From positions 1 to 64,000 of the forward strand of contig CANHHA010000002.1 of the NCBI GenBank assembly GCA_947460825.1: 64,000 nucleotides of DNA, read 5' to 3'. The DNA comes from Flavobacteriales bacterium (GTDB lineage: Bacteria > Bacteroidota > Bacteroidia > Flavobacteriales_D > Crocinitomicaceae). The notes beneath the pieces are model-generated. The model was not told where the DNA came from. It saw only the letters and a program-made list of their open reading frames with translations, and ran no database searches. Position numbers and translations under genes: made by a program. This document shows positions 1 to 64,000 of the stretch, one piece after another (position 1 is the stretch's first letter; the number at the start of each line of letters is the position of its first letter).

Positions 1-23
1 CAAGGGTTTAAAAATCGCTTTCG

Positions 24-97
24 CGGTCTGGACGGGACTCGAACCCGCGACCCCCTGCGTGACAGGCAGGTATTCTAACCAACTGAACTACCAAACC
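24..97 (-). tRNA. tRNA-Asp (GTC anticodon)
   Basis: On the minus strand the sequence folds as a full cloverleaf of 74 nt. The acceptor stem GGTTTGG pairs with CCAGACC with one G-U pair. The D arm, the anticodon loop CTGTCAC (anticodon GTC, aspartate) and a T arm with GGTTCGAGTCC are all visible. The discriminator base is G, as expected for tRNA-Asp. The 3' CCA is not encoded, because the next bases are CGA, so it would have to be added after transcription. Confidence 0.97.
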
Positions 98-165
98 GTT
101 TTTTCTGCCATTTCTGACTACCGCAACAGCGATATTCGAAAAACGTGTGCTCCGTAAAGCGGTTA

Positions 166-196
166 CAAAAGTAGATTATTTTTTTAGTTTACACAA
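166..196 (-). promoter_or_regulatory. Candidate promoter for tRNA-Asp
   Basis: Read on the minus strand, TACTTTTG (166-173) matches the Bacteroidota -7 consensus TAnnTTTG. A TTG (194-196) lies 20 nt upstream, which fits the -33 element. Transcription would start near 160, about 60 nt before the mature tRNA. Chance matches are possible in this AT-rich leader. Confidence 0.45.
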
Positions 197-277
197 GAAT
201 TAACCATTTTTTTAATTTTAACTTAGGCTTTGTTACTACTTTTATACACGCACGTTTTCATCGTTTAAAGAATTCCA

Positions 278-3200
278 GTGAATAGCCTAAAACAATTTAT
301 ATCTCGGTATAAAAAATGGATTAAACGCATCGGTTTTGCGTTGATTCTTATTCCTGTATTGCTGTTCGGTCTATTGGTGGCAATTCTCTACACCAAACAA
401 GATTATTTCGTCGGTTTGGCGCTGGAACATGCCAATAAAGATTTTAACGGAATGATAGAAGTAGGAGGGAGCCACATCGCGCCCTTTGCCAATTTCCCGA
501 ATATTTCGATTGATTTAGAACACTTAAAAATATACGAATCTAAGGCTGATAGCGCGGCGTGCTTGCTTCACCTTAAAGACACCTACCTTGGATTTGATCT
601 AACAAAGTTGCTTTCCGGTGATGTAGTCGTTAAGAAAATCAAACTCAGCGATGGAACAATCGACATTCGTCAACATAAAGACGGCTCGTTCAATATCGCT
701 AATGCACTCGCGTCTAAGGTGCCAAGCGAGGAGGTCTCTGAAGATTTACACCTATCCTTAGAATCGATCACATTGGATAACGTAGATATATCTAAACTCA
801 ATGAGTCGACCAACCTTGGGGTGGATTTACTCATTAAAAAAGCGGAGTCGCGCTTTCATTCACATGCCAAGGGGATTGATTTTGAGTTGGATTCCGATTT
901 GAAGCTGAGCATTATCCAGCATCGAGATACCACTTTCTTTAATAACAAGCACCTCGAGTTTCAAACGCAATTTTCTTACCTAAATGAAGGAAGTAAACTG
1001 GAGTTCAAGGAAACCTCCCTGGCCTTTGAGAAAACCTTATTGGATTTTAATGGAAGCATAAACCTAACGAAAGACCTCTTCGTTGATATTAATCTAAAGG
1101 GACATAAGCCAGATTTTAACTTGTTTTTGTCCTTGGCGCCACCCGAACTTAGCGAGGCCCTTAAGGACTTTGATAATCAAGGTAAAATTTACTTTAATGC
1201 GTCCATCAAAGGCAATACGGCCAATGGCCAACAACCCGCTATTAATGCGCACTTCGGATGCAAAGAAGGCTTGTTGGAAAATACCCTGACACACAAAAAA
1301 ATGAAGGAAATTACGTTTAACGGCGCCTTCACGAATGGTATAAAGCGCGATGTTTCCACGATGGAGTTTATCTTAAAGGGATTTCATGTACGACCAGAAT
1401 TGGGCGTGTTCAATGCCGATTTAAGCGTCCGTAATTTTAGTGCCCCTGAAATTGATATGCGCATTGATTCTGAATTAGACCTCGCGTTTTTGGGGAAATT
1501 CAGCAATGCACGTGAGCTGAAAAATATGGGGGGCAAGGTGGCCCTTGAAATGCGCTTTCATGATATTGTCGATTTAAACCATCCGGAACTCGCCGTACGT
1601 AGGTTGAACGAAGCGTATTATTCTAAGCTTAAGATTGAGGATTTTCATGCGAATTTCAAAGAACTCCCACATCCCATCAAGCACTTGAACTTGGAGGCGG
1701 TGGCGAACGGACATCAAGTCGATATAAAGCAATTCAAGCTAAGCTATGGGGCCTCAGACCTTTCCCTTCATGGGTATTTAAGTGATCTTCCGGCCGTACT
1801 GCATCATACCGATATTCCAATAGAACTCGCCTTGGATGTAAAGGCCAATCACTTAAACTTTGCAGATTTTTCCACGGATCCTAAAGCAAATGAGAATTCG
1901 GCAGAACAATTGGATAAGGTCCATTTTAAATTCAAGGCCAACAGCTCGGCAAAAGCACTTATCGAATCACAAAATTTGCCGCGTGGAGAATTTGCCATAA
2001 ACGGCTTTCAAGGAAAATTCAAGCATTATCCACACCGGCTTCACGACTTAAACGTGGCGGTTCATGTGGACGACACCGACTTGATGCTGAACGAATTGCG
2101 CGGTTTTGCAGATCATTCAGACATTCACATGACAGCTAAGGTGCATCATTACGATTTTTGGTTTAAACCCTCATTGAATGGAGAAGCTTCTGTTACCTTG
2201 GGATTGAATTCGAATCAGCTGTTTTTGAAAGAGCTGTTTTACTATGCAGGGCATAATCATTTACCCAAGGAATATCAAGGAGAAGAAGTGTCTAAGTTGA
2301 CGTATCAAGGGCACGCCACCCTTGGGTTTCATCACGGGGAATTAACCAAAGCCAAGCTATTGACTGATCAGCTCAGTGCCAAACTCACCTCGCATCCCTT
2401 GGCCCTGCATCATTTTTCTGGCGGCGTAATATGGCATGCAGATAAACTAGAGTTTTTACACCTCAAGGGTGCCTTAGGAACTTCCGATTTTGAGTTGAAT
2501 GGCGCCTATCATTTGAATGACCCAACACATAGAAATTCAATCCAATTCAAGGCAAAGCAATTGAATCTTGATTCATTTTTAGCGCATGCTGAACCAAGCG
2601 CAACGCCTGTTAAAGGGAGCACTCACGATAAGGTCCCTAGTTTGTATGACTATGAATTCCCCAACCTAGATGTTACCTTAGATGTTGGCCATTTTATATA
2701 CGCACCCTATGATGTGAAAAATCTTCACGTGGATGCACATGTATACAGTGATCACCACATAGCGTTGAATCACCTTCGCCTGCAAACAGCAGAAGGTTCG
2801 ATGTCTGGTTCCGGTACCTTTAGTGGTAGGGATAAAAAACACATCTATTTTTCGCCTCACCTCACGATTCATCACTTGAACTTGGATAAATTCATGGTGA
2901 AGTTTGATGATTTCGGACAGGACCATTTGGTCTCAGAAAATTTACACGGATACGTAGAAGGCACCTTGATTGGTAAAATTCATATGCATGCAGATTTTGT
3001 TCCTAAACTCGATGATTCTGAACTGAAGATGAACCTTACCGTAGTGAATGGCCGGCTTGAAAATTATGCGCCCTTGGTGGATTTGGGTACCTATTTCGAA
3101 GATAAAGAGGTATCCAATGTCGCGTTTGATACCTTGACAAATAACTTCACACTGAAGAATGGAGTAATGACCATTCCGGAAATGCTTATCGCCTCCTCAT

Positions 3201-3442
3201 TGGGCTACCTTAAAATTTCAGGTACACAAGAAATCATCGGAAAAATGAATCTGGATTATCAGGTGGGAATTCCATGGCAAATGATCAAAGACGCGGCCAA
3301 AAATAAACTTTCGCGTAACAAAGGAAACAATGCGGGTTCCAATGACATTATTACTGCATCTGAAGATTCCAAGTATCTATATTTTAAAGTCAAAGGGGAT
3401 TTAGATAATTTTGAAGTCAATTTAATGAAACGGAAAAAGTGA
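278..3442 (+). CDS. Large AsmA-like membrane-anchored periplasmic protein
   Basis: This is a 1054-residue protein with a positively charged N-terminus and a single membrane helix at about residues 19-40. A long beta-rich periplasmic body follows. The N-terminal part, with short segments such as [19 protein letters not shown], is typical of the AsmA family. The C-terminal region (about 930-1050) has the AsmA-type pattern of a small soluble domain ending in a lysine-rich tail. AsmA-like proteins are thought to bridge the envelope and move lipids to the outer membrane; that role is inferred here. The start is GTG at 278, chosen because it places the basic segment directly before the membrane helix. 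The stop overlaps the start of the next gene by 4 nt (GTGA), so the two are probably translated together. Confidence 0.82.
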
Positions 3443-4347
3443 GCATCGGAGGGGGAAGATATTTGTTGGTTTTCATGTGGATGCTGATCGGGATGCAGGT
3501 TTTCGCCCAACCTTCCAATACCGAAGAAGTGGATGATTCGGTGTACACAGAGCTGGCAGTGGCTGTTCCGCAAAAGGCTTTGGTGATCCCGCCCTTTCAA
3601 TTGATAAATCCCGATACGCTTAACCTAGGTGAGCACGATGAATTAGTGTGTGATTCGTACACCGCCCTCGGCATGCCGTATGTATACGATGCCCTGCATT
3701 CCTTCAATGCCAGAAGAATGGATAAGTTTGGTGGCTACTTGAACGTGAAAATTAATCAAGGACTAGAAAGCATTCGCAAAAAAGGATTCAATTCCGATGT
3801 GAAGCAGTTATACATTCAGGTCAATCCGAAAACACTAACCGTGCATTGGGTTGCGGTGGTTGGTCCAAGCGAAGATGGAAAGTGCTATGTGCGCGTAGAT
3901 AGTCGGGGTTCAGCCGGTGGGGGATTGCCCGCAGTAAATAAGCAGTTGCCGCGCATGCATAACTTGTACCCAACACTCACTTCGGTGAAGTTGCTGGAAT
4001 TTAATGAAAACGTGATCAAATGCTTCGATTGGAATGGGAATCGCTTAGATTCAGTGTGTTCCTTTGTGAATATTCGTCAGCATTTCTTTAAATATTACGA
4101 CAGCCAGATTGGCAATTCCATTACCTTGGAAGATTACGTCGCCAAATATCCCTACACCACCGATGGTGAACTCTTGCCGGGGACCAAAAAATTTGTAGCT
4201 CCCAAATATCGAACCTATAAAGTGAAATCAGGAGACAGCTTATCCACCATTGCAGCGAAATACCATACCACCGTCTCCAAAATTAAGAAAGCCAATGGCT
4301 TGCGTTCTGATTTGATTCGCATTGGCCAAGTACTTAAAATCCCATAA
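3439..4347 (+). CDS. Secreted protein with C-terminal LysM domain
   Basis: This is a 302-residue protein with an N-terminal signal peptide ending around VFAQ (residues 21-24). The central part (about 60-240) belongs to no family I recognise. The C-terminal 45 residues are a clear LysM module: [16 protein letters not shown], then an Asn-Gly turn and the ending RIGQVLKIP. LysM modules bind N-acetylglucosamine polymers such as peptidoglycan, so the protein probably sits at the cell wall in the periplasm. The GTG start overlaps the AsmA-like gene by 4 nt, which suggests co-transcription and translational coupling. The catalytic role of the central domain is unknown. Confidence 0.85.
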
Positions 4348-4396
4348 TTTGTTTAGAATTTGATCATTTATATATATTTATACAAATTTTAATACG

Positions 4397-4921
4397 ATGG
4401 AAGCAATAAAAAAAGAACTCGAAGATTTAATGAACGCTGTAATGGTTACCTTTTATAGCATGATGCTTATGGACGAAGGGAACGAAAAATTCATGGAACA
4501 CATGGAGGGCGATCAGGCAGATGAACAATTCATGGAAGTGCTTTTTGGTCCCGTTGCTCCTCGAATTACCGAATTGATGGTGCAACTAGCTTTTTCTGGT
4601 ATTAGCGAGGAAGAAATGGAGCAATTTGATCCTACCTCTTCTTTTTCTACCGATAAGGATGTGTTCATGGAGAATTTCAGTGAGTATGCAGAAAAAGCTA
4701 AACAATTTATGAAAACTACTTCAAAAGAAAATCTAATTGTAATTGCGCAAGTGGTAAAGGCAACTGCAGAGCTTAATGGAATTATAACCGATGAGGAACA
4801 AATAGCCATCGATGAGTTCTGTCAAGAGTATGGAATTACAGAAGAGGAGCTCAAGGGTTCTTCTGATGATGCCGCTTGGTTGGAAGCTTTTATGAATTTC
4901 GACGACGAAAGCGCTTCTTAA
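4397..4921 (+). CDS. Acidic hypothetical protein, TerB-like C-terminal half
   Basis: This is a 174-residue, strongly acidic, helix-rich protein with no signal peptide or membrane segment. The C-terminal half (about 105-160) has the pattern of a TerB-like helical domain: a hydrophobic helix VIAQVVKATAELNG, then an acidic loop with ITDEEQ and a second helix. The N-terminal half is rich in Met, Glu and Asp and resembles nothing I know. TerB-like domains are found in tellurite-resistance and stress proteins and may bind metal, but this assignment is by eye and weak. A short hairpin followed by T residues lies just past the stop. Confidence 0.6.
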   Translation: MEAIKKELEDLMNAVMVTFYSMMLMDEGNEKFMEHMEGDQADEQFMEVLFGPVAPRITELMVQLAFSGISEEEMEQFDPTSSFSTDKDVFMENFSEYAEKAKQFMKTTSKENLIVIAQVVKATAELNGIITDEEQIAIDEFCQEYGITEEELKGSSDDAAWLEAFMNFDDESAS

Positions 4922-4924
4922 TCC

Positions 4925-5905
4925 TTAATACAAGCCCAGTGGCTTTTTAACCCACGAGGGGATTTTTGACAAGCGTTTCTCTTGCAGCAGGCGTTCTAAT
5001 CCGAATGTGAAGGCGTAAACGACGGCATAAAAGAGCATTAACACTCCGAAAATCCCTAGATAACCTAATCCTTCAGGGAGTCTGCTGATGATTTGTGCGA
5101 TTAAAAAGGCATGGACGATGTAAACAAACATGCTGTGTCGTCCGTAAAGATTTACATACTTTAATCTCTGGTTGGACAAAGGTTGGGTCAATCCTAGCAA
5201 TAACCAAAGGCAAAACCCCAAGGCAAGGCTCAAATAGGGTAAGTTGGCAGGGTAGAATATTTCCACATAGCCTTCGCGAAATGGTTGATAGCTCTTGTCT
5301 ATCATTGCCCAAATAGATCCTCCAATAAAGGCTGCCGCGCTAAGCCACGGCACCCAAGGCAAGGATTCAGCGGGGCTCTTCCAACGGTAGGATAAATAAC
5401 CGAGGAGGGGAAAGGAAAGCCAAGGGAATACTGGAAACCAACCGTCGAAAGCCCATCGGTAGGCTTTATAACTCACAGAATTCCATTGGGGGTCGGGAAG
5501 TTCAAAGCGGTAAACGGTTTGCAGTAAGGTCGGAGTTAAAATAAGGATTAAAGAAACGACCCAAAACACGGGCGAAGGAAGCCGCTTGAGCAATTCGAGC
5601 GCAAATTGACCGAATGCGATAAGGTAGAGGACATCGAAGGTTTGGAACGGAGGGATTCCCCAAGCACATACGTCCACAATCACTGCCGAAAGCAATACAA
5701 AAAGCCCGGATTTAAACCCATTGGATCGGGTTCCATTCATGGCGAAGGTGTAGCCTGATAGGAAGGTGAACAAGGGAGCAGCAAGTGAACAAAGCGCTCG
5801 AAACCAAATTGGCGTGTTCGGTTCAAGTAAGTACGGTGTCATATTGGCCGTTAGCATAATCAGGATGGCAATGCTCCTCATCGAATCGATGTGCTGGTTT
5901 CTCAT
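4925..5905 (-). CDS. Multi-pass membrane protein, DUF1624/HGSNAT-like acyltransferase
   Basis: This is a 326-residue polytopic membrane protein with about nine to ten hydrophobic segments. The N-terminus has HIDSMRSIAILIMLTAN, the arrangement seen in DUF1624 (heparan-alpha-glucosaminide N-acetyltransferase-like) and related acyltransferase families, where an Asp-x-x-Arg pair opens the first helix. A second hallmark, FLSGYTFAMNG, follows at about residues 48-58. These enzymes transfer acyl groups across the membrane onto sugars or lipids; the substrate here is unknown. The ATG start at 5905 keeps the family N-terminus intact. The gene converges with the TerB-like gene and diverges from the ion-channel gene. 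Confidence 0.75.
   Translation of the reverse strand: MRNQHIDSMRSIAILIMLTANMTPYLLEPNTPIWFRALCSLAAPLFTFLSGYTFAMNGTRSNGFKSGLFVLLSAVIVDVCAWGIPPFQTFDVLYLIAFGQFALELLKRLPSPVFWVVSLILILTPTLLQTVYRFELPDPQWNSVSYKAYRWAFDGWFPVFPWLSFPLLGYLSYRWKSPAESLPWVPWLSAAAFIGGSIWAMIDKSYQPFREGYVEIFYPANLPYLSLALGFCLWLLLGLTQPLSNQRLKYVNLYGRHSMFVYIVHAFLIAQIISRLPEGLGYLGIFGVLMLFYAVVYAFTFGLERLLQEKRLSKIPSWVKKPLGLY
4932..4948 (+). terminator. Possible short rho-independent terminator
   Basis: AAGCC (4932-4936), loop CAGT and GGCTT (4941-4945) form a 5-bp stem followed by T residues. It lies 11 nt after the stop of the TerB-like gene and inside the 3' end of the convergent acyltransferase gene. The stem is short, so it may be weak. 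Confidence 0.35.
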
Positions 5906-5921
5906 CGCACCAAATTTAATG

Positions 5922-5929
5922 TATTTTTG
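5922..5929 (+). promoter_or_regulatory. Candidate -7 promoter box for the ion-channel gene
   Basis: TATTTTTG matches the Bacteroidota -7 consensus TAnnTTTG and lies 44 nt upstream of the ATG at 5974. An imperfect -33 element TTTC (5898-5901) is spaced 20 nt away. The motif alone supports this. Confidence 0.35.
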
Positions 5930-5973
5930 TTGAGTGTTCGTAATTGTAGAATTAGAAAAGAAACCAGTAACTT

Positions 5974-6966
5974 ATGCGGCAACTAATCTTTCTTATCATT
6001 CTTTCCTCCTCCACGATTTCGGGGATAGTTTTCGGCGCTTCTCCCATACGATTAAACGTTGGGATTTACGTTCGCTCGGTATCGATGAACAACAAAGAAC
6101 AACAAGCCACCATTGACTTATACTATTGGTATCGTTTCAAGATGCCCGAAGACACCAGCGAATTAGCTTCGTATTACAACTTAGAAATCACCAACGGAGA
6201 TTTGCTGTTCAATGAAATTCAGGAAGAAAAGGTCATTGGGGATGCTTTCTATGTCTCCGGCCACATGAAAGGAGTCTTTCATTTCGTGGCGGATTACGAA
6301 AACTATCCTTTCGATAGGCAAAAATTGATGATTCAATTCGAACACCCAACCTTTGAAGTGGGCGATATTGTTTTGGTGCCCGATAAAGCCTCGTACCTAA
6401 AGTGTAAAGCCAATCTGAACCTGTGGGGACTCTCAAAAAACTTGAAAGCCGACGGGCTGTTCATTCGAAAATCTGAATTTGTGGTCGGCGAAAGGGTCTA
6501 TGAAACCGATTTTGGGGATCCCAGCATTGAAGAACCAAGCAGCACTTACGGTAATTTAACCTATTTCATTTACGTTTCTCGTGACTTCTTACCCTACGTT
6601 TTGAAGTTCATGCTACCCCTCATTATCATCGTTTCCTTAGCTTATTTGGTGTTTTACATTCCAGCAGAATCGCTCGACCTCGCAGCGGGATTAACCGTGA
6701 CTTCCTTGTTGGCAGGTATTGCTTTTCAGTGGACCGTTTCGGACGATTTACCCGAAGTAGGATATTTAACTTGTGTGGACAAGATTTTCTACCTTTCCTA
6801 CGTGCTCATCATGTTGGCCATGGCTCAAACCGTTTGGACCTACCATTTGGAATTAAACGGGAATAAAAAACTTTCGGATTTCCTTGAAATCGGGGGCCGA
6901 TGGGTATTTCCACTTACCTTCTTTGGAGGTTCCCTTTACTACATGCTTAGTTCATTTTACCGATAG
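5974..6966 (+). CDS. Prokaryotic pentameric ligand-gated ion channel (Cys-loop receptor family)
   Basis: This is a 330-residue protein with a signal peptide (1-22), a beta-sandwich ligand-binding domain and four C-terminal membrane helices. The Cys-loop position carries YENYPFDRQKL, with the family's conserved P-F-D but without the two cysteines, as in bacterial GLIC- and ELIC-type channels. M1 starts LPYVLKFMLPL. M2 is about LDLAAGLTVTSLLAGIAFQW and is followed by the conserved SDDLPEVGYLT. M3 and a short M3-M4 linker follow, with no large cytoplasmic domain. An Asp sits where GLIC has its -2' Glu, which suggests cation selectivity (inference). The ligand is unknown. The ceramidase-like gene follows 12 nt after the stop, so the two are probably co-transcribed. 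Confidence 0.93.
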   Translation: MRQLIFLIILSSSTISGIVFGASPIRLNVGIYVRSVSMNNKEQQATIDLYYWYRFKMPEDTSELASYYNLEITNGDLLFNEIQEEKVIGDAFYVSGHMKGVFHFVADYENYPFDRQKLMIQFEHPTFEVGDIVLVPDKASYLKCKANLNLWGLSKNLKADGLFIRKSEFVVGERVYETDFGDPSIEEPSSTYGNLTYFIYVSRDFLPYVLKFMLPLIIIVSLAYLVFYIPAESLDLAAGLTVTSLLAGIAFQWTVSDDLPEVGYLTCVDKIFYLSYVLIMLAMAQTVWTYHLELNGNKKLSDFLEIGGRWVFPLTFFGGSLYYMLSSFYR

Positions 6967-6978
6967 AAGATTTATCCC

Positions 6979-7692
6979 ATGATCGATTCCCTCGAACTAG
7001 CGAAACGGCAAGCGGTGATTTTTGATCACGGTCCGATGTATAATGAATTTGTGCATGACGCCGTGATTCATGAGCCATGGAATGCCTACAGCTCCTTGTT
7101 CTTTTTTATCCCAGTTATTTTTTGGTTGATTTATTTGCGGGGTAAGTACCGAACCTATGGCATCATTACCGCACTGTTACCCGTACTGTTCTTAAATGGG
7201 TTGGGTTCTACCTTGTTCCATGCCTTACGAGCATCCAATTGGTTTTTACTTTTGGATTGGCTTCCTGCGGCGCTTATGACCTTAATGCTATCGATCTTTT
7301 TTTGGTATCGAATAACACAAACGGTATGGAAAGCCATCGGCGTGGTATGTGGGTTTTATGCCTTGGCTTTTACCATGGTTAAGGTTCTTTCTCAGCAGAC
7401 CGGCCTTTCGGGTCCGAGCATTGGCTATTTCTTTACGGGGGCAGCCTTTCTAGTCCCGGTGGTTATCGACTTAAAACGCAATCAATGGAAACATGCGGGG
7501 TTGTACGTGGTTTCCTTGTTCTTTTTAGTGCTTGCGCTCCTCTTTCGAATCCTGGATTATCCCACACCGAATCCCTTTCCATGGCTACCCCAAGGCACCC
7601 ATTTCCTATGGCATGTTACGAGTTCGTTAGCCGTATTTACCTTGGGCTTTTATATCTATAAAACAACCAATGAAACCCAACATAAGCATTGA
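6979..7692 (+). CDS. Ceramidase-like integral membrane hydrolase (CREST superfamily)
   Basis: This is a 237-residue protein with about seven membrane helices. It carries the metal-hydrolase signature of the alkaline ceramidase/Per1/PAQR (CREST) superfamily: paired serines in NAYSSLF near the first helix, a conserved STLFHA histidine followed by LLDWLP aspartate, and the C-terminal HxxxH in GTHFLWH. In this superfamily the three His and the Asp bind zinc. Many Bacteroidota make sphingolipids, so action on ceramide-type lipids is plausible but not shown. The gene lies 12 nt after the pentameric channel gene, an unusual pairing that suggests the two work on the same signal or membrane. Confidence 0.82.
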   Translation: MIDSLELAKRQAVIFDHGPMYNEFVHDAVIHEPWNAYSSLFFFIPVIFWLIYLRGKYRTYGIITALLPVLFLNGLGSTLFHALRASNWFLLLDWLPAALMTLMLSIFFWYRITQTVWKAIGVVCGFYALAFTMVKVLSQQTGLSGPSIGYFFTGAAFLVPVVIDLKRNQWKHAGLYVVSLFFLVLALLFRILDYPTPNPFPWLPQGTHFLWHVTSSLAVFTLGFYIYKTTNETQHKH

Positions 7693-7715
7693 AGATCACC
7701 TTAATCAGGAATTCC

Positions 7716-8159
7716 TCAAAACGGCACATCATCTTCATTGATTTCACCCAACGTGAAAATCCGAAAAGACTCATCTTCTAAATAGACGCGTTTGCCTGGA
7801 TTGTTGAAGGTGAATTGTGTCTTGAAATTCGTGCATTCAAACACACTGAGGATTCCTTTCTCGTTTCGGTGAAATAATAAATGCATGTGTGCTTTGCTTT
7901 TATTTCCTACAAAATAAAAACCGGTAGAGGTAGGGAAACATTTCGTGCATTTTCCTTGAATTACATTCAATTGTTCATCCCCTTGGTCTTTGAAATAATC
8001 AAAGGCTCTACCTAGTCGCCGAAGTAAATCTTGGTGTTCTCCCTGGTCATCTTCAGGCATTTCTTTAAGCAAGAGTTCAACCATTTCAAGGTCGAGTGCT
8101 TGAATAAAATGGCGCAGGGCGTCATCAACTGTTTTGAGGGGGCGAAGCGTAAATGGCAT
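7716..8159 (-). CDS. Hypothetical soluble protein with CxxC motif
   Basis: This is a 147-residue soluble protein that I do not recognise. The N-terminal half is helical and acidic (HFIQALDLEMVELLLKEMPEDD). The middle has GKCTKCFP, a possible metal-binding or redox CxxC, and the rest looks like beta strands with several Phe and Tyr residues (FYFVGNKSKAHMHLLF). There is no signal peptide. It converges with the ceramidase-like gene (24 nt apart) and stands in the same direction as the HAD-like gene upstream, 85 nt away. Confidence 0.7.
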   Translation of the reverse strand: MPFTLRPLKTVDDALRHFIQALDLEMVELLLKEMPEDDQGEHQDLLRRLGRAFDYFKDQGDEQLNVIQGKCTKCFPTSTGFYFVGNKSKAHMHLLFHRNEKGILSVFECTNFKTQFTFNNPGKRVYLEDESFRIFTLGEINEDDVPF

Positions 8160-8244
8160 GGAAATCGGATTGCCTCAAAAATACCAAGGATGTAAATTCA
8201 GGAATACCCACTTCCGCTAAAAGATGTTAACATGTGGATAAATT

Positions 8245-8646
8245 TCAAAGGATGCCTACTTGGATTAACGCATGCTCAACCGCCAACCAATCAACCATAA
8301 ATCCATTGGCCATCATACGGTTTGGTATCAGCGGTATTCCTTCCGCAATATCATCAATATAAAGTTTATCAAAACGAAGACTTTCAGTTAAGTCGAACGG
8401 ACCGGGATGAATCTTTTTTGCAGTCGACTTGCTAATGGTATCGAGGCCATGTGCCGGGTCATGAAGAAACGCCAACGCTTCTTCCAAACTTCCATCGTTC
8501 AGGTCGGCTCGGAAGGTATTAAGAATGATGGCGTGCCCTATATTTTGTAAGGCCCGAATTACCCGAATGGCGTGGGGATTTTCAGCACCTATCGCGGGGT
8601 ATTGGTGCTCTACCACGGTTCCGTCGAAATCTAAGTAAATGGTCAT
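8245..8646 (-). CDS. Small HAD-superfamily phosphatase-like protein
   Basis: This is a 133-residue protein beginning MTIYLDFDGTVVEH. The motif I DFDGTV holds the nucleophile Asp and the acid/base Asp of haloacid dehalogenase (HAD) hydrolases. Motif II is probably ILNTFRAD (about residues 40-47), and an acidic pair in LYIDDIAEG (about 95-103) fits motif IV for Mg2+. There is no large cap domain, and the length fits small HAD proteins of the BT0820 type in Bacteroidota. The substrate is unknown. It is divergent from the next gene. Confidence 0.82.
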   Translation of the reverse strand: MTIYLDFDGTVVEHQYPAIGAENPHAIRVIRALQNIGHAIILNTFRADLNDGSLEEALAFLHDPAHGLDTISKSTAKKIHPGPFDLTESLRFDKLYIDDIAEGIPLIPNRMMANGFMVDWLAVEHALIQVGIL

Positions 8647-8676
8647 GATTTTTTAAATTTGAATAAACCCATCACA

Positions 8677-9210
8677 ATGTACAAATTTACCGATTCGAAT
8701 TTCACCCCGAATCAAAAGCGTAATTATAAGATTTTACGCCTCATGTTTAATTGGGCAGGCTGGCTTGCAATTGCATGTGTGGTACTTCCGGTTTCACATG
8801 AATTACTTGCCTATTTTGTCAAAGGTGTGGCCTATGTGGATATATATGTGGATATTCCGGTATTCGGAGTAATAGTAACAGGAGTTATCTTGTGGTTCCT
8901 ACTCAGATGGTTTGTAGCAAACCGCTGTATCAATTGTTTTAAATCCAACGCGTTAGAAGAACAAAGTGAGACCATTGTGTCCGATTGGTCAAAATATGGC
9001 GTTGAAATGACAAAAATTGACAAAGGGGGCTTGCAGGTTATCGCTGTAAAGCAACTGAAATGTAAAAAGTGTGGGTTCGAATGTCAACAGATCACTACAC
9101 GAACAGGATCTACAGACGGGATTGGCCGCATGTCAAGAACCATTAAGCAAGGAGGAAAGTCACGCCTTAAAGGCGAAAGTTACACGAGTTGGTGGCGGAG
9201 AAATAAATAA
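8677..9210 (+). CDS. Two-helix membrane protein with CxxC zinc-ribbon-like pairs
   Basis: The ATG at 8677 (MYKFTDSNF) is preferred over an in-frame TTG at 8659, giving 177 residues. Two hydrophobic helices (about 20-45 and 62-82) are followed by a soluble tail. That tail has two cysteine pairs, CINC and, about 40 residues later, CKKC, with a further CxxC-like position at FEC. This fits a zinc ribbon on the cytoplasmic side of the membrane. The tail ends in a basic segment (SWWRRNK). A TAAATTTG box at 8654-8661 could be its -7 element. The function is unknown. It converges with the NRPS gene, whose stop is 12 nt away. Confidence 0.7.
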   Translation: MYKFTDSNFTPNQKRNYKILRLMFNWAGWLAIACVVLPVSHELLAYFVKGVAYVDIYVDIPVFGVIVTGVILWFLLRWFVANRCINCFKSNALEEQSETIVSDWSKYGVEMTKIDKGGLQVIAVKQLKCKKCGFECQQITTRTGSTDGIGRMSRTIKQGGKSRLKGESYTSWWRRNK

Positions 9211-9221
9211 GTTGGTTTCAC

Positions 9222-12200
9222 CTATGTTTTTTTCCAATGCATTGGAATGTCATAATGACTTATCCCCTTCGCTAAAGAACTTAGGGTGTATGTTCCCTGC
9301 GTCAGTTTGCTCCAATCTGCTATAGCTTCTTCATCAAACCCTTCCGGACAATAATATAGCGTAACATCACTTGTTATCTGCCCCACTTGCACGTATTCTT
9401 CGATCATTTCTTGATGAAGCGTTAAGTACTGAGTGATTTGAAGTTGATGTTGTTCGTCTTGTGCTAATTTCGTTGCGTATTCATGCAGTGCAGGATGCAG
9501 TGTGCGATTATAAACCGGTTCGTATCGTAACTGCGCAGGTTTATCCCAAATCACTAATTCTTTGACTTTCACACCCCGTTGTTCTAAGAGTTTAACCACT
9601 TCGTATGCAATTAACCCTCCCATCGAATAGGCAATTATGCGGTCGATCGTTTGCGGGATTTCCATGCGTTGTTGGTGGTTTTCCATTAAGTAGGCTGCAA
9701 GTTCTTCGATTCGCTTACCTCCCGTTTGGTAACCCAATGCCCGCGGATAGTTAAACGCCAAGGCCTTGTGTCCCCTTGTAATGGGGTACGTATTGAAGAT
9801 CAAACCCAATCCGAAAATTGGCGGGAAATACCATTCATGCCCTTGTTCACCTTCCTGCATTTCCCAGAACAGTTCATTAGTGTTTACCTGGACGTCTGAT
9901 GCGATATGCTCATACGTGGGGTCTCTAAAGAATGCTTGAATAGATATGCGCTTATTCAGCGTTTTTTCTACTTCTTTTAAGAACATTAATGCCTTTAATG
10001 AAGTTCCTCCCGATAGGAAAAAATCATTTCCAGCATTCAATCCTAGGTATTTTTGCCATAAGGTATTCAAGGCCTCATGCGGGCGAGACCGCGCTGGTTG
10101 ATGCGTGGAAACATGTTCCGCTAAGGTATACGTTGAACGTTGAATATTTCGTGCAACCAGTTCATAAAGATGCTGTTGGAATTGCGCTTGAATTGCGCTG
10201 ACCTGAAGGGCTGTAAAATACCCCTCATCGAATTCCCAACGAAGTTGAATGTTGTCGCCTAAGGTATCCACGTATAAACTCAATGGAAGTCGTGGACGAG
10301 ATTCTTGCGTTACCTCCGTCACCGTTCCTTCCGCGAGTTCCGTGGGGTGTTGAATTACTAAGCCCACTTGATGATAGCGTTCAGGTGAACATTGAGCAGG
10401 GTAGCTTATGACGGAATGTTTATGTCGATATAGGAATTCCAAGGCCGCATTCCCTTTTGATAACTGTTCTGAGATTTCTTGGCTTGTATCCATCGGAAAA
10501 GGAAAGGCGCGCATATACATGCCAATGCAAGGTTCATCTCGGGTATCCAGCACAAGCGATAACCACGAAACCGGGATTTCACAGGCAGCTAACGCAGTTC
10601 CAAGTAACGTAGCATAAATCACCGCGGGGCTTGTGCGCCATTGCGCTTGAAGGCTCTCGATTTGCGCTTTATCCGCGGCACTTAAGGTAACAATTAGGTT
10701 AGGGCTGAGGTCATTTGTTTTCCTACCAGGAATGACTTTCGGAGGCGTCGATAACTCGAAGTAAGGTCTCCATAATGGAACTGTTGGGCTTTTAATTCTT
10801 TGAGGAAGCGGCGATACCGGTGATCCTCCCTGCTGAATTTGATGGAATAGTTCAGCTAAAGCCGAATCCGATCCACCATCATATACGATGTGATGCGGAT
10901 TAAAATATAGTATTGTGCTATCTCCAAGATCTATCAACTTGGCGATAAATGAAGGACCTTGGGTTAAATTGATCTGTTCATGATAACTTCTTCGTTTAAA
11001 CGTTGCTAAAGCATCTCGATTGATCGATAGGGTCTCCAGCGTGTAGTTTTCTGAACGGATAGGGAATTGTTTCAATACGCCCTCATCCGATAACTCAAAG
11101 CGCATAAATAAGGGAGTGCAAGCCTTTAGTGTTTTTTCAATAAGCGCGAAAAAGGATGCATTTTGTTCGGGCAATTCAATAAAGTGCGGTAAATTGTAAA
11201 GGCTCGAATCTTTTTGCTGAATTTCAAACCAAATTGCCTCTTGGGCTGCATTGGCTAGTATATATGCTAAGGGTAATTCAGAAACTTGGGGTAAAGGCGT
11301 ACTCAACATGACCGCTTGTGCCAAGCTTGAGAAGTCCGGCGCAGCGAACACTTGAAAAACTTGGAGTTGGTCTGGGTTGATTCGGTTCCATTCCCTCACG
11401 AAATACATGGCGTCGAAACTAGAAAGACCTAGGCTAAAAAAATGGTCTTCGGCTTGTATCTCTCGATTGAATAGCTGTTTCAGAAGTTGCTGCATGCGTT
11501 CAAAAGCATCGCCGTCTACTGCTAAGCCATCAACACGTTGAACCTCCTTTTCTGCTTGATCCACCAAGGGGGTGACATTTATTTTTCCATTTTGATTCAT
11601 TTCATATGCCTCTACATGTATCCATGCGGATGGCACATAATAGCTTGGATAACTTGAGGCGAGTTGCTGGATTAGCTGCTGCTTTTCTTCCGATGTTAAG
11701 TTCCCCTGGTAGGCAATTCCTAATTCACTAGAATATCCGGATTGAAAGCAAAACGCAACCCAGTGTATGCTTGAATGAATGCTGCCGAATATGCGTTCCA
11801 CTTCGTTTAATTCTAGGCGTTGTCCCCTGATTTTTACCTGCTTGTCAGCTCTTCCTATGAAATGAAATTGTCCAAATTCGTCCTTTACGCCGCGATCGGC
11901 TGTGATCCATGGCCCCTCGGAATGACTCCAACCTTGGGCTTGATAATACCCTAAGCCAACACACGGACCATCAATACACAGCAATCCTTCCATTCCGTCG
12001 GGAAGTGGCTTGCCCGTTTCAGTGCAAATGCTAAGTGTTGTATGATGCATGGATTCCCCAATAGGAACTACGGTATTGCTATGGTATTCCGTGCGCCACG
12101 TGAAAAAGGAATTATCGATGGTTGTTTCCGATAGGCCATAAGAACTTATTACCTTGGTTTGAGATGGCATCATGTCCATTAAGGCCTTCATTTCACCAAT

Positions 12201-15200
12201 TTTCCAGCTATCAGAACCTACGATTAGCAGTCGCAAGTTGGGTAAATCCAAGCTTTTTTCTTGCATCCACCAGCGCACCACTAGGGGCGTGGTCTCGAAC
12301 AAGGTAATGCGCTCTGATTTGATTACATCGAGTATATACTGAGGATCCTTTCGTTGGTAGGCATCTAATAATACCATGCAAGCACCATTAAATAATGCAC
12401 GACCAAGATCACCCAGGAAGACATCAAAAGAGAAGGAGGCCGCTTGCAAGATGCGGTCCGTACTTTTAATTTCATATTGCTCGGTCCAAGCAACAAGGGC
12501 CGCTTCATAGCCGCTGCGTTTAACTCCTACTAATTTAGGTACACCGGTAGTTCCGGATGTTGCAATCGCATAGCATAGGGTGGAATCTATTGCTTGCTGT
12601 TCACCTCGAACTACGTGTAATTCGTTCGCATCATGAATTGGGTTACCACAACGTGCTGCGATGAGTTGCAGTCGTTCGTTTGGGGTTTCAGCATCGATCG
12701 GAATAAAGGGAATACCATCCAGTAATAAAGCCATTAAAAATGCAATATGATGTGGATTTCGTTCGAGCAGTAAGGGTACAATTCCGGCGTTGTAGCCAGC
12801 GTTTAGCGCTTGAATTCCTTGAATTTCTCGGTTCAATTCGGCATAAGTAAGCGTTAGCGATCCTTGACTGATGGCAGGTCGTTCACCAAACTGCTCCACC
12901 ACATACTGCCATTGCTGGGTTAAGGAGTTCGCTTGGGCAATTGAATATTCCTCCACCGCAACACATTCTTGAAAATAGTTGTTGTGGAATTGTTGCATGG
13001 CTTCTAAACTGAATTTTCTTGGGTTGAATTCCCATTGAAAATATAACTGGTTTCCTTCTTCCATAAAATCTAAGGAAACATCGAAAGCCGATTCAGTCGC
13101 AGTGGTGTGTAAGGGTTTGACTCCTTGTTCTGCTTCCCATTGGTTATATACGAAACTGGTATTAAAAAAAGGTGTGCCTTGGTGCTGTTTATTGGTCTCT
13201 AATGCCGCGATGTCAGCAAAGGGTTGCTTGGCTTTTTGTTGCAGCGTTTTCCAGTCTGTTAAAATGTCCTGAGGGTTATCCGTACGTACTACGAAAGGCA
13301 AGCTATTCGAAGACATGGCTACTAATTCGTGGTCATTCCATGCACTGCGTGTGGAAACTATTATTCCCGTTGAAAAGGTGGATTCAGGAAAATAACGATG
13401 CCAATGACGAATCCAACCAATGAGCCCCGCTTCAAAGGTTGAGCAAGCGAATTCGGCTTTCCAATCCCGGAGTTTTTCCTGTTGCTTCGCTGTGAGTTTT
13501 ATTTTGATGCGCGCGCTGCCTTGGTTCTTTTGAATTCGTTCAAAGGGAAGTTTATGCAAGGTAACGTTCTCAAGATACGGCTTCCAAAACTGCACATCCA
13601 CAGGTTCTGTTTCAGGTTCAACCAGTACTAATGGCACAATCGCATCAGCGGTGTAGTCTTTAAACAACGCGCTAAAAAGTTGTTGTGTCCCTAAGCCATC
13701 AAGTAAGCCGTGATGAATGCTAAAACCAACAAGTATTTCGTCGGCCAATGGCGTATAATAGATATAAATTAAATGCTCAAAGGGCGAATGATCCCGTGCT
13801 TCCATCGCAGCTATAAAAGATGCTGAACAATCTGCTTCTAGGCGTGAACATGAGATATTCCCAGCGGTCCAATAATAGGCTGCCTTTGTGGATTCGACAC
13901 GCAGGGCCAATACTTCTTGCGCCTTTATCCATGCGCTTAAGAATTCTTCAAAGTGCGCATCATAAGGCAGAATGAATCCGCTATGGATCCAATACGTTTT
14001 CGCAAATTGCGCATCACTTTCCGATAGAAAAAACATGCGAGCAGCAGCTTCATGTACCTTCATTCCTGAGGTTATGGGAATGGATTGTTCTAATCCACCT
14101 GCCTCCATGAGGGAAGGGATTTGAGCGAGATGCATACACGTTAATATCGCTTGAATAGGTATGTTTTTTTCCAGTGTTTTCTTAATCTTCCCGCTTAGTT
14201 TCATCGCGTCAATGGAATTAAACCCATTGGCAAACCACCCGAGCGTTGCATCTATCTTGCGCCCTGGGAATATGGCCTCAAAGATCTCCAGGTATTCTAC
14301 CGCTAAGGTTTTAACCGGTTGATTCGCTACCAAACGATCCACGTAAAGGCCCAAGGCGCCGTGATCTATTTTTCCATTTTTATTGGTCGGAAATTCTTTC
14401 AATCCTTCGATGAGCTGGGGGATTGCATAGGCAGGAAGAAGCGCAAACAAGCCATCTTTAGGCGGAAGCTGTTCAGCATTCCCAAGGTAAAATGCGGAAA
14501 GTATGGGAGTCTTGTATACGATACACCACCGTTCAATTTTTGACCATTGAATTAATGCTTGTTCAATTCGCGTTAATTCGATGCGTTGTCCATTTATTTT
14601 AATTTGTTGATCCGTTCTTCCTCTAAAGTACAGGTGCCCATCCGTATCGACAAGACCACGGTCTCCCGTTCGATAGGCGGGTTCATCATTGACCGTAAAG
14701 AATGCCTCTGATGTTTCATTGGCATATCCAAGACCTACCGCAGGGCCAGAAATTACTATTTCTCCTTCCTCAAACGGAGAACAAGGCCTCAATTCGGGGG
14801 TAACAATATGGATGCTTGCATTGGAGAATGGTGTACCAAGAGGTAGTCTTTCCTGAGGGAATTGGCCCTTGTTTTCAAAGCCACTCGTGAGGACACTACA
14901 TTCCGAAGGACCGTAAAATTGAAAGAGGATGGCTCCTGGAAATTTACGTTTCAGGCTGGATTGAATGCTTGGTGGTACCCGGTCACCGCCAGTCATAATG
15001 ATGCGTGGTTTTTGGTCGCTTGGAACAGTGTCTATCCATTGAGCCAACAAGGTAGGGACCATATGAAATGCGGTTATTTCATCAAATGTCCGAATCAGTT
15101 CATCCGCATTGGCTAAGATTTCCTTGGTGATTAAGGTGCTCTTCCAACCTTGCCATAGGGGGAAGATGAGCTCCGCAACCCCAATATCGAAGGCAGGATG

Positions 15201-16949
15201 GGCAATAACGCCAAAATGTTCCTGCGCTCGCCAGGGAAGTTTTTCTTTCCACGCATTCAAAAATGAAACAAGGTTTGCTATGGATAATTGCACCACCTTA
15301 GGCGTTCCCGTACTTCCTGAAGTACAAATTGCCAAAGCAACCTCGGGATTTATTTTTTGGCTAGCAGGAGAAATCGAGCTAAGATCCAGCGTGTCTAATG
15401 ATATATAGGATAAGAGCCGATGGTCTGGATAGGCAGTGAAAATTACGTCGGGTGCACATTGCGCATAAAGCGAGGTAATAAAGTCATCGCTTTCCTTTTC
15501 GTTAACCATAAGTACGGTCGTATTCGCTTTCCATGCGGCCAACATAACCAGATCCATGGACGGATGCTTGTCGCCATAAATCCATATGCGCGAGGTGTTA
15601 TTCACCTTGAATGCCTCAATGAGTTTATGATAGGATTCAATCCGATGAGTTGCAATGAGCCCTTGTTCTATGTCTTCAAAAAAACTCGCTACATCAATAG
15701 ATGGATAGTTGTTGGTCTTAAAAGGGCAGGTATTTCTTATCGGTTTATCAAAGCGTTTCTGGAACGTCGTTAGGTAATCCATATAGGCCATCGAAACGGT
15801 TTCTATTTGACTAGGGCTGTGTATGGATGGGTTGAAATGCCATTGAAAATGAAGCGATTCGTCTTCCGGCGTGATGGCGAGACTTAAAGGAAATTCCGTG
15901 AAGTCATAACTTTCTAGTAACTTGAATGTTGAAGCCGCAGCATCGAGTTGTTTCGTTAACGGGTAATTCTCAAATGCGATTAGGAAATTGAAAGAAATCC
16001 CATTAAACTTTGAATCGGTAATATCTACATATGGAAAGGAAGCGATGCTCCGTTCACGTGATTTAAAGGATGAGATGAGTTCTTCGGGGGAAGCATCCAA
16101 GGCAGCCTGAAATTGCAACGGCAAGGTTTGAATTGCTAAGCCAAAACCGTGAGTAACTTGTTCAATGAGTCCGTTTTGTTTCACTACGCCAAATTGAACC
16201 CTTGGATTATTAGTCCAGCCGGCAATGAAACAACTCCAAGTGAAATTGATATATTCTGCCTGCGTTAATCCAAGCGATTGCGCGAATTCCCGAACCACCG
16301 GAAGGGGAATTTTCGTGGAATGTTCTGAAAGTCCCTCCAAGCCAGCACCAATTTCGGTCAGTTGGGCAACCGATTCGAAGGGTAGCAAGTATGATTGGTA
16401 GGCTGCTTGAGCCATTTCATGGTTAAGTGCTTTCCACCTTTCGTACCAGGCTTTAATGGTGCGTTGTGGTAAAAAGAGGTTCGGTGACGACAACAGTTGA
16501 ATAAAATCTGTTAAAAGTTGCTGTCTTCCCCACCCATCAAATAAAATGTGATGGTTAGTAATGAGTAGGATGGATTGTTTCGGCGTTTCAAACCAATCGA
16601 ACCTCAGTCCCGGTTCTTTTTGTAAATCGAATCCCTTATTTCTGATGGAAAGGATGTGTTGACTTATGGCCGATTCGGTGCACTGACAAGAGGTTATTTG
16701 AGGTTTTGAATGTTTTAGGCTTACCCATACGGCTTGCTTCAGGCCTTCATATAATATATGGGCTCTCAAGCACTCATACGTTTCAATCAAACTTGAAATT
16801 CCACGCGATATTTTTTCAAAATCAGTGTCGCGTACTTCAAAAACTAATTGTTGAATATATTCCGACGTTTTTCCTTTTAGGCTCGCACTGAGCATGAACT
16901 GTTGCGCGGGGAGCAGGGGAACAATCGATAAAATATCTTCTTTATTCAT
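9222..16949 (-). CDS. NRPS: C-A-T-C-A-T-C-T-TE, terminal synthetase
   Basis: This 2575-residue synthetase is the last in the assembly line. Domains by motif: C1 (HHILFDG, ~132); A1 (TSGSTGTPK, ~542); T1 (Ser ~910 in GFNSID); C2 (HHGLLDG, ~1078); A2 (TSGTTGVPK, ~1463); T2 (Ser ~1841 in GLSSFD); C3 (HHIVYDG, ~2020); T3 (Ser ~2315 in GGTSLK); thioesterase (AYSMGG, ~2440, with a His near ISHYD). The A2 code reads D-V-G-E-I-G-S-I-D-K, the known ornithine code. A1 reads D-I-A-H-M-G-F-V-L-K, resembling the hydroxyphenylglycine code D-I-F-H-L-G-L-L-C-K. The last module has no A domain, so T3 must be loaded in trans or skipped. The TE releases or cyclises the product. The start overlaps the previous NRPS stop (TAATG), which suggests coupled translation. 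Confidence 0.95.
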   Translation of the reverse strand: MNKEDILSIVPLLPAQQFMLSASLKGKTSEYIQQLVFEVRDTDFEKISRGISSLIETYECLRAHILYEGLKQAVWVSLKHSKPQITSCQCTESAISQHILSIRNKGFDLQKEPGLRFDWFETPKQSILLITNHHILFDGWGRQQLLTDFIQLLSSPNLFLPQRTIKAWYERWKALNHEMAQAAYQSYLLPFESVAQLTEIGAGLEGLSEHSTKIPLPVVREFAQSLGLTQAEYINFTWSCFIAGWTNNPRVQFGVVKQNGLIEQVTHGFGLAIQTLPLQFQAALDASPEELISSFKSRERSIASFPYVDITDSKFNGISFNFLIAFENYPLTKQLDAAASTFKLLESYDFTEFPLSLAITPEDESLHFQWHFNPSIHSPSQIETVSMAYMDYLTTFQKRFDKPIRNTCPFKTNNYPSIDVASFFEDIEQGLIATHRIESYHKLIEAFKVNNTSRIWIYGDKHPSMDLVMLAAWKANTTVLMVNEKESDDFITSLYAQCAPDVIFTAYPDHRLLSYISLDTLDLSSISPASQKINPEVALAICTSGSTGTPKVVQLSIANLVSFLNAWKEKLPWRAQEHFGVIAHPAFDIGVAELIFPLWQGWKSTLITKEILANADELIRTFDEITAFHMVPTLLAQWIDTVPSDQKPRIIMTGGDRVPPSIQSSLKRKFPGAILFQFYGPSECSVLTSGFENKGQFPQERLPLGTPFSNASIHIVTPELRPCSPFEEGEIVISGPAVGLGYANETSEAFFTVNDEPAYRTGDRGLVDTDGHLYFRGRTDQQIKINGQRIELTRIEQALIQWSKIERWCIVYKTPILSAFYLGNAEQLPPKDGLFALLPAYAIPQLIEGLKEFPTNKNGKIDHGALGLYVDRLVANQPVKTLAVEYLEIFEAIFPGRKIDATLGWFANGFNSIDAMKLSGKIKKTLEKNIPIQAILTCMHLAQIPSLMEAGGLEQSIPITSGMKVHEAAARMFFLSESDAQFAKTYWIHSGFILPYDAHFEEFLSAWIKAQEVLALRVESTKAAYYWTAGNISCSRLEADCSASFIAAMEARDHSPFEHLIYIYYTPLADEILVGFSIHHGLLDGLGTQQLFSALFKDYTADAIVPLVLVEPETEPVDVQFWKPYLENVTLHKLPFERIQKNQGSARIKIKLTAKQQEKLRDWKAEFACSTFEAGLIGWIRHWHRYFPESTFSTGIIVSTRSAWNDHELVAMSSNSLPFVVRTDNPQDILTDWKTLQQKAKQPFADIAALETNKQHQGTPFFNTSFVYNQWEAEQGVKPLHTTATESAFDVSLDFMEEGNQLYFQWEFNPRKFSLEAMQQFHNNYFQECVAVEEYSIAQANSLTQQWQYVVEQFGERPAISQGSLTLTYAELNREIQGIQALNAGYNAGIVPLLLERNPHHIAFLMALLLDGIPFIPIDAETPNERLQLIAARCGNPIHDANELHVVRGEQQAIDSTLCYAIATSGTTGVPKLVGVKRSGYEAALVAWTEQYEIKSTDRILQAASFSFDVFLGDLGRALFNGACMVLLDAYQRKDPQYILDVIKSERITLFETTPLVVRWWMQEKSLDLPNLRLLIVGSDSWKIGEMKALMDMMPSQTKVISSYGLSETTIDNSFFTWRTEYHSNTVVPIGESMHHTTLSICTETGKPLPDGMEGLLCIDGPCVGLGYYQAQGWSHSEGPWITADRGVKDEFGQFHFIGRADKQVKIRGQRLELNEVERIFGSIHSSIHWVAFCFQSGYSSELGIAYQGNLTSEEKQQLIQQLASSYPSYYVPSAWIHVEAYEMNQNGKINVTPLVDQAEKEVQRVDGLAVDGDAFERMQQLLKQLFNREIQAEDHFFSLGLSSFDAMYFVREWNRINPDQLQVFQVFAAPDFSSLAQAVMLSTPLPQVSELPLAYILANAAQEAIWFEIQQKDSSLYNLPHFIELPEQNASFFALIEKTLKACTPLFMRFELSDEGVLKQFPIRSENYTLETLSINRDALATFKRRSYHEQINLTQGPSFIAKLIDLGDSTILYFNPHHIVYDGGSDSALAELFHQIQQGGSPVSPLPQRIKSPTVPLWRPYFELSTPPKVIPGRKTNDLSPNLIVTLSAADKAQIESLQAQWRTSPAVIYATLLGTALAACEIPVSWLSLVLDTRDEPCIGMYMRAFPFPMDTSQEISEQLSKGNAALEFLYRHKHSVISYPAQCSPERYHQVGLVIQHPTELAEGTVTEVTQESRPRLPLSLYVDTLGDNIQLRWEFDEGYFTALQVSAIQAQFQQHLYELVARNIQRSTYTLAEHVSTHQPARSRPHEALNTLWQKYLGLNAGNDFFLSGGTSLKALMFLKEVEKTLNKRISIQAFFRDPTYEHIASDVQVNTNELFWEMQEGEQGHEWYFPPIFGLGLIFNTYPITRGHKALAFNYPRALGYQTGGKRIEELAAYLMENHQQRMEIPQTIDRIIAYSMGGLIAYEVVKLLEQRGVKVKELVIWDKPAQLRYEPVYNRTLHPALHEYATKLAQDEQHQLQITQYLTLHQEMIEEYVQVGQITSDVTLYYCPEGFDEEAIADWSKLTQGTYTLSSLAKGISHYDIPMHWKKT

Positions 16950-19900
16950 TAGAGGCCATTCAATAAGTCTTCGATTGCATTGCGGTCTTCCAGGTCAATC
17001 GAATCATCAACATGGGCTGAAATCGAGGAGGCGGCATTCAGTTGGGTGCTGGCGAATAATTGAAATGCATTCATATACGAAGTTAAATTAAATGAAGGAT
17101 GTGAACGCATCATCCAACGGAGTTTTCCTTCCACAATCATTGCATTTATTTCTACCTGAGCTAACATGGTGTTCCCCAGATCAACCATTTCTCCTTGCGA
17201 AATCATGGAAGGACTTGCGATTCCTCCCCAATTTTCATCAAAGCTTCCCAAGAAATTTAATAAAAGCGGATAGCACGGTTGTGCATAATCCGCGCTTCCC
17301 ATGTAGGTGAGTTGATAAGCAATCGCCTCTTCATAGGAACCACGAACGTGAGTTAATAATTCATCCATAGGGATTTCAGGCTCAATATCAATGGGATAAA
17401 ACTGCGTAAACCAACCCAAGGATTCCGCTAAGCTTGGAATGCCTTCATAGGATCGTCCGTGGGTTTCAAGCATGGGTGTAGCAATAGGAAGGCCTTCCCT
17501 TATCCATGCACCAAGTACAAAAAAGAGAAATTTTTCATTTACGTGAAGGTTCGTTTCCCATTGCCGCATAAATAAATCAGTTTGTTCCTTCTCCCAATCA
17601 AAGGAAACATACAACGATTCACGATAAGAACTTGGCTGCCAATCCTTAAATGGATTTAAAAGCGAGCGCAGTGGGCTTGTCTCGGATTCAACCTTATTTT
17701 TCAGCACCTGTTGAACCTGAGCGAATACCTCGGTCCCGCCATAGGTCATTCCATTTCCTTGCATTCTGTTTTTTAATTCATCAAGTAAAATTCTCCATGA
17801 AAATCCGTCGCAATAGAAATGATGCATCGCGATGAAGAGCAAGGTCTTTTCTGCTACGGTCATTATTGCGGCGCCTGCAATTGGACCGTTTGTTAGATCA
17901 AATGAAGATTGAATTACTTGACAACATGCGGTTACTTCTTCGGTTGATGCGACATGTTCAATGACGACGGTTGGGGGTTTTCCACCGCTCCAAGTTTCCC
18001 CGTACACTTGACTCAAAAGCGGAAATGCAGAAAATGTAGCAGCAACTAGGCTACCGAGTTCTTCTGGGGATACGGGGATGTGAATTTCAAGAAGTATGGA
18101 TTGGTTGAAATGATTTTTATTGCCTGGATATGCCGATGTGAACCAATGCTGAATAGGAGTTAGTGCTAATTCGTTACTTCGGACTTCCACCTTGTTCGCT
18201 GTTTCAATGCCTTGGAAAAATTCAGTTAAGGTATTCGCGTTGAGTAATTCGTTAAGTTGGGCTTCATACCCCCAGGCATTTAACTTACCAATCATTCGTA
18301 AGCCTAAGATGGAATCCCCACCTTGTTCAATAAATCCGTATGCCCCGTTCAGGGATTCAAACAATTGGATTTCCTTTAGTTTTTTTAATAACTCCGTTGA
18401 TTGGTCCACTCGATGCTCTTCGCTATCCATGCTTGTTTCAACGAGTTGTATCAGCTTTTTGTCATCAATTTTACCATTGCTGTTCTCAGGAAATTCAGCA
18501 AGCAATTGGATGTGGTCGGGACGCATATACGCGGGAAATTTCTGTAATAAAAATTCCTTGAACGCTGCGATTGAACTGTTGGTGTCAGGATGTTCGATAA
18601 AAAGGATGAACCGATGATTGGCAACTACATAGCGTACGCGGCTAACCTGAATGAACGTTTTGAGTATGCCGGCTTCAACTTCGCCCAATTCAAAGCGTTG
18701 TCCTAATCGTTTTACTTGACGATCGGTTCGGCCTTTTAAATATAGAAGCCCATTGCGTTTGCTGCCAAAATCACCTGTTCGGTAATACTGTTTTCCATGT
18801 TGAGTGTAAAAACCGCCTGAGGCATTGAGGTAGCCCCGTGCCACGCCTTCCCCGCCAATGATGAGTTCTCCTTCGATTTCATCGGGCACCTCTTGAAGCC
18901 GCGCGTTACATACTCGAATTTCTTCATGCGCTAACGCTACACCAATGGCTGGAATAAATTCGTTCGTTAAATCAATGATGGATGAATAGGTGGTAGTTTC
19001 TGTCGGGCCATACCAATTTTTAATAGCTAAGGCTGGATTGGCAGTTTTTAAGTGCATCCACAAGGACTCACTAAACGGTTCTCCTGCGCTATGCACTACA
19101 GCTAGTTGCTTTATTTCATGCACTTGAAGGCGAGAGAGCACGGAAGGCACGGTGTTTAAAAGACCCGATGGGAAATTTGATATAGCCGTTTCAAGGTCAG
19201 ATAAACTCGGAACAACCACGATCGGTTTTCCAATGTAAAATCCGTACAAGTTCTCAAATAAGGAGAGGTCAAATCCGAGGTTGGTTAAGCTAAAAATGTG
19301 ATTGACATTTGATGCATTTACATGCACAAGGCATGCATGAAAAAAAGCGGATAAATTCTTATGACTTAAACTGACACCTTTTGGATTACCCGTTGATCCC
19401 GAGGTAAAGAGAACATAGGCTTCTTGTTGCTGCGATAATTCAGTTAACTGCTTGTTTTCAGATGATGTAAGAATTTCATCCAAAGAAAGGCTTGGAATGT
19501 TAGGGGTCTTGCTTTCTAAGGATTCTAAATAAATCAGTGCTTGGCATGAGGCGATGTCTAACACCTGTTCGATCCGATCTGCTGGCCAACTTGGATTAAT
19601 GGGTACATAGCTGTAGCCTGAGCGCATGATGGCATAAACTAAGCTCGGCGTATAAGCGCTTTGCGCTCCCATGAGTGCAATTCGACTGCCTTTTTCGTAG
19701 GGCGAAAGCACCTCATTTACTTGATGAACCAACTGCAAGGTTGTCTGTGCATGTATGGATTCTTTACTCACCCCATGTGTTGTGTGCATGACTCCATCTG
19801 CTAGCTGCCGATCCACTTCCTTTGTCCAATGCGGGAAATGATCACTCGGTTCGGCCTTTGAGGTGTGTGTTTGGTTAATTAATGGTTGATCCAAGTCTGA

Positions 19901-21868
19901 AAAGAACAGCGTCATGGTTTCTTTAATCTGACTGATCAAGTATTTAACGAGGGTTTGGCTAAACCGATGTTCGTTATAAATAACCTTAAATTGAATAAGG
20001 TTACCGTTGGGCATAACCAATAGTGTAAGCGGATACCCTGTGCGTTCTTGATTATGAACTAAGGTGCCTGCAAGCTGCTCTCCTACCACCTTATCGTAGG
20101 GATAATTCTCGTAAACAAAGAGTAAATCAGGGATTTCTAACCCATGATGCATGCCATTCGGCGGCATGTGCTCCATCCTTAAACCAAAGGTTTGTCCTTC
20201 GACCACCTTACTTACAATGGTTCTCAGCGTATCGGTAGGTTCCCAGGCCCAACCAAGGTGAATATTTTTAATGAGTAAACCAATGGCATGTTCAGCATGT
20301 TCAGGTAAAATAGAACGTCCGGATGAAATGCCATGAATATAGGACTTATGCTTACCCGTAAGTGAAAAATTTGTAATACTGATGGCGCTCAAGAACAACT
20401 GTTGGGGTGTAAATCCTTCCAAAGCGCAAAAGGAAGCCAAGGTGCTAAATTCATGCGTATGGGAGTACTCTGAAAATTGGACGTGATCACTGTTCGATCC
20501 GTTGAAATGTTGTGCCTCATGCGTTCGAAAAAAATCATCCCAAGAAAATTGATTAGAACGAGTGAGTAGTTGCTGTTCCTCTTGATGAATTAAGAATTGA
20601 TAATTCGGTTGCGTATTAAGCAGGTCCGTTGTGTCAACCAGTTTTATAAATGCCTGAATTAACAAGCCAACACTCCATCCGTCAAGTAAAACATGATGAT
20701 GTGACCACAAAAAGTAGGAGGTTTCTTTGCAAGTAAAAAACTGACAGCGCATCAATTGCGCCGGAAATCCCTCTTGTAAGTCATCGCTCAGAATCCGGTT
20801 AATTTCATCTACTTCACCCAGCGCTCTAAAATCTGGTTTCCATGAATTAACCTCCTGGATCCACTGGCCTTGTTGGTTTGAGATTCCAATTCGAAGCTGG
20901 GGATATGCCCACCATAAGTTCTTGAATGCTTCGGCCATTTTATCTACCGACGGATGGGCACTTAATTCAAACAGGAATTGTTCATGGTAAACCCCGCTGC
21001 TTGAATCATTGCGTTGATTCCAAATTTTTTCTTGCATTATGGACAAGGGGTATCTTGTCTCATGTTCTGATGCAGGGGCAGCTTTTCGCTTGTTTTCTTT
21101 AATATCCCACCCATTGATGCTTGGAATCGTTAAGAGCTCTCCGAAATCTCCATCGTAACCAAAGGACTTGATTTTAGATAAAAATCGAATCGCTTGGATC
21201 GAGTCCCCGCCGTTTGCAAAATAACTGGCAACGAGATTCACGGGGTGATCGAAAACTAAATTCCACGCATCGGTAATCAGTTGGTTGTATGTTGTAAACG
21301 ATCGGTCGGAAAACTCCATTCCTGACTTCACGATGGGCGTTAATTTGCTCAGGGATTCCTCGGTTAAACAAAGGTCAATGTCAAAGGCCTGTGTAATCAG
21401 TTCAATACACATGGGTTGGAGCGCATTCCCCGCGCTAAGTGTTAGATAATCCAAGGATTCATGGATCGTAATGCAAATACTCCAGGTTGAATCTTGGTAG
21501 CTGTTTGTATCAGTAACTAGGATTCCTTTAGGATTTAATTTAGGGATTTCATCAAGTTCAGCATGTAACAAACGCGCGTGCTCAAGTACGATTTTTGCCG
21601 CGTGTTTTATATCTCCGACTCCCTTGAAATTCAATGGGATGGCCTTGCGTTCTATGGTATATGCAACGTGGATCGAGTGCGCGTAAGATTTCCAAAGTGC
21701 TTCATAAATTGCGCTTGATAATAGAATCTTTGCCAGGCTTAATTTACCCTTTGATAACGAGATAAATGTGCTCGGTATTTTAATATCTATTTGGGTTTTA
21801 TCGGATAGGGAGTAGATACCTTGAGCATCTAATCCTGATTCACTGTAGGATTGCCAATGGCTATGCAT
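16949..21868 (-). CDS. NRPS: partial C-T-C-A-T-E
   Basis: This is a 1639-residue synthetase. The first ~190 residues look like only the C-terminal lobe of a condensation domain, without the HHxxxDG half. T1 follows (GGDSIQA, Ser ~223), then a full C domain (HHHVLLDG, ~389), A (TSGSTGNPK, ~821), T2 (GGDSILG, ~1184) and an epimerization domain. The E domain is marked by NKNHFNQS and HHFYCDGFSWRIL (~1349), the family's HHxxxDGxSWRIL signature. The A code reads D-L-F-N-H-A-W-T-Y-K, eight of ten positions as in a known alanine code, so D-Ala or a similar residue is likely. T1 has no A domain; its C partner is probably the free C domain at the end of the 2236-residue synthetase. The C-terminus is an acidic tail, a possible docking segment. 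Confidence 0.93.
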   Translation of the reverse strand: MHSHWQSYSESGLDAQGIYSLSDKTQIDIKIPSTFISLSKGKLSLAKILLSSAIYEALWKSYAHSIHVAYTIERKAIPLNFKGVGDIKHAAKIVLEHARLLHAELDEIPKLNPKGILVTDTNSYQDSTWSICITIHESLDYLTLSAGNALQPMCIELITQAFDIDLCLTEESLSKLTPIVKSGMEFSDRSFTTYNQLITDAWNLVFDHPVNLVASYFANGGDSIQAIRFLSKIKSFGYDGDFGELLTIPSINGWDIKENKRKAAPASEHETRYPLSIMQEKIWNQRNDSSSGVYHEQFLFELSAHPSVDKMAEAFKNLWWAYPQLRIGISNQQGQWIQEVNSWKPDFRALGEVDEINRILSDDLQEGFPAQLMRCQFFTCKETSYFLWSHHHVLLDGWSVGLLIQAFIKLVDTTDLLNTQPNYQFLIHQEEQQLLTRSNQFSWDDFFRTHEAQHFNGSNSDHVQFSEYSHTHEFSTLASFCALEGFTPQQLFLSAISITNFSLTGKHKSYIHGISSGRSILPEHAEHAIGLLIKNIHLGWAWEPTDTLRTIVSKVVEGQTFGLRMEHMPPNGMHHGLEIPDLLFVYENYPYDKVVGEQLAGTLVHNQERTGYPLTLLVMPNGNLIQFKVIYNEHRFSQTLVKYLISQIKETMTLFFSDLDQPLINQTHTSKAEPSDHFPHWTKEVDRQLADGVMHTTHGVSKESIHAQTTLQLVHQVNEVLSPYEKGSRIALMGAQSAYTPSLVYAIMRSGYSYVPINPSWPADRIEQVLDIASCQALIYLESLESKTPNIPSLSLDEILTSSENKQLTELSQQQEAYVLFTSGSTGNPKGVSLSHKNLSAFFHACLVHVNASNVNHIFSLTNLGFDLSLFENLYGFYIGKPIVVVPSLSDLETAISNFPSGLLNTVPSVLSRLQVHEIKQLAVVHSAGEPFSESLWMHLKTANPALAIKNWYGPTETTTYSSIIDLTNEFIPAIGVALAHEEIRVCNARLQEVPDEIEGELIIGGEGVARGYLNASGGFYTQHGKQYYRTGDFGSKRNGLLYLKGRTDRQVKRLGQRFELGEVEAGILKTFIQVSRVRYVVANHRFILFIEHPDTNSSIAAFKEFLLQKFPAYMRPDHIQLLAEFPENSNGKIDDKKLIQLVETSMDSEEHRVDQSTELLKKLKEIQLFESLNGAYGFIEQGGDSILGLRMIGKLNAWGYEAQLNELLNANTLTEFFQGIETANKVEVRSNELALTPIQHWFTSAYPGNKNHFNQSILLEIHIPVSPEELGSLVAATFSAFPLLSQVYGETWSGGKPPTVVIEHVASTEEVTACCQVIQSSFDLTNGPIAGAAIMTVAEKTLLFIAMHHFYCDGFSWRILLDELKNRMQGNGMTYGGTEVFAQVQQVLKNKVESETSPLRSLLNPFKDWQPSSYRESLYVSFDWEKEQTDLFMRQWETNLHVNEKFLFFVLGAWIREGLPIATPMLETHGRSYEGIPSLAESLGWFTQFYPIDIEPEIPMDELLTHVRGSYEEAIAYQLTYMGSADYAQPCYPLLLNFLGSFDENWGGIASPSMISQGEMVDLGNTMLAQVEINAMIVEGKLRWMMRSHPSFNLTSYMNAFQLFASTQLNAASSISAHVDDSIDLEDRNAIEDLLNGL

Positions 21869-21872
21869 TTGT

Positions 21873-22158
21873 TTAGAATTCTTGGTTTAAATGGCTGGCT
21901 AACTGGGTGAACTGGATAAGACTCTTTAGACCTATGGTTCTATTCTTTTCACCAAAGGTACCCTTGAACCCAAGGAAGGAAGCGCTGTAATTTTTATAGC
22001 TAGTGAAGCTTACCATTATTAATCTTGCCTTTACACCCGGTTTTATATATGTTGGGTAAAATATAGTTGATTTCTAATTCTTCCGATGCGGTATGTATTA
22101 ATCGTACTCCTGAATAAATTTTTTGTAAATATGCTAACCAGTAAAATTTCCCATCCAT
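21873..22158 (-). pseudogene. Frameshifted or split small ORF filling a 306-bp gap
   Basis: The gap between the methyltransferase and the 1639-residue NRPS holds two overlapping minus-strand ORFs. The first (22158 to 22000) encodes 52 residues starting MDGKFYWLAYLQKIYSG. The second (22016 to 21873) encodes 47 residues starting MVSFTSYKNYS and ends 4 nt before the NRPS ATG. The second frame stays open upstream of its ATG and reads YIKPGVKARLI into it. A single one-base shift near the TTTT or AAAA run would therefore give one protein of about 100 residues. I do not recognise it. It could be a decayed gene, a sequencing indel or two small genes. A TACCTTTG box (21953-21960, minus) could be a promoter for the NRPS gene but lies inside the ORF. 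Confidence 0.4.
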
Positions 22159-22174
22159 ATCCCAACGTTTTCGC

Positions 22175-22954
22175 CTACTTATTTTTCTTTTTCTTCAATT
22201 GAGCAATGTACTGATTTGTACACTCATCTTCAAATATATGCGCTATTTCCCAGTTGGTCAGATTCACGAGGCGTTTTAATTCGTCAATGGATAAAAACAA
22301 ATAATCTGTCCATGGAGTTACATGCTTTTTGTATCTTATTCTAACATTCATTTGACCGCCTAAGCGTTTCCTTTCGAAATTTTGATTTACATAATCAACG
22401 GTTTCTTGATCTAAAAATCCTTCAGTATAGGGACTCATTGATTCCAAATGCAATATGGAGTTTTCATGCGTGTATACTTCTAACAATTCCATGAGATAAA
22501 AAAAGAATGATTCACTTTGAAATAATCCAAGATTATTTCCCCAAAATATGATATGGTCGAATATGTGTGATTCAGCTAATAAATGAAGATGTTCAACATC
22601 ACAAATCAAGGTATTCCGAATTCCACGGAGTTGACATGTTTCTATTGCTTTAGGCGAATTATCCATTGCAAAAACCTCATGCTCTTGTTGTTGGAAATAA
22701 AGCGCATGTTTTCCTCCCCCACAGCCAACATCTAATATTCTTCCTGTTAGTGTAGGAGCAATCTGTTTTTGTATTGAGGTCCATTCTTCAAATGGTTCAA
22801 AATAGGAATTACTATCACCATTAAGAATGAATCTGCCGTCACTTCGCTCCTCAATTTCATGTCCACTGTATAAGTTTCCAGAATTGTAGGATTCAAAAAT
22901 GTTATTCCCAAACGAATCTTCCTCAGGTTTTAGTCCATGTATAGTTGTGTGCAC
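22175..22954 (-). CDS. Class I SAM-dependent methyltransferase
   Basis: This is a 259-residue soluble protein with a Rossmann-type methyltransferase core. Motif I is GRILDVGCGGGKHALYF (~71-87), the S-adenosylmethionine-binding loop. An acidic residue follows in VFAMDNSP (~94-101), then DHIIFWGNNLGLF (post-motif). Length and motifs fit small-molecule methyltransferases of the methyltransferase-11/25 type. It is the last intact gene of the tailoring operon before the 1639-residue NRPS, so N- or O-methylation of the peptide or a precursor is plausible. The acceptor is unknown. The surrounding DNA looks more AT-rich than the NRPS genes. Confidence 0.88.
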   Translation of the reverse strand: MHTTIHGLKPEEDSFGNNIFESYNSGNLYSGHEIEERSDGRFILNGDSNSYFEPFEEWTSIQKQIAPTLTGRILDVGCGGGKHALYFQQQEHEVFAMDNSPKAIETCQLRGIRNTLICDVEHLHLLAESHIFDHIIFWGNNLGLFQSESFFFYLMELLEVYTHENSILHLESMSPYTEGFLDQETVDYVNQNFERKRLGGQMNVRIRYKKHVTPWTDYLFLSIDELKRLVNLTNWEIAHIFEDECTNQYIAQLKKKKNK

Positions 22955-22975
22955 GTTAATTAAGTCTTATGATTG

Positions 22976-23653
22976 TTACGTTGAATGTTTAGTGATGGAA
23001 AAATACGATATAATTCGTTTACTTGTGAACACATCTGTTCTTAAACCACTAATTATTGTTTGATCTGTGATGTTCTTTCCTGTTAAAATTATTTCACCGA
23101 GCCTGAAATGATTAATACCATTTGATATTAAAAAGTCTAACTCTTTAAAGGACACTGACGTCCCTAAACTTTGCGTTTTTTCTGGGGGTAACTTTAGTTT
23201 TTTCCACGCATCAAAATATTTCTTATTCGGGATGTTTTCACAATCTAGGTATGCTCCATATTTTTCACACGTTAAATCGGGGGTATAAGTTGCCCCATGT
23301 CTCAAAGGGTCTATTGCTAACATTAGGCAAGTACGTTTGCTTAAGTTGTCTTTTGAATGAGTAAGGTCAACATCAATATATTGACTTGATACTTTTTTTC
23401 CATCATAGTTAAGATACCAAGTTTCAATGGTCGGATTGTTTAATTTAACAAGGTGTAAATGAATATTGTTATCACTTCCAATACTCTTACAAGACGATTT
23501 CGTGAGTTCCGTAATAAAGGATTCTGGATAATTGTAAAATGCTTTAATAATGAAGGTCCAATTTAGATTTCGTCGCTCCATGAAATCATTCATAAAATCA
23601 ATGTTTTCAAACAACCGTTCTTTATGGAAAACAAGTCTAGAATCCTCTTCCAT
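22976..23653 (-). CDS. Truncated PLP racemase-like protein (ornithine/alanine racemase N-domain)
   Basis: The ATG at 23653 (MEEDSRLVF) is preferred over a TTG at 23662, giving 225 residues. The order of segments follows the fold-III PLP racemases. FIIKAFYNYP (Lys ~37) sits where these enzymes have their PLP lysine. CLMLAIDPLRHGAT and INHFRLGEIILTG near residues 175-195 match the RxGE..LxG signature of ornithine racemases. RTDVFTSKRIISYF begins the C-terminal domain and the protein stops soon after. About 100 residues of the usual C-terminal beta domain are missing, along with the second catalytic residue it normally supplies. Racemase activity is therefore doubtful; it may be decayed or have a binding role. 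Two ornithine A domains in the cluster make the resemblance notable. Confidence 0.6.
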   Translation of the reverse strand: MEEDSRLVFHKERLFENIDFMNDFMERRNLNWTFIIKAFYNYPESFITELTKSSCKSIGSDNNIHLHLVKLNNPTIETWYLNYDGKKVSSQYIDVDLTHSKDNLSKRTCLMLAIDPLRHGATYTPDLTCEKYGAYLDCENIPNKKYFDAWKKLKLPPEKTQSLGTSVSFKELDFLISNGINHFRLGEIILTGKNITDQTIISGLRTDVFTSKRIISYFSITKHST

Positions 23654-23658
23654 AAGTA

Positions 23659-23826
23659 TCAATTTAATGTTACATATTTCAGGAATTCATTTGCAAACAT
23701 AAATCTACGTGGTACTTTATCCTCAGTTGTCATCATTGAAAGACTACTGGGAATATCCAGGTTAATTTTACGAGGAATAACTAAATGATTTAAATCTCGA
23801 GAAATAAAGTTGTTAATAATTTTCAT
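23659..23826 (-). CDS. Small hypothetical protein (55 residues)
   Basis: An ORF of 55 residues starts MKIINNFISRDLNHLVIPRK and ends with stop TGA at 23659-23661, five nt before the ATG of the racemase-like gene. It begins 31 nt after the stop of the upstream dioxygenase gene, so it fits the operon spacing. It has basic and hydrophobic residues but no Cys and no clear signal peptide. I do not recognise it. It could be a real small gene of the cluster or a remnant; codon use looks ordinary for the AT-rich segment. Confidence 0.45.
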   Translation of the reverse strand: MKIINNFISRDLNHLVIPRKINLDIPSSLSMMTTEDKVPRRFMFANEFLKYVTLN

Positions 23827-23857
23827 TGATTACTTTATTTTAATCCTTAGTAATTCA

Positions 23858-24616
23858 TTACCATGTGATTGGGGTTCGATTTATATTGCAAAGATAGTTG
23901 GGTCTTTTTGACTGATCCACGGGGATATTACTGCAAGAATTAAACGTTAAGATCATTATTTTTCTAGAGTAATCTATCGAAGAATTTCCTGAACCATGAA
24001 TAAGGTTTGGATTAAAAATCAATAAACTTCCTTTCCGGCCGATCGTGGAATCGATTCCATAGGAGGAACCAAACATCTCCAATTCGTCCGCTGAAAAACT
24101 GAAAAGTAAATCACTGGATGCGCTCCCTTCCAGTGAATAATCAATTTGCTCATCCTGAGCTTCTCTGGCTAAGAAATGGTTATGGCTTTTAGGAATTACC
24201 TTTAATTCACCCGATCCTTCAAAGACATCATCCAAGTAAACAACCACATTTAGAAATTGGTTATCAGGAAAATGATCAAATACCTTCCAAAAAGGGAAGT
24301 CACGGTGATAAGGCCAAACTGAAGATTCGTTTTGGTTTTTTAGATTCACCTTAGTTTGGTGCAAATAAACCTGCTCTCCGAGAAGCGTTTGGGTGATTTC
24401 TTTAATTATTGAGCAGCTTTTTAGCCATTTAATAAATGTAGAATTATTCTGAAATCCATAGATTGATCGTAAGGTACATTCGTCTTTTTCATATACTTTT
24501 TCGGTATCTTGATCAATCAACGCTTCGAAATCAGGCAATTCGTTAATGACTTCCGGCAACAAGGCGTACCCGTTTTCTTGGTAAGAATTAATCAACGCTT
24601 CAATATCAGTCTTCAT
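23858..24616 (-). CDS. PhyH-family Fe(II)/2-oxoglutarate dioxygenase, ectoine hydroxylase-like
   Basis: This is a 252-residue protein with the phytanoyl-CoA dioxygenase fold. Iron ligands are visible: YHRDFPFW (His ~104, Asp ~106) and LIHGSGN (His ~207). An Arg ~218 in DYSRK would hold the 2-oxoglutarate carboxylate. The stretch YLHQTKVN...HRDF.FWKVFD and the later GSLLIFNPNLIHGS follow the ectoine hydroxylase (EctD) pattern closely, a branch that often hydroxylates free amino acids. Here it could hydroxylate Orn, Thr or another residue (inference). The start overlaps the end of the phosphopantetheinyl transferase gene by 11 nt, which indicates one operon. Confidence 0.88.
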   Translation of the reverse strand: MKTDIEALINSYQENGYALLPEVINELPDFEALIDQDTEKVYEKDECTLRSIYGFQNNSTFIKWLKSCSIIKEITQTLLGEQVYLHQTKVNLKNQNESSVWPYHRDFPFWKVFDHFPDNQFLNVVVYLDDVFEGSGELKVIPKSHNHFLAREAQDEQIDYSLEGSASSDLLFSFSADELEMFGSSYGIDSTIGRKGSLLIFNPNLIHGSGNSSIDYSRKIMILTFNSCSNIPVDQSKRPNYLCNINRTPITW

Positions 24617-25226
24617 AGGTGGTTACTAATTTGCACAATTTATTCAACTTATCAAAGCGCCAACTCGGTTTACCGGTGGTACACATCGAGATTATATAAT
24701 TTTCGTCATCCTTGATTTGGAAATATTGCTGCGCAATAAACTCATCGGCTCCTAAATAAATAGTTTTTGGATCTACTAAAAATCCCGTGCCACGCCGTTT
24801 AGAAATTGCTTCCTTAGCAGAAAAATCCGCAATAATTTGTTGTTCATGGCCGCGAAGCTCATCCCAATGATCATGATCAAAGGCAACAGATAACGAATCG
24901 ATTTCTTGTTGCTCTATGCGCTCAATATCCAATCCGAACGGTAAGTTGGAAATCCCAACAAGCACCCAGCCGTGTGTATGACTTATGGAACAGAATCCCT
25001 TGTTTATAACGGGTTGACCTTGGTTCGTTTTGCGAAAATCCAGTTGGTGTAACGAGCTTCCAACATTAATTTCACATAAGGAGTTTAATAATTGACGCGC
25101 GAGGATAGATTCCTTTTTACGTACTTCATCTTTAATCTTTTCAATGTAGGGGTCATTTAGTGCCAACTCATCTTGGAATTCGTGCTGAATATGCGCTAAA
25201 GCCAAATGAACGGGTTGTATTTTCAA
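24606..25226 (-). CDS. 4'-Phosphopantetheinyl transferase (Sfp/AcpT type)
   Basis: This is a 206-residue enzyme that attaches the phosphopantetheine arm to carrier-domain serines. Visible motifs: FCSISHTHG (~78-86), GLDIERI (~98-104, Mg2+-binding Asp and Glu) and FSAKEAISK (~135-143), the family's W/FxxKEAxxK. Length is typical for the single-chain Sfp-like or short HetI-like types. It would activate the eight T domains of the cluster. It overlaps the FAD oxidase gene upstream by 4 nt and the dioxygenase downstream by 11 nt. Confidence 0.93.
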   Translation of the reverse strand: MKIQPVHLALAHIQHEFQDELALNDPYIEKIKDEVRKKESILARQLLNSLCEINVGSSLHQLDFRKTNQGQPVINKGFCSISHTHGWVLVGISNLPFGLDIERIEQQEIDSLSVAFDHDHWDELRGHEQQIIADFSAKEAISKRRGTGFLVDPKTIYLGADEFIAQQYFQIKDDENYIISMCTTGKPSWRFDKLNKLCKLVTTYED

Positions 25227-26416
25227 ATCAAAGAAGGGAGTTGATTGTTAGGGTCTAAACAGGATTTTAAGGCGGTATATATGTTTTTATTCCAATCTGA
25301 TACCGTGCGTTTATATCGTTCGCTGTGTATCCTTCCAATGCCATGTTCACCGGATATAAATCCTTCGTGCGAGGTGATTATTTCATCAAATTTCTGCTGA
25401 ATATTTTCCCAGACCATGCGGTTGTCATCAAAAAATACATGTATGTGGTAGTTTCCGTCCCCCGCATGACCAAAAACTATGTGTTCTAACTCATGTTCAT
25501 CGAGCAATTGGCTTAACGCATTAACTGCTGCTGTGGAATGTTTTATTGGAAAACTTACGTCTAAATCTATAAAGGGCTTGTACCCTTGGAGTTTATGACC
25601 GATGTTGAAGCGTTCTTCGAGTATAGCTTCTGATTCATCGGTGATATTAAACGATGCTTGGAATGAAATTTCTGTCGGATTGGTAAATCCAACCCAGATG
25701 ACATGTTCATCGACGTTCGAGGTGAATTTTAATGCATCCTTTGAGGCAAGTTCCAAAATGCTTGGGTCGAGTTTGAGTAAACTTGGAATTACATTCATTA
25801 ATTCAGTTAATGAGTGACATGCAATGCGTTTGAAGTGTAGGGGAGGAACCTGAGGAGTGCAACGAATAAGCAAACTTGTAATAATCCCGAGTGTTCCTTC
25901 TGAACCAATCCAAATGGACTTGTCAGAAATTCCTTGAGAAATTTTGGTTGCTTTTCCACCAACGTGGATTGTTTCTCCCGTAGGGGTAAGAATATCCAAG
26001 GCTAACATGTAGTTTCCTATTTTCCCATATTTTAAAGATCGTGGTCCGCCGCCATTACATGCTACCATTCCTCCAATGGTGGCCTGATTTAAACTCCCGG
26101 GAATTACCGGGAAATCCCAACCTTTTGACTGAGCAAATTGCAATAAATCATGCATCGTAACTCCAGCTTCACACTGTATAATTCCCGCATCTTCATCATA
26201 CCATTCGATCGCTGTTAACTTTGATAAATCAAGAAAGCATTCATGCGATAGGGGTACGGCACCGCCACTCACACCGGTTAATCCACCACCAATACGAATT
26301 ACTTTTAAGGGGTTGTTTTTAAGAAAATCCTTCAGTTGGGCTACCGAGGTGGGTGAAAAATAGTCGGAAGGAGTTCCATGCAAGCCAGAATAATCAGCAA
26401 TCTCAGACGTCACCAT
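25223..26416 (-). CDS. FAD-linked 2-hydroxy-acid oxidase (GlcD type), probable hydroxymandelate oxidase
   Basis: This is a 397-residue protein with an N-terminal FAD-binding PCMH domain (RIGGGLTGVSGGAVP, ~42-56; PGSLNQATIGGMVACNGGG, ~106-124; GSEGTLGIIT, ~170-179). The C-terminal FAD-oxidase domain has GHAGDGNYHIH (~315) and GEHGIGRIHSERY (~358). These are hallmarks of GlcD, D-lactate dehydrogenase and other VAO-family 2-hydroxy-acid oxidases. It lies between the hydroxymandelate synthase-like gene (14-nt overlap) and the PPTase gene. The expected reaction in this place is 4-hydroxymandelate to 4-hydroxyphenylglyoxylate, a step done by an FMN enzyme of a different family in actinomycete Hpg pathways. 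The substrate is inferred from context; the oxidase family is clear. The protein is somewhat shorter than usual GlcD (about 450-500). Confidence 0.88.
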   Translation of the reverse strand: MVTSEIADYSGLHGTPSDYFSPTSVAQLKDFLKNNPLKVIRIGGGLTGVSGGAVPLSHECFLDLSKLTAIEWYDEDAGIIQCEAGVTMHDLLQFAQSKGWDFPVIPGSLNQATIGGMVACNGGGPRSLKYGKIGNYMLALDILTPTGETIHVGGKATKISQGISDKSIWIGSEGTLGIITSLLIRCTPQVPPLHFKRIACHSLTELMNVIPSLLKLDPSILELASKDALKFTSNVDEHVIWVGFTNPTEISFQASFNITDESEAILEERFNIGHKLQGYKPFIDLDVSFPIKHSTAAVNALSQLLDEHELEHIVFGHAGDGNYHIHVFFDDNRMVWENIQQKFDEIITSHEGFISGEHGIGRIHSERYKRTVSDWNKNIYTALKSCLDPNNQLPSLI

Positions 26417-27485
26417 TTAATTGAATTTCCAAAGATTTAAATAATTGATGGACATTATTCACACCAAACCCATCATAGTCATTTACCCGCTGGATGAATT
26501 CATAAAAGAGGGTAGGTCGATCGCCAATGGGTTCTGTAAATACTTGCAGCAGAAGCTTGTCCCCATCTTTTTCACACAAAATATTGGCTTCTTTCATTAA
26601 TGAAATCGGGAGTTCAGGGAATTCTTTTTCAATGGCTACATAGTAAGCCTCGGGTACCTTAGTAAACGAAACACCACGTTGTTTAAATCCATTAACTACG
26701 GTGATTAAATCCCGTACTTCAAACGCTAAATGTTGAATCCCGGTGCCAAGGTTGTGTTGAAGAAATACATCGACTTGAGATTTCCTTGTTTTTTCAGGTA
26801 AGGGTTCTACGATGACTTTGTTTATGTTCGCGTGTTTACTGCTAAAAACATTCATTTTCATACCAGTAAGTAGGTTTGCGAAAAATTCTTCCCCGATGGT
26901 TTGAATATGATCCAAGGCTAAATTCTTTGACAAATATTCATTCCAAAATTCAGATTCATTTACACGTACAACAGAGGCAAGATGGTCAATACCAAGGATC
27001 TCTGGTGTGTATTGGGTGAGTTCATCAGTGACTTCCTCGAACCCCGGAAGAGGTCCCTTGGAACTGATCGTTTCAATCAACATGATTTCATTATCGTCGA
27101 ACAACTTAATTCGAAGGTAATGCGCTTTTTCGTTAAGGTGTTCAATGGTGGTAATGTCACTGAGGAATATCGCCTTCTGTGCTTTTAAATGCGCTAGGGT
27201 TTCCTCGATATTATTTACCTCTACAGCAAATCGTTTGATCGAATTTCCATGCCGGTCTACAAAAGAAACGACGTCATGCGCAGCAGGTTCAAGTGCGGAC
27301 GTAATGAGTAAATTCGCATTCCCCTGTTGCATCCAATACGTAATTTCTTTGCCGTGCACCCCTTGGTAAATCCGTTGACCCTTAAGTTGAAAACCAAGGG
27401 CATATTGATGCCACCACGACACCATTTTCCCCATTCCAACGAATAGTTCTACAAATTTAATTCCTGAATGTTCCTTAATAATCAC
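26403..27485 (-). CDS. 4-Hydroxymandelate synthase-like dioxygenase (HPPD family)
   Basis: This is a 360-residue non-heme iron enzyme with two vicinal-oxygen-chelate domains. Iron ligands are His168 (GIDHLASVV), His252 (GIQHLAFEV) and Glu329 (FYEFIQR). The family acts on 4-hydroxyphenylpyruvate and makes either homogentisate (HPPD) or 4-hydroxymandelate (HmaS). HPPDs have PINEP and GNF in the active site; here these read VIVEP (Val226) and NNV (Val345). The second position is Phe in HPPD and aliphatic in known hydroxymandelate synthases, so HmaS activity is favoured. The neighbours, a 2-hydroxy-acid oxidase and an aminotransferase with 4-nt and 14-nt overlaps, complete a route to 4-hydroxyphenylglycine. 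The residue mapping was done by eye. Confidence 0.82.
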   Translation of the reverse strand: MIIKEHSGIKFVELFVGMGKMVSWWHQYALGFQLKGQRIYQGVHGKEITYWMQQGNANLLITSALEPAAHDVVSFVDRHGNSIKRFAVEVNNIEETLAHLKAQKAIFLSDITTIEHLNEKAHYLRIKLFDDNEIMLIETISSKGPLPGFEEVTDELTQYTPEILGIDHLASVVRVNESEFWNEYLSKNLALDHIQTIGEEFFANLLTGMKMNVFSSKHANINKVIVEPLPEKTRKSQVDVFLQHNLGTGIQHLAFEVRDLITVVNGFKQRGVSFTKVPEAYYVAIEKEFPELPISLMKEANILCEKDGDKLLLQVFTEPIGDRPTLFYEFIQRVNDYDGFGVNNVHQLFKSLEIQLNGDV

Positions 27486-28564
27486 GAGCTTGCAAAGTTA
27501 TGGATTTTCATGAAGCCTACCTTAAGGTTTTCAAGAGAAATTTTAGCAATGGCTAAACGTAGCTTATTATGAAGTGTTAAGTTATCAGAAAACATACTCA
27601 TCGGACATGCTGCTACGTCTTCTTTAGCCAATAATTCCGCGCACCAGGATAAATCGATTGACGGATGTTGCAGTGTCATTTCAACAAAGAAACCACCGGC
27701 ATACGGCACATGCTGCGCATGAAAAAATTCTTGTTTATTGCGCATGAGATTCTTAAACGCATCCAGGTGCTTACTTAAGCTGAAATCATTCTTTAGTAGC
27801 CAACCACCCACAATTGCTTGGGTGAACCCAGAACTATTTAAACTGACATTGGCCTTAAGAGACAAGAATGCATCACGAAATGTATTTGGTACATGGGTCA
27901 TGGCAATGCGTAGTCCAGGCGAAAGAATTTTAGAGAAAGAAATCGAATGAAATACCCGCTCAGGAGCCAAGGATACTAAGGAGGGTAAGGAGTGGTCTAA
28001 AAAAAACGGACGATAGGTCGCATCGTCAAAAATATAAAAGTCATTTTTTTCAGCGATTGCAAGCACTTGCTTTCGTTCATCTAACGTAATTCGTTTACCA
28101 GTTGGATTTGCAAAATCGGCACTTAAATAAAATAATGAGCCTTTTGGGAGTTTTTCTAAGGAGCTAATCCAATCCGTTTCGGGAAGGAACAGTGGTGTTT
28201 TACCCATTAACCCAACAAGGTCTGAAAGCCCGGGATAGCAGGGATCCGTGCACGCAATCGTATTGTTTTTAAAAAGCCAACACGCGAGTGTGATTGCCTC
28301 TTGTACTCCATTGGTAATAACAATATTCGAAGCTTGAACATTAGAAAAACCATCTTCTTGAAACACATGGGAGCCAAGTTCTCCTAAAAAGCCATCCGTT
28401 TGATGATATTGTTTAATGGGGGCATTCGGATAGGCTTTGATAAAGGTCTCGTAGCATTCGATTTCATTCAATACGGGATAATCTTCCAATGGTGGAACGC
28501 CCGCACCAAAATTATATTTACACGTGGATGTCGCGAGTTGATTTAAAAATTTAATTCGATCCAT
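27482..28564 (-). CDS. PLP aminotransferase class I/II, probable hydroxyphenylglycine aminotransferase
   Basis: This is a 360-residue fold-type I aminotransferase. Visible features: NGVQEAITLAC (~85-95), the cofactor-contacting ANPTG (~152-156), FDDATYRPF (~179-187; Asp180, Tyr184), SFSKILSPGLRIA (Lys212 as Schiff-base lysine, Arg219) and a C-terminal RLAIAK region. It resembles the MocR/2-aminoadipate and HpgT-like aminotransferases. In this operon it would convert 4-hydroxyphenylglyoxylate to 4-hydroxyphenylglycine (inference). In known Hpg pathways tyrosine is often the amino donor, regenerating hydroxyphenylpyruvate for the dioxygenase. Its stop overlaps the HmaS-like start by 4 nt. Confidence 0.87.
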   Translation of the reverse strand: MDRIKFLNQLATSTCKYNFGAGVPPLEDYPVLNEIECYETFIKAYPNAPIKQYHQTDGFLGELGSHVFQEDGFSNVQASNIVITNGVQEAITLACWLFKNNTIACTDPCYPGLSDLVGLMGKTPLFLPETDWISSLEKLPKGSLFYLSADFANPTGKRITLDERKQVLAIAEKNDFYIFDDATYRPFFLDHSLPSLVSLAPERVFHSISFSKILSPGLRIAMTHVPNTFRDAFLSLKANVSLNSSGFTQAIVGGWLLKNDFSLSKHLDAFKNLMRNKQEFFHAQHVPYAGGFFVEMTLQHPSIDLSWCAELLAKEDVAACPMSMFSDNLTLHNKLRLAIAKISLENLKVGFMKIHNFASS

Positions 28565-28616
28565 AAGGCAAGTTAATCAAATTATTGAACATGAAGATAC
28601 TAAGGGATGCTTGTCC

Positions 28617-29627
28617 CTACAAATCCATCATCAACTCATTAAAGGTATTCTTTGCCTGTTCTATTTCTTTTTTTAAGGCCTCACTTAAGGGTTCATTGCG
28701 TACAATACGATCATTTAATGCCTCATCTTCAAATTTTGCAAATCGTAGGCAATACAGTGCGTCTTCATGGAGTTGATCACTTACATTTTTCGGAATGGGA
28801 CGCTGTATTCGGTCGGAAAATGAATGTGCCATTACCAAGCGTCCAAACGTATTGGCAAAATCAATTAAGGCCGAATTACCTGTTGGAAACGCTTCTTTTT
28901 TCATGTGCTTGAAAAGTTCAAGCCCTTCAAGAATTACCTCAAAACTTGGTGCTTCATTACGGCTTGATGGGAGAAAAATCGCAGATAAATACGGGCGATG
29001 TTCATCCGTATTATTTGGTGTACCACGGTGTATTAAACGCAAGTCTCTTAAGGTATAATCACCTCGTTTTACATCCAATGTGAGTGGATTCAGTGCATTT
29101 GCCCGTGCAATAATTTGCTCGTCTGTGAATTCATTAGATTCGTTGGTGAATTCGGAATCGCTTGAAATGCGATGGGTATCCGGATAAATCTGGGTGGCGC
29201 CATTCACTTCATTTGAATCGACAAGTGGTACATTGAGCGCTACGGCAAAATCATTTCCATCTTGATGTATGGTTTGAAATGTTGAGCCAGGCGATGAAAT
29301 GTCAGAGGAAAAAAAGACCAATGAAAAGTCTCCATGAAATACCGATTTCAGGGTGTTAAAAAGTTCTTCTTGCGCAAAAAATGCACTACACAACATGCTT
29401 GATTCCGATGGCAGCAACATGTTCCATCGATTTATATCATGGTTAGCGCCATACATTCCAGGTTCAGTAAATCTAGCGTAGAAATGTTTTTGCTTTTCTG
29501 CGAAAATTGGATCGAATTCGGATTTAAATGTTTCCACCAAATCGAGGGGTAACGCTGCTTTACCATGATAGTACCCGTGTTGCTTAAAAAAAGAAATCAT
29601 TTCAATCATATGCAAAGCTAATGACAT
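28617..29627 (-). CDS. PhyH-family Fe(II)/2-oxoglutarate dioxygenase (second)
   Basis: This is a 336-residue protein of the phytanoyl-CoA dioxygenase superfamily. Iron ligands are IHQDGND (His121, Asp123) and LRLIHRG (His200). Arg211 in HRPYLS would bind 2-oxoglutarate. NGATQIYPDTHR (~142-153) is the usual GAT.. turn of PhyH proteins. It is unlike the ectoine-hydroxylase type gene downstream, so the two probably have different substrates. It could hydroxylate an amino acid or the bound peptide (inference). The start overlaps the WbsX gene by 10 nt; the aminotransferase gene follows 52 nt later. Confidence 0.87.
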   Translation of the reverse strand: MSLALHMIEMISFFKQHGYYHGKAALPLDLVETFKSEFDPIFAEKQKHFYARFTEPGMYGANHDINRWNMLLPSESSMLCSAFFAQEELFNTLKSVFHGDFSLVFFSSDISSPGSTFQTIHQDGNDFAVALNVPLVDSNEVNGATQIYPDTHRISSDSEFTNESNEFTDEQIIARANALNPLTLDVKRGDYTLRDLRLIHRGTPNNTDEHRPYLSAIFLPSSRNEAPSFEVILEGLELFKHMKKEAFPTGNSALIDFANTFGRLVMAHSFSDRIQRPIPKNVSDQLHEDALYCLRFAKFEDEALNDRIVRNEPLSEALKKEIEQAKNTFNELMMDL

Positions 29628-30670
29628 TTTTTAATACATAATAGCTCTTCCAGGTATGCTGTGCCATGACGTAAATCGGGTTCCAAATAATGTCCTTCAC
29701 TCCATTCATTCCAACTGGCAACATGGATGTCTACGTGTTTATTTTTAGCCCATTGGCTGGCCATTTCCATGTTTTTTTTAAAGTCTATTGGGTTTGAATC
29801 AATCACCACGGGTGCCCAAGGGAACTTTTTGATTTTGAAACCCTGCAGATGTGCACCACGGGGAGATGCATCCCACCCGGTAGCGACACTGGGATAAAAG
29901 GGGATGCTTGTTTGCTGCTGAATGTTGCTCCATACCGTGGATTGTTCGGCAACACACGTTGCATGTTTTAATAAGACCTTAGGGGAGTTAAAATCAACCA
30001 AGGTGACATAAGACGTTAAACTATGTATGCCTATCCTGAATGCGTCCGCTATCCATTCATCAGATCTTCCGCAAACCCCTTGAAGGTGGAACCCATTAAA
30101 ATCTTCAAGAAGCGTGTTGACCTCAGCGCCATGTAAATCAAGTAATTCACTCAGTGAATAAAGTTGTAATAAAGCTCGTCCCTCCGAATCTTTTCTATAG
30201 TTAGGGTGGCTTGTAATCCGTTTAATTTCATTAAGGAATCGAGGGTCTTTTCGATAGCTTTGAATTCTCTTTTTAAACCATGGATGGTTATGATATTTAC
30301 CATAAGACCCTTCTTCGATGGGTAATATACGATGTGGAAGTCGAAGTACCCACATGATATTAAATTCAAACGTAGTTCCTTCCATCGCCTTCATCATCTG
30401 TTCAAGTACTTCATGCATTACTGGACTTGATGTTTCGAAATCCCAGTAATAACAAATCATAAAACCACGAATCCCATATTTTTGGGCTAAAGAGATTTGC
30501 GCCTTACATTGCTCGAGATTATTTTGCTCATAATATCCATCTGCTGGGATCCTCGGTTGATAATGCACCTTGTTTCGGGGTTTAGCCTGCTGTATCAATT
30601 TCCACTCGCTACCCGTAACTCGGTAGTTATCGTCGAAAAATCCGGGATAATAATATGTATATATCTCCAT
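29618..30670 (-). CDS. WbsX-like glycosyl enzyme (GH99-like)
   Basis: The ATG at 30670 (MEIYTYYYPGFFDDNY) is preferred over a TTG four codons upstream, giving 350 residues. The protein begins with the YYPQF/Y-type strand and ends with ASWNEWSEGHYLEPD and GTAYLE. These mark the WbsX family (GH99-like domain), found in O-antigen and polysaccharide clusters and predicted to transfer or cleave sugars. RGFMICYYWDFE (~71-82) is a second conserved segment. There is no signal peptide, so it is probably cytoplasmic. Within an NRPS operon it may act in glycosylating the peptide or a precursor (inference). It is the first gene of the minus-strand operon. Confidence 0.85.
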   Translation of the reverse strand: MEIYTYYYPGFFDDNYRVTGSEWKLIQQAKPRNKVHYQPRIPADGYYEQNNLEQCKAQISLAQKYGIRGFMICYYWDFETSSPVMHEVLEQMMKAMEGTTFEFNIMWVLRLPHRILPIEEGSYGKYHNHPWFKKRIQSYRKDPRFLNEIKRITSHPNYRKDSEGRALLQLYSLSELLDLHGAEVNTLLEDFNGFHLQGVCGRSDEWIADAFRIGIHSLTSYVTLVDFNSPKVLLKHATCVAEQSTVWSNIQQQTSIPFYPSVATGWDASPRGAHLQGFKIKKFPWAPVVIDSNPIDFKKNMEMASQWAKNKHVDIHVASWNEWSEGHYLEPDLRHGTAYLEELLCIKKCH

Positions 30671-30679
30671 ACCTAATAG

Positions 30680-30714
30680 CAAACTTACGGATTCAAATGA
30701 TTCAATTACCTTTG
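30680..30714. promoter_or_regulatory. Divergent promoter boxes between WbsX and amine oxidase genes
   Basis: The 48-bp gap between the two start codons contains a perfect TAnnTTTG box on each strand. TAAGTTTG (30680-30687) points to the WbsX operon on the minus strand, and TACCTTTG (30707-30714) to the amine oxidase on the plus strand. Each box lies only 5-10 nt before its start codon, so both transcripts would have almost no leader. No good -33 element was seen for either. Confidence 0.4.
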
Positions 30715-30718
30715 ATTT

Positions 30719-31948
30719 GTGGATACATATGATTATATCATCGTTGGTGCTGGAATCGGAGGCATTGTTTTAGCAAAATATTTCGAAGAGAAGGGACTTT
30801 CATACGTGATCTTGGAGGCAAGCGATCATGTTGGCGGAAGAATTAACACGACCTCACAGCATAATACGTGCTTTGAATTAGGCGCTGCAAGAGTGCTTTC
30901 AAGCCAACATAGAGTGATGAATTTAATTAGTGAATTGAATTTAGAATTAGAAGAGCAACTCCTTACCGATGCCGCGGTTTACATGGAAGGGATATGGCAT
31001 GATTCATTGAATGATTTGCTTTCCAACGTGGATTATCCCGATCCATTGGAACTATTTCATGCCTTATTGGATAAAACGGGTATTGTAAATCTTTCCGATT
31101 TCGAGCGCCTTGCCCCGCTGGAATGGGATAGGGTCTTAACCAAAGATTGGTTGGAGTCAGAAGGAATTCCTACCGCATTCTCAATACGTTATTTCTTAGG
31201 CGACATAGATGTTACTATGAATCAAATCACGTTGTATGAATCGATGTACTTTTTTGTATCAAATTTATCCGCATCAGATTCCAAGGTCTACCGAATGCAA
31301 GGCGGTCTGAGTCAACTGGTTAATACCCTTTCTGGTCATATAAAGTCCCCCGTGTTTAAGCAACAAGTAGAACACGTGAGTTATACCGCTGATGGCGTAA
31401 TGGTGAAAACTACACATCAAACGTATCAGTCGCGTAAGGTCGTTTTTACGTGTTCATTGAATGCTCTTTCCCATGTGGAATTGCCTTCGGAGGCTAAGGA
31501 CTCCTTAACATCTTGCTTAGCCGCAGGGTATTACGGAAAAAGCATTAAGGGAATCATTACGTTTAATTCCAATGTGTTCCCTAGCCATGACTATTTGATC
31601 ACGGAAGATCCGCTCAGAATGCTCAGAAGATCAGACTTCCATTGGGAATTTTACTTGCCATCGTTAGAAAAATCATGGGATACGGATAAATTAATGAGAC
31701 AGCTGCATGTGTATTTTGGTGCGGATTCGGTTCGTGACCTGCAGCTTCATACGTACGACATGCCACCATTTTACGGGTGTTATTGGAACTACAAATCGGG
31801 ATGTTTTCATCGCATTTTTGAGTTCTCTAAAGCCCAGCGTTTAGCGGAGCGGGTTTATAGCATTGGAGAACATTTTTCGTTAAACCCAAATTGGATCGAA
31901 GGCACCTTAGAAAGTGTGGACCAATTTATTTTGAGTGATAGCCAATGA
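30719..31948 (+). CDS. FAD-dependent amine oxidase
   Basis: This is a 409-residue flavoprotein. The N-terminus has the dinucleotide-binding fold YIIVGAGIGGIVLAK (~6-20), Glu33 at the end of strand 2 (VILEAS), and GGRI (~39-42), the amine-oxidase GGR motif. FELGAARV follows, where the family has its FDxGA turn. The C-terminal YSIGEHFSLNPNWIEGTLES is where FAD is closed off, as in monoamine oxidases and phytoene-desaturase-like enzymes. It could oxidise an amino acid side chain or peptide amine; the substrate is unknown. It is one of only two plus-strand genes in the cluster. The start is GTG at 30719, with an ATG-rich alternative not seen nearby. Its stop overlaps the SDR gene by 4 nt. Confidence 0.87.
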   Translation: MDTYDYIIVGAGIGGIVLAKYFEEKGLSYVILEASDHVGGRINTTSQHNTCFELGAARVLSSQHRVMNLISELNLELEEQLLTDAAVYMEGIWHDSLNDLLSNVDYPDPLELFHALLDKTGIVNLSDFERLAPLEWDRVLTKDWLESEGIPTAFSIRYFLGDIDVTMNQITLYESMYFFVSNLSASDSKVYRMQGGLSQLVNTLSGHIKSPVFKQQVEHVSYTADGVMVKTTHQTYQSRKVVFTCSLNALSHVELPSEAKDSLTSCLAAGYYGKSIKGIITFNSNVFPSHDYLITEDPLRMLRRSDFHWEFYLPSLEKSWDTDKLMRQLHVYFGADSVRDLQLHTYDMPPFYGCYWNYKSGCFHRIFEFSKAQRLAERVYSIGEHFSLNPNWIEGTLESVDQFILSDSQ

Positions 31949-32568
31949 ATGTGTTAATAACGGGGGTTTCCAGCGGCCTGGGAAAAGAAGTATTTAGCTT
32001 GCGCAATAGTTCCTTTGCTGTTTACGGTGTGTCAAGGAATCCACTGACCCCGCATGTGTTCTCGTACGACAGCATTGAAGCGCTACCCAACCCAGAGGTA
32101 TTAATTTTGAATGCAGCGATTGGTGATCAAGGAGTAGATTTTAGAACATTTGATGCAGACGGATTTAAAGAGATTATGGATGTGAATTTAATGCAACCGC
32201 TTAGCTATTTTTCCACCTTGTATCGTGCAGGTAAGTTGTCTGATTTGAAGCAACTTCTAATTATCGGAAGTCGATTTTCTTCAGTCCCTTACATTCAAAG
32301 TCAAGAGGCTTCTGCCTTACCTGGATATGGGTATTGTATTTCCAAAGCCTCCTTAGCACTCTTTGTTCAGGTGCTCAGAAAAGAAGCGTTTCCATTTTCT
32401 ATTAACCTAGTACATCCCGGTGTATTAAATACTGAAATGGGCTCACCCGAAGGATTAAATGCTGGGGATATGGCTCGGAAATTTCAATCGAAGATTCTTG
32501 ATAACTCCTTTTTGCAAGAATTTAATGGAATATATGAATTGCCTACCGACGAAATTATCCCTTTTTGA
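31945..32568 (+). CDS. Short-chain dehydrogenase/reductase
   Basis: This is a 207-residue Rossmann oxidoreductase. The nucleotide-binding GVSSGLG (7-13), NAAIG (56-60), catalytic Ser109 and the YxxxK pair Tyr130-Lys134 (YGYCISKAS) are all in place. It is shorter than the usual 240-260 residues, with a trimmed substrate-binding loop. It overlaps the amine oxidase by 4 nt, and the two may act in sequence, oxidising an amine and reducing or reshaping the resulting carbonyl (inference). Its 3' end overlaps the 3' end of the convergent M28 peptidase gene by 14 nt. Confidence 0.88.
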   Translation: MNVLITGVSSGLGKEVFSLRNSSFAVYGVSRNPLTPHVFSYDSIEALPNPEVLILNAAIGDQGVDFRTFDADGFKEIMDVNLMQPLSYFSTLYRAGKLSDLKQLLIIGSRFSSVPYIQSQEASALPGYGYCISKASLALFVQVLRKEAFPFSINLVHPGVLNTEMGSPEGLNAGDMARKFQSKILDNSFLQEFNGIYELPTDEIIPF

Positions 32569-33394
32569 TTAGGGAAACTAAGTCTAAAGCCAATCGCTCC
32601 ATCAGCTGGTAATTCAAGGTAAAGGGTAGGTCTTTCGAGGTATGGTAGTTTGAATTTCTAAACATTGCCGTATCCGTGATCATAAGCGCCGGAATGTTAT
32701 GGCTCCAATAGTTTTTATGGTCTGACCAATCCAGTCCTGAAAGTTGAAAGGGTAGTATTAGTTTTCTGTAAAATGACGGATTACACCCTTGAAGATGCTT
32801 CATGATTTCACGGGCTATTTTTCTCGAATTGCGGTTACTTACGCCCAGTAGAAAGTTGCCTTTATTACCATAAATCCACTTCAGGGGCGAAAACGGGTAG
32901 TGTTGACTGTTGGGCTCATTGCTAAAATACCCCACCATTTCCAAGCAAATCATACATTTTATATCCGCTGGATTCAACCGTGCGGCATGCTTGTAGCTCC
33001 CCATATTTTTTGTACCAAAAAACGGTGGTTCTTCGCATGCATAAAACACAAATTCCCAACTGTATGCCAAGGGTTCGCTTGGGGAGATGTTTTTTAATAC
33101 GCCTAACAAAACGGCCACTGCGCTTGCATTATCATCAGCTCCCGGTGTATCTTCGAAGGTGTCATAATGTGCGCCAAGAATAAAGGTTTCTTTTGATTTC
33201 CCTTCGATCCGAACGATGAAATTTTTAAACGTGCGTCCGAATTCATCTTTCCATTCTTGAATGTGAACCGTATGCGTTAAATTAATCAGGTATTCCTCTA
33301 TGATTCCCATGATTTCATGCCACGTATCTCCATTGGCATTTCGAAAGGAAGGAAGTGCTATACGATGTACAATATCTGATAAATAGGTTCTCAT
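32555..33394 (-). CDS. M28-family zinc peptidase
   Basis: This is a 279-residue protein with the M28 aminopeptidase metal sites: AHYDT (His76, Asp78), GADDNAS (Asp87), ACEEPPFFG (general base Glu121, ligand Glu122), LEMVGY (~146-151) and NYHTSKD (His ~248). There is no signal peptide, so it probably works in the cytoplasm. Related enzymes include aminopeptidases and glutaminyl cyclases; EEPPF.GT and the compact size leave both open. It starts directly after the stop of the 2236-residue NRPS (no gap), so it is co-transcribed. It may trim a leader residue, release or inactivate the peptide (inference). Confidence 0.85.
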   Translation of the reverse strand: MRTYLSDIVHRIALPSFRNANGDTWHEIMGIIEEYLINLTHTVHIQEWKDEFGRTFKNFIVRIEGKSKETFILGAHYDTFEDTPGADDNASAVAVLLGVLKNISPSEPLAYSWEFVFYACEEPPFFGTKNMGSYKHAARLNPADIKCMICLEMVGYFSNEPNSQHYPFSPLKWIYGNKGNFLLGVSNRNSRKIAREIMKHLQGCNPSFYRKLILPFQLSGLDWSDHKNYWSHNIPALMITDTAMFRNSNYHTSKDLPFTLNYQLMERLALDLVSLIKKG

Positions 33395-36300
33395 TTAAAA
33401 ATCGAAATCGTCAAATAACTCATTGTCTTTTATTTCTGCGGGTTCTGTTCCTTCAAACTGAAGCAGTTGGTTCTTCCACGTTTCAAAAATCCGTACAGCA
33501 TGTGGGTTCTCGACGGAAGCATAACAAGAAACCTCGATATGTGTCAAATAATCAATGAATTGCCATTCGTACGGATATTTAGTGAATATCGGTTCTTGAA
33601 TTTCAATTTCATTCACCCATTGTGCCGGTATTTCAGTGATCATATAATTGAACACAATGTCGGTGTTTAATGTTGCCTGTGATTCGATGGTTGTACGTTC
33701 TCCCGTTTTCAAGTCAATCTGTACAGGTATGAGCTCGGTAAACATGCCTGGGATTCCAGGATGGTTCGTAACATCAGCCATTGCAATCGTAGCATATTGA
33801 TGGGTTAAGGCTACTGAACGCAGTAATAATTCCCGTTTAGGAAGGTCGTTCGATTCACAATAACTTGAAATCCGGTCGAGCTCATTTTCGGAAATGCGGT
33901 ATTTAAAAACAGTAGCGTTTCTAGTAGCTGTTTCAATGACAAGACCCGTATTTATCGGATGATATTCGATGAGGTGGGTATTGGAATATGTGGCGGGTTT
34001 AAGGTTTCCTTCTAAGTGCTCAATCAATCGGTTTAATACGACATTCATCCCAAGCCCATCCATCAAGAGGTGGTGATAAATAAATTCAATTTTTGTCGGT
34101 TCATGCTTAATGAAACGTATTAATGGGTAGTCCCATCGTGCTAAGTGCTCCGCTGAATAAAGCATAGACGGCTCTTTATTTACTACCCAACACGTTGATT
34201 TAGGGGCTTCCACTTGATTTAATGTATAGGCCAAATAAGGAAATTGAGCGAGTACAGCCTCTACCGCTTCCTTCCATCTGGATTCGGTCAACGGTTCTTT
34301 CAAATGTGCTGTGAAGCGCAGTAAAAAAGGAGAATGGCTGCCCCAATCATTTCCAAGTTCAGTGAGCAGAATGCCTTGTTGTAGGGCGTTTAATGGAAAG
34401 GAAGTTGGTAAATCGGGCGCGTGACTTACCTGTGAATCCTGAATAAGTTGTTCCAATAACTCCGGTGTATTGTGCGATAAGAGCGATTTGACTGAGATAA
34501 AACACCCGGCATTTTTTTCCAGCCAAGCTTGCATTTTCATCAATAAAATTGAATTTCCACCCACATGCTCAAATGCATCGGTCATGTTAAAATTGGCATG
34601 ACCAAGAATAGCCTTCCAACATTGAACACTTAAGCGCGTAGCATCAAGTGGCGCTGCTGCGTGTGTTCCCTGCGCCTGAATTTGAGCTTTTAAGCGCGCT
34701 CGATCCGCTTTGCCGTTGTTATTTATCGGCATTGAATCAATGCGGAAGAATGCGCTAGGGATCATATAGTCGGGCATACGTTCTGTTGCTCGGCTTTTAA
34801 TGGTTTCTATTGAATCATCGGTAACGATGAATGCAACAAGTCGTTGTTCGGAGACCAATACACATGATTGTTGTACCTCAGGTATTTCAGTTAAAAGGCG
34901 TTCCACTTCTAAGGGTTCCACGCGGAATCCTCTAATTTTTATTTGATCGTCTTTACGTCCAATAAAGTGTAAGTTCTCATGTTCGTCTAGAAAAGCCCAA
35001 TCGCCTGTTTGGTAATAGCGTTTACCCTCATGAAACACAAATTTTTCTGCTGTTAATGGAGCGTCATTTAAATATCCCAGTGCGACATGCGCCCCGGCCG
35101 CCCATAATTCACCGGGTAATCCTTCAGGAACAATTTGGTGGTTGTTAACTAACAATATATCCGTATTGGGCAATGCTTTACCAATGGTTGGTTGTGTTAT
35201 CGCTTCATTGGATGTAATGGCCTGTGCTGTGATCACATGGGTTTCTGTTGGACCGTAAAAGTTTAATAAGGTGATTCCCTTGCTTGCAATAAAATGCTTA
35301 AGTTCTTTACCGATAACTAATGCTTCACCGGTGGTAACAATATGTTTAATCGAATCACAATCCGATAGGAAGTGAGGGTCAACCTCCAAGATAGCATTCA
35401 ACACGCGTGCGGGAATCCATGCTAATGAAGCATTAAAACCACGAATGTACTCCCGAATTTGTTGAATATCTAGCCGTGCTTCAAAGGGAACTTCTACTAA
35501 ACTTGCTCCTAAACTCATAGCCAATAATACTTCATGGAATGAGGCGTCGAAACCAAAAGATGAGAGTTGTAGTATTACCTCTTTTGCATCAAACGGATAG
35601 GCTTGAGTATTCCAACGAATTAGATTAATCAAACATTCATGTGTCTGAATTACCCCTTTAGGTTCACCTGTTGATCCCGAAGTGTGTAAAATAAAACTGG
35701 CTTCCTGCGCATGAATAATGGGCTCATTTAATCGCTCTTGAATATGTAGGCTTAGGTCTTCGGACATTACGGTTTTACGTATTCCTGCATTGGTATAAAT
35801 GAAATCCTTTCTTGAATCCGGATAGCGTCGATCTACAGGGCAGGGTACTCCTTGGGCTAACCATACAGCTATGATACTTAATACAAAATGATAGGTAGAT
35901 TTCACATCGATTCCAACCGCTTCACCCGGTAAAATCTGGAGGGAAGAGGATAATAATTTTGCTTCTCCCCAAAGTTGAGCATAGCTAATTGCTCGTTCCG
36001 TTCCTTGAATTAAGGGATGTTTCGAATCGCGTTTTAATAGGTCAAGAATGTTGGTTTCCGGCCGATGAATTTGCGGTCCCTGCAAGCGCTTTGTGCGCAT
36101 GAATACTCCGTGCGTTTGTTCAAGCGGTATATCCCATGGCATCGCACTCAACCACTTCCCAAAGTGATTTAATATATGCGTCACATACAGACTTGCATAA
36201 ATACGGGTATCATGAAGAATAGCCAGTTCAAATCCGTTTTCTTTAGGATAAACAAGCGTTGTCCAAGCAGCACCCGTACGTTCGTTAAAGGTGCCAATTT

Positions 36301-39300
36301 TAATTCCTTTTTCTGAAAGTAAAGAAAAATCAATGGGGTAATTTTCAAAAACAAAGAGGTGGTTGAGTTGATTCTCTCTTACATACGCATTGATCGGGTC
36401 TTGAGTGTGCGTTGCATCTTCTTGAAGCATGTTAAAGATACGTCTTGCATAATCGACGAATGTTTCTGAGCGGCTTACTTGAACATGAAAAGGTAATGTC
36501 CGTATATACATGCCGAGTTCATCCATTGCGCTTTCATCCCGCAGTGAAACCACGTTTCCAAACTGAATGGATGTTTTATCGAACAATACCCCAAGAAAAG
36601 CACTCCATGCAGCCATCATGAAGGCATGCTGAGATAGGTTTTCCTGCCTGATTCTGTCCATTCCTTCAAACGGAATAAATACACTGCTTTTATGGTATTC
36701 CACTTCGTGTGTTCTTGCAGGCAAGGGGGGGACTAACAGTTCTTGTTCCTGAACTTGAACCCGTTGTTTCCAATACGTTTTATTTTTATCGAGCAGAACT
36801 TGTGCACAACAAAACGCAATAAATCCGTCCGAAGAAGCACGTACAGTGCCCTCTAAGGCATCCAGCATTAGTTTACTAAAAACACCCAATGACCAACCGT
36901 CCAGCAATAAATGATGATGTGTCCATACAATGGAATGCGCATGAGTACCGGGGATGATGGTTAAGCGCGATAAATTTTCATGCAGGTCGAATCCCTTGTT
37001 GAAATCCGAAGGCATGAAATGATTAAGGTCATCCCCTTCAAGAATCCGAACCTCAATGCGAGTTTCTGGATGTACTTCAAACAGATAGGTTCCATGTTTT
37101 CTTGTAATTCGTGCGCGTAAAAGGGGGTGGTTTTTACACACGTTTTCATAAGCCAATTGAATTGCTTCTGGTGAAAAGGAATTCGTTATCTCATAGGATA
37201 ATTGTTCCACATACAAGGACTTATTTTCCGCTTTGAGGCAGTCAATTAAAATTCCTTCTTGTGCTTCGAGTAAAGGGAAAAAATAATGGTCAGGCTGAAA
37301 GGGTAATTGGTTTAATTCATGAAAGGCGTGTATGGGATTTTGCTTCGGAGTTGCTTCCTGGTTTTGCTTTGGATTCAACAGGGCAAGGGCAGTTTCACTA
37401 AATAACTCCGGAACACTTAATTCCCAACCTTCTTTTTTTAATCGATTAATTAAGCGAATCGCAACGATACTATCGCCACCATTTTGTAGAAATGAGCGAT
37501 TCAAATCGATGGAAGCCCCCAAAAACTCTTGAAAGATTGCTGAGATTTGATTGGAAGCCACCAGCGGTTGAGCAAGGGGAGTTAATTGTGCGAATAGGGC
37601 CCGTTCATCAATTTTTCCACTTTGGTTTAGGGGGAATTCTGACACATACACAAAGCTTGAAGGGATGGCGTAGTCCGCCAGTATGCCTCGAAATTGGTCC
37701 GGATTCAGCGTGTTCGTGTCACCTTTGTAAAATGCAATTAATTTGTCCTGTGCAAAGAGTACAATGAAATCGCATTTCGCGACATGCTTTTTTAATAAAT
37801 ATTCGATTTCACCCAACTCGATGCGGAAGCCCCGAATTTTAACTTGGCGATCTCGTCGACCGAGGTAATAATACGAATCCCCAATTTTCCAAGCAAGGTC
37901 GCCAGATTTATAGTGCCGCCCGAGTTCATTCTCGGCGAATTTTTCATCGGTTAATAATGGGTTTTGATAATAGCCATTGCAAACCCCGTTCCCATAGACA
38001 TAAATTTCCCCAAGAAATCCCGAAGGAACCATGGTTCCAGCCGCATTCATCAAGCAAACCTCATAACCGGGCAGGGCCATTCCAATATTACTTTGGAGTT
38101 CGGGTTGGACCTTGTTAAACGTAACATGTACAGTCGTTTCTGTTATTCCATACATGTTGACCATAGTCATGTTTGGATAGGTGTTCATCCAAGAAGTTAA
38201 GCGGTTGCTTTGTAATTTGTCTCCTCCAAAAATCACATAATCGAGATGGCTAAGTTGCTTAAGGTCTTCATCCACCAACATAAGATTGTAAAATGATTTT
38301 GGTGTCTGGTTCAATATATTAACCTGCTTTTCTATCAATAACTTATGGAATCTGAAGGTGTCTTGAACTTCTTTTCTATCGGGGATATAGAGTGTAGCCC
38401 CATTTAACAAAGCGCCCCAAATTTCCCAAGTTGAAAAATCGAACCCATAACTGTGCGCTAAAATCCATCGGTCCTCAGGCTTAAATGAAAACAGCGTATT
38501 TGTCCCCTCGAAAAGGTTCAATACATTTAAATGATTGACTGCGCAGCCTTTGGGTATGCCCGTGGTACCCGAGGTATAAATTAAATAACACGTATCGGTG
38601 AGCTCGCTATTGCTCCGATTGAAATTAGCATGCTCGCTTCGTTTTGTAGGGTCGATTATCCGTCCGTTGAAGCTTGGGTTTAGATCTGAAATGATCACCT
38701 CAATTCCGGCATTTTCAATAATAAATGCGCGACGATCTTCTGATACCGTGGGGTCAAGTGGAACGTAAATCCCACCACATTTTAGAATTGCGAGAAATGA
38801 AATAGGTATGGAAGCTGAATAGGAAGTATGTACACCCACGCAGGCACCTTTGTGGATGTTTAACACACGTGCTAATCGGTCTGACGCGTCATCTAATTCC
38901 CTATAATTCAAGACGCATCCGGTATGATCTTCTACGGCAATATGCTTTGGGAAGTGTTGAACCATTTCTTCCCAACGTGCAAGTATGGAGTGTAGCCGTG
39001 GTTTATGCGGAGTTAAACGTAGTTTTGGTACACTGTTTATTGTGAGTGCTTGAACGAACGAAGTGCAAATTTCAACGGCTGCAGCTCGGTCAATTTTCTC
39101 AAGATTCCAGCAAAAGTTAACGGTGAGGTTATTTCCTTTAGGACTTAACACAATCGTTAGTACATAGTGTGGCTTGGAATAAAAATAGGCTTCAATCTCG
39201 GAGTTAAGGGTCGGTTCAACAACCCAACAATGATCAAACGCATTTTGTGTATAATGGTCTTTTACCCAACCGGTCGCTTGCGCTTTAATTGCTTGCCTTG

Positions 39301-40105
39301 TTTGCGCTAATTGTTCAGGGCTTAGGTCTGAATGGATTCTTATCGGCCACGTTTGCACGAAATATCCCAAGGCTGTACTGGATTCAATGGATGCATCCCT
39401 AGCAGAGAACACCTCTCCAATAATGATTTCCTCTAATCCCGATGCTTGTTGTAGATACTTTAGCCATTCCAACATAAATGTTTCATAAGACACATTTTGT
39501 AATTCAAACGATTCCCTCACATATCCTTTTTCAGGCACTGCAGGAGGAGGAACTAAACGCTCCAAGCTGAATGGAGTAAGCTCAATTTTTTCAGCTCCTA
39601 CGGATTGTGTTTTCGGATTCCAATCCGAAAAAGTGAGGATTGAATTTGAGTCCAGTGCGGACAAGGCAAGTTGAACTGAAATTCCATCAAACAAGAGGTG
39701 ATGATATACTAAACAAAAACACTGTCCAATCCCTGTTTCAACGAGATATATATGGAATAAGGGTGGTTTTTGCACATTAAAGGTATGGTCTTGCGCAAGA
39801 ATCCAAGAATTTACTTGGGAAACATCCGTTAATTCAGGCTTATTTGCTAAGGTTATTGGGTAAATTGAATTTTTTAATCGAATTCTAAGGGGATTGGTCT
39901 GCTCATAGAAGTAACAATCTTTTAGACGTTCAATGGAATCAATCCAGCGCTTGACATCACCTTCGCTTAACCGTTGATTCGTTAACTCTAGTATAGCATA
40001 TTCTATATAGCTATAGGTGTCATTGGTTGATTGAAAAACCAAAAGGCTTTCCTCGATGGGGGTCGTTTTAAAGGCTTTTTGTATATCGTCTTTAGAAAAA
40101 TTCAT
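33395..40105 (-). CDS. NRPS: C-A-T-C-A-T-C
   Basis: This is a 2236-residue synthetase. Domains by motif: C1 (YHHLLFDG, ~133), A1 (TSGTTGIPKG, ~509), T1 (GGDSIV, ~877), C2 (HHHLLLDG, ~1062), A2 (TSGSTGEPKG, ~1474), T2 (GGNSILL, ~1850) and C3 (YHHLLMDG, ~2009) with an acidic tail FDDFDF. The A1 code reads D-F-W-N-I-G-M-V-H-K, the standard threonine code. A2 reads D-A-H-A-V-T-F-V-I-K, which I do not recognise. The final C domain has no A or T after it in this protein; the next synthetase starts with a partial C and a T, so a module without an A domain is split across two proteins. The start overlaps the previous NRPS stop (TAATG). Confidence 0.95.
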   Translation of the reverse strand: MNFSKDDIQKAFKTTPIEESLLVFQSTNDTYSYIEYAILELTNQRLSEGDVKRWIDSIERLKDCYFYEQTNPLRIRLKNSIYPITLANKPELTDVSQVNSWILAQDHTFNVQKPPLFHIYLVETGIGQCFCLVYHHLLFDGISVQLALSALDSNSILTFSDWNPKTQSVGAEKIELTPFSLERLVPPPAVPEKGYVRESFELQNVSYETFMLEWLKYLQQASGLEEIIIGEVFSARDASIESSTALGYFVQTWPIRIHSDLSPEQLAQTRQAIKAQATGWVKDHYTQNAFDHCWVVEPTLNSEIEAYFYSKPHYVLTIVLSPKGNNLTVNFCWNLEKIDRAAAVEICTSFVQALTINSVPKLRLTPHKPRLHSILARWEEMVQHFPKHIAVEDHTGCVLNYRELDDASDRLARVLNIHKGACVGVHTSYSASIPISFLAILKCGGIYVPLDPTVSEDRRAFIIENAGIEVIISDLNPSFNGRIIDPTKRSEHANFNRSNSELTDTCYLIYTSGTTGIPKGCAVNHLNVLNLFEGTNTLFSFKPEDRWILAHSYGFDFSTWEIWGALLNGATLYIPDRKEVQDTFRFHKLLIEKQVNILNQTPKSFYNLMLVDEDLKQLSHLDYVIFGGDKLQSNRLTSWMNTYPNMTMVNMYGITETTVHVTFNKVQPELQSNIGMALPGYEVCLMNAAGTMVPSGFLGEIYVYGNGVCNGYYQNPLLTDEKFAENELGRHYKSGDLAWKIGDSYYYLGRRDRQVKIRGFRIELGEIEYLLKKHVAKCDFIVLFAQDKLIAFYKGDTNTLNPDQFRGILADYAIPSSFVYVSEFPLNQSGKIDERALFAQLTPLAQPLVASNQISAIFQEFLGASIDLNRSFLQNGGDSIVAIRLINRLKKEGWELSVPELFSETALALLNPKQNQEATPKQNPIHAFHELNQLPFQPDHYFFPLLEAQEGILIDCLKAENKSLYVEQLSYEITNSFSPEAIQLAYENVCKNHPLLRARITRKHGTYLFEVHPETRIEVRILEGDDLNHFMPSDFNKGFDLHENLSRLTIIPGTHAHSIVWTHHHLLLDGWSLGVFSKLMLDALEGTVRASSDGFIAFCCAQVLLDKNKTYWKQRVQVQEQELLVPPLPARTHEVEYHKSSVFIPFEGMDRIRQENLSQHAFMMAAWSAFLGVLFDKTSIQFGNVVSLRDESAMDELGMYIRTLPFHVQVSRSETFVDYARRIFNMLQEDATHTQDPINAYVRENQLNHLFVFENYPIDFSLLSEKGIKIGTFNERTGAAWTTLVYPKENGFELAILHDTRIYASLYVTHILNHFGKWLSAMPWDIPLEQTHGVFMRTKRLQGPQIHRPETNILDLLKRDSKHPLIQGTERAISYAQLWGEAKLLSSSLQILPGEAVGIDVKSTYHFVLSIIAVWLAQGVPCPVDRRYPDSRKDFIYTNAGIRKTVMSEDLSLHIQERLNEPIIHAQEASFILHTSGSTGEPKGVIQTHECLINLIRWNTQAYPFDAKEVILQLSSFGFDASFHEVLLAMSLGASLVEVPFEARLDIQQIREYIRGFNASLAWIPARVLNAILEVDPHFLSDCDSIKHIVTTGEALVIGKELKHFIASKGITLLNFYGPTETHVITAQAITSNEAITQPTIGKALPNTDILLVNNHQIVPEGLPGELWAAGAHVALGYLNDAPLTAEKFVFHEGKRYYQTGDWAFLDEHENLHFIGRKDDQIKIRGFRVEPLEVERLLTEIPEVQQSCVLVSEQRLVAFIVTDDSIETIKSRATERMPDYMIPSAFFRIDSMPINNNGKADRARLKAQIQAQGTHAAAPLDATRLSVQCWKAILGHANFNMTDAFEHVGGNSILLMKMQAWLEKNAGCFISVKSLLSHNTPELLEQLIQDSQVSHAPDLPTSFPLNALQQGILLTELGNDWGSHSPFLLRFTAHLKEPLTESRWKEAVEAVLAQFPYLAYTLNQVEAPKSTCWVVNKEPSMLYSAEHLARWDYPLIRFIKHEPTKIEFIYHHLLMDGLGMNVVLNRLIEHLEGNLKPATYSNTHLIEYHPINTGLVIETATRNATVFKYRISENELDRISSYCESNDLPKRELLLRSVALTHQYATIAMADVTNHPGIPGMFTELIPVQIDLKTGERTTIESQATLNTDIVFNYMITEIPAQWVNEIEIQEPIFTKYPYEWQFIDYLTHIEVSCYASVENPHAVRIFETWKNQLLQFEGTEPAEIKDNELFDDFDF

Positions 40106-42822
40106 TAGCGGTTCAAAATTCCAAGGATATCATCCATGTCAATGTCATCAATATTGATTTCATGCGATGAGTCACGTTCGTCTTCCGAATTTTCTTCTTC
40201 AAGTAAGGTTTTTATAAATGGCTTGGCCATAACTTTTTGAGAAGAAATTACAATTCCATTAATCGTAAGCTCATTACAAAGAGAAAGCAAATCTATACTA
40301 TTCCATCCATATGCAAGCAGAGAATCTTCCGAATCACCGTGTGTTTTTTCAAAAGATTTTAAAACACGGTAAACGTTCTGTTCTTTTTCTGTTGCATTAG
40401 GTTGCCATGGTTTCTTGGATTCTCGTTGGATTGGAATCTGTTTACTCAAGGTTTTCTTATCGATCTTTCCATTTTGATTTATAGGCCAAGAGGTATTAAA
40501 TTGAATAAGATCTGGTTGTTGGTATGGTGGAATATGTTTGGATAAATATGCCCTTATCTCGGGTTCGCTTAAGTTAAGTTCATGCAGTAATACACTCACG
40601 CCGTCCATTTCAAGCACACAACATTGTGTTAATACTTCGAGTGAAGCGATTAGATATTCTATTCGTCTTGCCGGTATTCTTTTCCCATTTACTTTAATGA
40701 AGTCATCTTGCATCCTTCCAGAAATTATGAGTCCATGGATCGGATGGATGAACGCTCGGTCTCCCGTTATATAGCTAAGTGTTCCGTCTTCATGCGCAAT
40801 GTATCGTTCTGATTTCGATAACGGAGTGCCAACGCACGCGCCTGAAATGTGTAATTCTCCCCAAATACCCATCGGAACGATATGTCCGTTTGGTCCATGA
40901 ACCGTAAATTGCTGATCACCGAGCGGAGCTCCAAGTGGAAATTGATGATTCATTTCAAGAAGCGGGTATAGCGCAGAGTCAATGCTTACTTCGGTTAACC
41001 CATAGCTGTTATAGATCTTAATTCCTTCCAACTTCGTAATTGCTTTATACAAAGAATGCGTCATGGCTTCTGAACCACAAATTAAATGGCTTAACCCTTC
41101 CAGTTTTGGATTGTTTTTAAGGATGAGTTGTATAAAAGAGGGCGTGGATTCAAGATGGCTAACTTGATGCTTCGTGATGAGTTGATTAATGAGAAGTGGC
41201 GATAAGCGTTCGCTTTCTGTTGCAAGAACTAAGGTGCTTCCGAGAAAAAGGCTTCGGAATAAATCTCCGAAAAACACATCAAATCGCATGTCTGCAAGAC
41301 TAAGATGTACTGCGTTTTCATTAATGTTTAAGCGATTTTTCCAATCAAATAATAAGGTTTCAATACCCGCTTGCTGTATTAAAATTTGTTTTGATTCTCC
41401 GGTACTTCCTGACGTTTCAGCTAAATAAAGAAAATGGCCTGCAGGCATTTTAACTTCTTTCGGTTTGGTAAAAGAAATTATTCCGCCATGTTTCCATTGC
41501 TTAAGGATCATTACAATGGTCTCTATGCTTCTATTTGGTGATAAAAATAACATAGGGGATTCCTTTGGTTCTGTGCTTATTCGTTTTTTGAGTTCCCCGA
41601 ATGTTATTTTTTCATCAGCACATATAATCGCTGTTTGATCATCATTTGCCTTATCAAATAGACTCCAAAATTCAATGTTGTTTTTTTGATCCTTACTTAA
41701 TTTAGCCTCGGGTAAATTTAGTTCGGGCTCTTTGCCGTCAAGCAGTGCTAATACGCCATGCAAATAAGCGTTTACGAAGCATCGCCAAAACGATAAATCG
41801 GCAAGGTCCGTGCGCACGTCGAATGAAAGACGAAGTGACTCTTCTCCAAATTCCAGGACATGCATCGAAATAATATTCTCATCCACTGAAGTGGGGAGAA
41901 AAGTAAAGCTTGCCTGAAGTTCGTCGGTATTTTTCTCATACGCTTCTTTCTGATATGAAAAGAGTGCATTGAATGCCGTACGTTTTCGCTCCTCGGCTAA
42001 CCATGTTAATAAAGGGTATTCTTGATTTCTAAAACAGTTTTTTATTACGGCATCCAATTCGCTTATTTTGGAAATCGGCACGTGGCTGACGGGAAGAAAA
42101 TTTACGCGCGTCAAAAAATCCTGCTTCGCAATTTTACCACTCCTGTTACGCAATGCCATTCCGGTTTGGATTGGAAAACCAAGATGGGTTTCAATTCCAT
42201 CAAGGTAATGCTGAAAACAACCTAATAAAAGGGCAGAAAGATTCAGTTGCAGTTCCTTACAACGTTGAGATATTTCTTTTTTTCTGTTGGGTGAAAGATT
42301 AAATGTAATTCGCTCTATTGGACCTAATCCCATTGGTTCAATGGGTTTTAATATGCCTAAATCAATCCTATTTGATGAGATTTCAATACCTGCCTTATTT
42401 TCTGATGTTCTTACAGGTTCTTTTCCTTCATAAATACCCTTGAGGTCTTCCCAAAATAGTTGAAAACTATGCGCATCAGCTAACACATGATGCAAACAAA
42501 GTTTGAGCGTTATTTGATCATTAATTTGGTAAAGATTGATGGCCCATAAGCAACTAAGGGATAATTCGGGTCCTTCAGTTTTATTGAGATTAAAGATTCC
42601 CCTTTGGTTTTTATCAATAACCCAAGACGTCAAGTCCTCGCTTAATTTTAAATAGGGCCAAATACGCTCTTTTAAAAGTAAATCAACAGATTGGGCTAGC
42701 CGATCAAATGACGCATGTTTTATTTCAGCAATTCCAACCAATTGATTGCTCAAGGAGCTTCCGAGGGCTTGTTCTTGGCGAATAAATAATTCTTGATATG
42801 GAAGCACCTTCATGGGGAGCAT
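40105..42822 (-). CDS. NRPS: C-A-T, loading module
   Basis: This 905-residue synthetase is the first of the line. Its C domain has HHVLADA (~110), where the usual HHxxxDG ends in Ala. An A domain follows (TSGSTGESK, ~469), then a T domain (Ser ~840 in YGWNSIDL). The specificity code reads D-V-G-E-I-G-S-I-D-K, the known ornithine code, as in the 2575-residue synthetase. A C domain at the front of the first module often acylates the first amino acid, so a lipopeptide is possible but not shown. The acidic C-terminus (INIDDIDMDDILGI) looks like a docking peptide. The ATG lies 20 nt after the stop of the CotH-like gene, leaving little room for a promoter. Confidence 0.94.
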   Translation of the reverse strand: MLPMKVLPYQELFIRQEQALGSSLSNQLVGIAEIKHASFDRLAQSVDLLLKERIWPYLKLSEDLTSWVIDKNQRGIFNLNKTEGPELSLSCLWAINLYQINDQITLKLCLHHVLADAHSFQLFWEDLKGIYEGKEPVRTSENKAGIEISSNRIDLGILKPIEPMGLGPIERITFNLSPNRKKEISQRCKELQLNLSALLLGCFQHYLDGIETHLGFPIQTGMALRNRSGKIAKQDFLTRVNFLPVSHVPISKISELDAVIKNCFRNQEYPLLTWLAEERKRTAFNALFSYQKEAYEKNTDELQASFTFLPTSVDENIISMHVLEFGEESLRLSFDVRTDLADLSFWRCFVNAYLHGVLALLDGKEPELNLPEAKLSKDQKNNIEFWSLFDKANDDQTAIICADEKITFGELKKRISTEPKESPMLFLSPNRSIETIVMILKQWKHGGIISFTKPKEVKMPAGHFLYLAETSGSTGESKQILIQQAGIETLLFDWKNRLNINENAVHLSLADMRFDVFFGDLFRSLFLGSTLVLATESERLSPLLINQLITKHQVSHLESTPSFIQLILKNNPKLEGLSHLICGSEAMTHSLYKAITKLEGIKIYNSYGLTEVSIDSALYPLLEMNHQFPLGAPLGDQQFTVHGPNGHIVPMGIWGELHISGACVGTPLSKSERYIAHEDGTLSYITGDRAFIHPIHGLIISGRMQDDFIKVNGKRIPARRIEYLIASLEVLTQCCVLEMDGVSVLLHELNLSEPEIRAYLSKHIPPYQQPDLIQFNTSWPINQNGKIDKKTLSKQIPIQRESKKPWQPNATEKEQNVYRVLKSFEKTHGDSEDSLLAYGWNSIDLLSLCNELTINGIVISSQKVMAKPFIKTLLEEENSEDERDSSHEINIDDIDMDDILGILNR

Positions 42823-42841
42823 CGTTATTTATTTCAATGGA

Positions 42842-45472
42842 TTAATATAAGCGTACCAACCCTTTACTTATTTTTTGACCCTTGTAGCTGCACTGCAACC
42901 AATAGGTGCCTCCAGCGATTCCCGTGGTTTCCAAGGTGAATGGTGAAGGAGGCTGCTGGATTTCCTGCAGTAGCCTGCCCGCAGCATCATAAAGCGTAAA
43001 GCTAAAGGCCTCGTTCTGTGGAATGTTGTGCGTGATGATTGGATTGTTCACCGATGGGTTGGGTTGAATACTTACCTGTATTTCTCCATCTGTAATTTGA
43101 ATTTGTTTGCTTGATTCACCCATACATCCCAAGGTATCGATTACGGTCATGTGCACCTCATAAATACCTGGAGTTGCATAAATATGGCTCACGGTCTGCC
43201 CACTGGCCAAAAAGGTTTGATCGCCGAAATCCCAAAGGTATTGGCTGTTCGTACCGTTATTACCAGCGAAAATATAATGTACATCACCTGCTACGTGCAA
43301 GACTTGAGTGAAGGTGGAATCAGGTGCAGAGATGCTCACCGTCATTGGAAGTGTGCGTTGACAACCAAAGCCATCTTCCACTCTTAAATTATAGGTTCCC
43401 GGGGTGCTTAACGTGATGGCTGCAGTTTCAGGTCCAGGAATCCAATTGTAGGAGTAACTCGGATTGTAGGGAGCGGTGTAGGTTATTCCTTTACAAACTG
43501 CAGTGTCAGAAGGAATTACAAGGTCTGGAAGCACGGCGCCAAAAGGAGACAGTTCATTATCAATCCATGTTAAGCGCTTATATAGAAATACTTTCATGTT
43601 CTGAACTTGTGCCAAATATGTGCTCGCCCCCAAGGTTTGCCAAACCGCAAAATTTCGGTCGGCAGGCCCTTGAAATAAGGGAGCAGAAACGCTATCAATA
43701 AAGGCCATAAACCTCGGAGTTTTCAATACATTTTCCCTCAAACTGAACCAACGACACGCCAATTCATGTCGATAAACGGAATCTGAATACAACTTCGACC
43801 ACCAAAATGGAAAAGGCCAATAGGGGTGCGTGTTTTCCCAAACCCATCCCGAATTTGGATCATTTGCCATTGCACGGTCATAATCCCAGGGCGGACCGAT
43901 ACACAATTTATTGCCGTCTGTATCTTTTTCTTTGTACATGTACGTACTCCTGCCATAACTGTCGTAATTCATGCTGAATTCATTCACTATCAAGAAATCG
44001 ATAAACGTTCCCACATCAATCCACTTGCGATATCCAGACGAATCGTTTGTATAGTTGATGCCATTCAGTGCATTTTCAAACGAATCCACATAGGTTTTGA
44101 TATAATTGGCTTGAACCGGAAGGATGGAATCGGCCTTGGGATAGACATATTTAAATTCTACGGCATGTGGCGAGGTAGCGCTATTAATCGGTGGATATAC
44201 AGAGTTCCAAGCTGCCGGATCGCCGTTAATGTTCATTTCTATGATATATCCACCCGTTAAGTCACTTCCCGTTGTATCCGCTGAGGTAAGTTTTGCAATA
44301 TCCAAGCGGTTATTGTCGCGTTTCACTTTTTCGGTCAAGGTATATACGCCAATATATGTGCCGTCAAGAAAGATTTCACATTGCCTTGTTCGCGGAGCAT
44401 ATTGTCCCATTCTTCGAGAAAATTCGTAAGTCACGGTATTAATCAACAAGGAATTATCCAGGTATTCTGCCTTGAAAATCCAGTCGTTTTCTGCCGGCAT
44501 GCCTAACAAAGAGGTATCAATCTTGTTTCCAATCGCATCTACCAAATCAAAGTCGTAGTTTTTCTTGGGATACCCAGGACCACTAAATCCTTGCCATTCC
44601 GTCATGATGGTCCCTTCATAACTGTAAAGGGTGTCTGCAGTGGAATTAAGTTGCCCAGGACCATTGTCAATGATTTCCATAGTAACGGGCACCTTAACAT
44701 CGTTGTTAATTCCATTGTTTACAGTTGTTAATTTCACGATGGGTAGTACCGAGGTCATGGCACCCTCATACGTGATTGAAAAAGGAATGCTCGCAGCACA
44801 AGCAGTATTCGCTTTTAATCCGATTTTGATGATGTACGAAATACCTGCGGTAAGTAGGGGGTGAAGATCTGCTTGCAGCCCGCACAGCACATTGTCATCG
44901 TTGTAATAAAGTGCACCGGTCGCTGAACCATTGAAGGCGACATTAGCACAATTGTTATACATCCAAATTCGCGTATCACAGGCGCTCAAGTTACAGGTTG
45001 ATATCGCGTAAATCCCTGTAGTATCGGGAGTGAACGAATAATAAATGTTTTCTTGAGGAGAAACTGTTACCCCGGTATCAATTGGGATTGGATTTTCACA
45101 GATCGTTCCAGGTCCACAATTGAACGAATGTGAAGCGGTGCTAGCGAATTCTCCACCACTTGCCACTTGCGTTCCATTCAGGGTAATCACATAGGATCCC
45201 AAGCCATATCCGCAGCAAATCCCGTCGCCATAGCTGTCATGAATATCAAATCGAATGCAATCGGCTGAATCAACACAAACGACGGATCCATTTACATTTC
45301 CGTTGGCCACTTCATTCCCGTTGCTATATAAATTCCAAGTCGTTTCTCCAGGGTAACCATCGGGAACAATGGTGATTTCAACGGGCCATTGACCTGCAGG
45401 ACATTGTGCCATGAGTGTTGTCGCACAAAACAGTAAAAGGAGTGAAAAAAGAATACGGTAATAAAAGGTCAT
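42842..45472 (-). CDS. CotH-kinase-like secreted protein with PKD domain, T9SS sorting domain
   Basis: This is an 876-residue secreted protein. It has a signal peptide (1-22), a Cys-rich N-terminal part (about 30-125, with GDGICCGYG), a second domain (~125-230), and then a CotH-like kinase region (~260-640) with CEIFLDGTYIGVYTLTEKVKRD, GGYIIEMN and GPPWDYDRAM. A PKD domain with FDDQTF-like WDFGDQTF follows (~720-800). The C-terminal ~75 residues (VSIQPNPSVNNP...) are a T9SS type A sorting domain. CotH proteins of spores and bacteria phosphorylate surface proteins or resemble them; function here is unknown. It lies just upstream of the NRPS genes on the same strand. Confidence 0.85.
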   Translation of the reverse strand: MTFYYRILFSLLLLFCATTLMAQCPAGQWPVEITIVPDGYPGETTWNLYSNGNEVANGNVNGSVVCVDSADCIRFDIHDSYGDGICCGYGLGSYVITLNGTQVASGGEFASTASHSFNCGPGTICENPIPIDTGVTVSPQENIYYSFTPDTTGIYAISTCNLSACDTRIWMYNNCANVAFNGSATGALYYNDDNVLCGLQADLHPLLTAGISYIIKIGLKANTACAASIPFSITYEGAMTSVLPIVKLTTVNNGINNDVKVPVTMEIIDNGPGQLNSTADTLYSYEGTIMTEWQGFSGPGYPKKNYDFDLVDAIGNKIDTSLLGMPAENDWIFKAEYLDNSLLINTVTYEFSRRMGQYAPRTRQCEIFLDGTYIGVYTLTEKVKRDNNRLDIAKLTSADTTGSDLTGGYIIEMNINGDPAAWNSVYPPINSATSPHAVEFKYVYPKADSILPVQANYIKTYVDSFENALNGINYTNDSSGYRKWIDVGTFIDFLIVNEFSMNYDSYGRSTYMYKEKDTDGNKLCIGPPWDYDRAMANDPNSGWVWENTHPYWPFPFWWSKLYSDSVYRHELACRWFSLRENVLKTPRFMAFIDSVSAPLFQGPADRNFAVWQTLGASTYLAQVQNMKVFLYKRLTWIDNELSPFGAVLPDLVIPSDTAVCKGITYTAPYNPSYSYNWIPGPETAAITLSTPGTYNLRVEDGFGCQRTLPMTVSISAPDSTFTQVLHVAGDVHYIFAGNNGTNSQYLWDFGDQTFLASGQTVSHIYATPGIYEVHMTVIDTLGCMGESSKQIQITDGEIQVSIQPNPSVNNPIITHNIPQNEAFSFTLYDAAGRLLQEIQQPPSPFTLETTGIAGGTYWLQCSYKGQKISKGLVRLY

Positions 45473-45489
45473 AGGCGAATCTGTTCAAA

Positions 45490-45497
45490 CAAAGATA
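45490..45497 (-). promoter_or_regulatory. Candidate -7 promoter box for the CotH-like gene
   Basis: On the minus strand TATCTTTG matches TAnnTTTG and lies 17 nt before the ATG at 45472, in the 79-bp divergent region. No clear -33 element is seen. If the NRPS genes have no own promoter, this box could also serve them. Confidence 0.35.
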
Positions 45498-45551
45498 TAG
45501 ATAATTAAACTATTGTTAACTTAGGGCTCCCTAACCTTAATTATATAGTAG

Positions 45552-48500
45552 ATGCGTTCTGTTTTTGTCGCTTTTTATCTTCTGCTTTTTATGAGTGCTT
45601 CCGTTTTTGGTCAAGAATGGAAAAGAGCATTCGAACGCCCAAAATGTTTCATTGAAAATCTGGGGCAATTCGATGAATATGAAAATGAACACACAGGACA
45701 AATTCGATATGCTGCTGATTTCGGTAAGGCAAAGGTGTTTTTTGGAATTACAGGAATTAGCTATGTTTTTTTAGATGCGGAAAAGGGACTTAAATCTGAA
45801 GTATATAATGCACCCATTACTTCATTGGAAGATCACAAACAATGGGAACGACGGATTGGAAAATACAAGTATACCCACGACGAACTAAATGTCCATTTCC
45901 CGAGTGCAACGAATTCTGTGCTAGTGGCTAGCAACCCACGGTCAGACTATTTTAGCTATTCTTACCAATCTTCTACAAGGGCAATAGTCAATAAAACCAA
46001 TGTCAGAGGATTTGATGAGCTGGTTTATAAAGACATAGCGTCAGGAATAGATTTAACATACCGTATTCATCCGGAATCCGGCTTGAAATATGCATTAATT
46101 GTACATCCAAAGGCTTCAATTGCTGATTTTCGAATGATTTTTGATCGCGATGTTAGTCTGGTAAATCAAGAAATCCAGATCAACACCCTCTTTGGTGATT
46201 GGATTGATCATGCACCGATTTCCTTTTACGAGTTTGCTGATGATGCAACCATTCCTTCTTCATTTAACCTCTTGGATCAACGGACTGTTGGGTTTAACTT
46301 GGGTAAATATGACCAAGCACAAACGGTAGTCATAGATCCATGGACTCAACTTCCAAGTTTTGCAAGCAATTGGGATTGCGTATGGGAATGCGATAAAGAT
46401 GCAGCCGGGAACATTTATGCAATAGGTGGGGTGATGCCAATGCAAGTACTTAAATATAATGCGGCTGGAGCGTTACAATGGACGTACAATACACCGTATG
46501 ATACCTCCAATGTGTGGCTCGGAACCTTTGCCGTAGATAATTTAGGTAATTCTTATGTCACTGCTGGTTCTACGGCAGCGATTCAGAAAATAAGTCCGGC
46601 TGGCGCACTGGTGTGGAATAATGCGAATCCCGGTGGATTATTCAGTAACGATGAGTTTTGGAGCATTTCGTTTAATTGTGACCAGAGTATGTTGGTGGTG
46701 GGGGGTACCGGGGGGTCCGGTTTGAACTTAACGGCATCGATTTACAACATTGACATCGCTACCGGAAATGTGATTTCCAGTGCCGATGTGGCGCAGGGTA
46801 GCACGTTTGGTTTTCCTCCTTCGGTGCAAGAAGTACGCGCCATTTGTGCCTCCCCGAATGGGAAATATTATTTCATGACACAAGATACCGTGGGGGCTTT
46901 TAATCAAAATTTTAATGCTTGTAATGGAGCGCCGCTCTTTTATAAAATCGATAACAGCTACGACCTTGGGTATAAATGTGAGAATTATCGATACGATAAT
47001 GCGGGAATATGTGCTATAAAGGCGAATAACTCCTTTTTTTACACGCAAAATGGATTGAATGTGGTCAAACGAAACCTTCAGACCGGAGCGATTCTTACTA
47101 CATCAATTATTCCGGGTGGAGCAAATACCACCGCGCTGGGGGATTTCTCGGTAAGCAATAGCGGAATTGATATCGATAATTGTGGTAATGTATACGTTGG
47201 TTCATCCACAGCGGTAATTAAGTTTGATGCCAATTTAGTACAATTAGCTACATACCCTACCACCTTTAAAGTGTATGATGTGCACGTCACAACGGCAGGA
47301 GATGTTGTGGCTGTGGGAAGTACAGGGACCTCTTCAAGCAATGTGCGCACAGGATACATTCAAACCTTTGCTGCCGCAGCGTGTGCACCCATGTCATCTG
47401 CCTGCTGTGATGCTTCGATTTGTCCGGTTCAAAATGTGTGTATTTCGGATGCGCCCATGCAATTAACGGCAGCTACCCCAGGGGGAACTTGGAGTGGCCC
47501 GGGCGTTAGCGCCACCGGGCTTTTTACACCCGCGAATGCCGGGGTGGGTTCACAAACCCTTACCTACACCTTAGCGTGTGGGTCAGAATCCACTACCATT
47601 CTTGTTAGTCCATGCCAAGGCTTAACGGCATGCTTGGAAGCCAATGGGTCTGTTAGCGTTTCCGGAGGAGTTGCTCCGTATGCTTGGGCATTTTATCAAG
47701 CAGCACAAAACACACCGATTACGAATCAAGGAGAATGTCAGAGTTGCGGATACACCTGGTTTTTTGGTCAATGTTTAAACGGTGTTGTTCCGGTGAATTC
47801 CTGCAATTCTCCTGCTCAATGGGTGAATTTTGCAAATGGAACGAATGCGACACCACCTGCTGGGGTAGCTCAAGTTCAAGTAACGGATGCCGCTGGGACG
47901 GTGCAAGTATTAACCCTTGCAAATTTATTGCCTTGCAGTCCGAATCCTTGTCCTACGATTACGGTTTCTTTGTCAGGAATTTCCGATGTAACCTGTTATG
48001 GACAAAGTGATGGCGAAGCAACAGCATCCGCTACTGGAGGAACGGCACCGTACACCTACTCGTGGATGCCGGGTAATCTTACGGGGGCAACCCAAACCAA
48101 TTTAGCGGCAGGAACCTATACAATTACGGCTACAGATGCCATGAATTGTACCGGGGATACCACCCTAACAATTACTCAACCGAATCAAATCCTCGTGAAT
48201 GCGCCAAACATTACAGGTACGCAATGTGGAAGTTCCACTGGATCTATCGAAGTTACTGTAACGGGCGGCTCCGGGAATTACACCTATGCATGGAACCCAA
48301 ATGCTGGGGTAGGGACATATATCCAAAATTTAGCTGGGGGATCATATTCCGTGGTGGTCACCGACCAAGCAACCGGATGCAGCGCCAACGCTACCTATAT
48401 CGTTCCTAGTTTGGGTGGACCAATCTTGAATAATCCGAATGTTACCAACGTGCTTTGCGCAGGAGAAACAACGGGTTCTATTACGGCCAGTGCAGGAGGT

Positions 48501-49163
48501 TCTACACCTCCGTATCAGTATCAAGTAAATAATGGCCCATTTCAAAATTCAGGCGTATTTGCCTTCTTGGCCTCAGGACAATATACGATCACTGCAATGG
48601 ATGCCGCGGGCTGCGAAAATTCCTTAACGGTTACTATTACCGAGCCCGCTTCGTTACAGGTGTCCTTGCCTTCGACCGTATCCTTATGCCTTGAAGATTC
48701 TGTTGAATTGTTTTCAACGGTAACCGGAGGCGTGCCTGGGTATACCTATGCTTGGAGTACAGGAGAAAGCAATCCATCAATTTGGGTTCAGGGGGTGCAA
48801 AACGAAATAATATTACTATCGATTACAGATGCCAATGGGTGTGATAATGATGCCTCCGTGGGAATTGAAATTATTCCATGTGGCAGTATAGTCTATGATA
48901 TTCCCAATGTCTTTTCACCCAACAATGATGGAACGAATGATCAATATGGGATTTTCTCTGAAAATGTAATTAGTCAAGAAGCGATTATTGTTAATCGTTG
49001 GGGAGAGTTAATGATTCAATTAAATCAAGTAAATCAACTTTGGGATGGGACCTTACCAACCGGTCAATTAGCGAAGGATGGGGTTTATTTCATGAAGTTC
49101 CGGCTCGTTGGATTAGGGGGAGAAGAGAAAGAAGGACATGTATTTTTTCATTTGGTAAATTAA
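45552..49163 (+). CDS. Secreted SprB-repeat protein with gliding-motility-associated C-terminal domain (T9SS type B)
   Basis: This is a 1203-residue surface protein with a signal peptide (1-20). The N-terminal FIENLGQFDEY (~34-44) starts a domain common to Bacteroidota SBBP-type proteins, followed by a beta-propeller-like stretch with repeated YNAAGALQW/KISPAGALVW motifs (~290-390). The region from ~800 to ~1090 has three to four SprB-like repeats (SDVTCYGQSDGEATASATGG, GTAPYTYSW, LAAGTYTITATDA). The end, IPNVFSPNNDGTNDQYGI, WDGTLPTGQLAKDGVYFMKF, is the gliding-motility-associated CHU_C domain that directs T9SS type B secretion. Such proteins act as adhesins or in surface attachment. The ankyrin gene follows 8 nt later. 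Confidence 0.9.
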   Translation: MRSVFVAFYLLLFMSASVFGQEWKRAFERPKCFIENLGQFDEYENEHTGQIRYAADFGKAKVFFGITGISYVFLDAEKGLKSEVYNAPITSLEDHKQWERRIGKYKYTHDELNVHFPSATNSVLVASNPRSDYFSYSYQSSTRAIVNKTNVRGFDELVYKDIASGIDLTYRIHPESGLKYALIVHPKASIADFRMIFDRDVSLVNQEIQINTLFGDWIDHAPISFYEFADDATIPSSFNLLDQRTVGFNLGKYDQAQTVVIDPWTQLPSFASNWDCVWECDKDAAGNIYAIGGVMPMQVLKYNAAGALQWTYNTPYDTSNVWLGTFAVDNLGNSYVTAGSTAAIQKISPAGALVWNNANPGGLFSNDEFWSISFNCDQSMLVVGGTGGSGLNLTASIYNIDIATGNVISSADVAQGSTFGFPPSVQEVRAICASPNGKYYFMTQDTVGAFNQNFNACNGAPLFYKIDNSYDLGYKCENYRYDNAGICAIKANNSFFYTQNGLNVVKRNLQTGAILTTSIIPGGANTTALGDFSVSNSGIDIDNCGNVYVGSSTAVIKFDANLVQLATYPTTFKVYDVHVTTAGDVVAVGSTGTSSSNVRTGYIQTFAAAACAPMSSACCDASICPVQNVCISDAPMQLTAATPGGTWSGPGVSATGLFTPANAGVGSQTLTYTLACGSESTTILVSPCQGLTACLEANGSVSVSGGVAPYAWAFYQAAQNTPITNQGECQSCGYTWFFGQCLNGVVPVNSCNSPAQWVNFANGTNATPPAGVAQVQVTDAAGTVQVLTLANLLPCSPNPCPTITVSLSGISDVTCYGQSDGEATASATGGTAPYTYSWMPGNLTGATQTNLAAGTYTITATDAMNCTGDTTLTITQPNQILVNAPNITGTQCGSSTGSIEVTVTGGSGNYTYAWNPNAGVGTYIQNLAGGSYSVVVTDQATGCSANATYIVPSLGGPILNNPNVTNVLCAGETTGSITASAGGSTPPYQYQVNNGPFQNSGVFAFLASGQYTITAMDAAGCENSLTVTITEPASLQVSLPSTVSLCLEDSVELFSTVTGGVPGYTYAWSTGESNPSIWVQGVQNEIILLSITDANGCDNDASVGIEIIPCGSIVYDIPNVFSPNNDGTNDQYGIFSENVISQEAIIVNRWGELMIQLNQVNQLWDGTLPTGQLAKDGVYFMKFRLVGLGGEEKEGHVFFHLVN

Positions 49164-49171
49164 CGTGAACA

Positions 49172-49738
49172 ATGAAGAGGGTTAAAGAGTTAAATAAGAA
49201 TATGTGTTGTAAAATCTTTCTCTTTACGCTCATTCTTTCTTGCACAGGAATTTTTATGTCGCAAGATATTCATGAGCTTGCTCGAACTGGAACTGTTGAA
49301 TCCGTGAAGGCCTTATTAGATAAGGATCCGTCTTCAGTAAACCGCCTGTCAGAGCGTGGTATTACGCCCTTTGTATTGGCATGCTACCGTGGAAATAATG
49401 ACGTCGCAAAATTGCTTGCACAGCGTGGAGCAGATATTCGTTATTGTGTGGCTGAAGGCTCGGCACTTTATGGAATCATTTTTAAAAACAATCTAGAAAT
49501 GCTTTCATTTATCTTGGATCAAGGAGTATCACCCGATGATACCTGTCAGTTTTCACAATTTGGTACTCCCTTACACATGGCCATGAGCATGAAACGCTAT
49601 GAAATAGTAGACCTCCTGCTTTCCAAAAATCCGAACCTGAAAATTCCTGATCAGAAAGGCCGTAGTATACAAGAATTATTATTGTTTTATCAAGACGAAC
49701 GTCTAATCGCTATCTTTACATCACATGAAAAAAATTAG
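49172..49738 (+). CDS. Secreted ankyrin-repeat protein
   Basis: This is a 188-residue protein with an N-terminal hydrophobic segment (~13-30) that looks like a signal peptide with a Cys near its end. Four to five ankyrin repeats follow, with ARTGTVESVKALLDKDP, GITPFVLACYRGNNDVAKLLAQRGADI, GTPLHMAMSMKRYEIVDLLLSKNPN. Ankyrin repeats bind proteins, often as periplasmic or surface scaffolds in bacteria. It lies 8 nt after the SprB-repeat gene and overlaps the DOMON gene by 14 nt, so the three are in one operon. Confidence 0.85.
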   Translation: MKRVKELNKNMCCKIFLFTLILSCTGIFMSQDIHELARTGTVESVKALLDKDPSSVNRLSERGITPFVLACYRGNNDVAKLLAQRGADIRYCVAEGSALYGIIFKNNLEMLSFILDQGVSPDDTCQFSQFGTPLHMAMSMKRYEIVDLLLSKNPNLKIPDQKGRSIQELLLFYQDERLIAIFTSHEKN

Positions 49739-51542
49739 TTCATTTCTTTTATTGGTTGTTTCCCTAACAGCCTTTGCGCAAACCTACACCACGGGTACCG
49801 TTACATTATCTAGCACGGCTGGATTGGCAATGTCTATAAAATTAGATGTCGGAGCAAATGTTACCATGACTTTAATAGGCCCTTCGGCCCGTTGGTATGC
49901 GGTGGGTTTTGATGCTGGTTCCATGGCGGCAGGCACCGATGTGGTTGGGGTACACAGTGCAGGGGCATTAACGGCCTTTGATGCGAATCTTACCGGTTAC
50001 AACGCGCCAGCTACCGATGCACAACAGCATTGGACCATTAGTTCAAACGTAGTAGCTGGAGGGGTTAGAACGGTAATTGCAACGCGCGCGCTAAATACTG
50101 GGGACGCAAATGACCATGTATTTACAGCAGCTCCGGGTTCTATTTCCTTGATTTGGGCCCGAGCAAGTTCAAATACCTTTTCTTATGCTTATCATGGAAA
50201 TACAAACCGTGGGATTTCCTCAGCCACATTTACCTTGGTTCCGGTTACTGCACCTCCTACAGGTAATTCACCACAAACAGTGTGTGCAGGTGCAACGCTC
50301 AATCAGCTCCAAGTAACGGGCTCATCCATTCAATGGTACGCCAACGCTTCTGGAGGAAGTGCCTTATCCAATGCAACAACCCTTATAAACGGTGCTACCT
50401 ATTTTGCTTCGCAAACTGTTTCAGGACAAGAATCACAAACCCGTTTGGCGGTTACCGTAAACGTAATTAGTGCGCCAATAAACGCGCCGCAAACTGCAAA
50501 CTTCCCTCTGAATATTTGCAGCAATCAAAACACGATAGCACTCAACTCCATCAATGTACAAGGTGCCACAGGCTACCAATGGACGATTAACGGGGTGAAT
50601 TCAACTACACAACAACCTTCGTTAACGATTACTCCTCAAGCTGGAGTTTCATTGATCAACATTCAGGTTACGGCAACGAATGTTTGCGGTAATGGACCAA
50701 CATCTTCCGCACAGGTTCAAGTGTTTCCAGCGTATACTGTAAATCAAACCTTGAGCGCTTGTGATTCCTTGAGTTGGAATGGTCAGGTTTTAACACAATC
50801 CGGGAATTATACCTTTCAGGGACAAACCCTCTCCGGATGCGATTCAATAGTGACCTTGCAATTATCCATTTTATCGAATACTCAAACCAACTTGCAGTTT
50901 TCACAATGCGTTCCCTTGACCTTGAATGGACAAACGTATAACCAGAGCGGTACGTATCAACAGATTTTACCAAGCAATCTCGGGTGTGATTCCATACTGA
51001 ATATTCAATTCAACTTAACGCAAGGAGATACGGTGTTAGTGCCGCTTAGCAGCTGTGATTCGGTAAGTATTGGTGGACAAACCTATAATAATTCAGGCAT
51101 TATTTCCGAGTTACTAACGAATGTAAATGGCTGTGACTCCTTAGTCCTGTGGGATGTAGTCATTAATTCATCAGCGCCTTTAACGATATTTGACACCACC
51201 GTTACCAGTACGTTTTCATGGAATGGTCAGGCGTACTCAAGTTCAGGTTCTTATACACAAACATTGAGCACCTTCACCGGCTGTGATAGCCTAGTCACGG
51301 TTAACTTGACCGTTTCAACCGGTGGTCTCACGGAGGATGAATTTAAATCACCATTTCCGACGGTGTTGCATCGGGGAGAAGAACTTATGTTACCCTATGG
51401 GAATTGGGTCTTGGTAGATATGAATGGACGTGCATTATGGAAAGGTACCTTAGCGGATCATCGATTGAGAATGGATGTGGTCCCAGGAATTTATTTCATT
51501 CGAAATGAACGGAAAGCAGTACAAATTATAGTCATTGAATAG
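49725..51542 (+). CDS. Secreted DOMON-domain protein with tandem GCDS repeats
   Basis: This is a 605-residue protein with a signal peptide (1-18). The N-terminal ~165 residues form a DOMON-like domain (WYAVGFDAGSMAAGTDVVGV, GYNAPATDAQQHW, ATRALNTGDANDH), a fold that binds heme or sugars in extracellular proteins. Ig-like segments follow, and then four tandem repeats between about 340 and 540, each with WNGQ.Y...SG.Y..TL...GCDS and ending in LQLSI or VNLTV. This repeat is common in secreted Bacteroidota proteins. The C-terminus (~545-605, GIYFIRNERK) resembles a T9SS type A sorting domain. Ligand unknown. It overlaps the ankyrin gene by 14 nt. Confidence 0.85.
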   Translation: MKKISSFLLLVVSLTAFAQTYTTGTVTLSSTAGLAMSIKLDVGANVTMTLIGPSARWYAVGFDAGSMAAGTDVVGVHSAGALTAFDANLTGYNAPATDAQQHWTISSNVVAGGVRTVIATRALNTGDANDHVFTAAPGSISLIWARASSNTFSYAYHGNTNRGISSATFTLVPVTAPPTGNSPQTVCAGATLNQLQVTGSSIQWYANASGGSALSNATTLINGATYFASQTVSGQESQTRLAVTVNVISAPINAPQTANFPLNICSNQNTIALNSINVQGATGYQWTINGVNSTTQQPSLTITPQAGVSLINIQVTATNVCGNGPTSSAQVQVFPAYTVNQTLSACDSLSWNGQVLTQSGNYTFQGQTLSGCDSIVTLQLSILSNTQTNLQFSQCVPLTLNGQTYNQSGTYQQILPSNLGCDSILNIQFNLTQGDTVLVPLSSCDSVSIGGQTYNNSGIISELLTNVNGCDSLVLWDVVINSSAPLTIFDTTVTSTFSWNGQAYSSSGSYTQTLSTFTGCDSLVTVNLTVSTGGLTEDEFKSPFPTVLHRGEELMLPYGNWVLVDMNGRALWKGTLADHRLRMDVVPGIYFIRNERKAVQIIVIE

Positions 51543-51546
51543 GTAT

Positions 51547-52077
51547 ATGAAACGAGTATTATGTAGTGGATTTTTGTTTTTATTGCTAACAGGGACTTAT
51601 GCGCAACGAACGGTCCAAGCGAAATTTGGAGATACCTTAACCACGCATTGGATTGGTGTTAAAATCACCTTGTCAGACAGCGTATTTATCGAAATTGACG
51701 GTCCTTCAAAAAGTTGGTTTGCCTTGGGCTTAAACACGAAGCGTATGCAGGCAGGGGTGGATGTTCTTATGGTTCCTGCGTGGAAAGAGGCCTTTGTTGA
51801 TATTAATCCCTACGATGCTGTTCTTACCGGATATGCACCGCCCAAACGAGACAAACTTGAACATTGGGTTATCAAATCTGAAGAAATGAAGAATGGTCGG
51901 CGGATATTTTCAATGGCTAGGGCACTTGCCACGGGAGATGCTCAGGATTTTGATTTCACCCAACTCGCAACAACGGGTGGAATATTAGATGTGATTTGGG
52001 CAATGGGCACGGAGAAAGGGAACGAAGTGGAATATCACGAGAATAAGCGCGGCAAGAAATCACTTACATTCAACTAG
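51547..52077 (+). CDS. Small secreted DOMON-domain protein
   Basis: The ATG at 51547 (MKRVLCSGFLFLLL) is preferred over an in-frame TTG at 51535, giving 176 residues. A signal peptide is followed by a single DOMON-like domain: WFALGLNTKRMQAGVDVLMV, VLTGYAPPKRDKLEHW, ARALATGDAQDFDF. The same motif order occurs in the N-terminal domain of the preceding protein, so the two are tandem paralogues. There is no sorting domain, so it is probably periplasmic. The gene starts 4 nt after the stop of its neighbour. Confidence 0.82.
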   Translation: MKRVLCSGFLFLLLTGTYAQRTVQAKFGDTLTTHWIGVKITLSDSVFIEIDGPSKSWFALGLNTKRMQAGVDVLMVPAWKEAFVDINPYDAVLTGYAPPKRDKLEHWVIKSEEMKNGRRIFSMARALATGDAQDFDFTQLATTGGILDVIWAMGTEKGNEVEYHENKRGKKSLTFN

Positions 52078-52083
52078 TATTAG

Positions 52084-52893
52084 TTATTCAGTGCAATTGA
52101 TTTTGTAGTTTGTTTTTAAGTGATTTTTTACGCAATCAGCTCTTCGTCCTGAATATGGGTGTGTGCTCAGTATAGCGCTTAATTCATCCGGTGTATCCCC
52201 TTCAATTGTTTTCATTCGTTTCCAAAGCGATATCGTATGGCAGGGCAAATAATTGCACCGATACGCCAAGTCTATTCCCCACATGTCACAATGGGCTTCA
52301 TTTTTCTGGTTAAATGAAAGCGTTATTAAGTTGGCTACAAAGACAGAAAAGCTCCCGAAATGTTTTCCTATATATTCATCGTAGGTTTTGCTCTTAGATA
52401 TACCTTCCTTGATATGGCCTAATTCATTATGCGCAATTTCATGTGCCAAAATACAGGCAATTTCATGCTCATCCTTACAAAAGTCAAACATTCCTTTGGT
52501 GAAGAATATTTTTCCTCCCGCGGTAAAAGCATTTATCATTGGATCGTCGATATAATAGAGTTTATAATTAAATCCCCTACCAGCTTGAATCTGTTTCTTT
52601 AATTTGCCGAGAATCGCTTGTAGTTGGTCATATGCCACACCTGAGTTAATGAACGTATATTCTTTTTTACATTCGTCAAGTACCTGAACACCTGCATCCA
52701 CTTCATCAGAAAATTTAGCAGGTACTCCAACCGTGGCAATCAGTTCCTTTTCCATATCTCCCAACCAATTGGTTGTTTCACTGTCGAGGCATGAAAAATC
52801 ATAGGTGATTTTTTTGGGTTTTCCAGTTTGTGCACTCGTTAGGTGGATATTGAGCAGTAATAGAGCTAGAATATATGGGATTGACTTTTTCAT
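52084..52893 (-). CDS. M48-family zinc metalloprotease
   Basis: The ATG at 52893 (MKKSIPYILALLLL) is preferred over an upstream in-frame start, giving 269 residues with a signal peptide ending near LTSAQ. The M48 peptidase motif LAHEIAHNELGH (HExxH, ~152) is present, with the third zinc ligand probably in NEAHCDMWG (Glu). GGKIFFTKGMFDFCKDE precedes the motif as in BepA- and LoiP-like M48 enzymes. C-terminal STHPYSGRR is also typical for the family. It is likely a periplasmic or outer-membrane quality-control protease. It converges with the DOMON gene (6-nt gap). Confidence 0.88.
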   Translation of the reverse strand: MKKSIPYILALLLLNIHLTSAQTGKPKKITYDFSCLDSETTNWLGDMEKELIATVGVPAKFSDEVDAGVQVLDECKKEYTFINSGVAYDQLQAILGKLKKQIQAGRGFNYKLYYIDDPMINAFTAGGKIFFTKGMFDFCKDEHEIACILAHEIAHNELGHIKEGISKSKTYDEYIGKHFGSFSVFVANLITLSFNQKNEAHCDMWGIDLAYRCNYLPCHTISLWKRMKTIEGDTPDELSAILSTHPYSGRRADCVKNHLKTNYKINCTE

Positions 52894-53059
52894 AACAAGT
52901 CGAAGATATAACATATTGTATTCTTACAACCTAAGTGAAGGTAAGAATTACAGCATGAAATTACAATCGTGATTCTTATTCGGTTAATTTATGACGTAAA
53001 TCATAGGTTGAGTAGTTTTAAAAGCCAATGTTTGTTTAAATTATTAAACGAAATACCCA

Positions 53060-53436
53060 TGGAAGAAAACATTTACAAACAACACGATGAAAATACAGAC
53101 TGGATGAATCGAGTAGCATTCTACAAAGATGAAATCAAGATTTTACAAGGACTTTTATCAGAGATTGCCAGCAAAAATAACGGCGATGAAGCTTTAAAAG
53201 GGGTGGAGCATTACCAAAACCAGTTCATTGTGCAACGAGATAACTTGGATCAATTAGCGCATAACATTCGTTTGAATGAGCAAAAATTGCAGAAAGAAGT
53301 AACCGATAATCCAGTGGCTGTTGATCACAGAAAAATGGAATACCATCAAGTAGCGAAAGATTTTATTGAATATTTCGATAATAACTTTAAAGGTTTGAGA
53401 ACTGATTTCAAGACCTTTTCATCGAAATGGATGTAA
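53060..53436 (+). CDS. Hypothetical coiled-coil protein
   Basis: The ATG at 53060 (MEENIYKQHDENTDW) is preferred over an upstream in-frame start at 52969, because the added part looks like intergenic sequence. The 125 residues are soluble and nearly all helical, with heptad-like stretches (FYKDEIKILQGLLSEIASK, NLDQLAHNIRLNEQKLQKEV). I do not recognise a family. It stands alone between the M48 gene (divergent) and the nucleotidase genes (convergent, 2-nt gap). Confidence 0.65.
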
Positions 53437-53438
53437 TG

Positions 53439-54338
53439 CTATTGCACTAGGAGCGCCTGATGCTTGAATATCCCACGTTGGAAATCAATATCAATGCGTC
53501 CGAGAAACAGTCCTGCCCAGCCCGTCTGATTAATCAAGACGGGTTTTTTATTGGCATTTTCCATGATTAATGGGTTTTCCATAAACGTATGGGTGTGCCC
53601 TCCAAGAATCAAATGAATATTTGAGGTCTGCGCAGCCAAAACCTTGTCTGAAACTTGCGTACTCGAATAGTCAAATCCCAAATGCGATAGACAAACCACC
53701 AAATCACAGCCTAAATCACTCAGCAATTGCGCCATCGAATTGGCGCGCTCTATGGGGTCGATATAATTCATTCCCGCCCAACACGCAGCAGGGGAGAGAC
53801 CGTCTAAATTTACTCCAATACCGAAAAACCCGATTTTCACACCTCCGCGTTTCAGGATGTGGTATGGTAGCGTTTGGTTAGCCAAGGTTGTATTTCTGAA
53901 ATCATAATTACTGCATACAAAAGGAAAGTTTGCAGCCCGTTGCGCATGCTTGAATCCCTCCATACCAATGTCGAAATCATGATTGCCCATGGTCGCTACG
54001 TCGTATTGCATAGCCGACATCAACTTCATTTCTAAAACCCCATGATATCGATTAAAATAAGGCGTGCCTTGAAATATATCTCCCGAATCCACTAAGATTA
54101 CATGTTCTTCTTCCTTTCGTATTTGCTCAATTAAGGCCGCTCGTTTCGCTACGCCACCCATTCCTGGGTATTTTGCATGATTAAGCGGGAAGGGATCAAT
54201 GTTCGAATGGGTATCGTTCGTATGTAGAATGGTGAGTTTTTTTCCCCTGCGTTGTGCGGATGCACGAAGTTCAAAGGAACTGCTTAGTGCACCTAAACTC
54301 GTTAATCCGGCTAATCCTACAAATGCTCTTCGATTCAT
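53439..54338 (-). CDS. 5'-Nucleotidase N-terminal (metallophosphoesterase) half
   Basis: This is a 299-residue protein with a twin-arginine-like N-terminus (MNRRAFVGLAGL). Metal-binding motifs of UshA-type 5'-nucleotidases are present: LHTNDTHS (~38-45), DSGDIFQGTP (~84-93), MGNHDFDIG (~117-125) and GGHTHTF (~246-252). The usual C-terminal substrate-binding domain is not in this protein but is encoded by the gene directly upstream (4-nt overlap). Together they would dephosphorylate extracellular nucleotides. It is the last gene of the minus-strand nucleic-acid operon. Confidence 0.9.
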   Translation of the reverse strand: MNRRAFVGLAGLTSLGALSSSFELRASAQRRGKKLTILHTNDTHSNIDPFPLNHAKYPGMGGVAKRAALIEQIRKEEEHVILVDSGDIFQGTPYFNRYHGVLEMKLMSAMQYDVATMGNHDFDIGMEGFKHAQRAANFPFVCSNYDFRNTTLANQTLPYHILKRGGVKIGFFGIGVNLDGLSPAACWAGMNYIDPIERANSMAQLLSDLGCDLVVCLSHLGFDYSSTQVSDKVLAAQTSNIHLILGGHTHTFMENPLIMENANKKPVLINQTGWAGLFLGRIDIDFQRGIFKHQALLVQ

Positions 54339-55042
54339 GGGATAAAGCGTTTTTCTGAATTACTTACTAGCGTTCCCTGCCGTTTAACTGCTTCGATAAA
54401 CACGTCGCGAAGATTCTTCGGCTTGAGATGGTATGATTCCGGTGTTAAGAAAAAGGTCATTTTATCACCACCTTGCGCCAAATAATCTGAGGTGATTACC
54501 CAAAAATGGGTGTGCGTTTCATTTAAGCCTTGTATAGTTAGCTTGCCTTTTTCAAAACGAGCGTTTGCAAGTGGAACTCCTTTAGGCTGATTTTTCATGA
54601 ACGTTTCCATCGCTTCAATCCGCGATACGGGTAATCGAACCCAAGCTACCGAATTATCGAAGGGCATGAGCTTAAATAAATCACCAACCGTAATTGGACC
54701 CTTGTTTAGGCTCGCACGTAACCCACCGGCATTCAGAATACAAATCACAGGTTCCGAAAATCGTACGGTCTGGGTTTCTTGCAAAAGTAAGGCATCAGTA
54801 GCCCAATTCATAAGGTTTGAACAGGGAAATACCACCTCGAAACTGGTGTCAGCTGTGCCTATGATTTCTCCCATTTGAAGGGCTAAGGAATCGCGGTACG
54901 GGACAATGAATTGCTCGATTTGTTGTACTGCTTGTACACTCGTATCAACACGAATATTCTTTGACGTCGATGAAACGTGTGCTTGGTAGGAACAACTCAG
55001 GGTTCCTGCAACAACAAGTATACAGAGAACCAGCTTAAACAT
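54335..55042 (-). CDS. 5'-Nucleotidase C-terminal domain lipoprotein
   Basis: This is a 235-residue protein with a lipoprotein signal (lipobox around GTLSCS, Cys ~17). The rest is a stand-alone 5'-nucleotidase C-terminal domain: CSNLMNWATDALL (~74-86), LNAGGLRASLNKGPITVGDLFKLMPFDNS (conserved Asn-Ala-Gly-Gly-x-R and PFDN) and LAQGGDKMTFF. In this family the domain binds the nucleotide base with a stacked Phe pair. It overlaps the metallophosphoesterase gene by 4 nt and the endonuclease gene by 1 nt. The two halves of one enzyme are thus split into a lipoprotein and a separately exported protein. Confidence 0.9.
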   Translation of the reverse strand: MFKLVLCILVVAGTLSCSYQAHVSSTSKNIRVDTSVQAVQQIEQFIVPYRDSLALQMGEIIGTADTSFEVVFPCSNLMNWATDALLLQETQTVRFSEPVICILNAGGLRASLNKGPITVGDLFKLMPFDNSVAWVRLPVSRIEAMETFMKNQPKGVPLANARFEKGKLTIQGLNETHTHFWVITSDYLAQGGDKMTFFLTPESYHLKPKNLRDVFIEAVKRQGTLVSNSEKRFIP

Positions 55043-57309
55043 TACTCTTTAATAAAGCTTCCGCGTGTGTTGCCAAGCGGTGTGCTCACTTCAATCAGGT
55101 ATTTACCAGATGTTAAGTCGTTTCCGTTAACGATAAGAACATCCTCATTGATTCCTGTAGAGGATTTAACAATACGACCACTTAAATCGGTAATGGTAAA
55201 ACCAGTAATAGTAAGACCATTCACTTGAGCATATACCTTGCCGTTGGAGGGAACAGGAAATACTGATAAATTAGCGGCTAATTGCTCTTCAATCCCTACG
55301 TTACATGAAGTTTCTAGGTAAGACATGTTGTTAAAGTTTACGTGGCATGCAAAATTCACAGAATCAATGTATGGATTTCTGTTTCCTTGAACGCTGAAGA
55401 TATATTCTTGACGTGCAATTTCATAAGAATCCGGGAGGTCAGCAAAATGCCACGTTTTTAAGGTAGCTTGATCCTGGTTGGCTGCAATTCCCCAATTCAA
55501 GTTGTTTTGCATGTTGTAACATGTGGCTTGATAAAAAATCGAACGGGCAGCATTTCCTTTTTGTGCAGCTCTGGGTTCGTAACACATTTGAACTCCGTTG
55601 TAGCCTACACTTCCTTCTAGATAAGTGAACAATACATTCCCAGTGATATCCATCAACGGAAGGTTACTCCGATAGGAGTTTGCATTCGCTAAATTAGTAG
55701 GGTAGAGGTTGTGTTGGTCTGTATATTCCGGTTGTTCCGGACTATCGCATGGAAAGGTTGGCATCCATGAATGACAAAAGGTATGCTCTCGAGAATATCC
55801 GGTAGCGGTCCAATCAAACGGATCGTTAAATACTTTGTTCTCCCCTGAATATACGCAGGTCACGAAAGATTGTCCGTTGGTAGTGTCTGATATTTCAAAT
55901 TGGTTCATTACCGTTTGCTTGTAATTGAAATATGAAATGAAGGTATGTGGATTAATCAGGGTAGAAAGATCACTCACGAAGGTAGGGGAGGTAGAATTTA
56001 TACTTGAATAATAGTTTCCTATGTTTAATCCAGTCGTTGTTGCGTTCCCTGTGGCTGGCGTTGTTGTTTTGTAATTCTCAAATCCAGCAGGACCATTAAA
56101 GGCATAGACTGAAAAATAATACGGTTGATTGGCTCGAACACCGCGTGGTACAAACGAGACAGAACTTCCAGTATAAGCTACTTTAGCATTGCCAATGATA
56201 TCCCCTCGTTGGTAACTCGTCCCATCCATAGGAGTTCCCGCAACTGGTGCATTTTTCGACCACAGTACGAGATAATTTTCAGCACCTGTACCTGCGGTAT
56301 ATGAGCCTGCTAGCGTATACGCTTGAACATTAGAAAACGTTAAGTTCGTGGGGTTTGACGTAGGTTCCGTGGCTAAGTTATCGAGACCAACAGCTAATAA
56401 GGTAATCACATACGGATTCTCATCATTGTCTGTATTTGAAATAGTCAAGGTTGCTGTTCTTGACCCATTTCCTGTGGGAGTGAAGGTTAAGGTGAAATTT
56501 CCTGAACCTAATCCGGCAACAGTTGAAACATTTAAGTTGGTTGTAAAATCAGCGGCATTGGGGCCAGATAGGGTAGTACCTGTAATGCTTAGGTTAGCGA
56601 TTCCACTGTTTTCAATAGTAATGACATTGTTTGCAGTATTTCCAATCACGTAACTGGTGTTGTTTAATGCAGTGGTACCATTGATCTTAACGTTGATTTC
56701 AGTTTGTGGAGCAACATAAGGGATAATATCTGAGGTACTTCTTGGAACGATTTGATAATTCGCATTGAATTGACCAACAAGTCCTGTGATAGTAACTGGT
56801 CCTGCCGGTATGGCACTTCCGTCAATATTTGTAGTTCCGTTGATTCGAACATCCAAGGTATTGGCTCCGTTGGTGATTTGCACGGTACTGTTACCAGCAG
56901 CAAAGTTTCCACTTTGAACAAAGGTCACATTTTCAATACGAACAAGCTGCGCTTCTAAGGCTTCTCCTACACTGGTAATTGGAATTACCTGGGGTACATT
57001 TGGAGTTACTGGACCATGGTCTGTAAAGCTGCTTGTTGGCGAAAGTTCTAATAAGCCACTGAAATCAAACAATACACCGGTAGCGGTTACAGAATCCCCC
57101 GTAGTTAAACTTGAAAGCGTGTTTCCATAAATAGCGATTCCCGCTGTTCCATCTTGCAAATAGCGTATCGATCCAAGTTCCGTTCCGTTAGAAACCACTC
57201 CTTTTACGGTTACCGTAGCACCAATAGACATGTTTCGTACTTGCTGAATGGTTTGTGCGCCGAGTGTTAAGGTGCTTAAGGCTGCAACGAGGGTAAAAAT
57301 TTTCTTCAT
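55042..57309 (-). CDS. Secreted endonuclease I-family nuclease with T9SS sorting domain
   Basis: This is a 755-residue protein with a signal peptide (1-18). The N-terminal OB-like domain (IQQVRNMSIGATVTVKGVVS, ~20-200) is followed by an Ig/choice-of-anchor part (~210-310), a fibronectin-like part (~320-425) and an endonuclease I domain (~440-660). The nuclease signature is SREHTFCHSWMP (~505) with DQHNLYPTN and NSYRSNLPLMD, where family members hold the catalytic His and the metal-binding Asn. The C-terminal ~75 residues (LSVFPVPSNGKVYA...) are a T9SS type A sorting domain. It would cut extracellular DNA or RNA. It starts 2 nt after the TonB receptor gene. Confidence 0.9.
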   Translation of the reverse strand: MKKIFTLVAALSTLTLGAQTIQQVRNMSIGATVTVKGVVSNGTELGSIRYLQDGTAGIAIYGNTLSSLTTGDSVTATGVLFDFSGLLELSPTSSFTDHGPVTPNVPQVIPITSVGEALEAQLVRIENVTFVQSGNFAAGNSTVQITNGANTLDVRINGTTNIDGSAIPAGPVTITGLVGQFNANYQIVPRSTSDIIPYVAPQTEINVKINGTTALNNTSYVIGNTANNVITIENSGIANLSITGTTLSGPNAADFTTNLNVSTVAGLGSGNFTLTFTPTGNGSRTATLTISNTDNDENPYVITLLAVGLDNLATEPTSNPTNLTFSNVQAYTLAGSYTAGTGAENYLVLWSKNAPVAGTPMDGTSYQRGDIIGNAKVAYTGSSVSFVPRGVRANQPYYFSVYAFNGPAGFENYKTTTPATGNATTTGLNIGNYYSSINSTSPTFVSDLSTLINPHTFISYFNYKQTVMNQFEISDTTNGQSFVTCVYSGENKVFNDPFDWTATGYSREHTFCHSWMPTFPCDSPEQPEYTDQHNLYPTNLANANSYRSNLPLMDITGNVLFTYLEGSVGYNGVQMCYEPRAAQKGNAARSIFYQATCYNMQNNLNWGIAANQDQATLKTWHFADLPDSYEIARQEYIFSVQGNRNPYIDSVNFACHVNFNNMSYLETSCNVGIEEQLAANLSVFPVPSNGKVYAQVNGLTITGFTITDLSGRIVKSSTGINEDVLIVNGNDLTSGKYLIEVSTPLGNTRGSFIKE

Positions 57310-57311
57310 AA

Positions 57312-60068
57312 TTAGAATTGATAAGACAAAGATACATTAAATCGCAACCCTTGACCAAACATCACAGCGGATGAGGTTGCATCAAAACTTTGGTTACTTC
57401 CGTTCAAGTTGTTGGAAGCATCCGAGATAAAGGCTTTATTGAGTAGGTTGATAATGTTTGCTGACAAGATGAGTGCATCCTCTTTGAGTTTGAATCGATA
57501 GCCAGCATATAAATTAATTAAGGTGTACGAAGGCATCATCCAAGACTCACTTCCCCCGTTTGCCCCTTGCAAAGAGAAGGGATTGAAATCTGAAAAATAG
57601 CGGTCGAAGTATTGGATTTGACCCTTGAAGTATAAATTCCTAATGGGTTCATATCTGATTGTTGCTGACAAGGCGGTTTGCGCGGCATCTCCCACATGAA
57701 CACCCTTGGCATCAAAGGTATATTCTAGCGAATCGTATTGTGGAATGACAATGGTTTTACTGGAGTTCCAGAACCAATCACCCATAGAGAACATGAATTC
57801 GGAAGATACTTTCTTGGAGATTTCCCAGGCTACATCAATTTCACCCCCCACGTGCACCGCATCCATACCGTTGATATTCACACGTATGGTTTCTGTAGGA
57901 TCATTGGGATCGGGAACTGCTACCCCATAAGGGAAGGGTTTGTTCTTCCAATTGGTTGCATAGGCATTGATATTGACACCAAAAGTCCGGGTTGCATATG
58001 AAAATCCTTGTTCAAGTGCTAGAATTTTCTCATTGTTAATCACCCCAAAAAACTTGTTGTAATTATTGTCAATTACATTGGAAAACATCGGAGTTCGATT
58101 CAGGTAACCAATGTTTATGAACACACTGGCAAATTCACTTAACTTGACACTGGCTCCCGTTTTAAAGGTAAAGCCAGGAATGAATTTCCATGGGGTCTTC
58201 ACGTAATCTACCCCCTCAGAATAGCTGTGATAGGTTTGACCACCGTATGTTAATGTATCGCCATACCCAAACTGTAAAATGGTGTCTCCGAGATTCAGTT
58301 CACGCTTTTGAAAGTAATCGATTCCACGATACCCATTTCCGATTCCCGTTAGATTTACAAAAGCACTTACGGTTTTGGTCTCGTATGAAACTTGGGAAAA
58401 TGCCCCTAACCAAGACACCAAGCCATCGCGGTTTGCGTTGAACAGATTCTTCGCGATTTTATCTCCCACACGTTTCATGGGACTAGCCGCATTCTTGTCG
58501 GATAAATCCACGTAATAATCTCCTCCGAGCAAATCTGTCACTTCTTGATAGTGCGAGCCTTGATAGTATCGAGCATCTAATCCTCCTGATATTTCAAACC
58601 CTTTTTTAATTTCATAATTGGCTTGCCCCAAATAGCCCACCCAAAAGTGATTATTTACGCTGGATAAAATGATTTGTGAACTCTTAATTTCTGTGGCAGA
58701 ATATTGCGCATCGATGTTCGGTGAACCAAACAGTGGATTCACCTGATTGGTCTCCACCATTTGGTCCCAATCAATGTTCATGTTGGAATCTCGAATGATG
58801 GCAGATGAATTGTAAATCGCAGTACCCCCACCACGACCGATAGACAAGTATGCGAGGTTGGAGATGGAAAGTTTCTTGTTGACCTTCCAAAAATCTTTGA
58901 GGGTGATTTGAGGTTTGTTGTAGTAATTCAACCGTTCGTTCAGTATTTCTTTCTTACCATCTACCGTACGATACCCCCAGTGTTGATTGTATTGTAAACC
59001 TAGGTCTGTTAAAAAGGAATTTGTATCTATGGTTACTCCGAGTTCTTTTGCTTGATCTTCACTCCAATATTGGATGGGTTGACGAAACGACCGCTGACCG
59101 TGTTGCTGTGGGGCAGAGAATCCTGAGAGGGTAAATAAGTGTTTGTCGAATTGCTTAGAAATTTTTAAATAGCCAAAAAAACCTTGACTTGGGGTGCCAT
59201 CTACCCATCCTGTGGCTTGCTTATAACTGGCTGCAGCGGTAAGACCCCAACCTCCTTTTAGGATTCCTGTATTATAGGCAATCGAGGTGCGCATCAAGTT
59301 TCCGGTACCGTATTCTTGTTTTAAACTTCCGCCCTTTTTATTTCCAATTCCTTGAGTTATGATGTTAATGGTTCCACCAATCGATGGCATAGCAATTTTA
59401 GTGGCACCCAATCCACGCTGCACTTGCATGGTCGCAGTAATCGCATCTAATCCAAACCAATTCGACCAATACACCCATCCGTTCTCCATGTCGTTCACCG
59501 GAACACCGTCGATCATCACCCCGACGTTACGTTGGTCGAAGCCACGCACATTGATTCGAGCATCACCGTCTCCACCGCCAGACTGGGTGGCATATACCCC
59601 CGCAGTTCCGTTGAGCAACATCGGTAAATCTCTCGAGCCCAACTCCTCTTGAATTTTTTGCGCACTAATCCTGGTGACTGCAATCGGAACTGGACCGTCT
59701 TTGACAATGTTACCGATTACACGTACTTCATCAAATTCAAGACTGCCAGACATGCTCAGGTTGATGACCTGCTCAGGTTTGGAGATTTTTACATCTTTTA
59801 CAATGGTATCAAATGAAATCAGGGTTACCGTAAATCGGTAATTTCCGAAGGGGATATCCCGAAATTCAAAGGCTCCGTTAGATTCTGAGAGTGCACGGCC
59901 TACTACAGCCCCGGTATTTAGGGATTTGAGTGCTATTTTGGCACCGCTTACGGTTTGGCTGGAAGAACCTTCAGTGATTTTCCCGGTAATACGGGCTTTC
60001 GCAGTTTGTCCATAGGATAATGAACAAATGACCCCTAAAAATAAGCTAAGGAAGAATGAACGTTTCAT
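57312..60068 (-). CDS. TonB-dependent receptor with carboxypeptidase-regulatory-like domain
   Basis: This is a 918-residue outer-membrane receptor. Signal peptide 1-20. A carboxypeptidase-regulatory-like domain (~22-110; GKITEGSSSQTVSGAKIALKS) is followed by the plug (RDLPMLLNGTAGVYATQSGG, NVRGFDQRNVGVMIDGVPVND) and a 22-strand beta-barrel that ends in aromatic Phe (NVSLSYQF). No TonB box was resolved by eye. No SusD gene lies beside it, so the substrate may be small. In this operon, nucleotides, phosphate or a metal are likely cargo (inference). A hairpin with a T-run lies directly upstream of its start codon. Confidence 0.92.
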   Translation of the reverse strand: MKRSFFLSLFLGVICSLSYGQTAKARITGKITEGSSSQTVSGAKIALKSLNTGAVVGRALSESNGAFEFRDIPFGNYRFTVTLISFDTIVKDVKISKPEQVINLSMSGSLEFDEVRVIGNIVKDGPVPIAVTRISAQKIQEELGSRDLPMLLNGTAGVYATQSGGGDGDARINVRGFDQRNVGVMIDGVPVNDMENGWVYWSNWFGLDAITATMQVQRGLGATKIAMPSIGGTINIITQGIGNKKGGSLKQEYGTGNLMRTSIAYNTGILKGGWGLTAAASYKQATGWVDGTPSQGFFGYLKISKQFDKHLFTLSGFSAPQQHGQRSFRQPIQYWSEDQAKELGVTIDTNSFLTDLGLQYNQHWGYRTVDGKKEILNERLNYYNKPQITLKDFWKVNKKLSISNLAYLSIGRGGGTAIYNSSAIIRDSNMNIDWDQMVETNQVNPLFGSPNIDAQYSATEIKSSQIILSSVNNHFWVGYLGQANYEIKKGFEISGGLDARYYQGSHYQEVTDLLGGDYYVDLSDKNAASPMKRVGDKIAKNLFNANRDGLVSWLGAFSQVSYETKTVSAFVNLTGIGNGYRGIDYFQKRELNLGDTILQFGYGDTLTYGGQTYHSYSEGVDYVKTPWKFIPGFTFKTGASVKLSEFASVFINIGYLNRTPMFSNVIDNNYNKFFGVINNEKILALEQGFSYATRTFGVNINAYATNWKNKPFPYGVAVPDPNDPTETIRVNINGMDAVHVGGEIDVAWEISKKVSSEFMFSMGDWFWNSSKTIVIPQYDSLEYTFDAKGVHVGDAAQTALSATIRYEPIRNLYFKGQIQYFDRYFSDFNPFSLQGANGGSESWMMPSYTLINLYAGYRFKLKEDALILSANIINLLNKAFISDASNNLNGSNQSFDATSSAVMFGQGLRFNVSLSYQF

Positions 60069-60070
60069 AG

Positions 60071-60094
60071 AAAAAAAATCCCGCCGAAGCGGGA
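60071..60094 (-). terminator. Rho-independent terminator or attenuator
   Basis: Read on the minus strand, TCCCGC, loop TTCG and GCGGGA (60079-60094) form a strong 6-bp stem, followed by eight T residues (60071-60078). It ends transcription from the lamin-tail gene but sits only 2 nt before the ATG of the TonB receptor. It may be a terminator between two units or an attenuator in the receptor leader. Confidence 0.8.
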
Positions 60095-60099
60095 ATGCA

Positions 60100-61158
60100 T
60101 TATCGAATGATTACTTTTCGAATCTCTGATTTACCGTCTTTGGTGGTAATGTTTACGAAATATACACCGCGAGCCGCATCAATTTGAAAAACCACCAACT
60201 CTTGGTTGCTTATTTCCTTAGTTGAAAGTACTTGTCCGAAGGCATTCAGTACTTGAAAACGCTTAATGTTAGCAGCATTCTTAATATATAACGTACCTGA
60301 AGATGGGTTAGGATAGATGGAGTACGCCAACTCATCCATGTCGTTCACCGATGCAGGATTGCACTGACAATCGTGCGTTCCTAGGGAGTTCCAATTTCCG
60401 TCTAAGATTGGGTTTCCACTTCCACCTATTACTGGATTTCCATTTTGATCTAATCGAACAATTACCGCAGGAATAGTATCCCATTCTAATAAGGGATCAA
60501 AGAACGCTACTTGCGTGATGACACCTTTTTGGATGCTTGCCTTACGAATCATGGAATGATCTTTCGTTACTAATACGCCTTGACCGTTGTTGAATGGAAA
60601 TGCAGTTGCCCAAGCGCCATCGTTTCCTGCTGAAGCTCCAGTTTCGTTCGCAGGATTTTCTCCGATTTTAGCAAAAATATCAACCAACGCAAATCCCGGA
60701 ACATTCGCGGGACTAATAACCGTGGCAGCATTCGCAGGAAGCGTTCCTTTTGCTAAAACTACCGCATCATTGCCGTTCCAATAAAATGCATTTGATGTGT
60801 TGTACACGGGGCTGTAGAACCCATCCGCACGAACTTGCAAAGAATCCCAAATTGGAGCTTCTTGTCCGGTACCTGCAGTATCTAATTTCTCCAACACAGC
60901 AACATAAACATCATGCGCTTGTACCGTTCCCGATAATTGAACAGCATTCGCAACCGTTGCGGTACTAGAACCGTTAGAATAACGAACTACGAAATACCCA
61001 TTTAGGTTAATCGCCTGATTCGTTGGATTGTATATTTCAAGGGCTTTATTGTTCGACCATCCCTCCACATATTCTGAGATGAATAATTCGCTACAATTCG
61101 TTTGGCTGAACGATAAGGTAGCGATAGTAAGAGCAAGTAAGGTAAAAAGTTGTTTCAT
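60100..61158 (-). CDS. Secreted lamin-tail-domain protein with T9SS sorting domain
   Basis: The ATG at 61158 (MKQLFTLLALTIATLSFSQ) is preferred over an in-frame start at 61179, giving 352 residues with a signal peptide. A lamin-tail (LTD) domain follows: LFISEYVEGWSNNKALEIYN and INLNGYFVVRYSNG (~20-180). In bacteria LTD domains are often fused to or placed beside secreted nucleases and phosphatases, as here. The C-terminal ~75 residues (LAYSIYPNPSSGTLYI...) are a T9SS type A sorting domain. It could hold substrate or enzymes at the surface. A strong terminator follows its stop. Confidence 0.87.
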   Translation of the reverse strand: MKQLFTLLALTIATLSFSQTNCSELFISEYVEGWSNNKALEIYNPTNQAINLNGYFVVRYSNGSSTATVANAVQLSGTVQAHDVYVAVLEKLDTAGTGQEAPIWDSLQVRADGFYSPVYNTSNAFYWNGNDAVVLAKGTLPANAATVISPANVPGFALVDIFAKIGENPANETGASAGNDGAWATAFPFNNGQGVLVTKDHSMIRKASIQKGVITQVAFFDPLLEWDTIPAVIVRLDQNGNPVIGGSGNPILDGNWNSLGTHDCQCNPASVNDMDELAYSIYPNPSSGTLYIKNAANIKRFQVLNAFGQVLSTKEISNQELVVFQIDAARGVYFVNITTKDGKSEIRKVIIR

Positions 61159-61176
61159 AAAATCATGTTTATTGGA

Positions 61177-61184
61177 CAAAAATA
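61177..61184 (-). promoter_or_regulatory. Candidate -7 promoter box for the lamin-tail gene
   Basis: On the minus strand TATTTTTG matches TAnnTTTG and lies 18 nt before the ATG at 61158. No clear -33 element was seen, and the region is rich in A and T. Confidence 0.35.
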
Positions 61185-61281
61185 ATGGGTTTTTTTGAAT
61201 ATTCCCTAGGTGTGGAAGGTTACCATTCTGTTAATTTCAACAATCAGCGGAAATATGTTAAATTCGCATCAAATCAAATGT

Positions 61282-63447
61282 ATGAAATACACACACTTCT
61301 TCCTAGTTTTATTGGTCTTTACGGCAACCCTTGCGCAAGAAATTACCGTTGAAAAAATTTGGAAAAAATATGAATACCGCACGCAAGGAGTGGATGGTTT
61401 CAATTCATTGCAAGACGGCGATCGCTATACTCAATTGGATGATCAAGGCAATTTAGTGCTAGCCTATATCTCCAAGCCAAACGAGGCGCCAAGTGTGCTC
61501 ATAGACGCAAAAGTTTTAACCTATAAAGGAAAACAGGTAGTCATTGAAGATTATAGCTTTGATAAATCAGAGCGTAAGATTCTCATTATGACATCAATTA
61601 ACCCGATTTATAGAAGAAGCTACCATGCTGTATATTATCTGTATGATTTGGATACCAAGGTACTGAAGGCCTTGGCAGAGGAATACAGTCCACAAACCTT
61701 GGCTGAATATTCTCCCGATGGAAAAAAGGTTTCTTTTATCCACAAAAACGATCTGTATGTTAAGGATTTACTCACCGAGAAAATAAACCCCATCACCACC
61801 GACGGTAAGCGCAACAAAATCATTAACGGTACCACCGATTGGGTGTATGAAGAAGAATTCTCCATCACTAAGGCCTACAGTTGGTCGCCCGATTCAAAGT
61901 ATATTGCGTTTTTAAAGTTTGTCGAAAAGGGAGTGAAAGAATTTGGAATCGATATGTACGGTGAATTATATCCAGATCGATTCGAATACAAATATCCGAA
62001 AGCTGGCGAAGATAATTCCAAAGTTACTGCGCATTGGGTGACGGTTTCTAAGCCTCAAAAAATAAACCCTATATCGCTTGGGAGCTATGAATACATTCCA
62101 AGAATCCAATGGTCGAATGTCTCCAATCGCCTCTTATTACAGACTATGAATCGCCACCAAGACAGCTTGCGCTATCACATGGTGGATTTTACTGTCGGAA
62201 AAAAACCGGTTCAACAGATTTTGTATACAGACCAAAGTAATACGTATGTGGATGTGAATGAGTCCCTGCATTTTATGCCCAATGGCAATGGGTTTTTCTT
62301 TACTTCGGAAAAATCAGGGTTTAATCAACTCTATGCCTTAGATTATTCGGGCAACCTTAGTTCAATTTCTGACGGTGAATTGGACTTGATTGATGCCTAT
62401 GGTGTGAGTCAAGATGGTACGCATTTTTACTTCACACGTTCCCAGCAGCTTGGGATTTCTAAAGTGCTCTGTCAAATTAATGTTCAAACGAAAGAGGTGA
62501 AAATATTGTCGCCCTTGGAAGGTTGGATGGACGCCTCCTTCACACAAGGGATGAAATATTTTGTAGGAACTTATTCTGATGCCAATACACCACCAGTTTA
62601 TGGGTTATATAACGGCAATGGATCTGTAGTGAAAACAATGGAAGATAATGCGGCGTTAAACAAGGTTTTATCTAGTTTAAATTTGAGTAAGAAAACGTAC
62701 CGGACGATTAAGGTAAATGGCACCGAACTGAATGTTTCTATTATTTACCCTTCGAATTTCAACGAATCCAATAAATACCCGGTATACATGAATGTATATG
62801 GTGGGCCTGGGCATAACGAAGTAACCAACCAATGGGATGGTAATGATTTTATGTTTCACCAGTTATTGGCTTCAAAGGGGTATATTGTAGTAAGTGTAGA
62901 TCCTCGAGGTACACAATACCGTGGGGCTGCATTTAAGAAAGCAACATACCTGCAGTTGGGTAAATTGGAAGTTGAAGATTTTATTGGCACGGCAAAATAT
63001 TTCCAAACCCTTCCATATGTTGACGCGAATCGCGTGGGAATTATGGGGTGGAGTTATGGTGGCTTTATGTCTTCTTTGGCCATGACTAAAGGCGCAGATG
63101 TATTTAGCATGGGAATTGCAGTAGCTCCGGTTACCAATTGGAGATATTACGATAACATTTATACCGAGCGTTTCATGCGCACTCCGCAAGAAAATCCGGC
63201 GGGTTATGATACCAATTCGCCGATTAATCACGTGGATAAATTAAAAGGCAAATTCTTGTTAGTGCATGGAATGGCCGACGACAATGTTCATTTTCAAAAC
63301 AGTATCGATATGATCAGTGCCTTAGTTAAGGCAAATAAGCAATTTGATTTCTTTGCATATCCAAATAAGAATCACGGGATATACGGTGGCAATACGCGAA
63401 ATCACTTGTTTTCAATGATGTACGACTATATTTTAAAGAATCTGTAA
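61282..63447 (+). CDS. Dipeptidyl peptidase IV-like S9 serine peptidase
   Basis: The ATG at 61282 (MKYTHFFLVLLVF) is preferred over one at 61210 because it places the signal peptide at the N-terminus, giving 721 residues. The N-terminal part is a beta-propeller of the DPP IV type (DWVYEEEF at ~190, with the Glu pair that holds the substrate N-terminus). The C-terminal alpha/beta hydrolase domain has the nucleophile GWSYGGF (Ser591), Asp in HGMADDNVHF (~665) and His in KNHGIYG (~698). It removes X-Pro or similar dipeptides from peptides in the periplasm. It stands alone, divergent from the lamin-tail gene. Confidence 0.92.
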   Translation: MKYTHFFLVLLVFTATLAQEITVEKIWKKYEYRTQGVDGFNSLQDGDRYTQLDDQGNLVLAYISKPNEAPSVLIDAKVLTYKGKQVVIEDYSFDKSERKILIMTSINPIYRRSYHAVYYLYDLDTKVLKALAEEYSPQTLAEYSPDGKKVSFIHKNDLYVKDLLTEKINPITTDGKRNKIINGTTDWVYEEEFSITKAYSWSPDSKYIAFLKFVEKGVKEFGIDMYGELYPDRFEYKYPKAGEDNSKVTAHWVTVSKPQKINPISLGSYEYIPRIQWSNVSNRLLLQTMNRHQDSLRYHMVDFTVGKKPVQQILYTDQSNTYVDVNESLHFMPNGNGFFFTSEKSGFNQLYALDYSGNLSSISDGELDLIDAYGVSQDGTHFYFTRSQQLGISKVLCQINVQTKEVKILSPLEGWMDASFTQGMKYFVGTYSDANTPPVYGLYNGNGSVVKTMEDNAALNKVLSSLNLSKKTYRTIKVNGTELNVSIIYPSNFNESNKYPVYMNVYGGPGHNEVTNQWDGNDFMFHQLLASKGYIVVSVDPRGTQYRGAAFKKATYLQLGKLEVEDFIGTAKYFQTLPYVDANRVGIMGWSYGGFMSSLAMTKGADVFSMGIAVAPVTNWRYYDNIYTERFMRTPQENPAGYDTNSPINHVDKLKGKFLLVHGMADDNVHFQNSIDMISALVKANKQFDFFAYPNKNHGIYGGNTRNHLFSMMYDYILKNL

Positions 63448-63564
63448 CGGCCTTGGCTTAAACGTCCCGAAAAAATGTTTAAGATTTTAAAATAATCTAA
63501 TCTAAAACTCGATTTTGTTTAGTATTTTAGGCGGAAAATTTATTAGAAACACTTTAAACACACC

Positions 63565-64000
63565 ATGAGCGAAATTGCGAAAATTGAATTAAACGGAAAG
63601 GTATACGAATTGCCGGTAATTGTTGGTACTGAGAATGAAAAAGCAATTGACATTTCAAAATTGAGAGATCTTACCGGATATGTTACCTTAGACAGTGGGT
63701 ACAAAAATACAGGAGCAACTAAAAGCGCCATTACCTTTTTGGAGGGAGAAGAAGGGATCTTACATTATCGCGGTTACCCGATTGAACAATTGGCTGAACG
63801 TGCTACTTTCTTGGAGGTATCTTTTCTACTTATTTATGGCGAATTACCCTCTGCAACAGAGTTAGAGGCCTTTGAAAACAGTATAAAAAAGCACACGCTC
63901 GTTCATGAGGACATGAAGCGTTTTTTTGAGGCCTATCCAGCCAAAGCCCATCCAATGGGTGTATTGTCTTCCATGATTTGCTCGCTATCTACGTTTTACC
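63565..64000 (+). CDS. gltA: Citrate synthase, 5' part (cut by window end)
   Basis: The first 145 residues of a type II citrate synthase are visible. IELNGKVYELPVIVGTENEKA opens the N-terminal domain, followed by LTGYVTLDSGYKNTGATKSAITFLEGEEGILHYRGYPIEQLAE, which is highly conserved in this enzyme. It joins acetyl-CoA and oxaloacetate to start the TCA cycle. The ATG at 63565 is the only sensible start. The rest, including the catalytic His and Asp, lies beyond the window. Confidence 0.95.
   Translation, partial: MSEIAKIELNGKVYELPVIVGTENEKAIDISKLRDLTGYVTLDSGYKNTGATKSAITFLEGEEGILHYRGYPIEQLAERATFLEVSFLLIYGELPSATELEAFENSIKKHTLVHEDMKRFFEAYPAKAHPMGVLSSMICSLSTFY

Follow-up and report, generated by a model that had tools for sequence, protein, structure and literature searches.

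A nonribosomal peptide synthetase cluster with a putative arylglycine pathway of its own in a Flavobacteriales bacterium

4-Hydroxyphenylglycine (Hpg) is a key residue of the vancomycin-type, ramoplanin-type and other peptide antibiotics, and the pathway leading to it has been described from actinomycetes. The nonribosomal peptide synthetases (NRPS) of ramoplanin and enduracidin deal with Hpg, ornithine and threonine residues and have a module without adenylation (A) domain which is served by a separate A-PCP protein. The last module of the syringomycin synthetase SyrE is a C-PCP-TE, also without A domain. Formadicin, an Hpg-type beta-lactam, is said to come from a Flexibacter; no paper that names formadicin with Flexibacter or with nocardicin was found in the literature searched. 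On hydroxyphenylglycine in nonribosomal or other biosynthetic gene clusters of Bacteroidota (Bacteroidetes) no paper came up either, and the papers listed for hydroxymandelate in flavobacteria deal with metabolic engineering by their titles; absence from print is not established by this because most subscription journals and MIBiG lay outside the search. For the vancomycin group, the actinomycete HmaS-Hmo-HpgT pathway leads to L-Hpg according to a passage in PMC10991500.

The cluster described here probably produces a nonribosomal, likely N-acylated peptide while making its own arylglycine, which would most likely be Hpg. The window, which is the whole stretch of DNA analysed, comprises positions 1-64000 (64,000 nucleotides) of contig C2 from a genome of 2.66 Mb that is 98.2% complete. 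A genome-wide profile search placed all condensation (C) domain matches of the host (11/11) inside this cluster. Four NRPS genes, all on the minus strand, lie on either side of an operon that encodes an aminotransferase (AT), a hydroxymandelate-synthase-like dioxygenase (HmaS), a flavin 2-hydroxy-acid oxidase and a PPTase, an arrangement for which an earlier note on this DNA had given the right coordinates. The domain order of the synthetases was read from Pfam and from our own profile models. NRPS A (40105-42822, 905 aa) consists of C-A-PCP with the motif HHVLADA in the C domain; it is probably the first module, and its C domain is possibly of the starter type. NRPS B (33395-40105, 2236 aa) is organised as C-A-PCP-C-A-PCP-C. 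In NRPS C (16949-21868, 1639 aa) an N-terminal stretch of ~190 aa is followed by a PCP without A domain and then by C-A-PCP-E, and NRPS D (9222-16949, 2575 aa) reads C-A-PCP-C-A-PCP-C-PCP-TE, the last PCP again being without A domain. The N-terminal stretch of NRPS C looks like a C-domain lobe by eye, and its structural model (mean pLDDT 71.7, pTM 0.59) found carrier domains or weak condensation domains as best fold matches, none of them at E 0.001.

The cluster therefore contains eight carrier domains, two of which are A-less: the first of NRPS C, recognised by its serine motif and backed by fold matches, and the last of NRPS D, which has a Pfam PP-binding match. No NRPS A domain was found outside the cluster at E 0.001 in the 98.2% complete genome; only three PF00501 matches lie outside it at that threshold, and none of them is on the contig with the C domains. 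An A-PCP helper encoded elsewhere was rejected, as the whole-genome search found no separate A-PCP protein. The locus thus resembles the ramoplanin and enduracidin systems in its predicted Hpg, Orn and Thr residues and in having A-less modules, but it has eight carriers instead of 16-17, two of them A-less, and no separate A-PCP partner was found in the genome. It likewise shares the terminal C-PCP-TE with SyrE, whereas no SyrB1-like A-PCP partner was found in the genome.

The cassette genes are all on the minus strand. AT (27482-28564) is a class I/II aminotransferase (Pfam Aminotran_1_2), and HmaS (26403-27485) is, by Pfam and NCBIfam, a 4HPPD/HmaS-like Fe(II) dioxygenase of the HPPD superfamily, in which the His/His/Glu ligands are kept and Val occupies the equivalents of both Phe364 and Asn241. 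These are followed by FADox (25223-26416), a GlcD-type FAD 2-hydroxy-acid oxidase/dehydrogenase with FAD_binding_4 and FAD-oxidase_C matches, and by a PPTase of the ACPS superfamily (24606-25226; Pfam and NCBIfam). Overlaps of 4-14 nt had been reported for this operon, and those measured were 4 nt (AT-HmaS), 14 nt (HmaS-oxidase) and 4 nt (oxidase-PPTase), with a further 11 nt between the PPTase gene and the adjoining PhyH gene. AT is 25-27% identical (E 8e-23 to 4e-27) to the aminotransferases beside HmaS in three Streptomyces loci, which were taken as HpgT by their position. It is proposed to be a Tyr/hydroxyphenylglyoxylate aminotransferase, and FADox is proposed to be a hydroxymandelate oxidase. 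In such a pathway AT would convert Tyr to 4-hydroxyphenylpyruvate, HmaS would turn this into 4-hydroxymandelate, the oxidase would yield 4-hydroxyphenylglyoxylate and AT would then transaminate the latter to Hpg, to be loaded by the first module of NRPS D (D1). The product of known HmaS enzymes is S-hydroxymandelate, as stated in passages of PMC3720870 and PMC13111500.

The suggestion that the operon covers the three reaction types of the actinomycete pathway holds as far as the reactions and the superfamilies of aminotransferase and dioxygenase are concerned. However, the oxidase is a FAD enzyme of GlcD type and not FMN_dh, a point absent from the earlier note, and the host belongs to the Bacteroidota. 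The best NCBIfam match of the oxidase is GlcD, below cut-off, and its best solved relative is the lactate dehydrogenase subunit LctD, with which the HAGDGN and GEHGIG stretches aligned. The oxidases adjoining HmaS in S. angustmyceticus (L069) and S. chartreusis (L068) are FMN_dh, and that of Streptomyces NBC_01435 (L072) is 49-61% identical to these two. GlcD-type enzymes usually take D-hydroxy acids. Since known HmaS enzymes give the S product, either this HmaS would make the R form or this oxidase would accept the S form, and the discrepancy was counted against the Hpg model.

Relatives of HmaS at 61-98% identity were present in nine of 299 genomes of the order, the own genome included, the copy in G145 being only a fragment of 87 residues where a contig ends. 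With 399 genomes of the order searched for the FAD oxidase (E up to 1e-70), 11 had it, and these include all nine genomes with HmaS. Two N-terminal patterns searched against the genome collection gave 13 loci, all in metagenome-assembled records (13/13). Ten of these carry the label Flavobacteriales, Flavobacteriia, Bacteroidetes or Bacteroidota, and there is one each of Chryseobacterium gleum, Candidatus Planktophila lacus (a label that does not fit) and Saprospira grandis. A freshwater habitat is suggested because several sample names point to lakes, such as Lac Pavin and others which we take to be lakes. In the 12 loci with a full HmaS (the own locus, G236, G272, G155, G257, G096, G252, G256, L050, L051, L055 and L057) the FAD oxidase always follows HmaS directly (12/12), and AT directly precedes it in ten. 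Of the remaining two, G256 lies on a contig whose start is 179 bases before HmaS; in G096 an NRPS A gene occupies the place of AT, which was counted against the Hpg model. C domains are present in all eight relative genomes searched, NRPS B of G155 lying ~50 kb from the rest of its cluster. In G236 the cluster is at the same place, as most of its right flank is shared.

The pocket codes of the six own A domains were read by alignment. These were DVGEIGSIDK for both NRPS A and the second module of NRPS D (D2), DFWNIGMVHK and DAHWVTFVIK for the two modules of NRPS B (B1 and B2), DLFNHAWTYK for NRPS C and DIAHMGFVLK for D1. The two exact Orn codes, the exact Thr code and the single Hpg-like code that had previously been read by eye are therefore correct. 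The NRPS C domain is Ala-like, agreeing at 8/10 positions with DLFNNALTYK, which we take to be an Ala code. Neither this string nor DIFHLGLLCK was found in the literature searched, which excluded most subscription journals. DVGEIGSIDK is given as an Orn code in a passage of PMC3992020, and in parts of PMC12283262 DFWNIGMVHK stands among the Thr codes and DAMHLGCTFK/DILHLGCTFK are named as able to accept Hpg.

As positive control, the code script was run on two loci of Streptomyces in which HmaS is accompanied by an FMN-type oxidase and an aminotransferase. It read DIFHLGLLCK in four domains and DAFHLGLLCK in one domain of S. chartreusis, and DAYHLGLLCK in one domain of NBC_01435. The pattern D-I-x-H-x-G occurs in the Hpg codes of these control loci; within the own cluster, with its six A domains, it is confined to D1, where His278 is present. 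On the other hand, D1 is identical to DIFHLGLLCK at just 5/10 positions and does not group with the Hpg A domains in the A-domain tree, both of which were counted against the Hpg model. Because D1 is not grouped with these domains, its putative Hpg specificity derives from the pocket. The codes are kept in 16 of 17 A domains read in relatives (four in G236, six in G272, four in G155 and three in G257), with swaps limited to I/V and F/Y. This cannot be attributed to chance since the proteins are only 38-82% identical. The exception is the A domain of NRPS C in G272, with the code DFTKIGEVGK, presumably Asn-like. If the synthetases act in the order A, B, C and D, ending in the TE, the peptide would read Orn-Thr-X-?-D-Ala-Hpg-Orn-?, where the question marks stand for the A-less carriers, which might receive their residues in trans from one of the cluster's six A domains.

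Across the phylum, 395 genomes searched at E up to 1e-55 gave eight HmaS matches: the own protein, one in G541, a genome of the same class and another order, and six others. The G541 protein has I and V at the Phe364 and Asn241 equivalents, whereas the six others (L080-L085) keep Phe and Asn and were rejected as HmaS. AT, HmaS and GlcD-type oxidase are found in G541 in the same order as in the window (28%, 39% and 28% identical, respectively), surrounded by NRPS genes and, by eye, a ketosynthase-like protein. Six of its A domains were readable, and two of these share the code DIFHFGLIFK, which agrees with DIFHLGLLCK at 7/10 positions. Thus the two clusters are alike in cassette order and in Hpg-type codes, but differ in their synthetases, and their cassette proteins are only 28-39% identical. 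A class-wide search of 395 genomes with the G541 HmaS gave 44 matches, mostly at 37-40% identity, with G888 at 79%; five others that were read end like HPPD (GNF). The AT and HmaS of G888 are 58% and 77% identical to those of G541. No GlcD-type oxidase was found beside them on the 34.6 kb contig, and there was no Hpg-like code among the four readable codes of seven A-domain pieces; both results were counted against the Hpg model.

The actinomycete pathway was seen directly in three plasmid loci of Streptomyces (L069, L068/L111 and L072/L112), and NRPS genes with Hpg codes are found near the second and the third of these. In Streptomyces NBC_00726 and NBC_00887 no Hpg code was found in the four domains read from the adjacent NRPS, and no FMN oxidase is among the listed features of these loci. 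The HmaS locus of S. angustmyceticus has no NRPS among the features listed nearby. These absences in the three strains were also counted against the Hpg model.

There is good support for an arylglycine pathway that supplies a peptide with Orn and Thr, namely the HMS-type residues of the dioxygenase, the conserved AT-HmaS-oxidase operon and the G541 cassette with its near-canonical Hpg codes. The Orn/Thr/arylglycine peptide put forward in the earlier note is in agreement with this, although the composition given was incomplete: the Ala-like and B2 domains, the two A-less carriers and the E domain of NRPS C had been missed. It is unlikely, though worth considering, that the cassette makes another aromatic unit, either phenylglycine or 4-hydroxymandelate or 4-hydroxyphenylglyoxylate used as acyl or depsipeptide unit, in which case AT would only supply the keto acid from Tyr or Phe. 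The substrate range of HmaS is not fixed by its sequence, a passage of PMC3720870 describes Hms as promiscuous towards phenylpyruvate analogues, human HPDL makes 4-hydroxymandelate for a different purpose according to part of PMC13111500, and in two loci of Streptomyces no Hpg code goes with HmaS and AT. This explanation is opposed by the His278 and D-I-x-H-x-G pocket of D1, by the pairing of the same cassette with DIFHFGLIFK domains in G541 and by AT adjoining HmaS in 10/12 loci. Quite improbable, too, is that the pathway is real while D1 loads a different residue, the arylglycine going to the A-less carriers or to the B2 module. The partial match of D1 to the canonical code, the two A-less carriers and the B2 code without assignment would allow for it; the uniqueness of the D1 pattern among the own domains and the scarcity of PF00501 proteins outside the cluster argue for loading of Hpg by D1.

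The identity of the dioxygenase was examined at its active site, with residues counted on the human HPPD chain. Twelve Flavobacteriales HmaS were compared (the partial copies G252:C79, G145/L058 and L059 being left out) with five HmaS-like Streptomyces proteins from aminotransferase-linked loci and with 17 HPPD. The latter comprised 12 proteins without annotation from genomes of the order (own included), treated as products of the housekeeping gene, together with five found in the plasmid collection. Of these five, two are annotated hppD, a label that alone decides nothing because the Streptomyces HmaS of three loci carry it too. The iron ligands His/His/Glu are kept in all 12 Flavobacteriales HmaS. 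Phe364, found in 17/17 HPPD, is replaced by V (10) or I (2) in Flavobacteriales HmaS and by I in 5/5 Streptomyces proteins, and Asn241, also in 17/17 HPPD, by V (11) or S (1) and by I (4) or V (1), respectively. At the position of Ser226 there is M in 12/12 Flavobacteriales HmaS, S in 17/17 HPPD, and S (3) or I (2) in Streptomyces. The own HmaS has V at both diagnostic positions and so shares with the actinomycete enzyme an HMS-type active site lacking Phe364 and Asn241. With the exchange F337I, at the position of human F364, the HPPD of S. avermitilis yields some hydroxymandelate as well according to a passage of PMC3739788, and Phe424, Asn282 and Ser267, which were matched by motif to human 364, 241 and 226, matter in the Arabidopsis HPPD as stated in part of PMC6750108.

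That HmaS is an HPPD paralogue making homogentisate for tyrosine catabolism or pigment, with the NRPS genes incidental neighbours, is very hard to maintain: its best PDB and NCBIfam matches are indeed HPPD (133 bits against 89 bits for the solved HMS 2R5V, which was counted against the Hpg model, and 214.5 bits for 4HPPD with a cut-off of 277), but Phe364 and Asn241 are both lost in 12/12 members, the same oxidase follows in 12/12 loci, C domains accompany it in 8/8 relative genomes and the host has a separate HPPD. This second protein has F and N at the diagnostic positions, and HmaS was rejected as the housekeeping HPPD on account of it.

The mean identity of HmaS to the Streptomyces HmaS is 25%. 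A second tree was made with 47 proteins, leaving out a Bandiella protein with a long branch and L098, which is out of frame. In this tree all 14 HmaS of Bacteroidota fall together (100/99) and are joined to six Bacteroidota HPPD-like proteins (100/100), and the five Streptomyces HmaS form their own (100/100), so that the window enzyme belongs to a clade separate from the actinomycete HMS lineage. Forcing both HmaS groups into one clade was worse by 37.6 log units (p-AU 0.0077), in a tree with flagged long branches and uneven composition, small sampling and groups named after a first tree. The diagnostic columns were kept, which should favour joining the two groups. Judging from this tree, the Bacteroidota and Streptomyces HmaS are probably a case of convergence. 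Recent gain of an actinomycete cassette was rejected because of the 25% identity, the separate clade and the different oxidase.

The cassette enzymes seem to have an origin of their own, apart from the well-known actinomycete ones. The GlcD-type FAD oxidase and an HmaS that branches beside Bacteroidota HPPD-like proteins are two departures from the textbook Hpg pathway. More tentatively, it is conceivable that the Bacteroidota possess a second, independent arylglycine pathway, in which HmaS descended from an HPPD-like protein of Bacteroidota through the two active-site losses also seen in actinomycetes and a GlcD-type, probably R-specific FAD oxidase may provide a route via (R)-4-hydroxymandelate, serving a new Orn/Thr/Hpg peptide family in uncultured Flavobacteriales and other Bacteroidota. 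If true, such a separate route would exemplify convergent enzyme evolution in nature and supply an alternative oxidase for the production of D- or L-Hpg. An HmaS with V/I at the Phe364 position beside a GlcD-type oxidase can also be a sequence handle for peptide discovery, reaching bacteria known here only from metagenome-assembled genomes. Having lost Phe364 and Asn241, the dioxygenase is predicted to act as a hydroxymandelate synthase.

Several accessory genes accompany the cassette, among which the racemase-fold protein and the two PhyH-family oxygenases had not been noticed before. The 228-aa protein (22976-23662, minus strand) matches the alanine-racemase fold (PLP barrel). Its model (mean pLDDT 81.4, pTM 0.80) has alanine racemases as best match (E 3e-4, probability 1.00, TM 0.57 by query, 12% identity), and Lys40 is invariant in six sequences. 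The racemase class was assigned from this fold and from a weak NCBIfam match to ornithine racemase, far below cut-off, because the PDB sequence search gave no clear answer; an amino-acid racemase acting on Orn or another residue is plausible from the model. A SAM-dependent methyltransferase-like protein (22175-22954, minus strand) is also present in G272, G155, G096 and G252. PhyH-family oxygenase 2 (23858-24616, minus strand) has an HRD motif by eye and is ectoine-hydroxylase-like below cut-off; it occurs in most relatives read, and none was seen in G257. PhyH-family Fe/2OG oxygenase 1 (28617-29627, minus strand), with an HQD motif by eye, is shared with G719, L059 and G145. A WbsX-family glycosyltransferase-like protein (29618-30682, minus strand), a FAD amine-oxidase-family protein (30719-31948, plus strand) and an SDR-family oxidoreductase (31945-32568, plus strand) are each found in G719 and L059 as well. 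Directly after NRPS B lies the gene for an M28-family metallo-aminopeptidase-like protein (32555-33394, minus strand) resembling leucyl aminopeptidases, and it has the same position in all six relatives in which that end was read (G236, G272, G257, G155, G719 and L059).

In the related cluster of G272, a genome of the same order, NRPS C (L032-L033) carries an A domain with the code DFTKIGEVGK in place of the Ala-like A domain, and extra sequence of about 250 and 330 aa flanks this domain on either side. Because the Ala-like domain is replaced and the new one is accompanied by additional flanking sequence, the comparison suggests a module swap in NRPS C of G272. To the right of the cluster (window 42842-63447) lie genes for CotH, SprB/CHU_C, ankyrin, DOMON, M48 and endonuclease I proteins, along with TonB-receptor genes. 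Most of this flank recurs in the same order in G236, another relative within the order, which has two additional genes.

Outside the order, the Bacteroidota genome G541 (L090-L091) has a cassette of aminotransferase, hydroxymandelate-synthase-like dioxygenase (HmaS) and GlcD-type oxidase inside an NRPS cluster of its own, two A domains of which present the code DIFHFGLIFK. An aminotransferase and HmaS akin to those of G541 are located on an NRPS contig of G888 (L107-L108), where no GlcD-type oxidase was found.

Streptomyces angustmyceticus plasmid p1 contains an Hpg-type cassette (L069 5992-12638) encoding an FMN oxidase, PhyH, an aminotransferase and prephenate dehydrogenase; the features listed for the 35 kb read of this plasmid include no NRPS gene. 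An hppD-annotated gene is present in plasmid NZ_CP104165.1 of the Rickettsiales endosymbiont Ca. Bandiella numerosa (L077 2989-5177), adjoined by PLP aminotransferase and SbnA/SbnB genes. Its residues are HMS-type, with isoleucine at the positions equivalent to both Phe364 and Asn241 of human HPPD.
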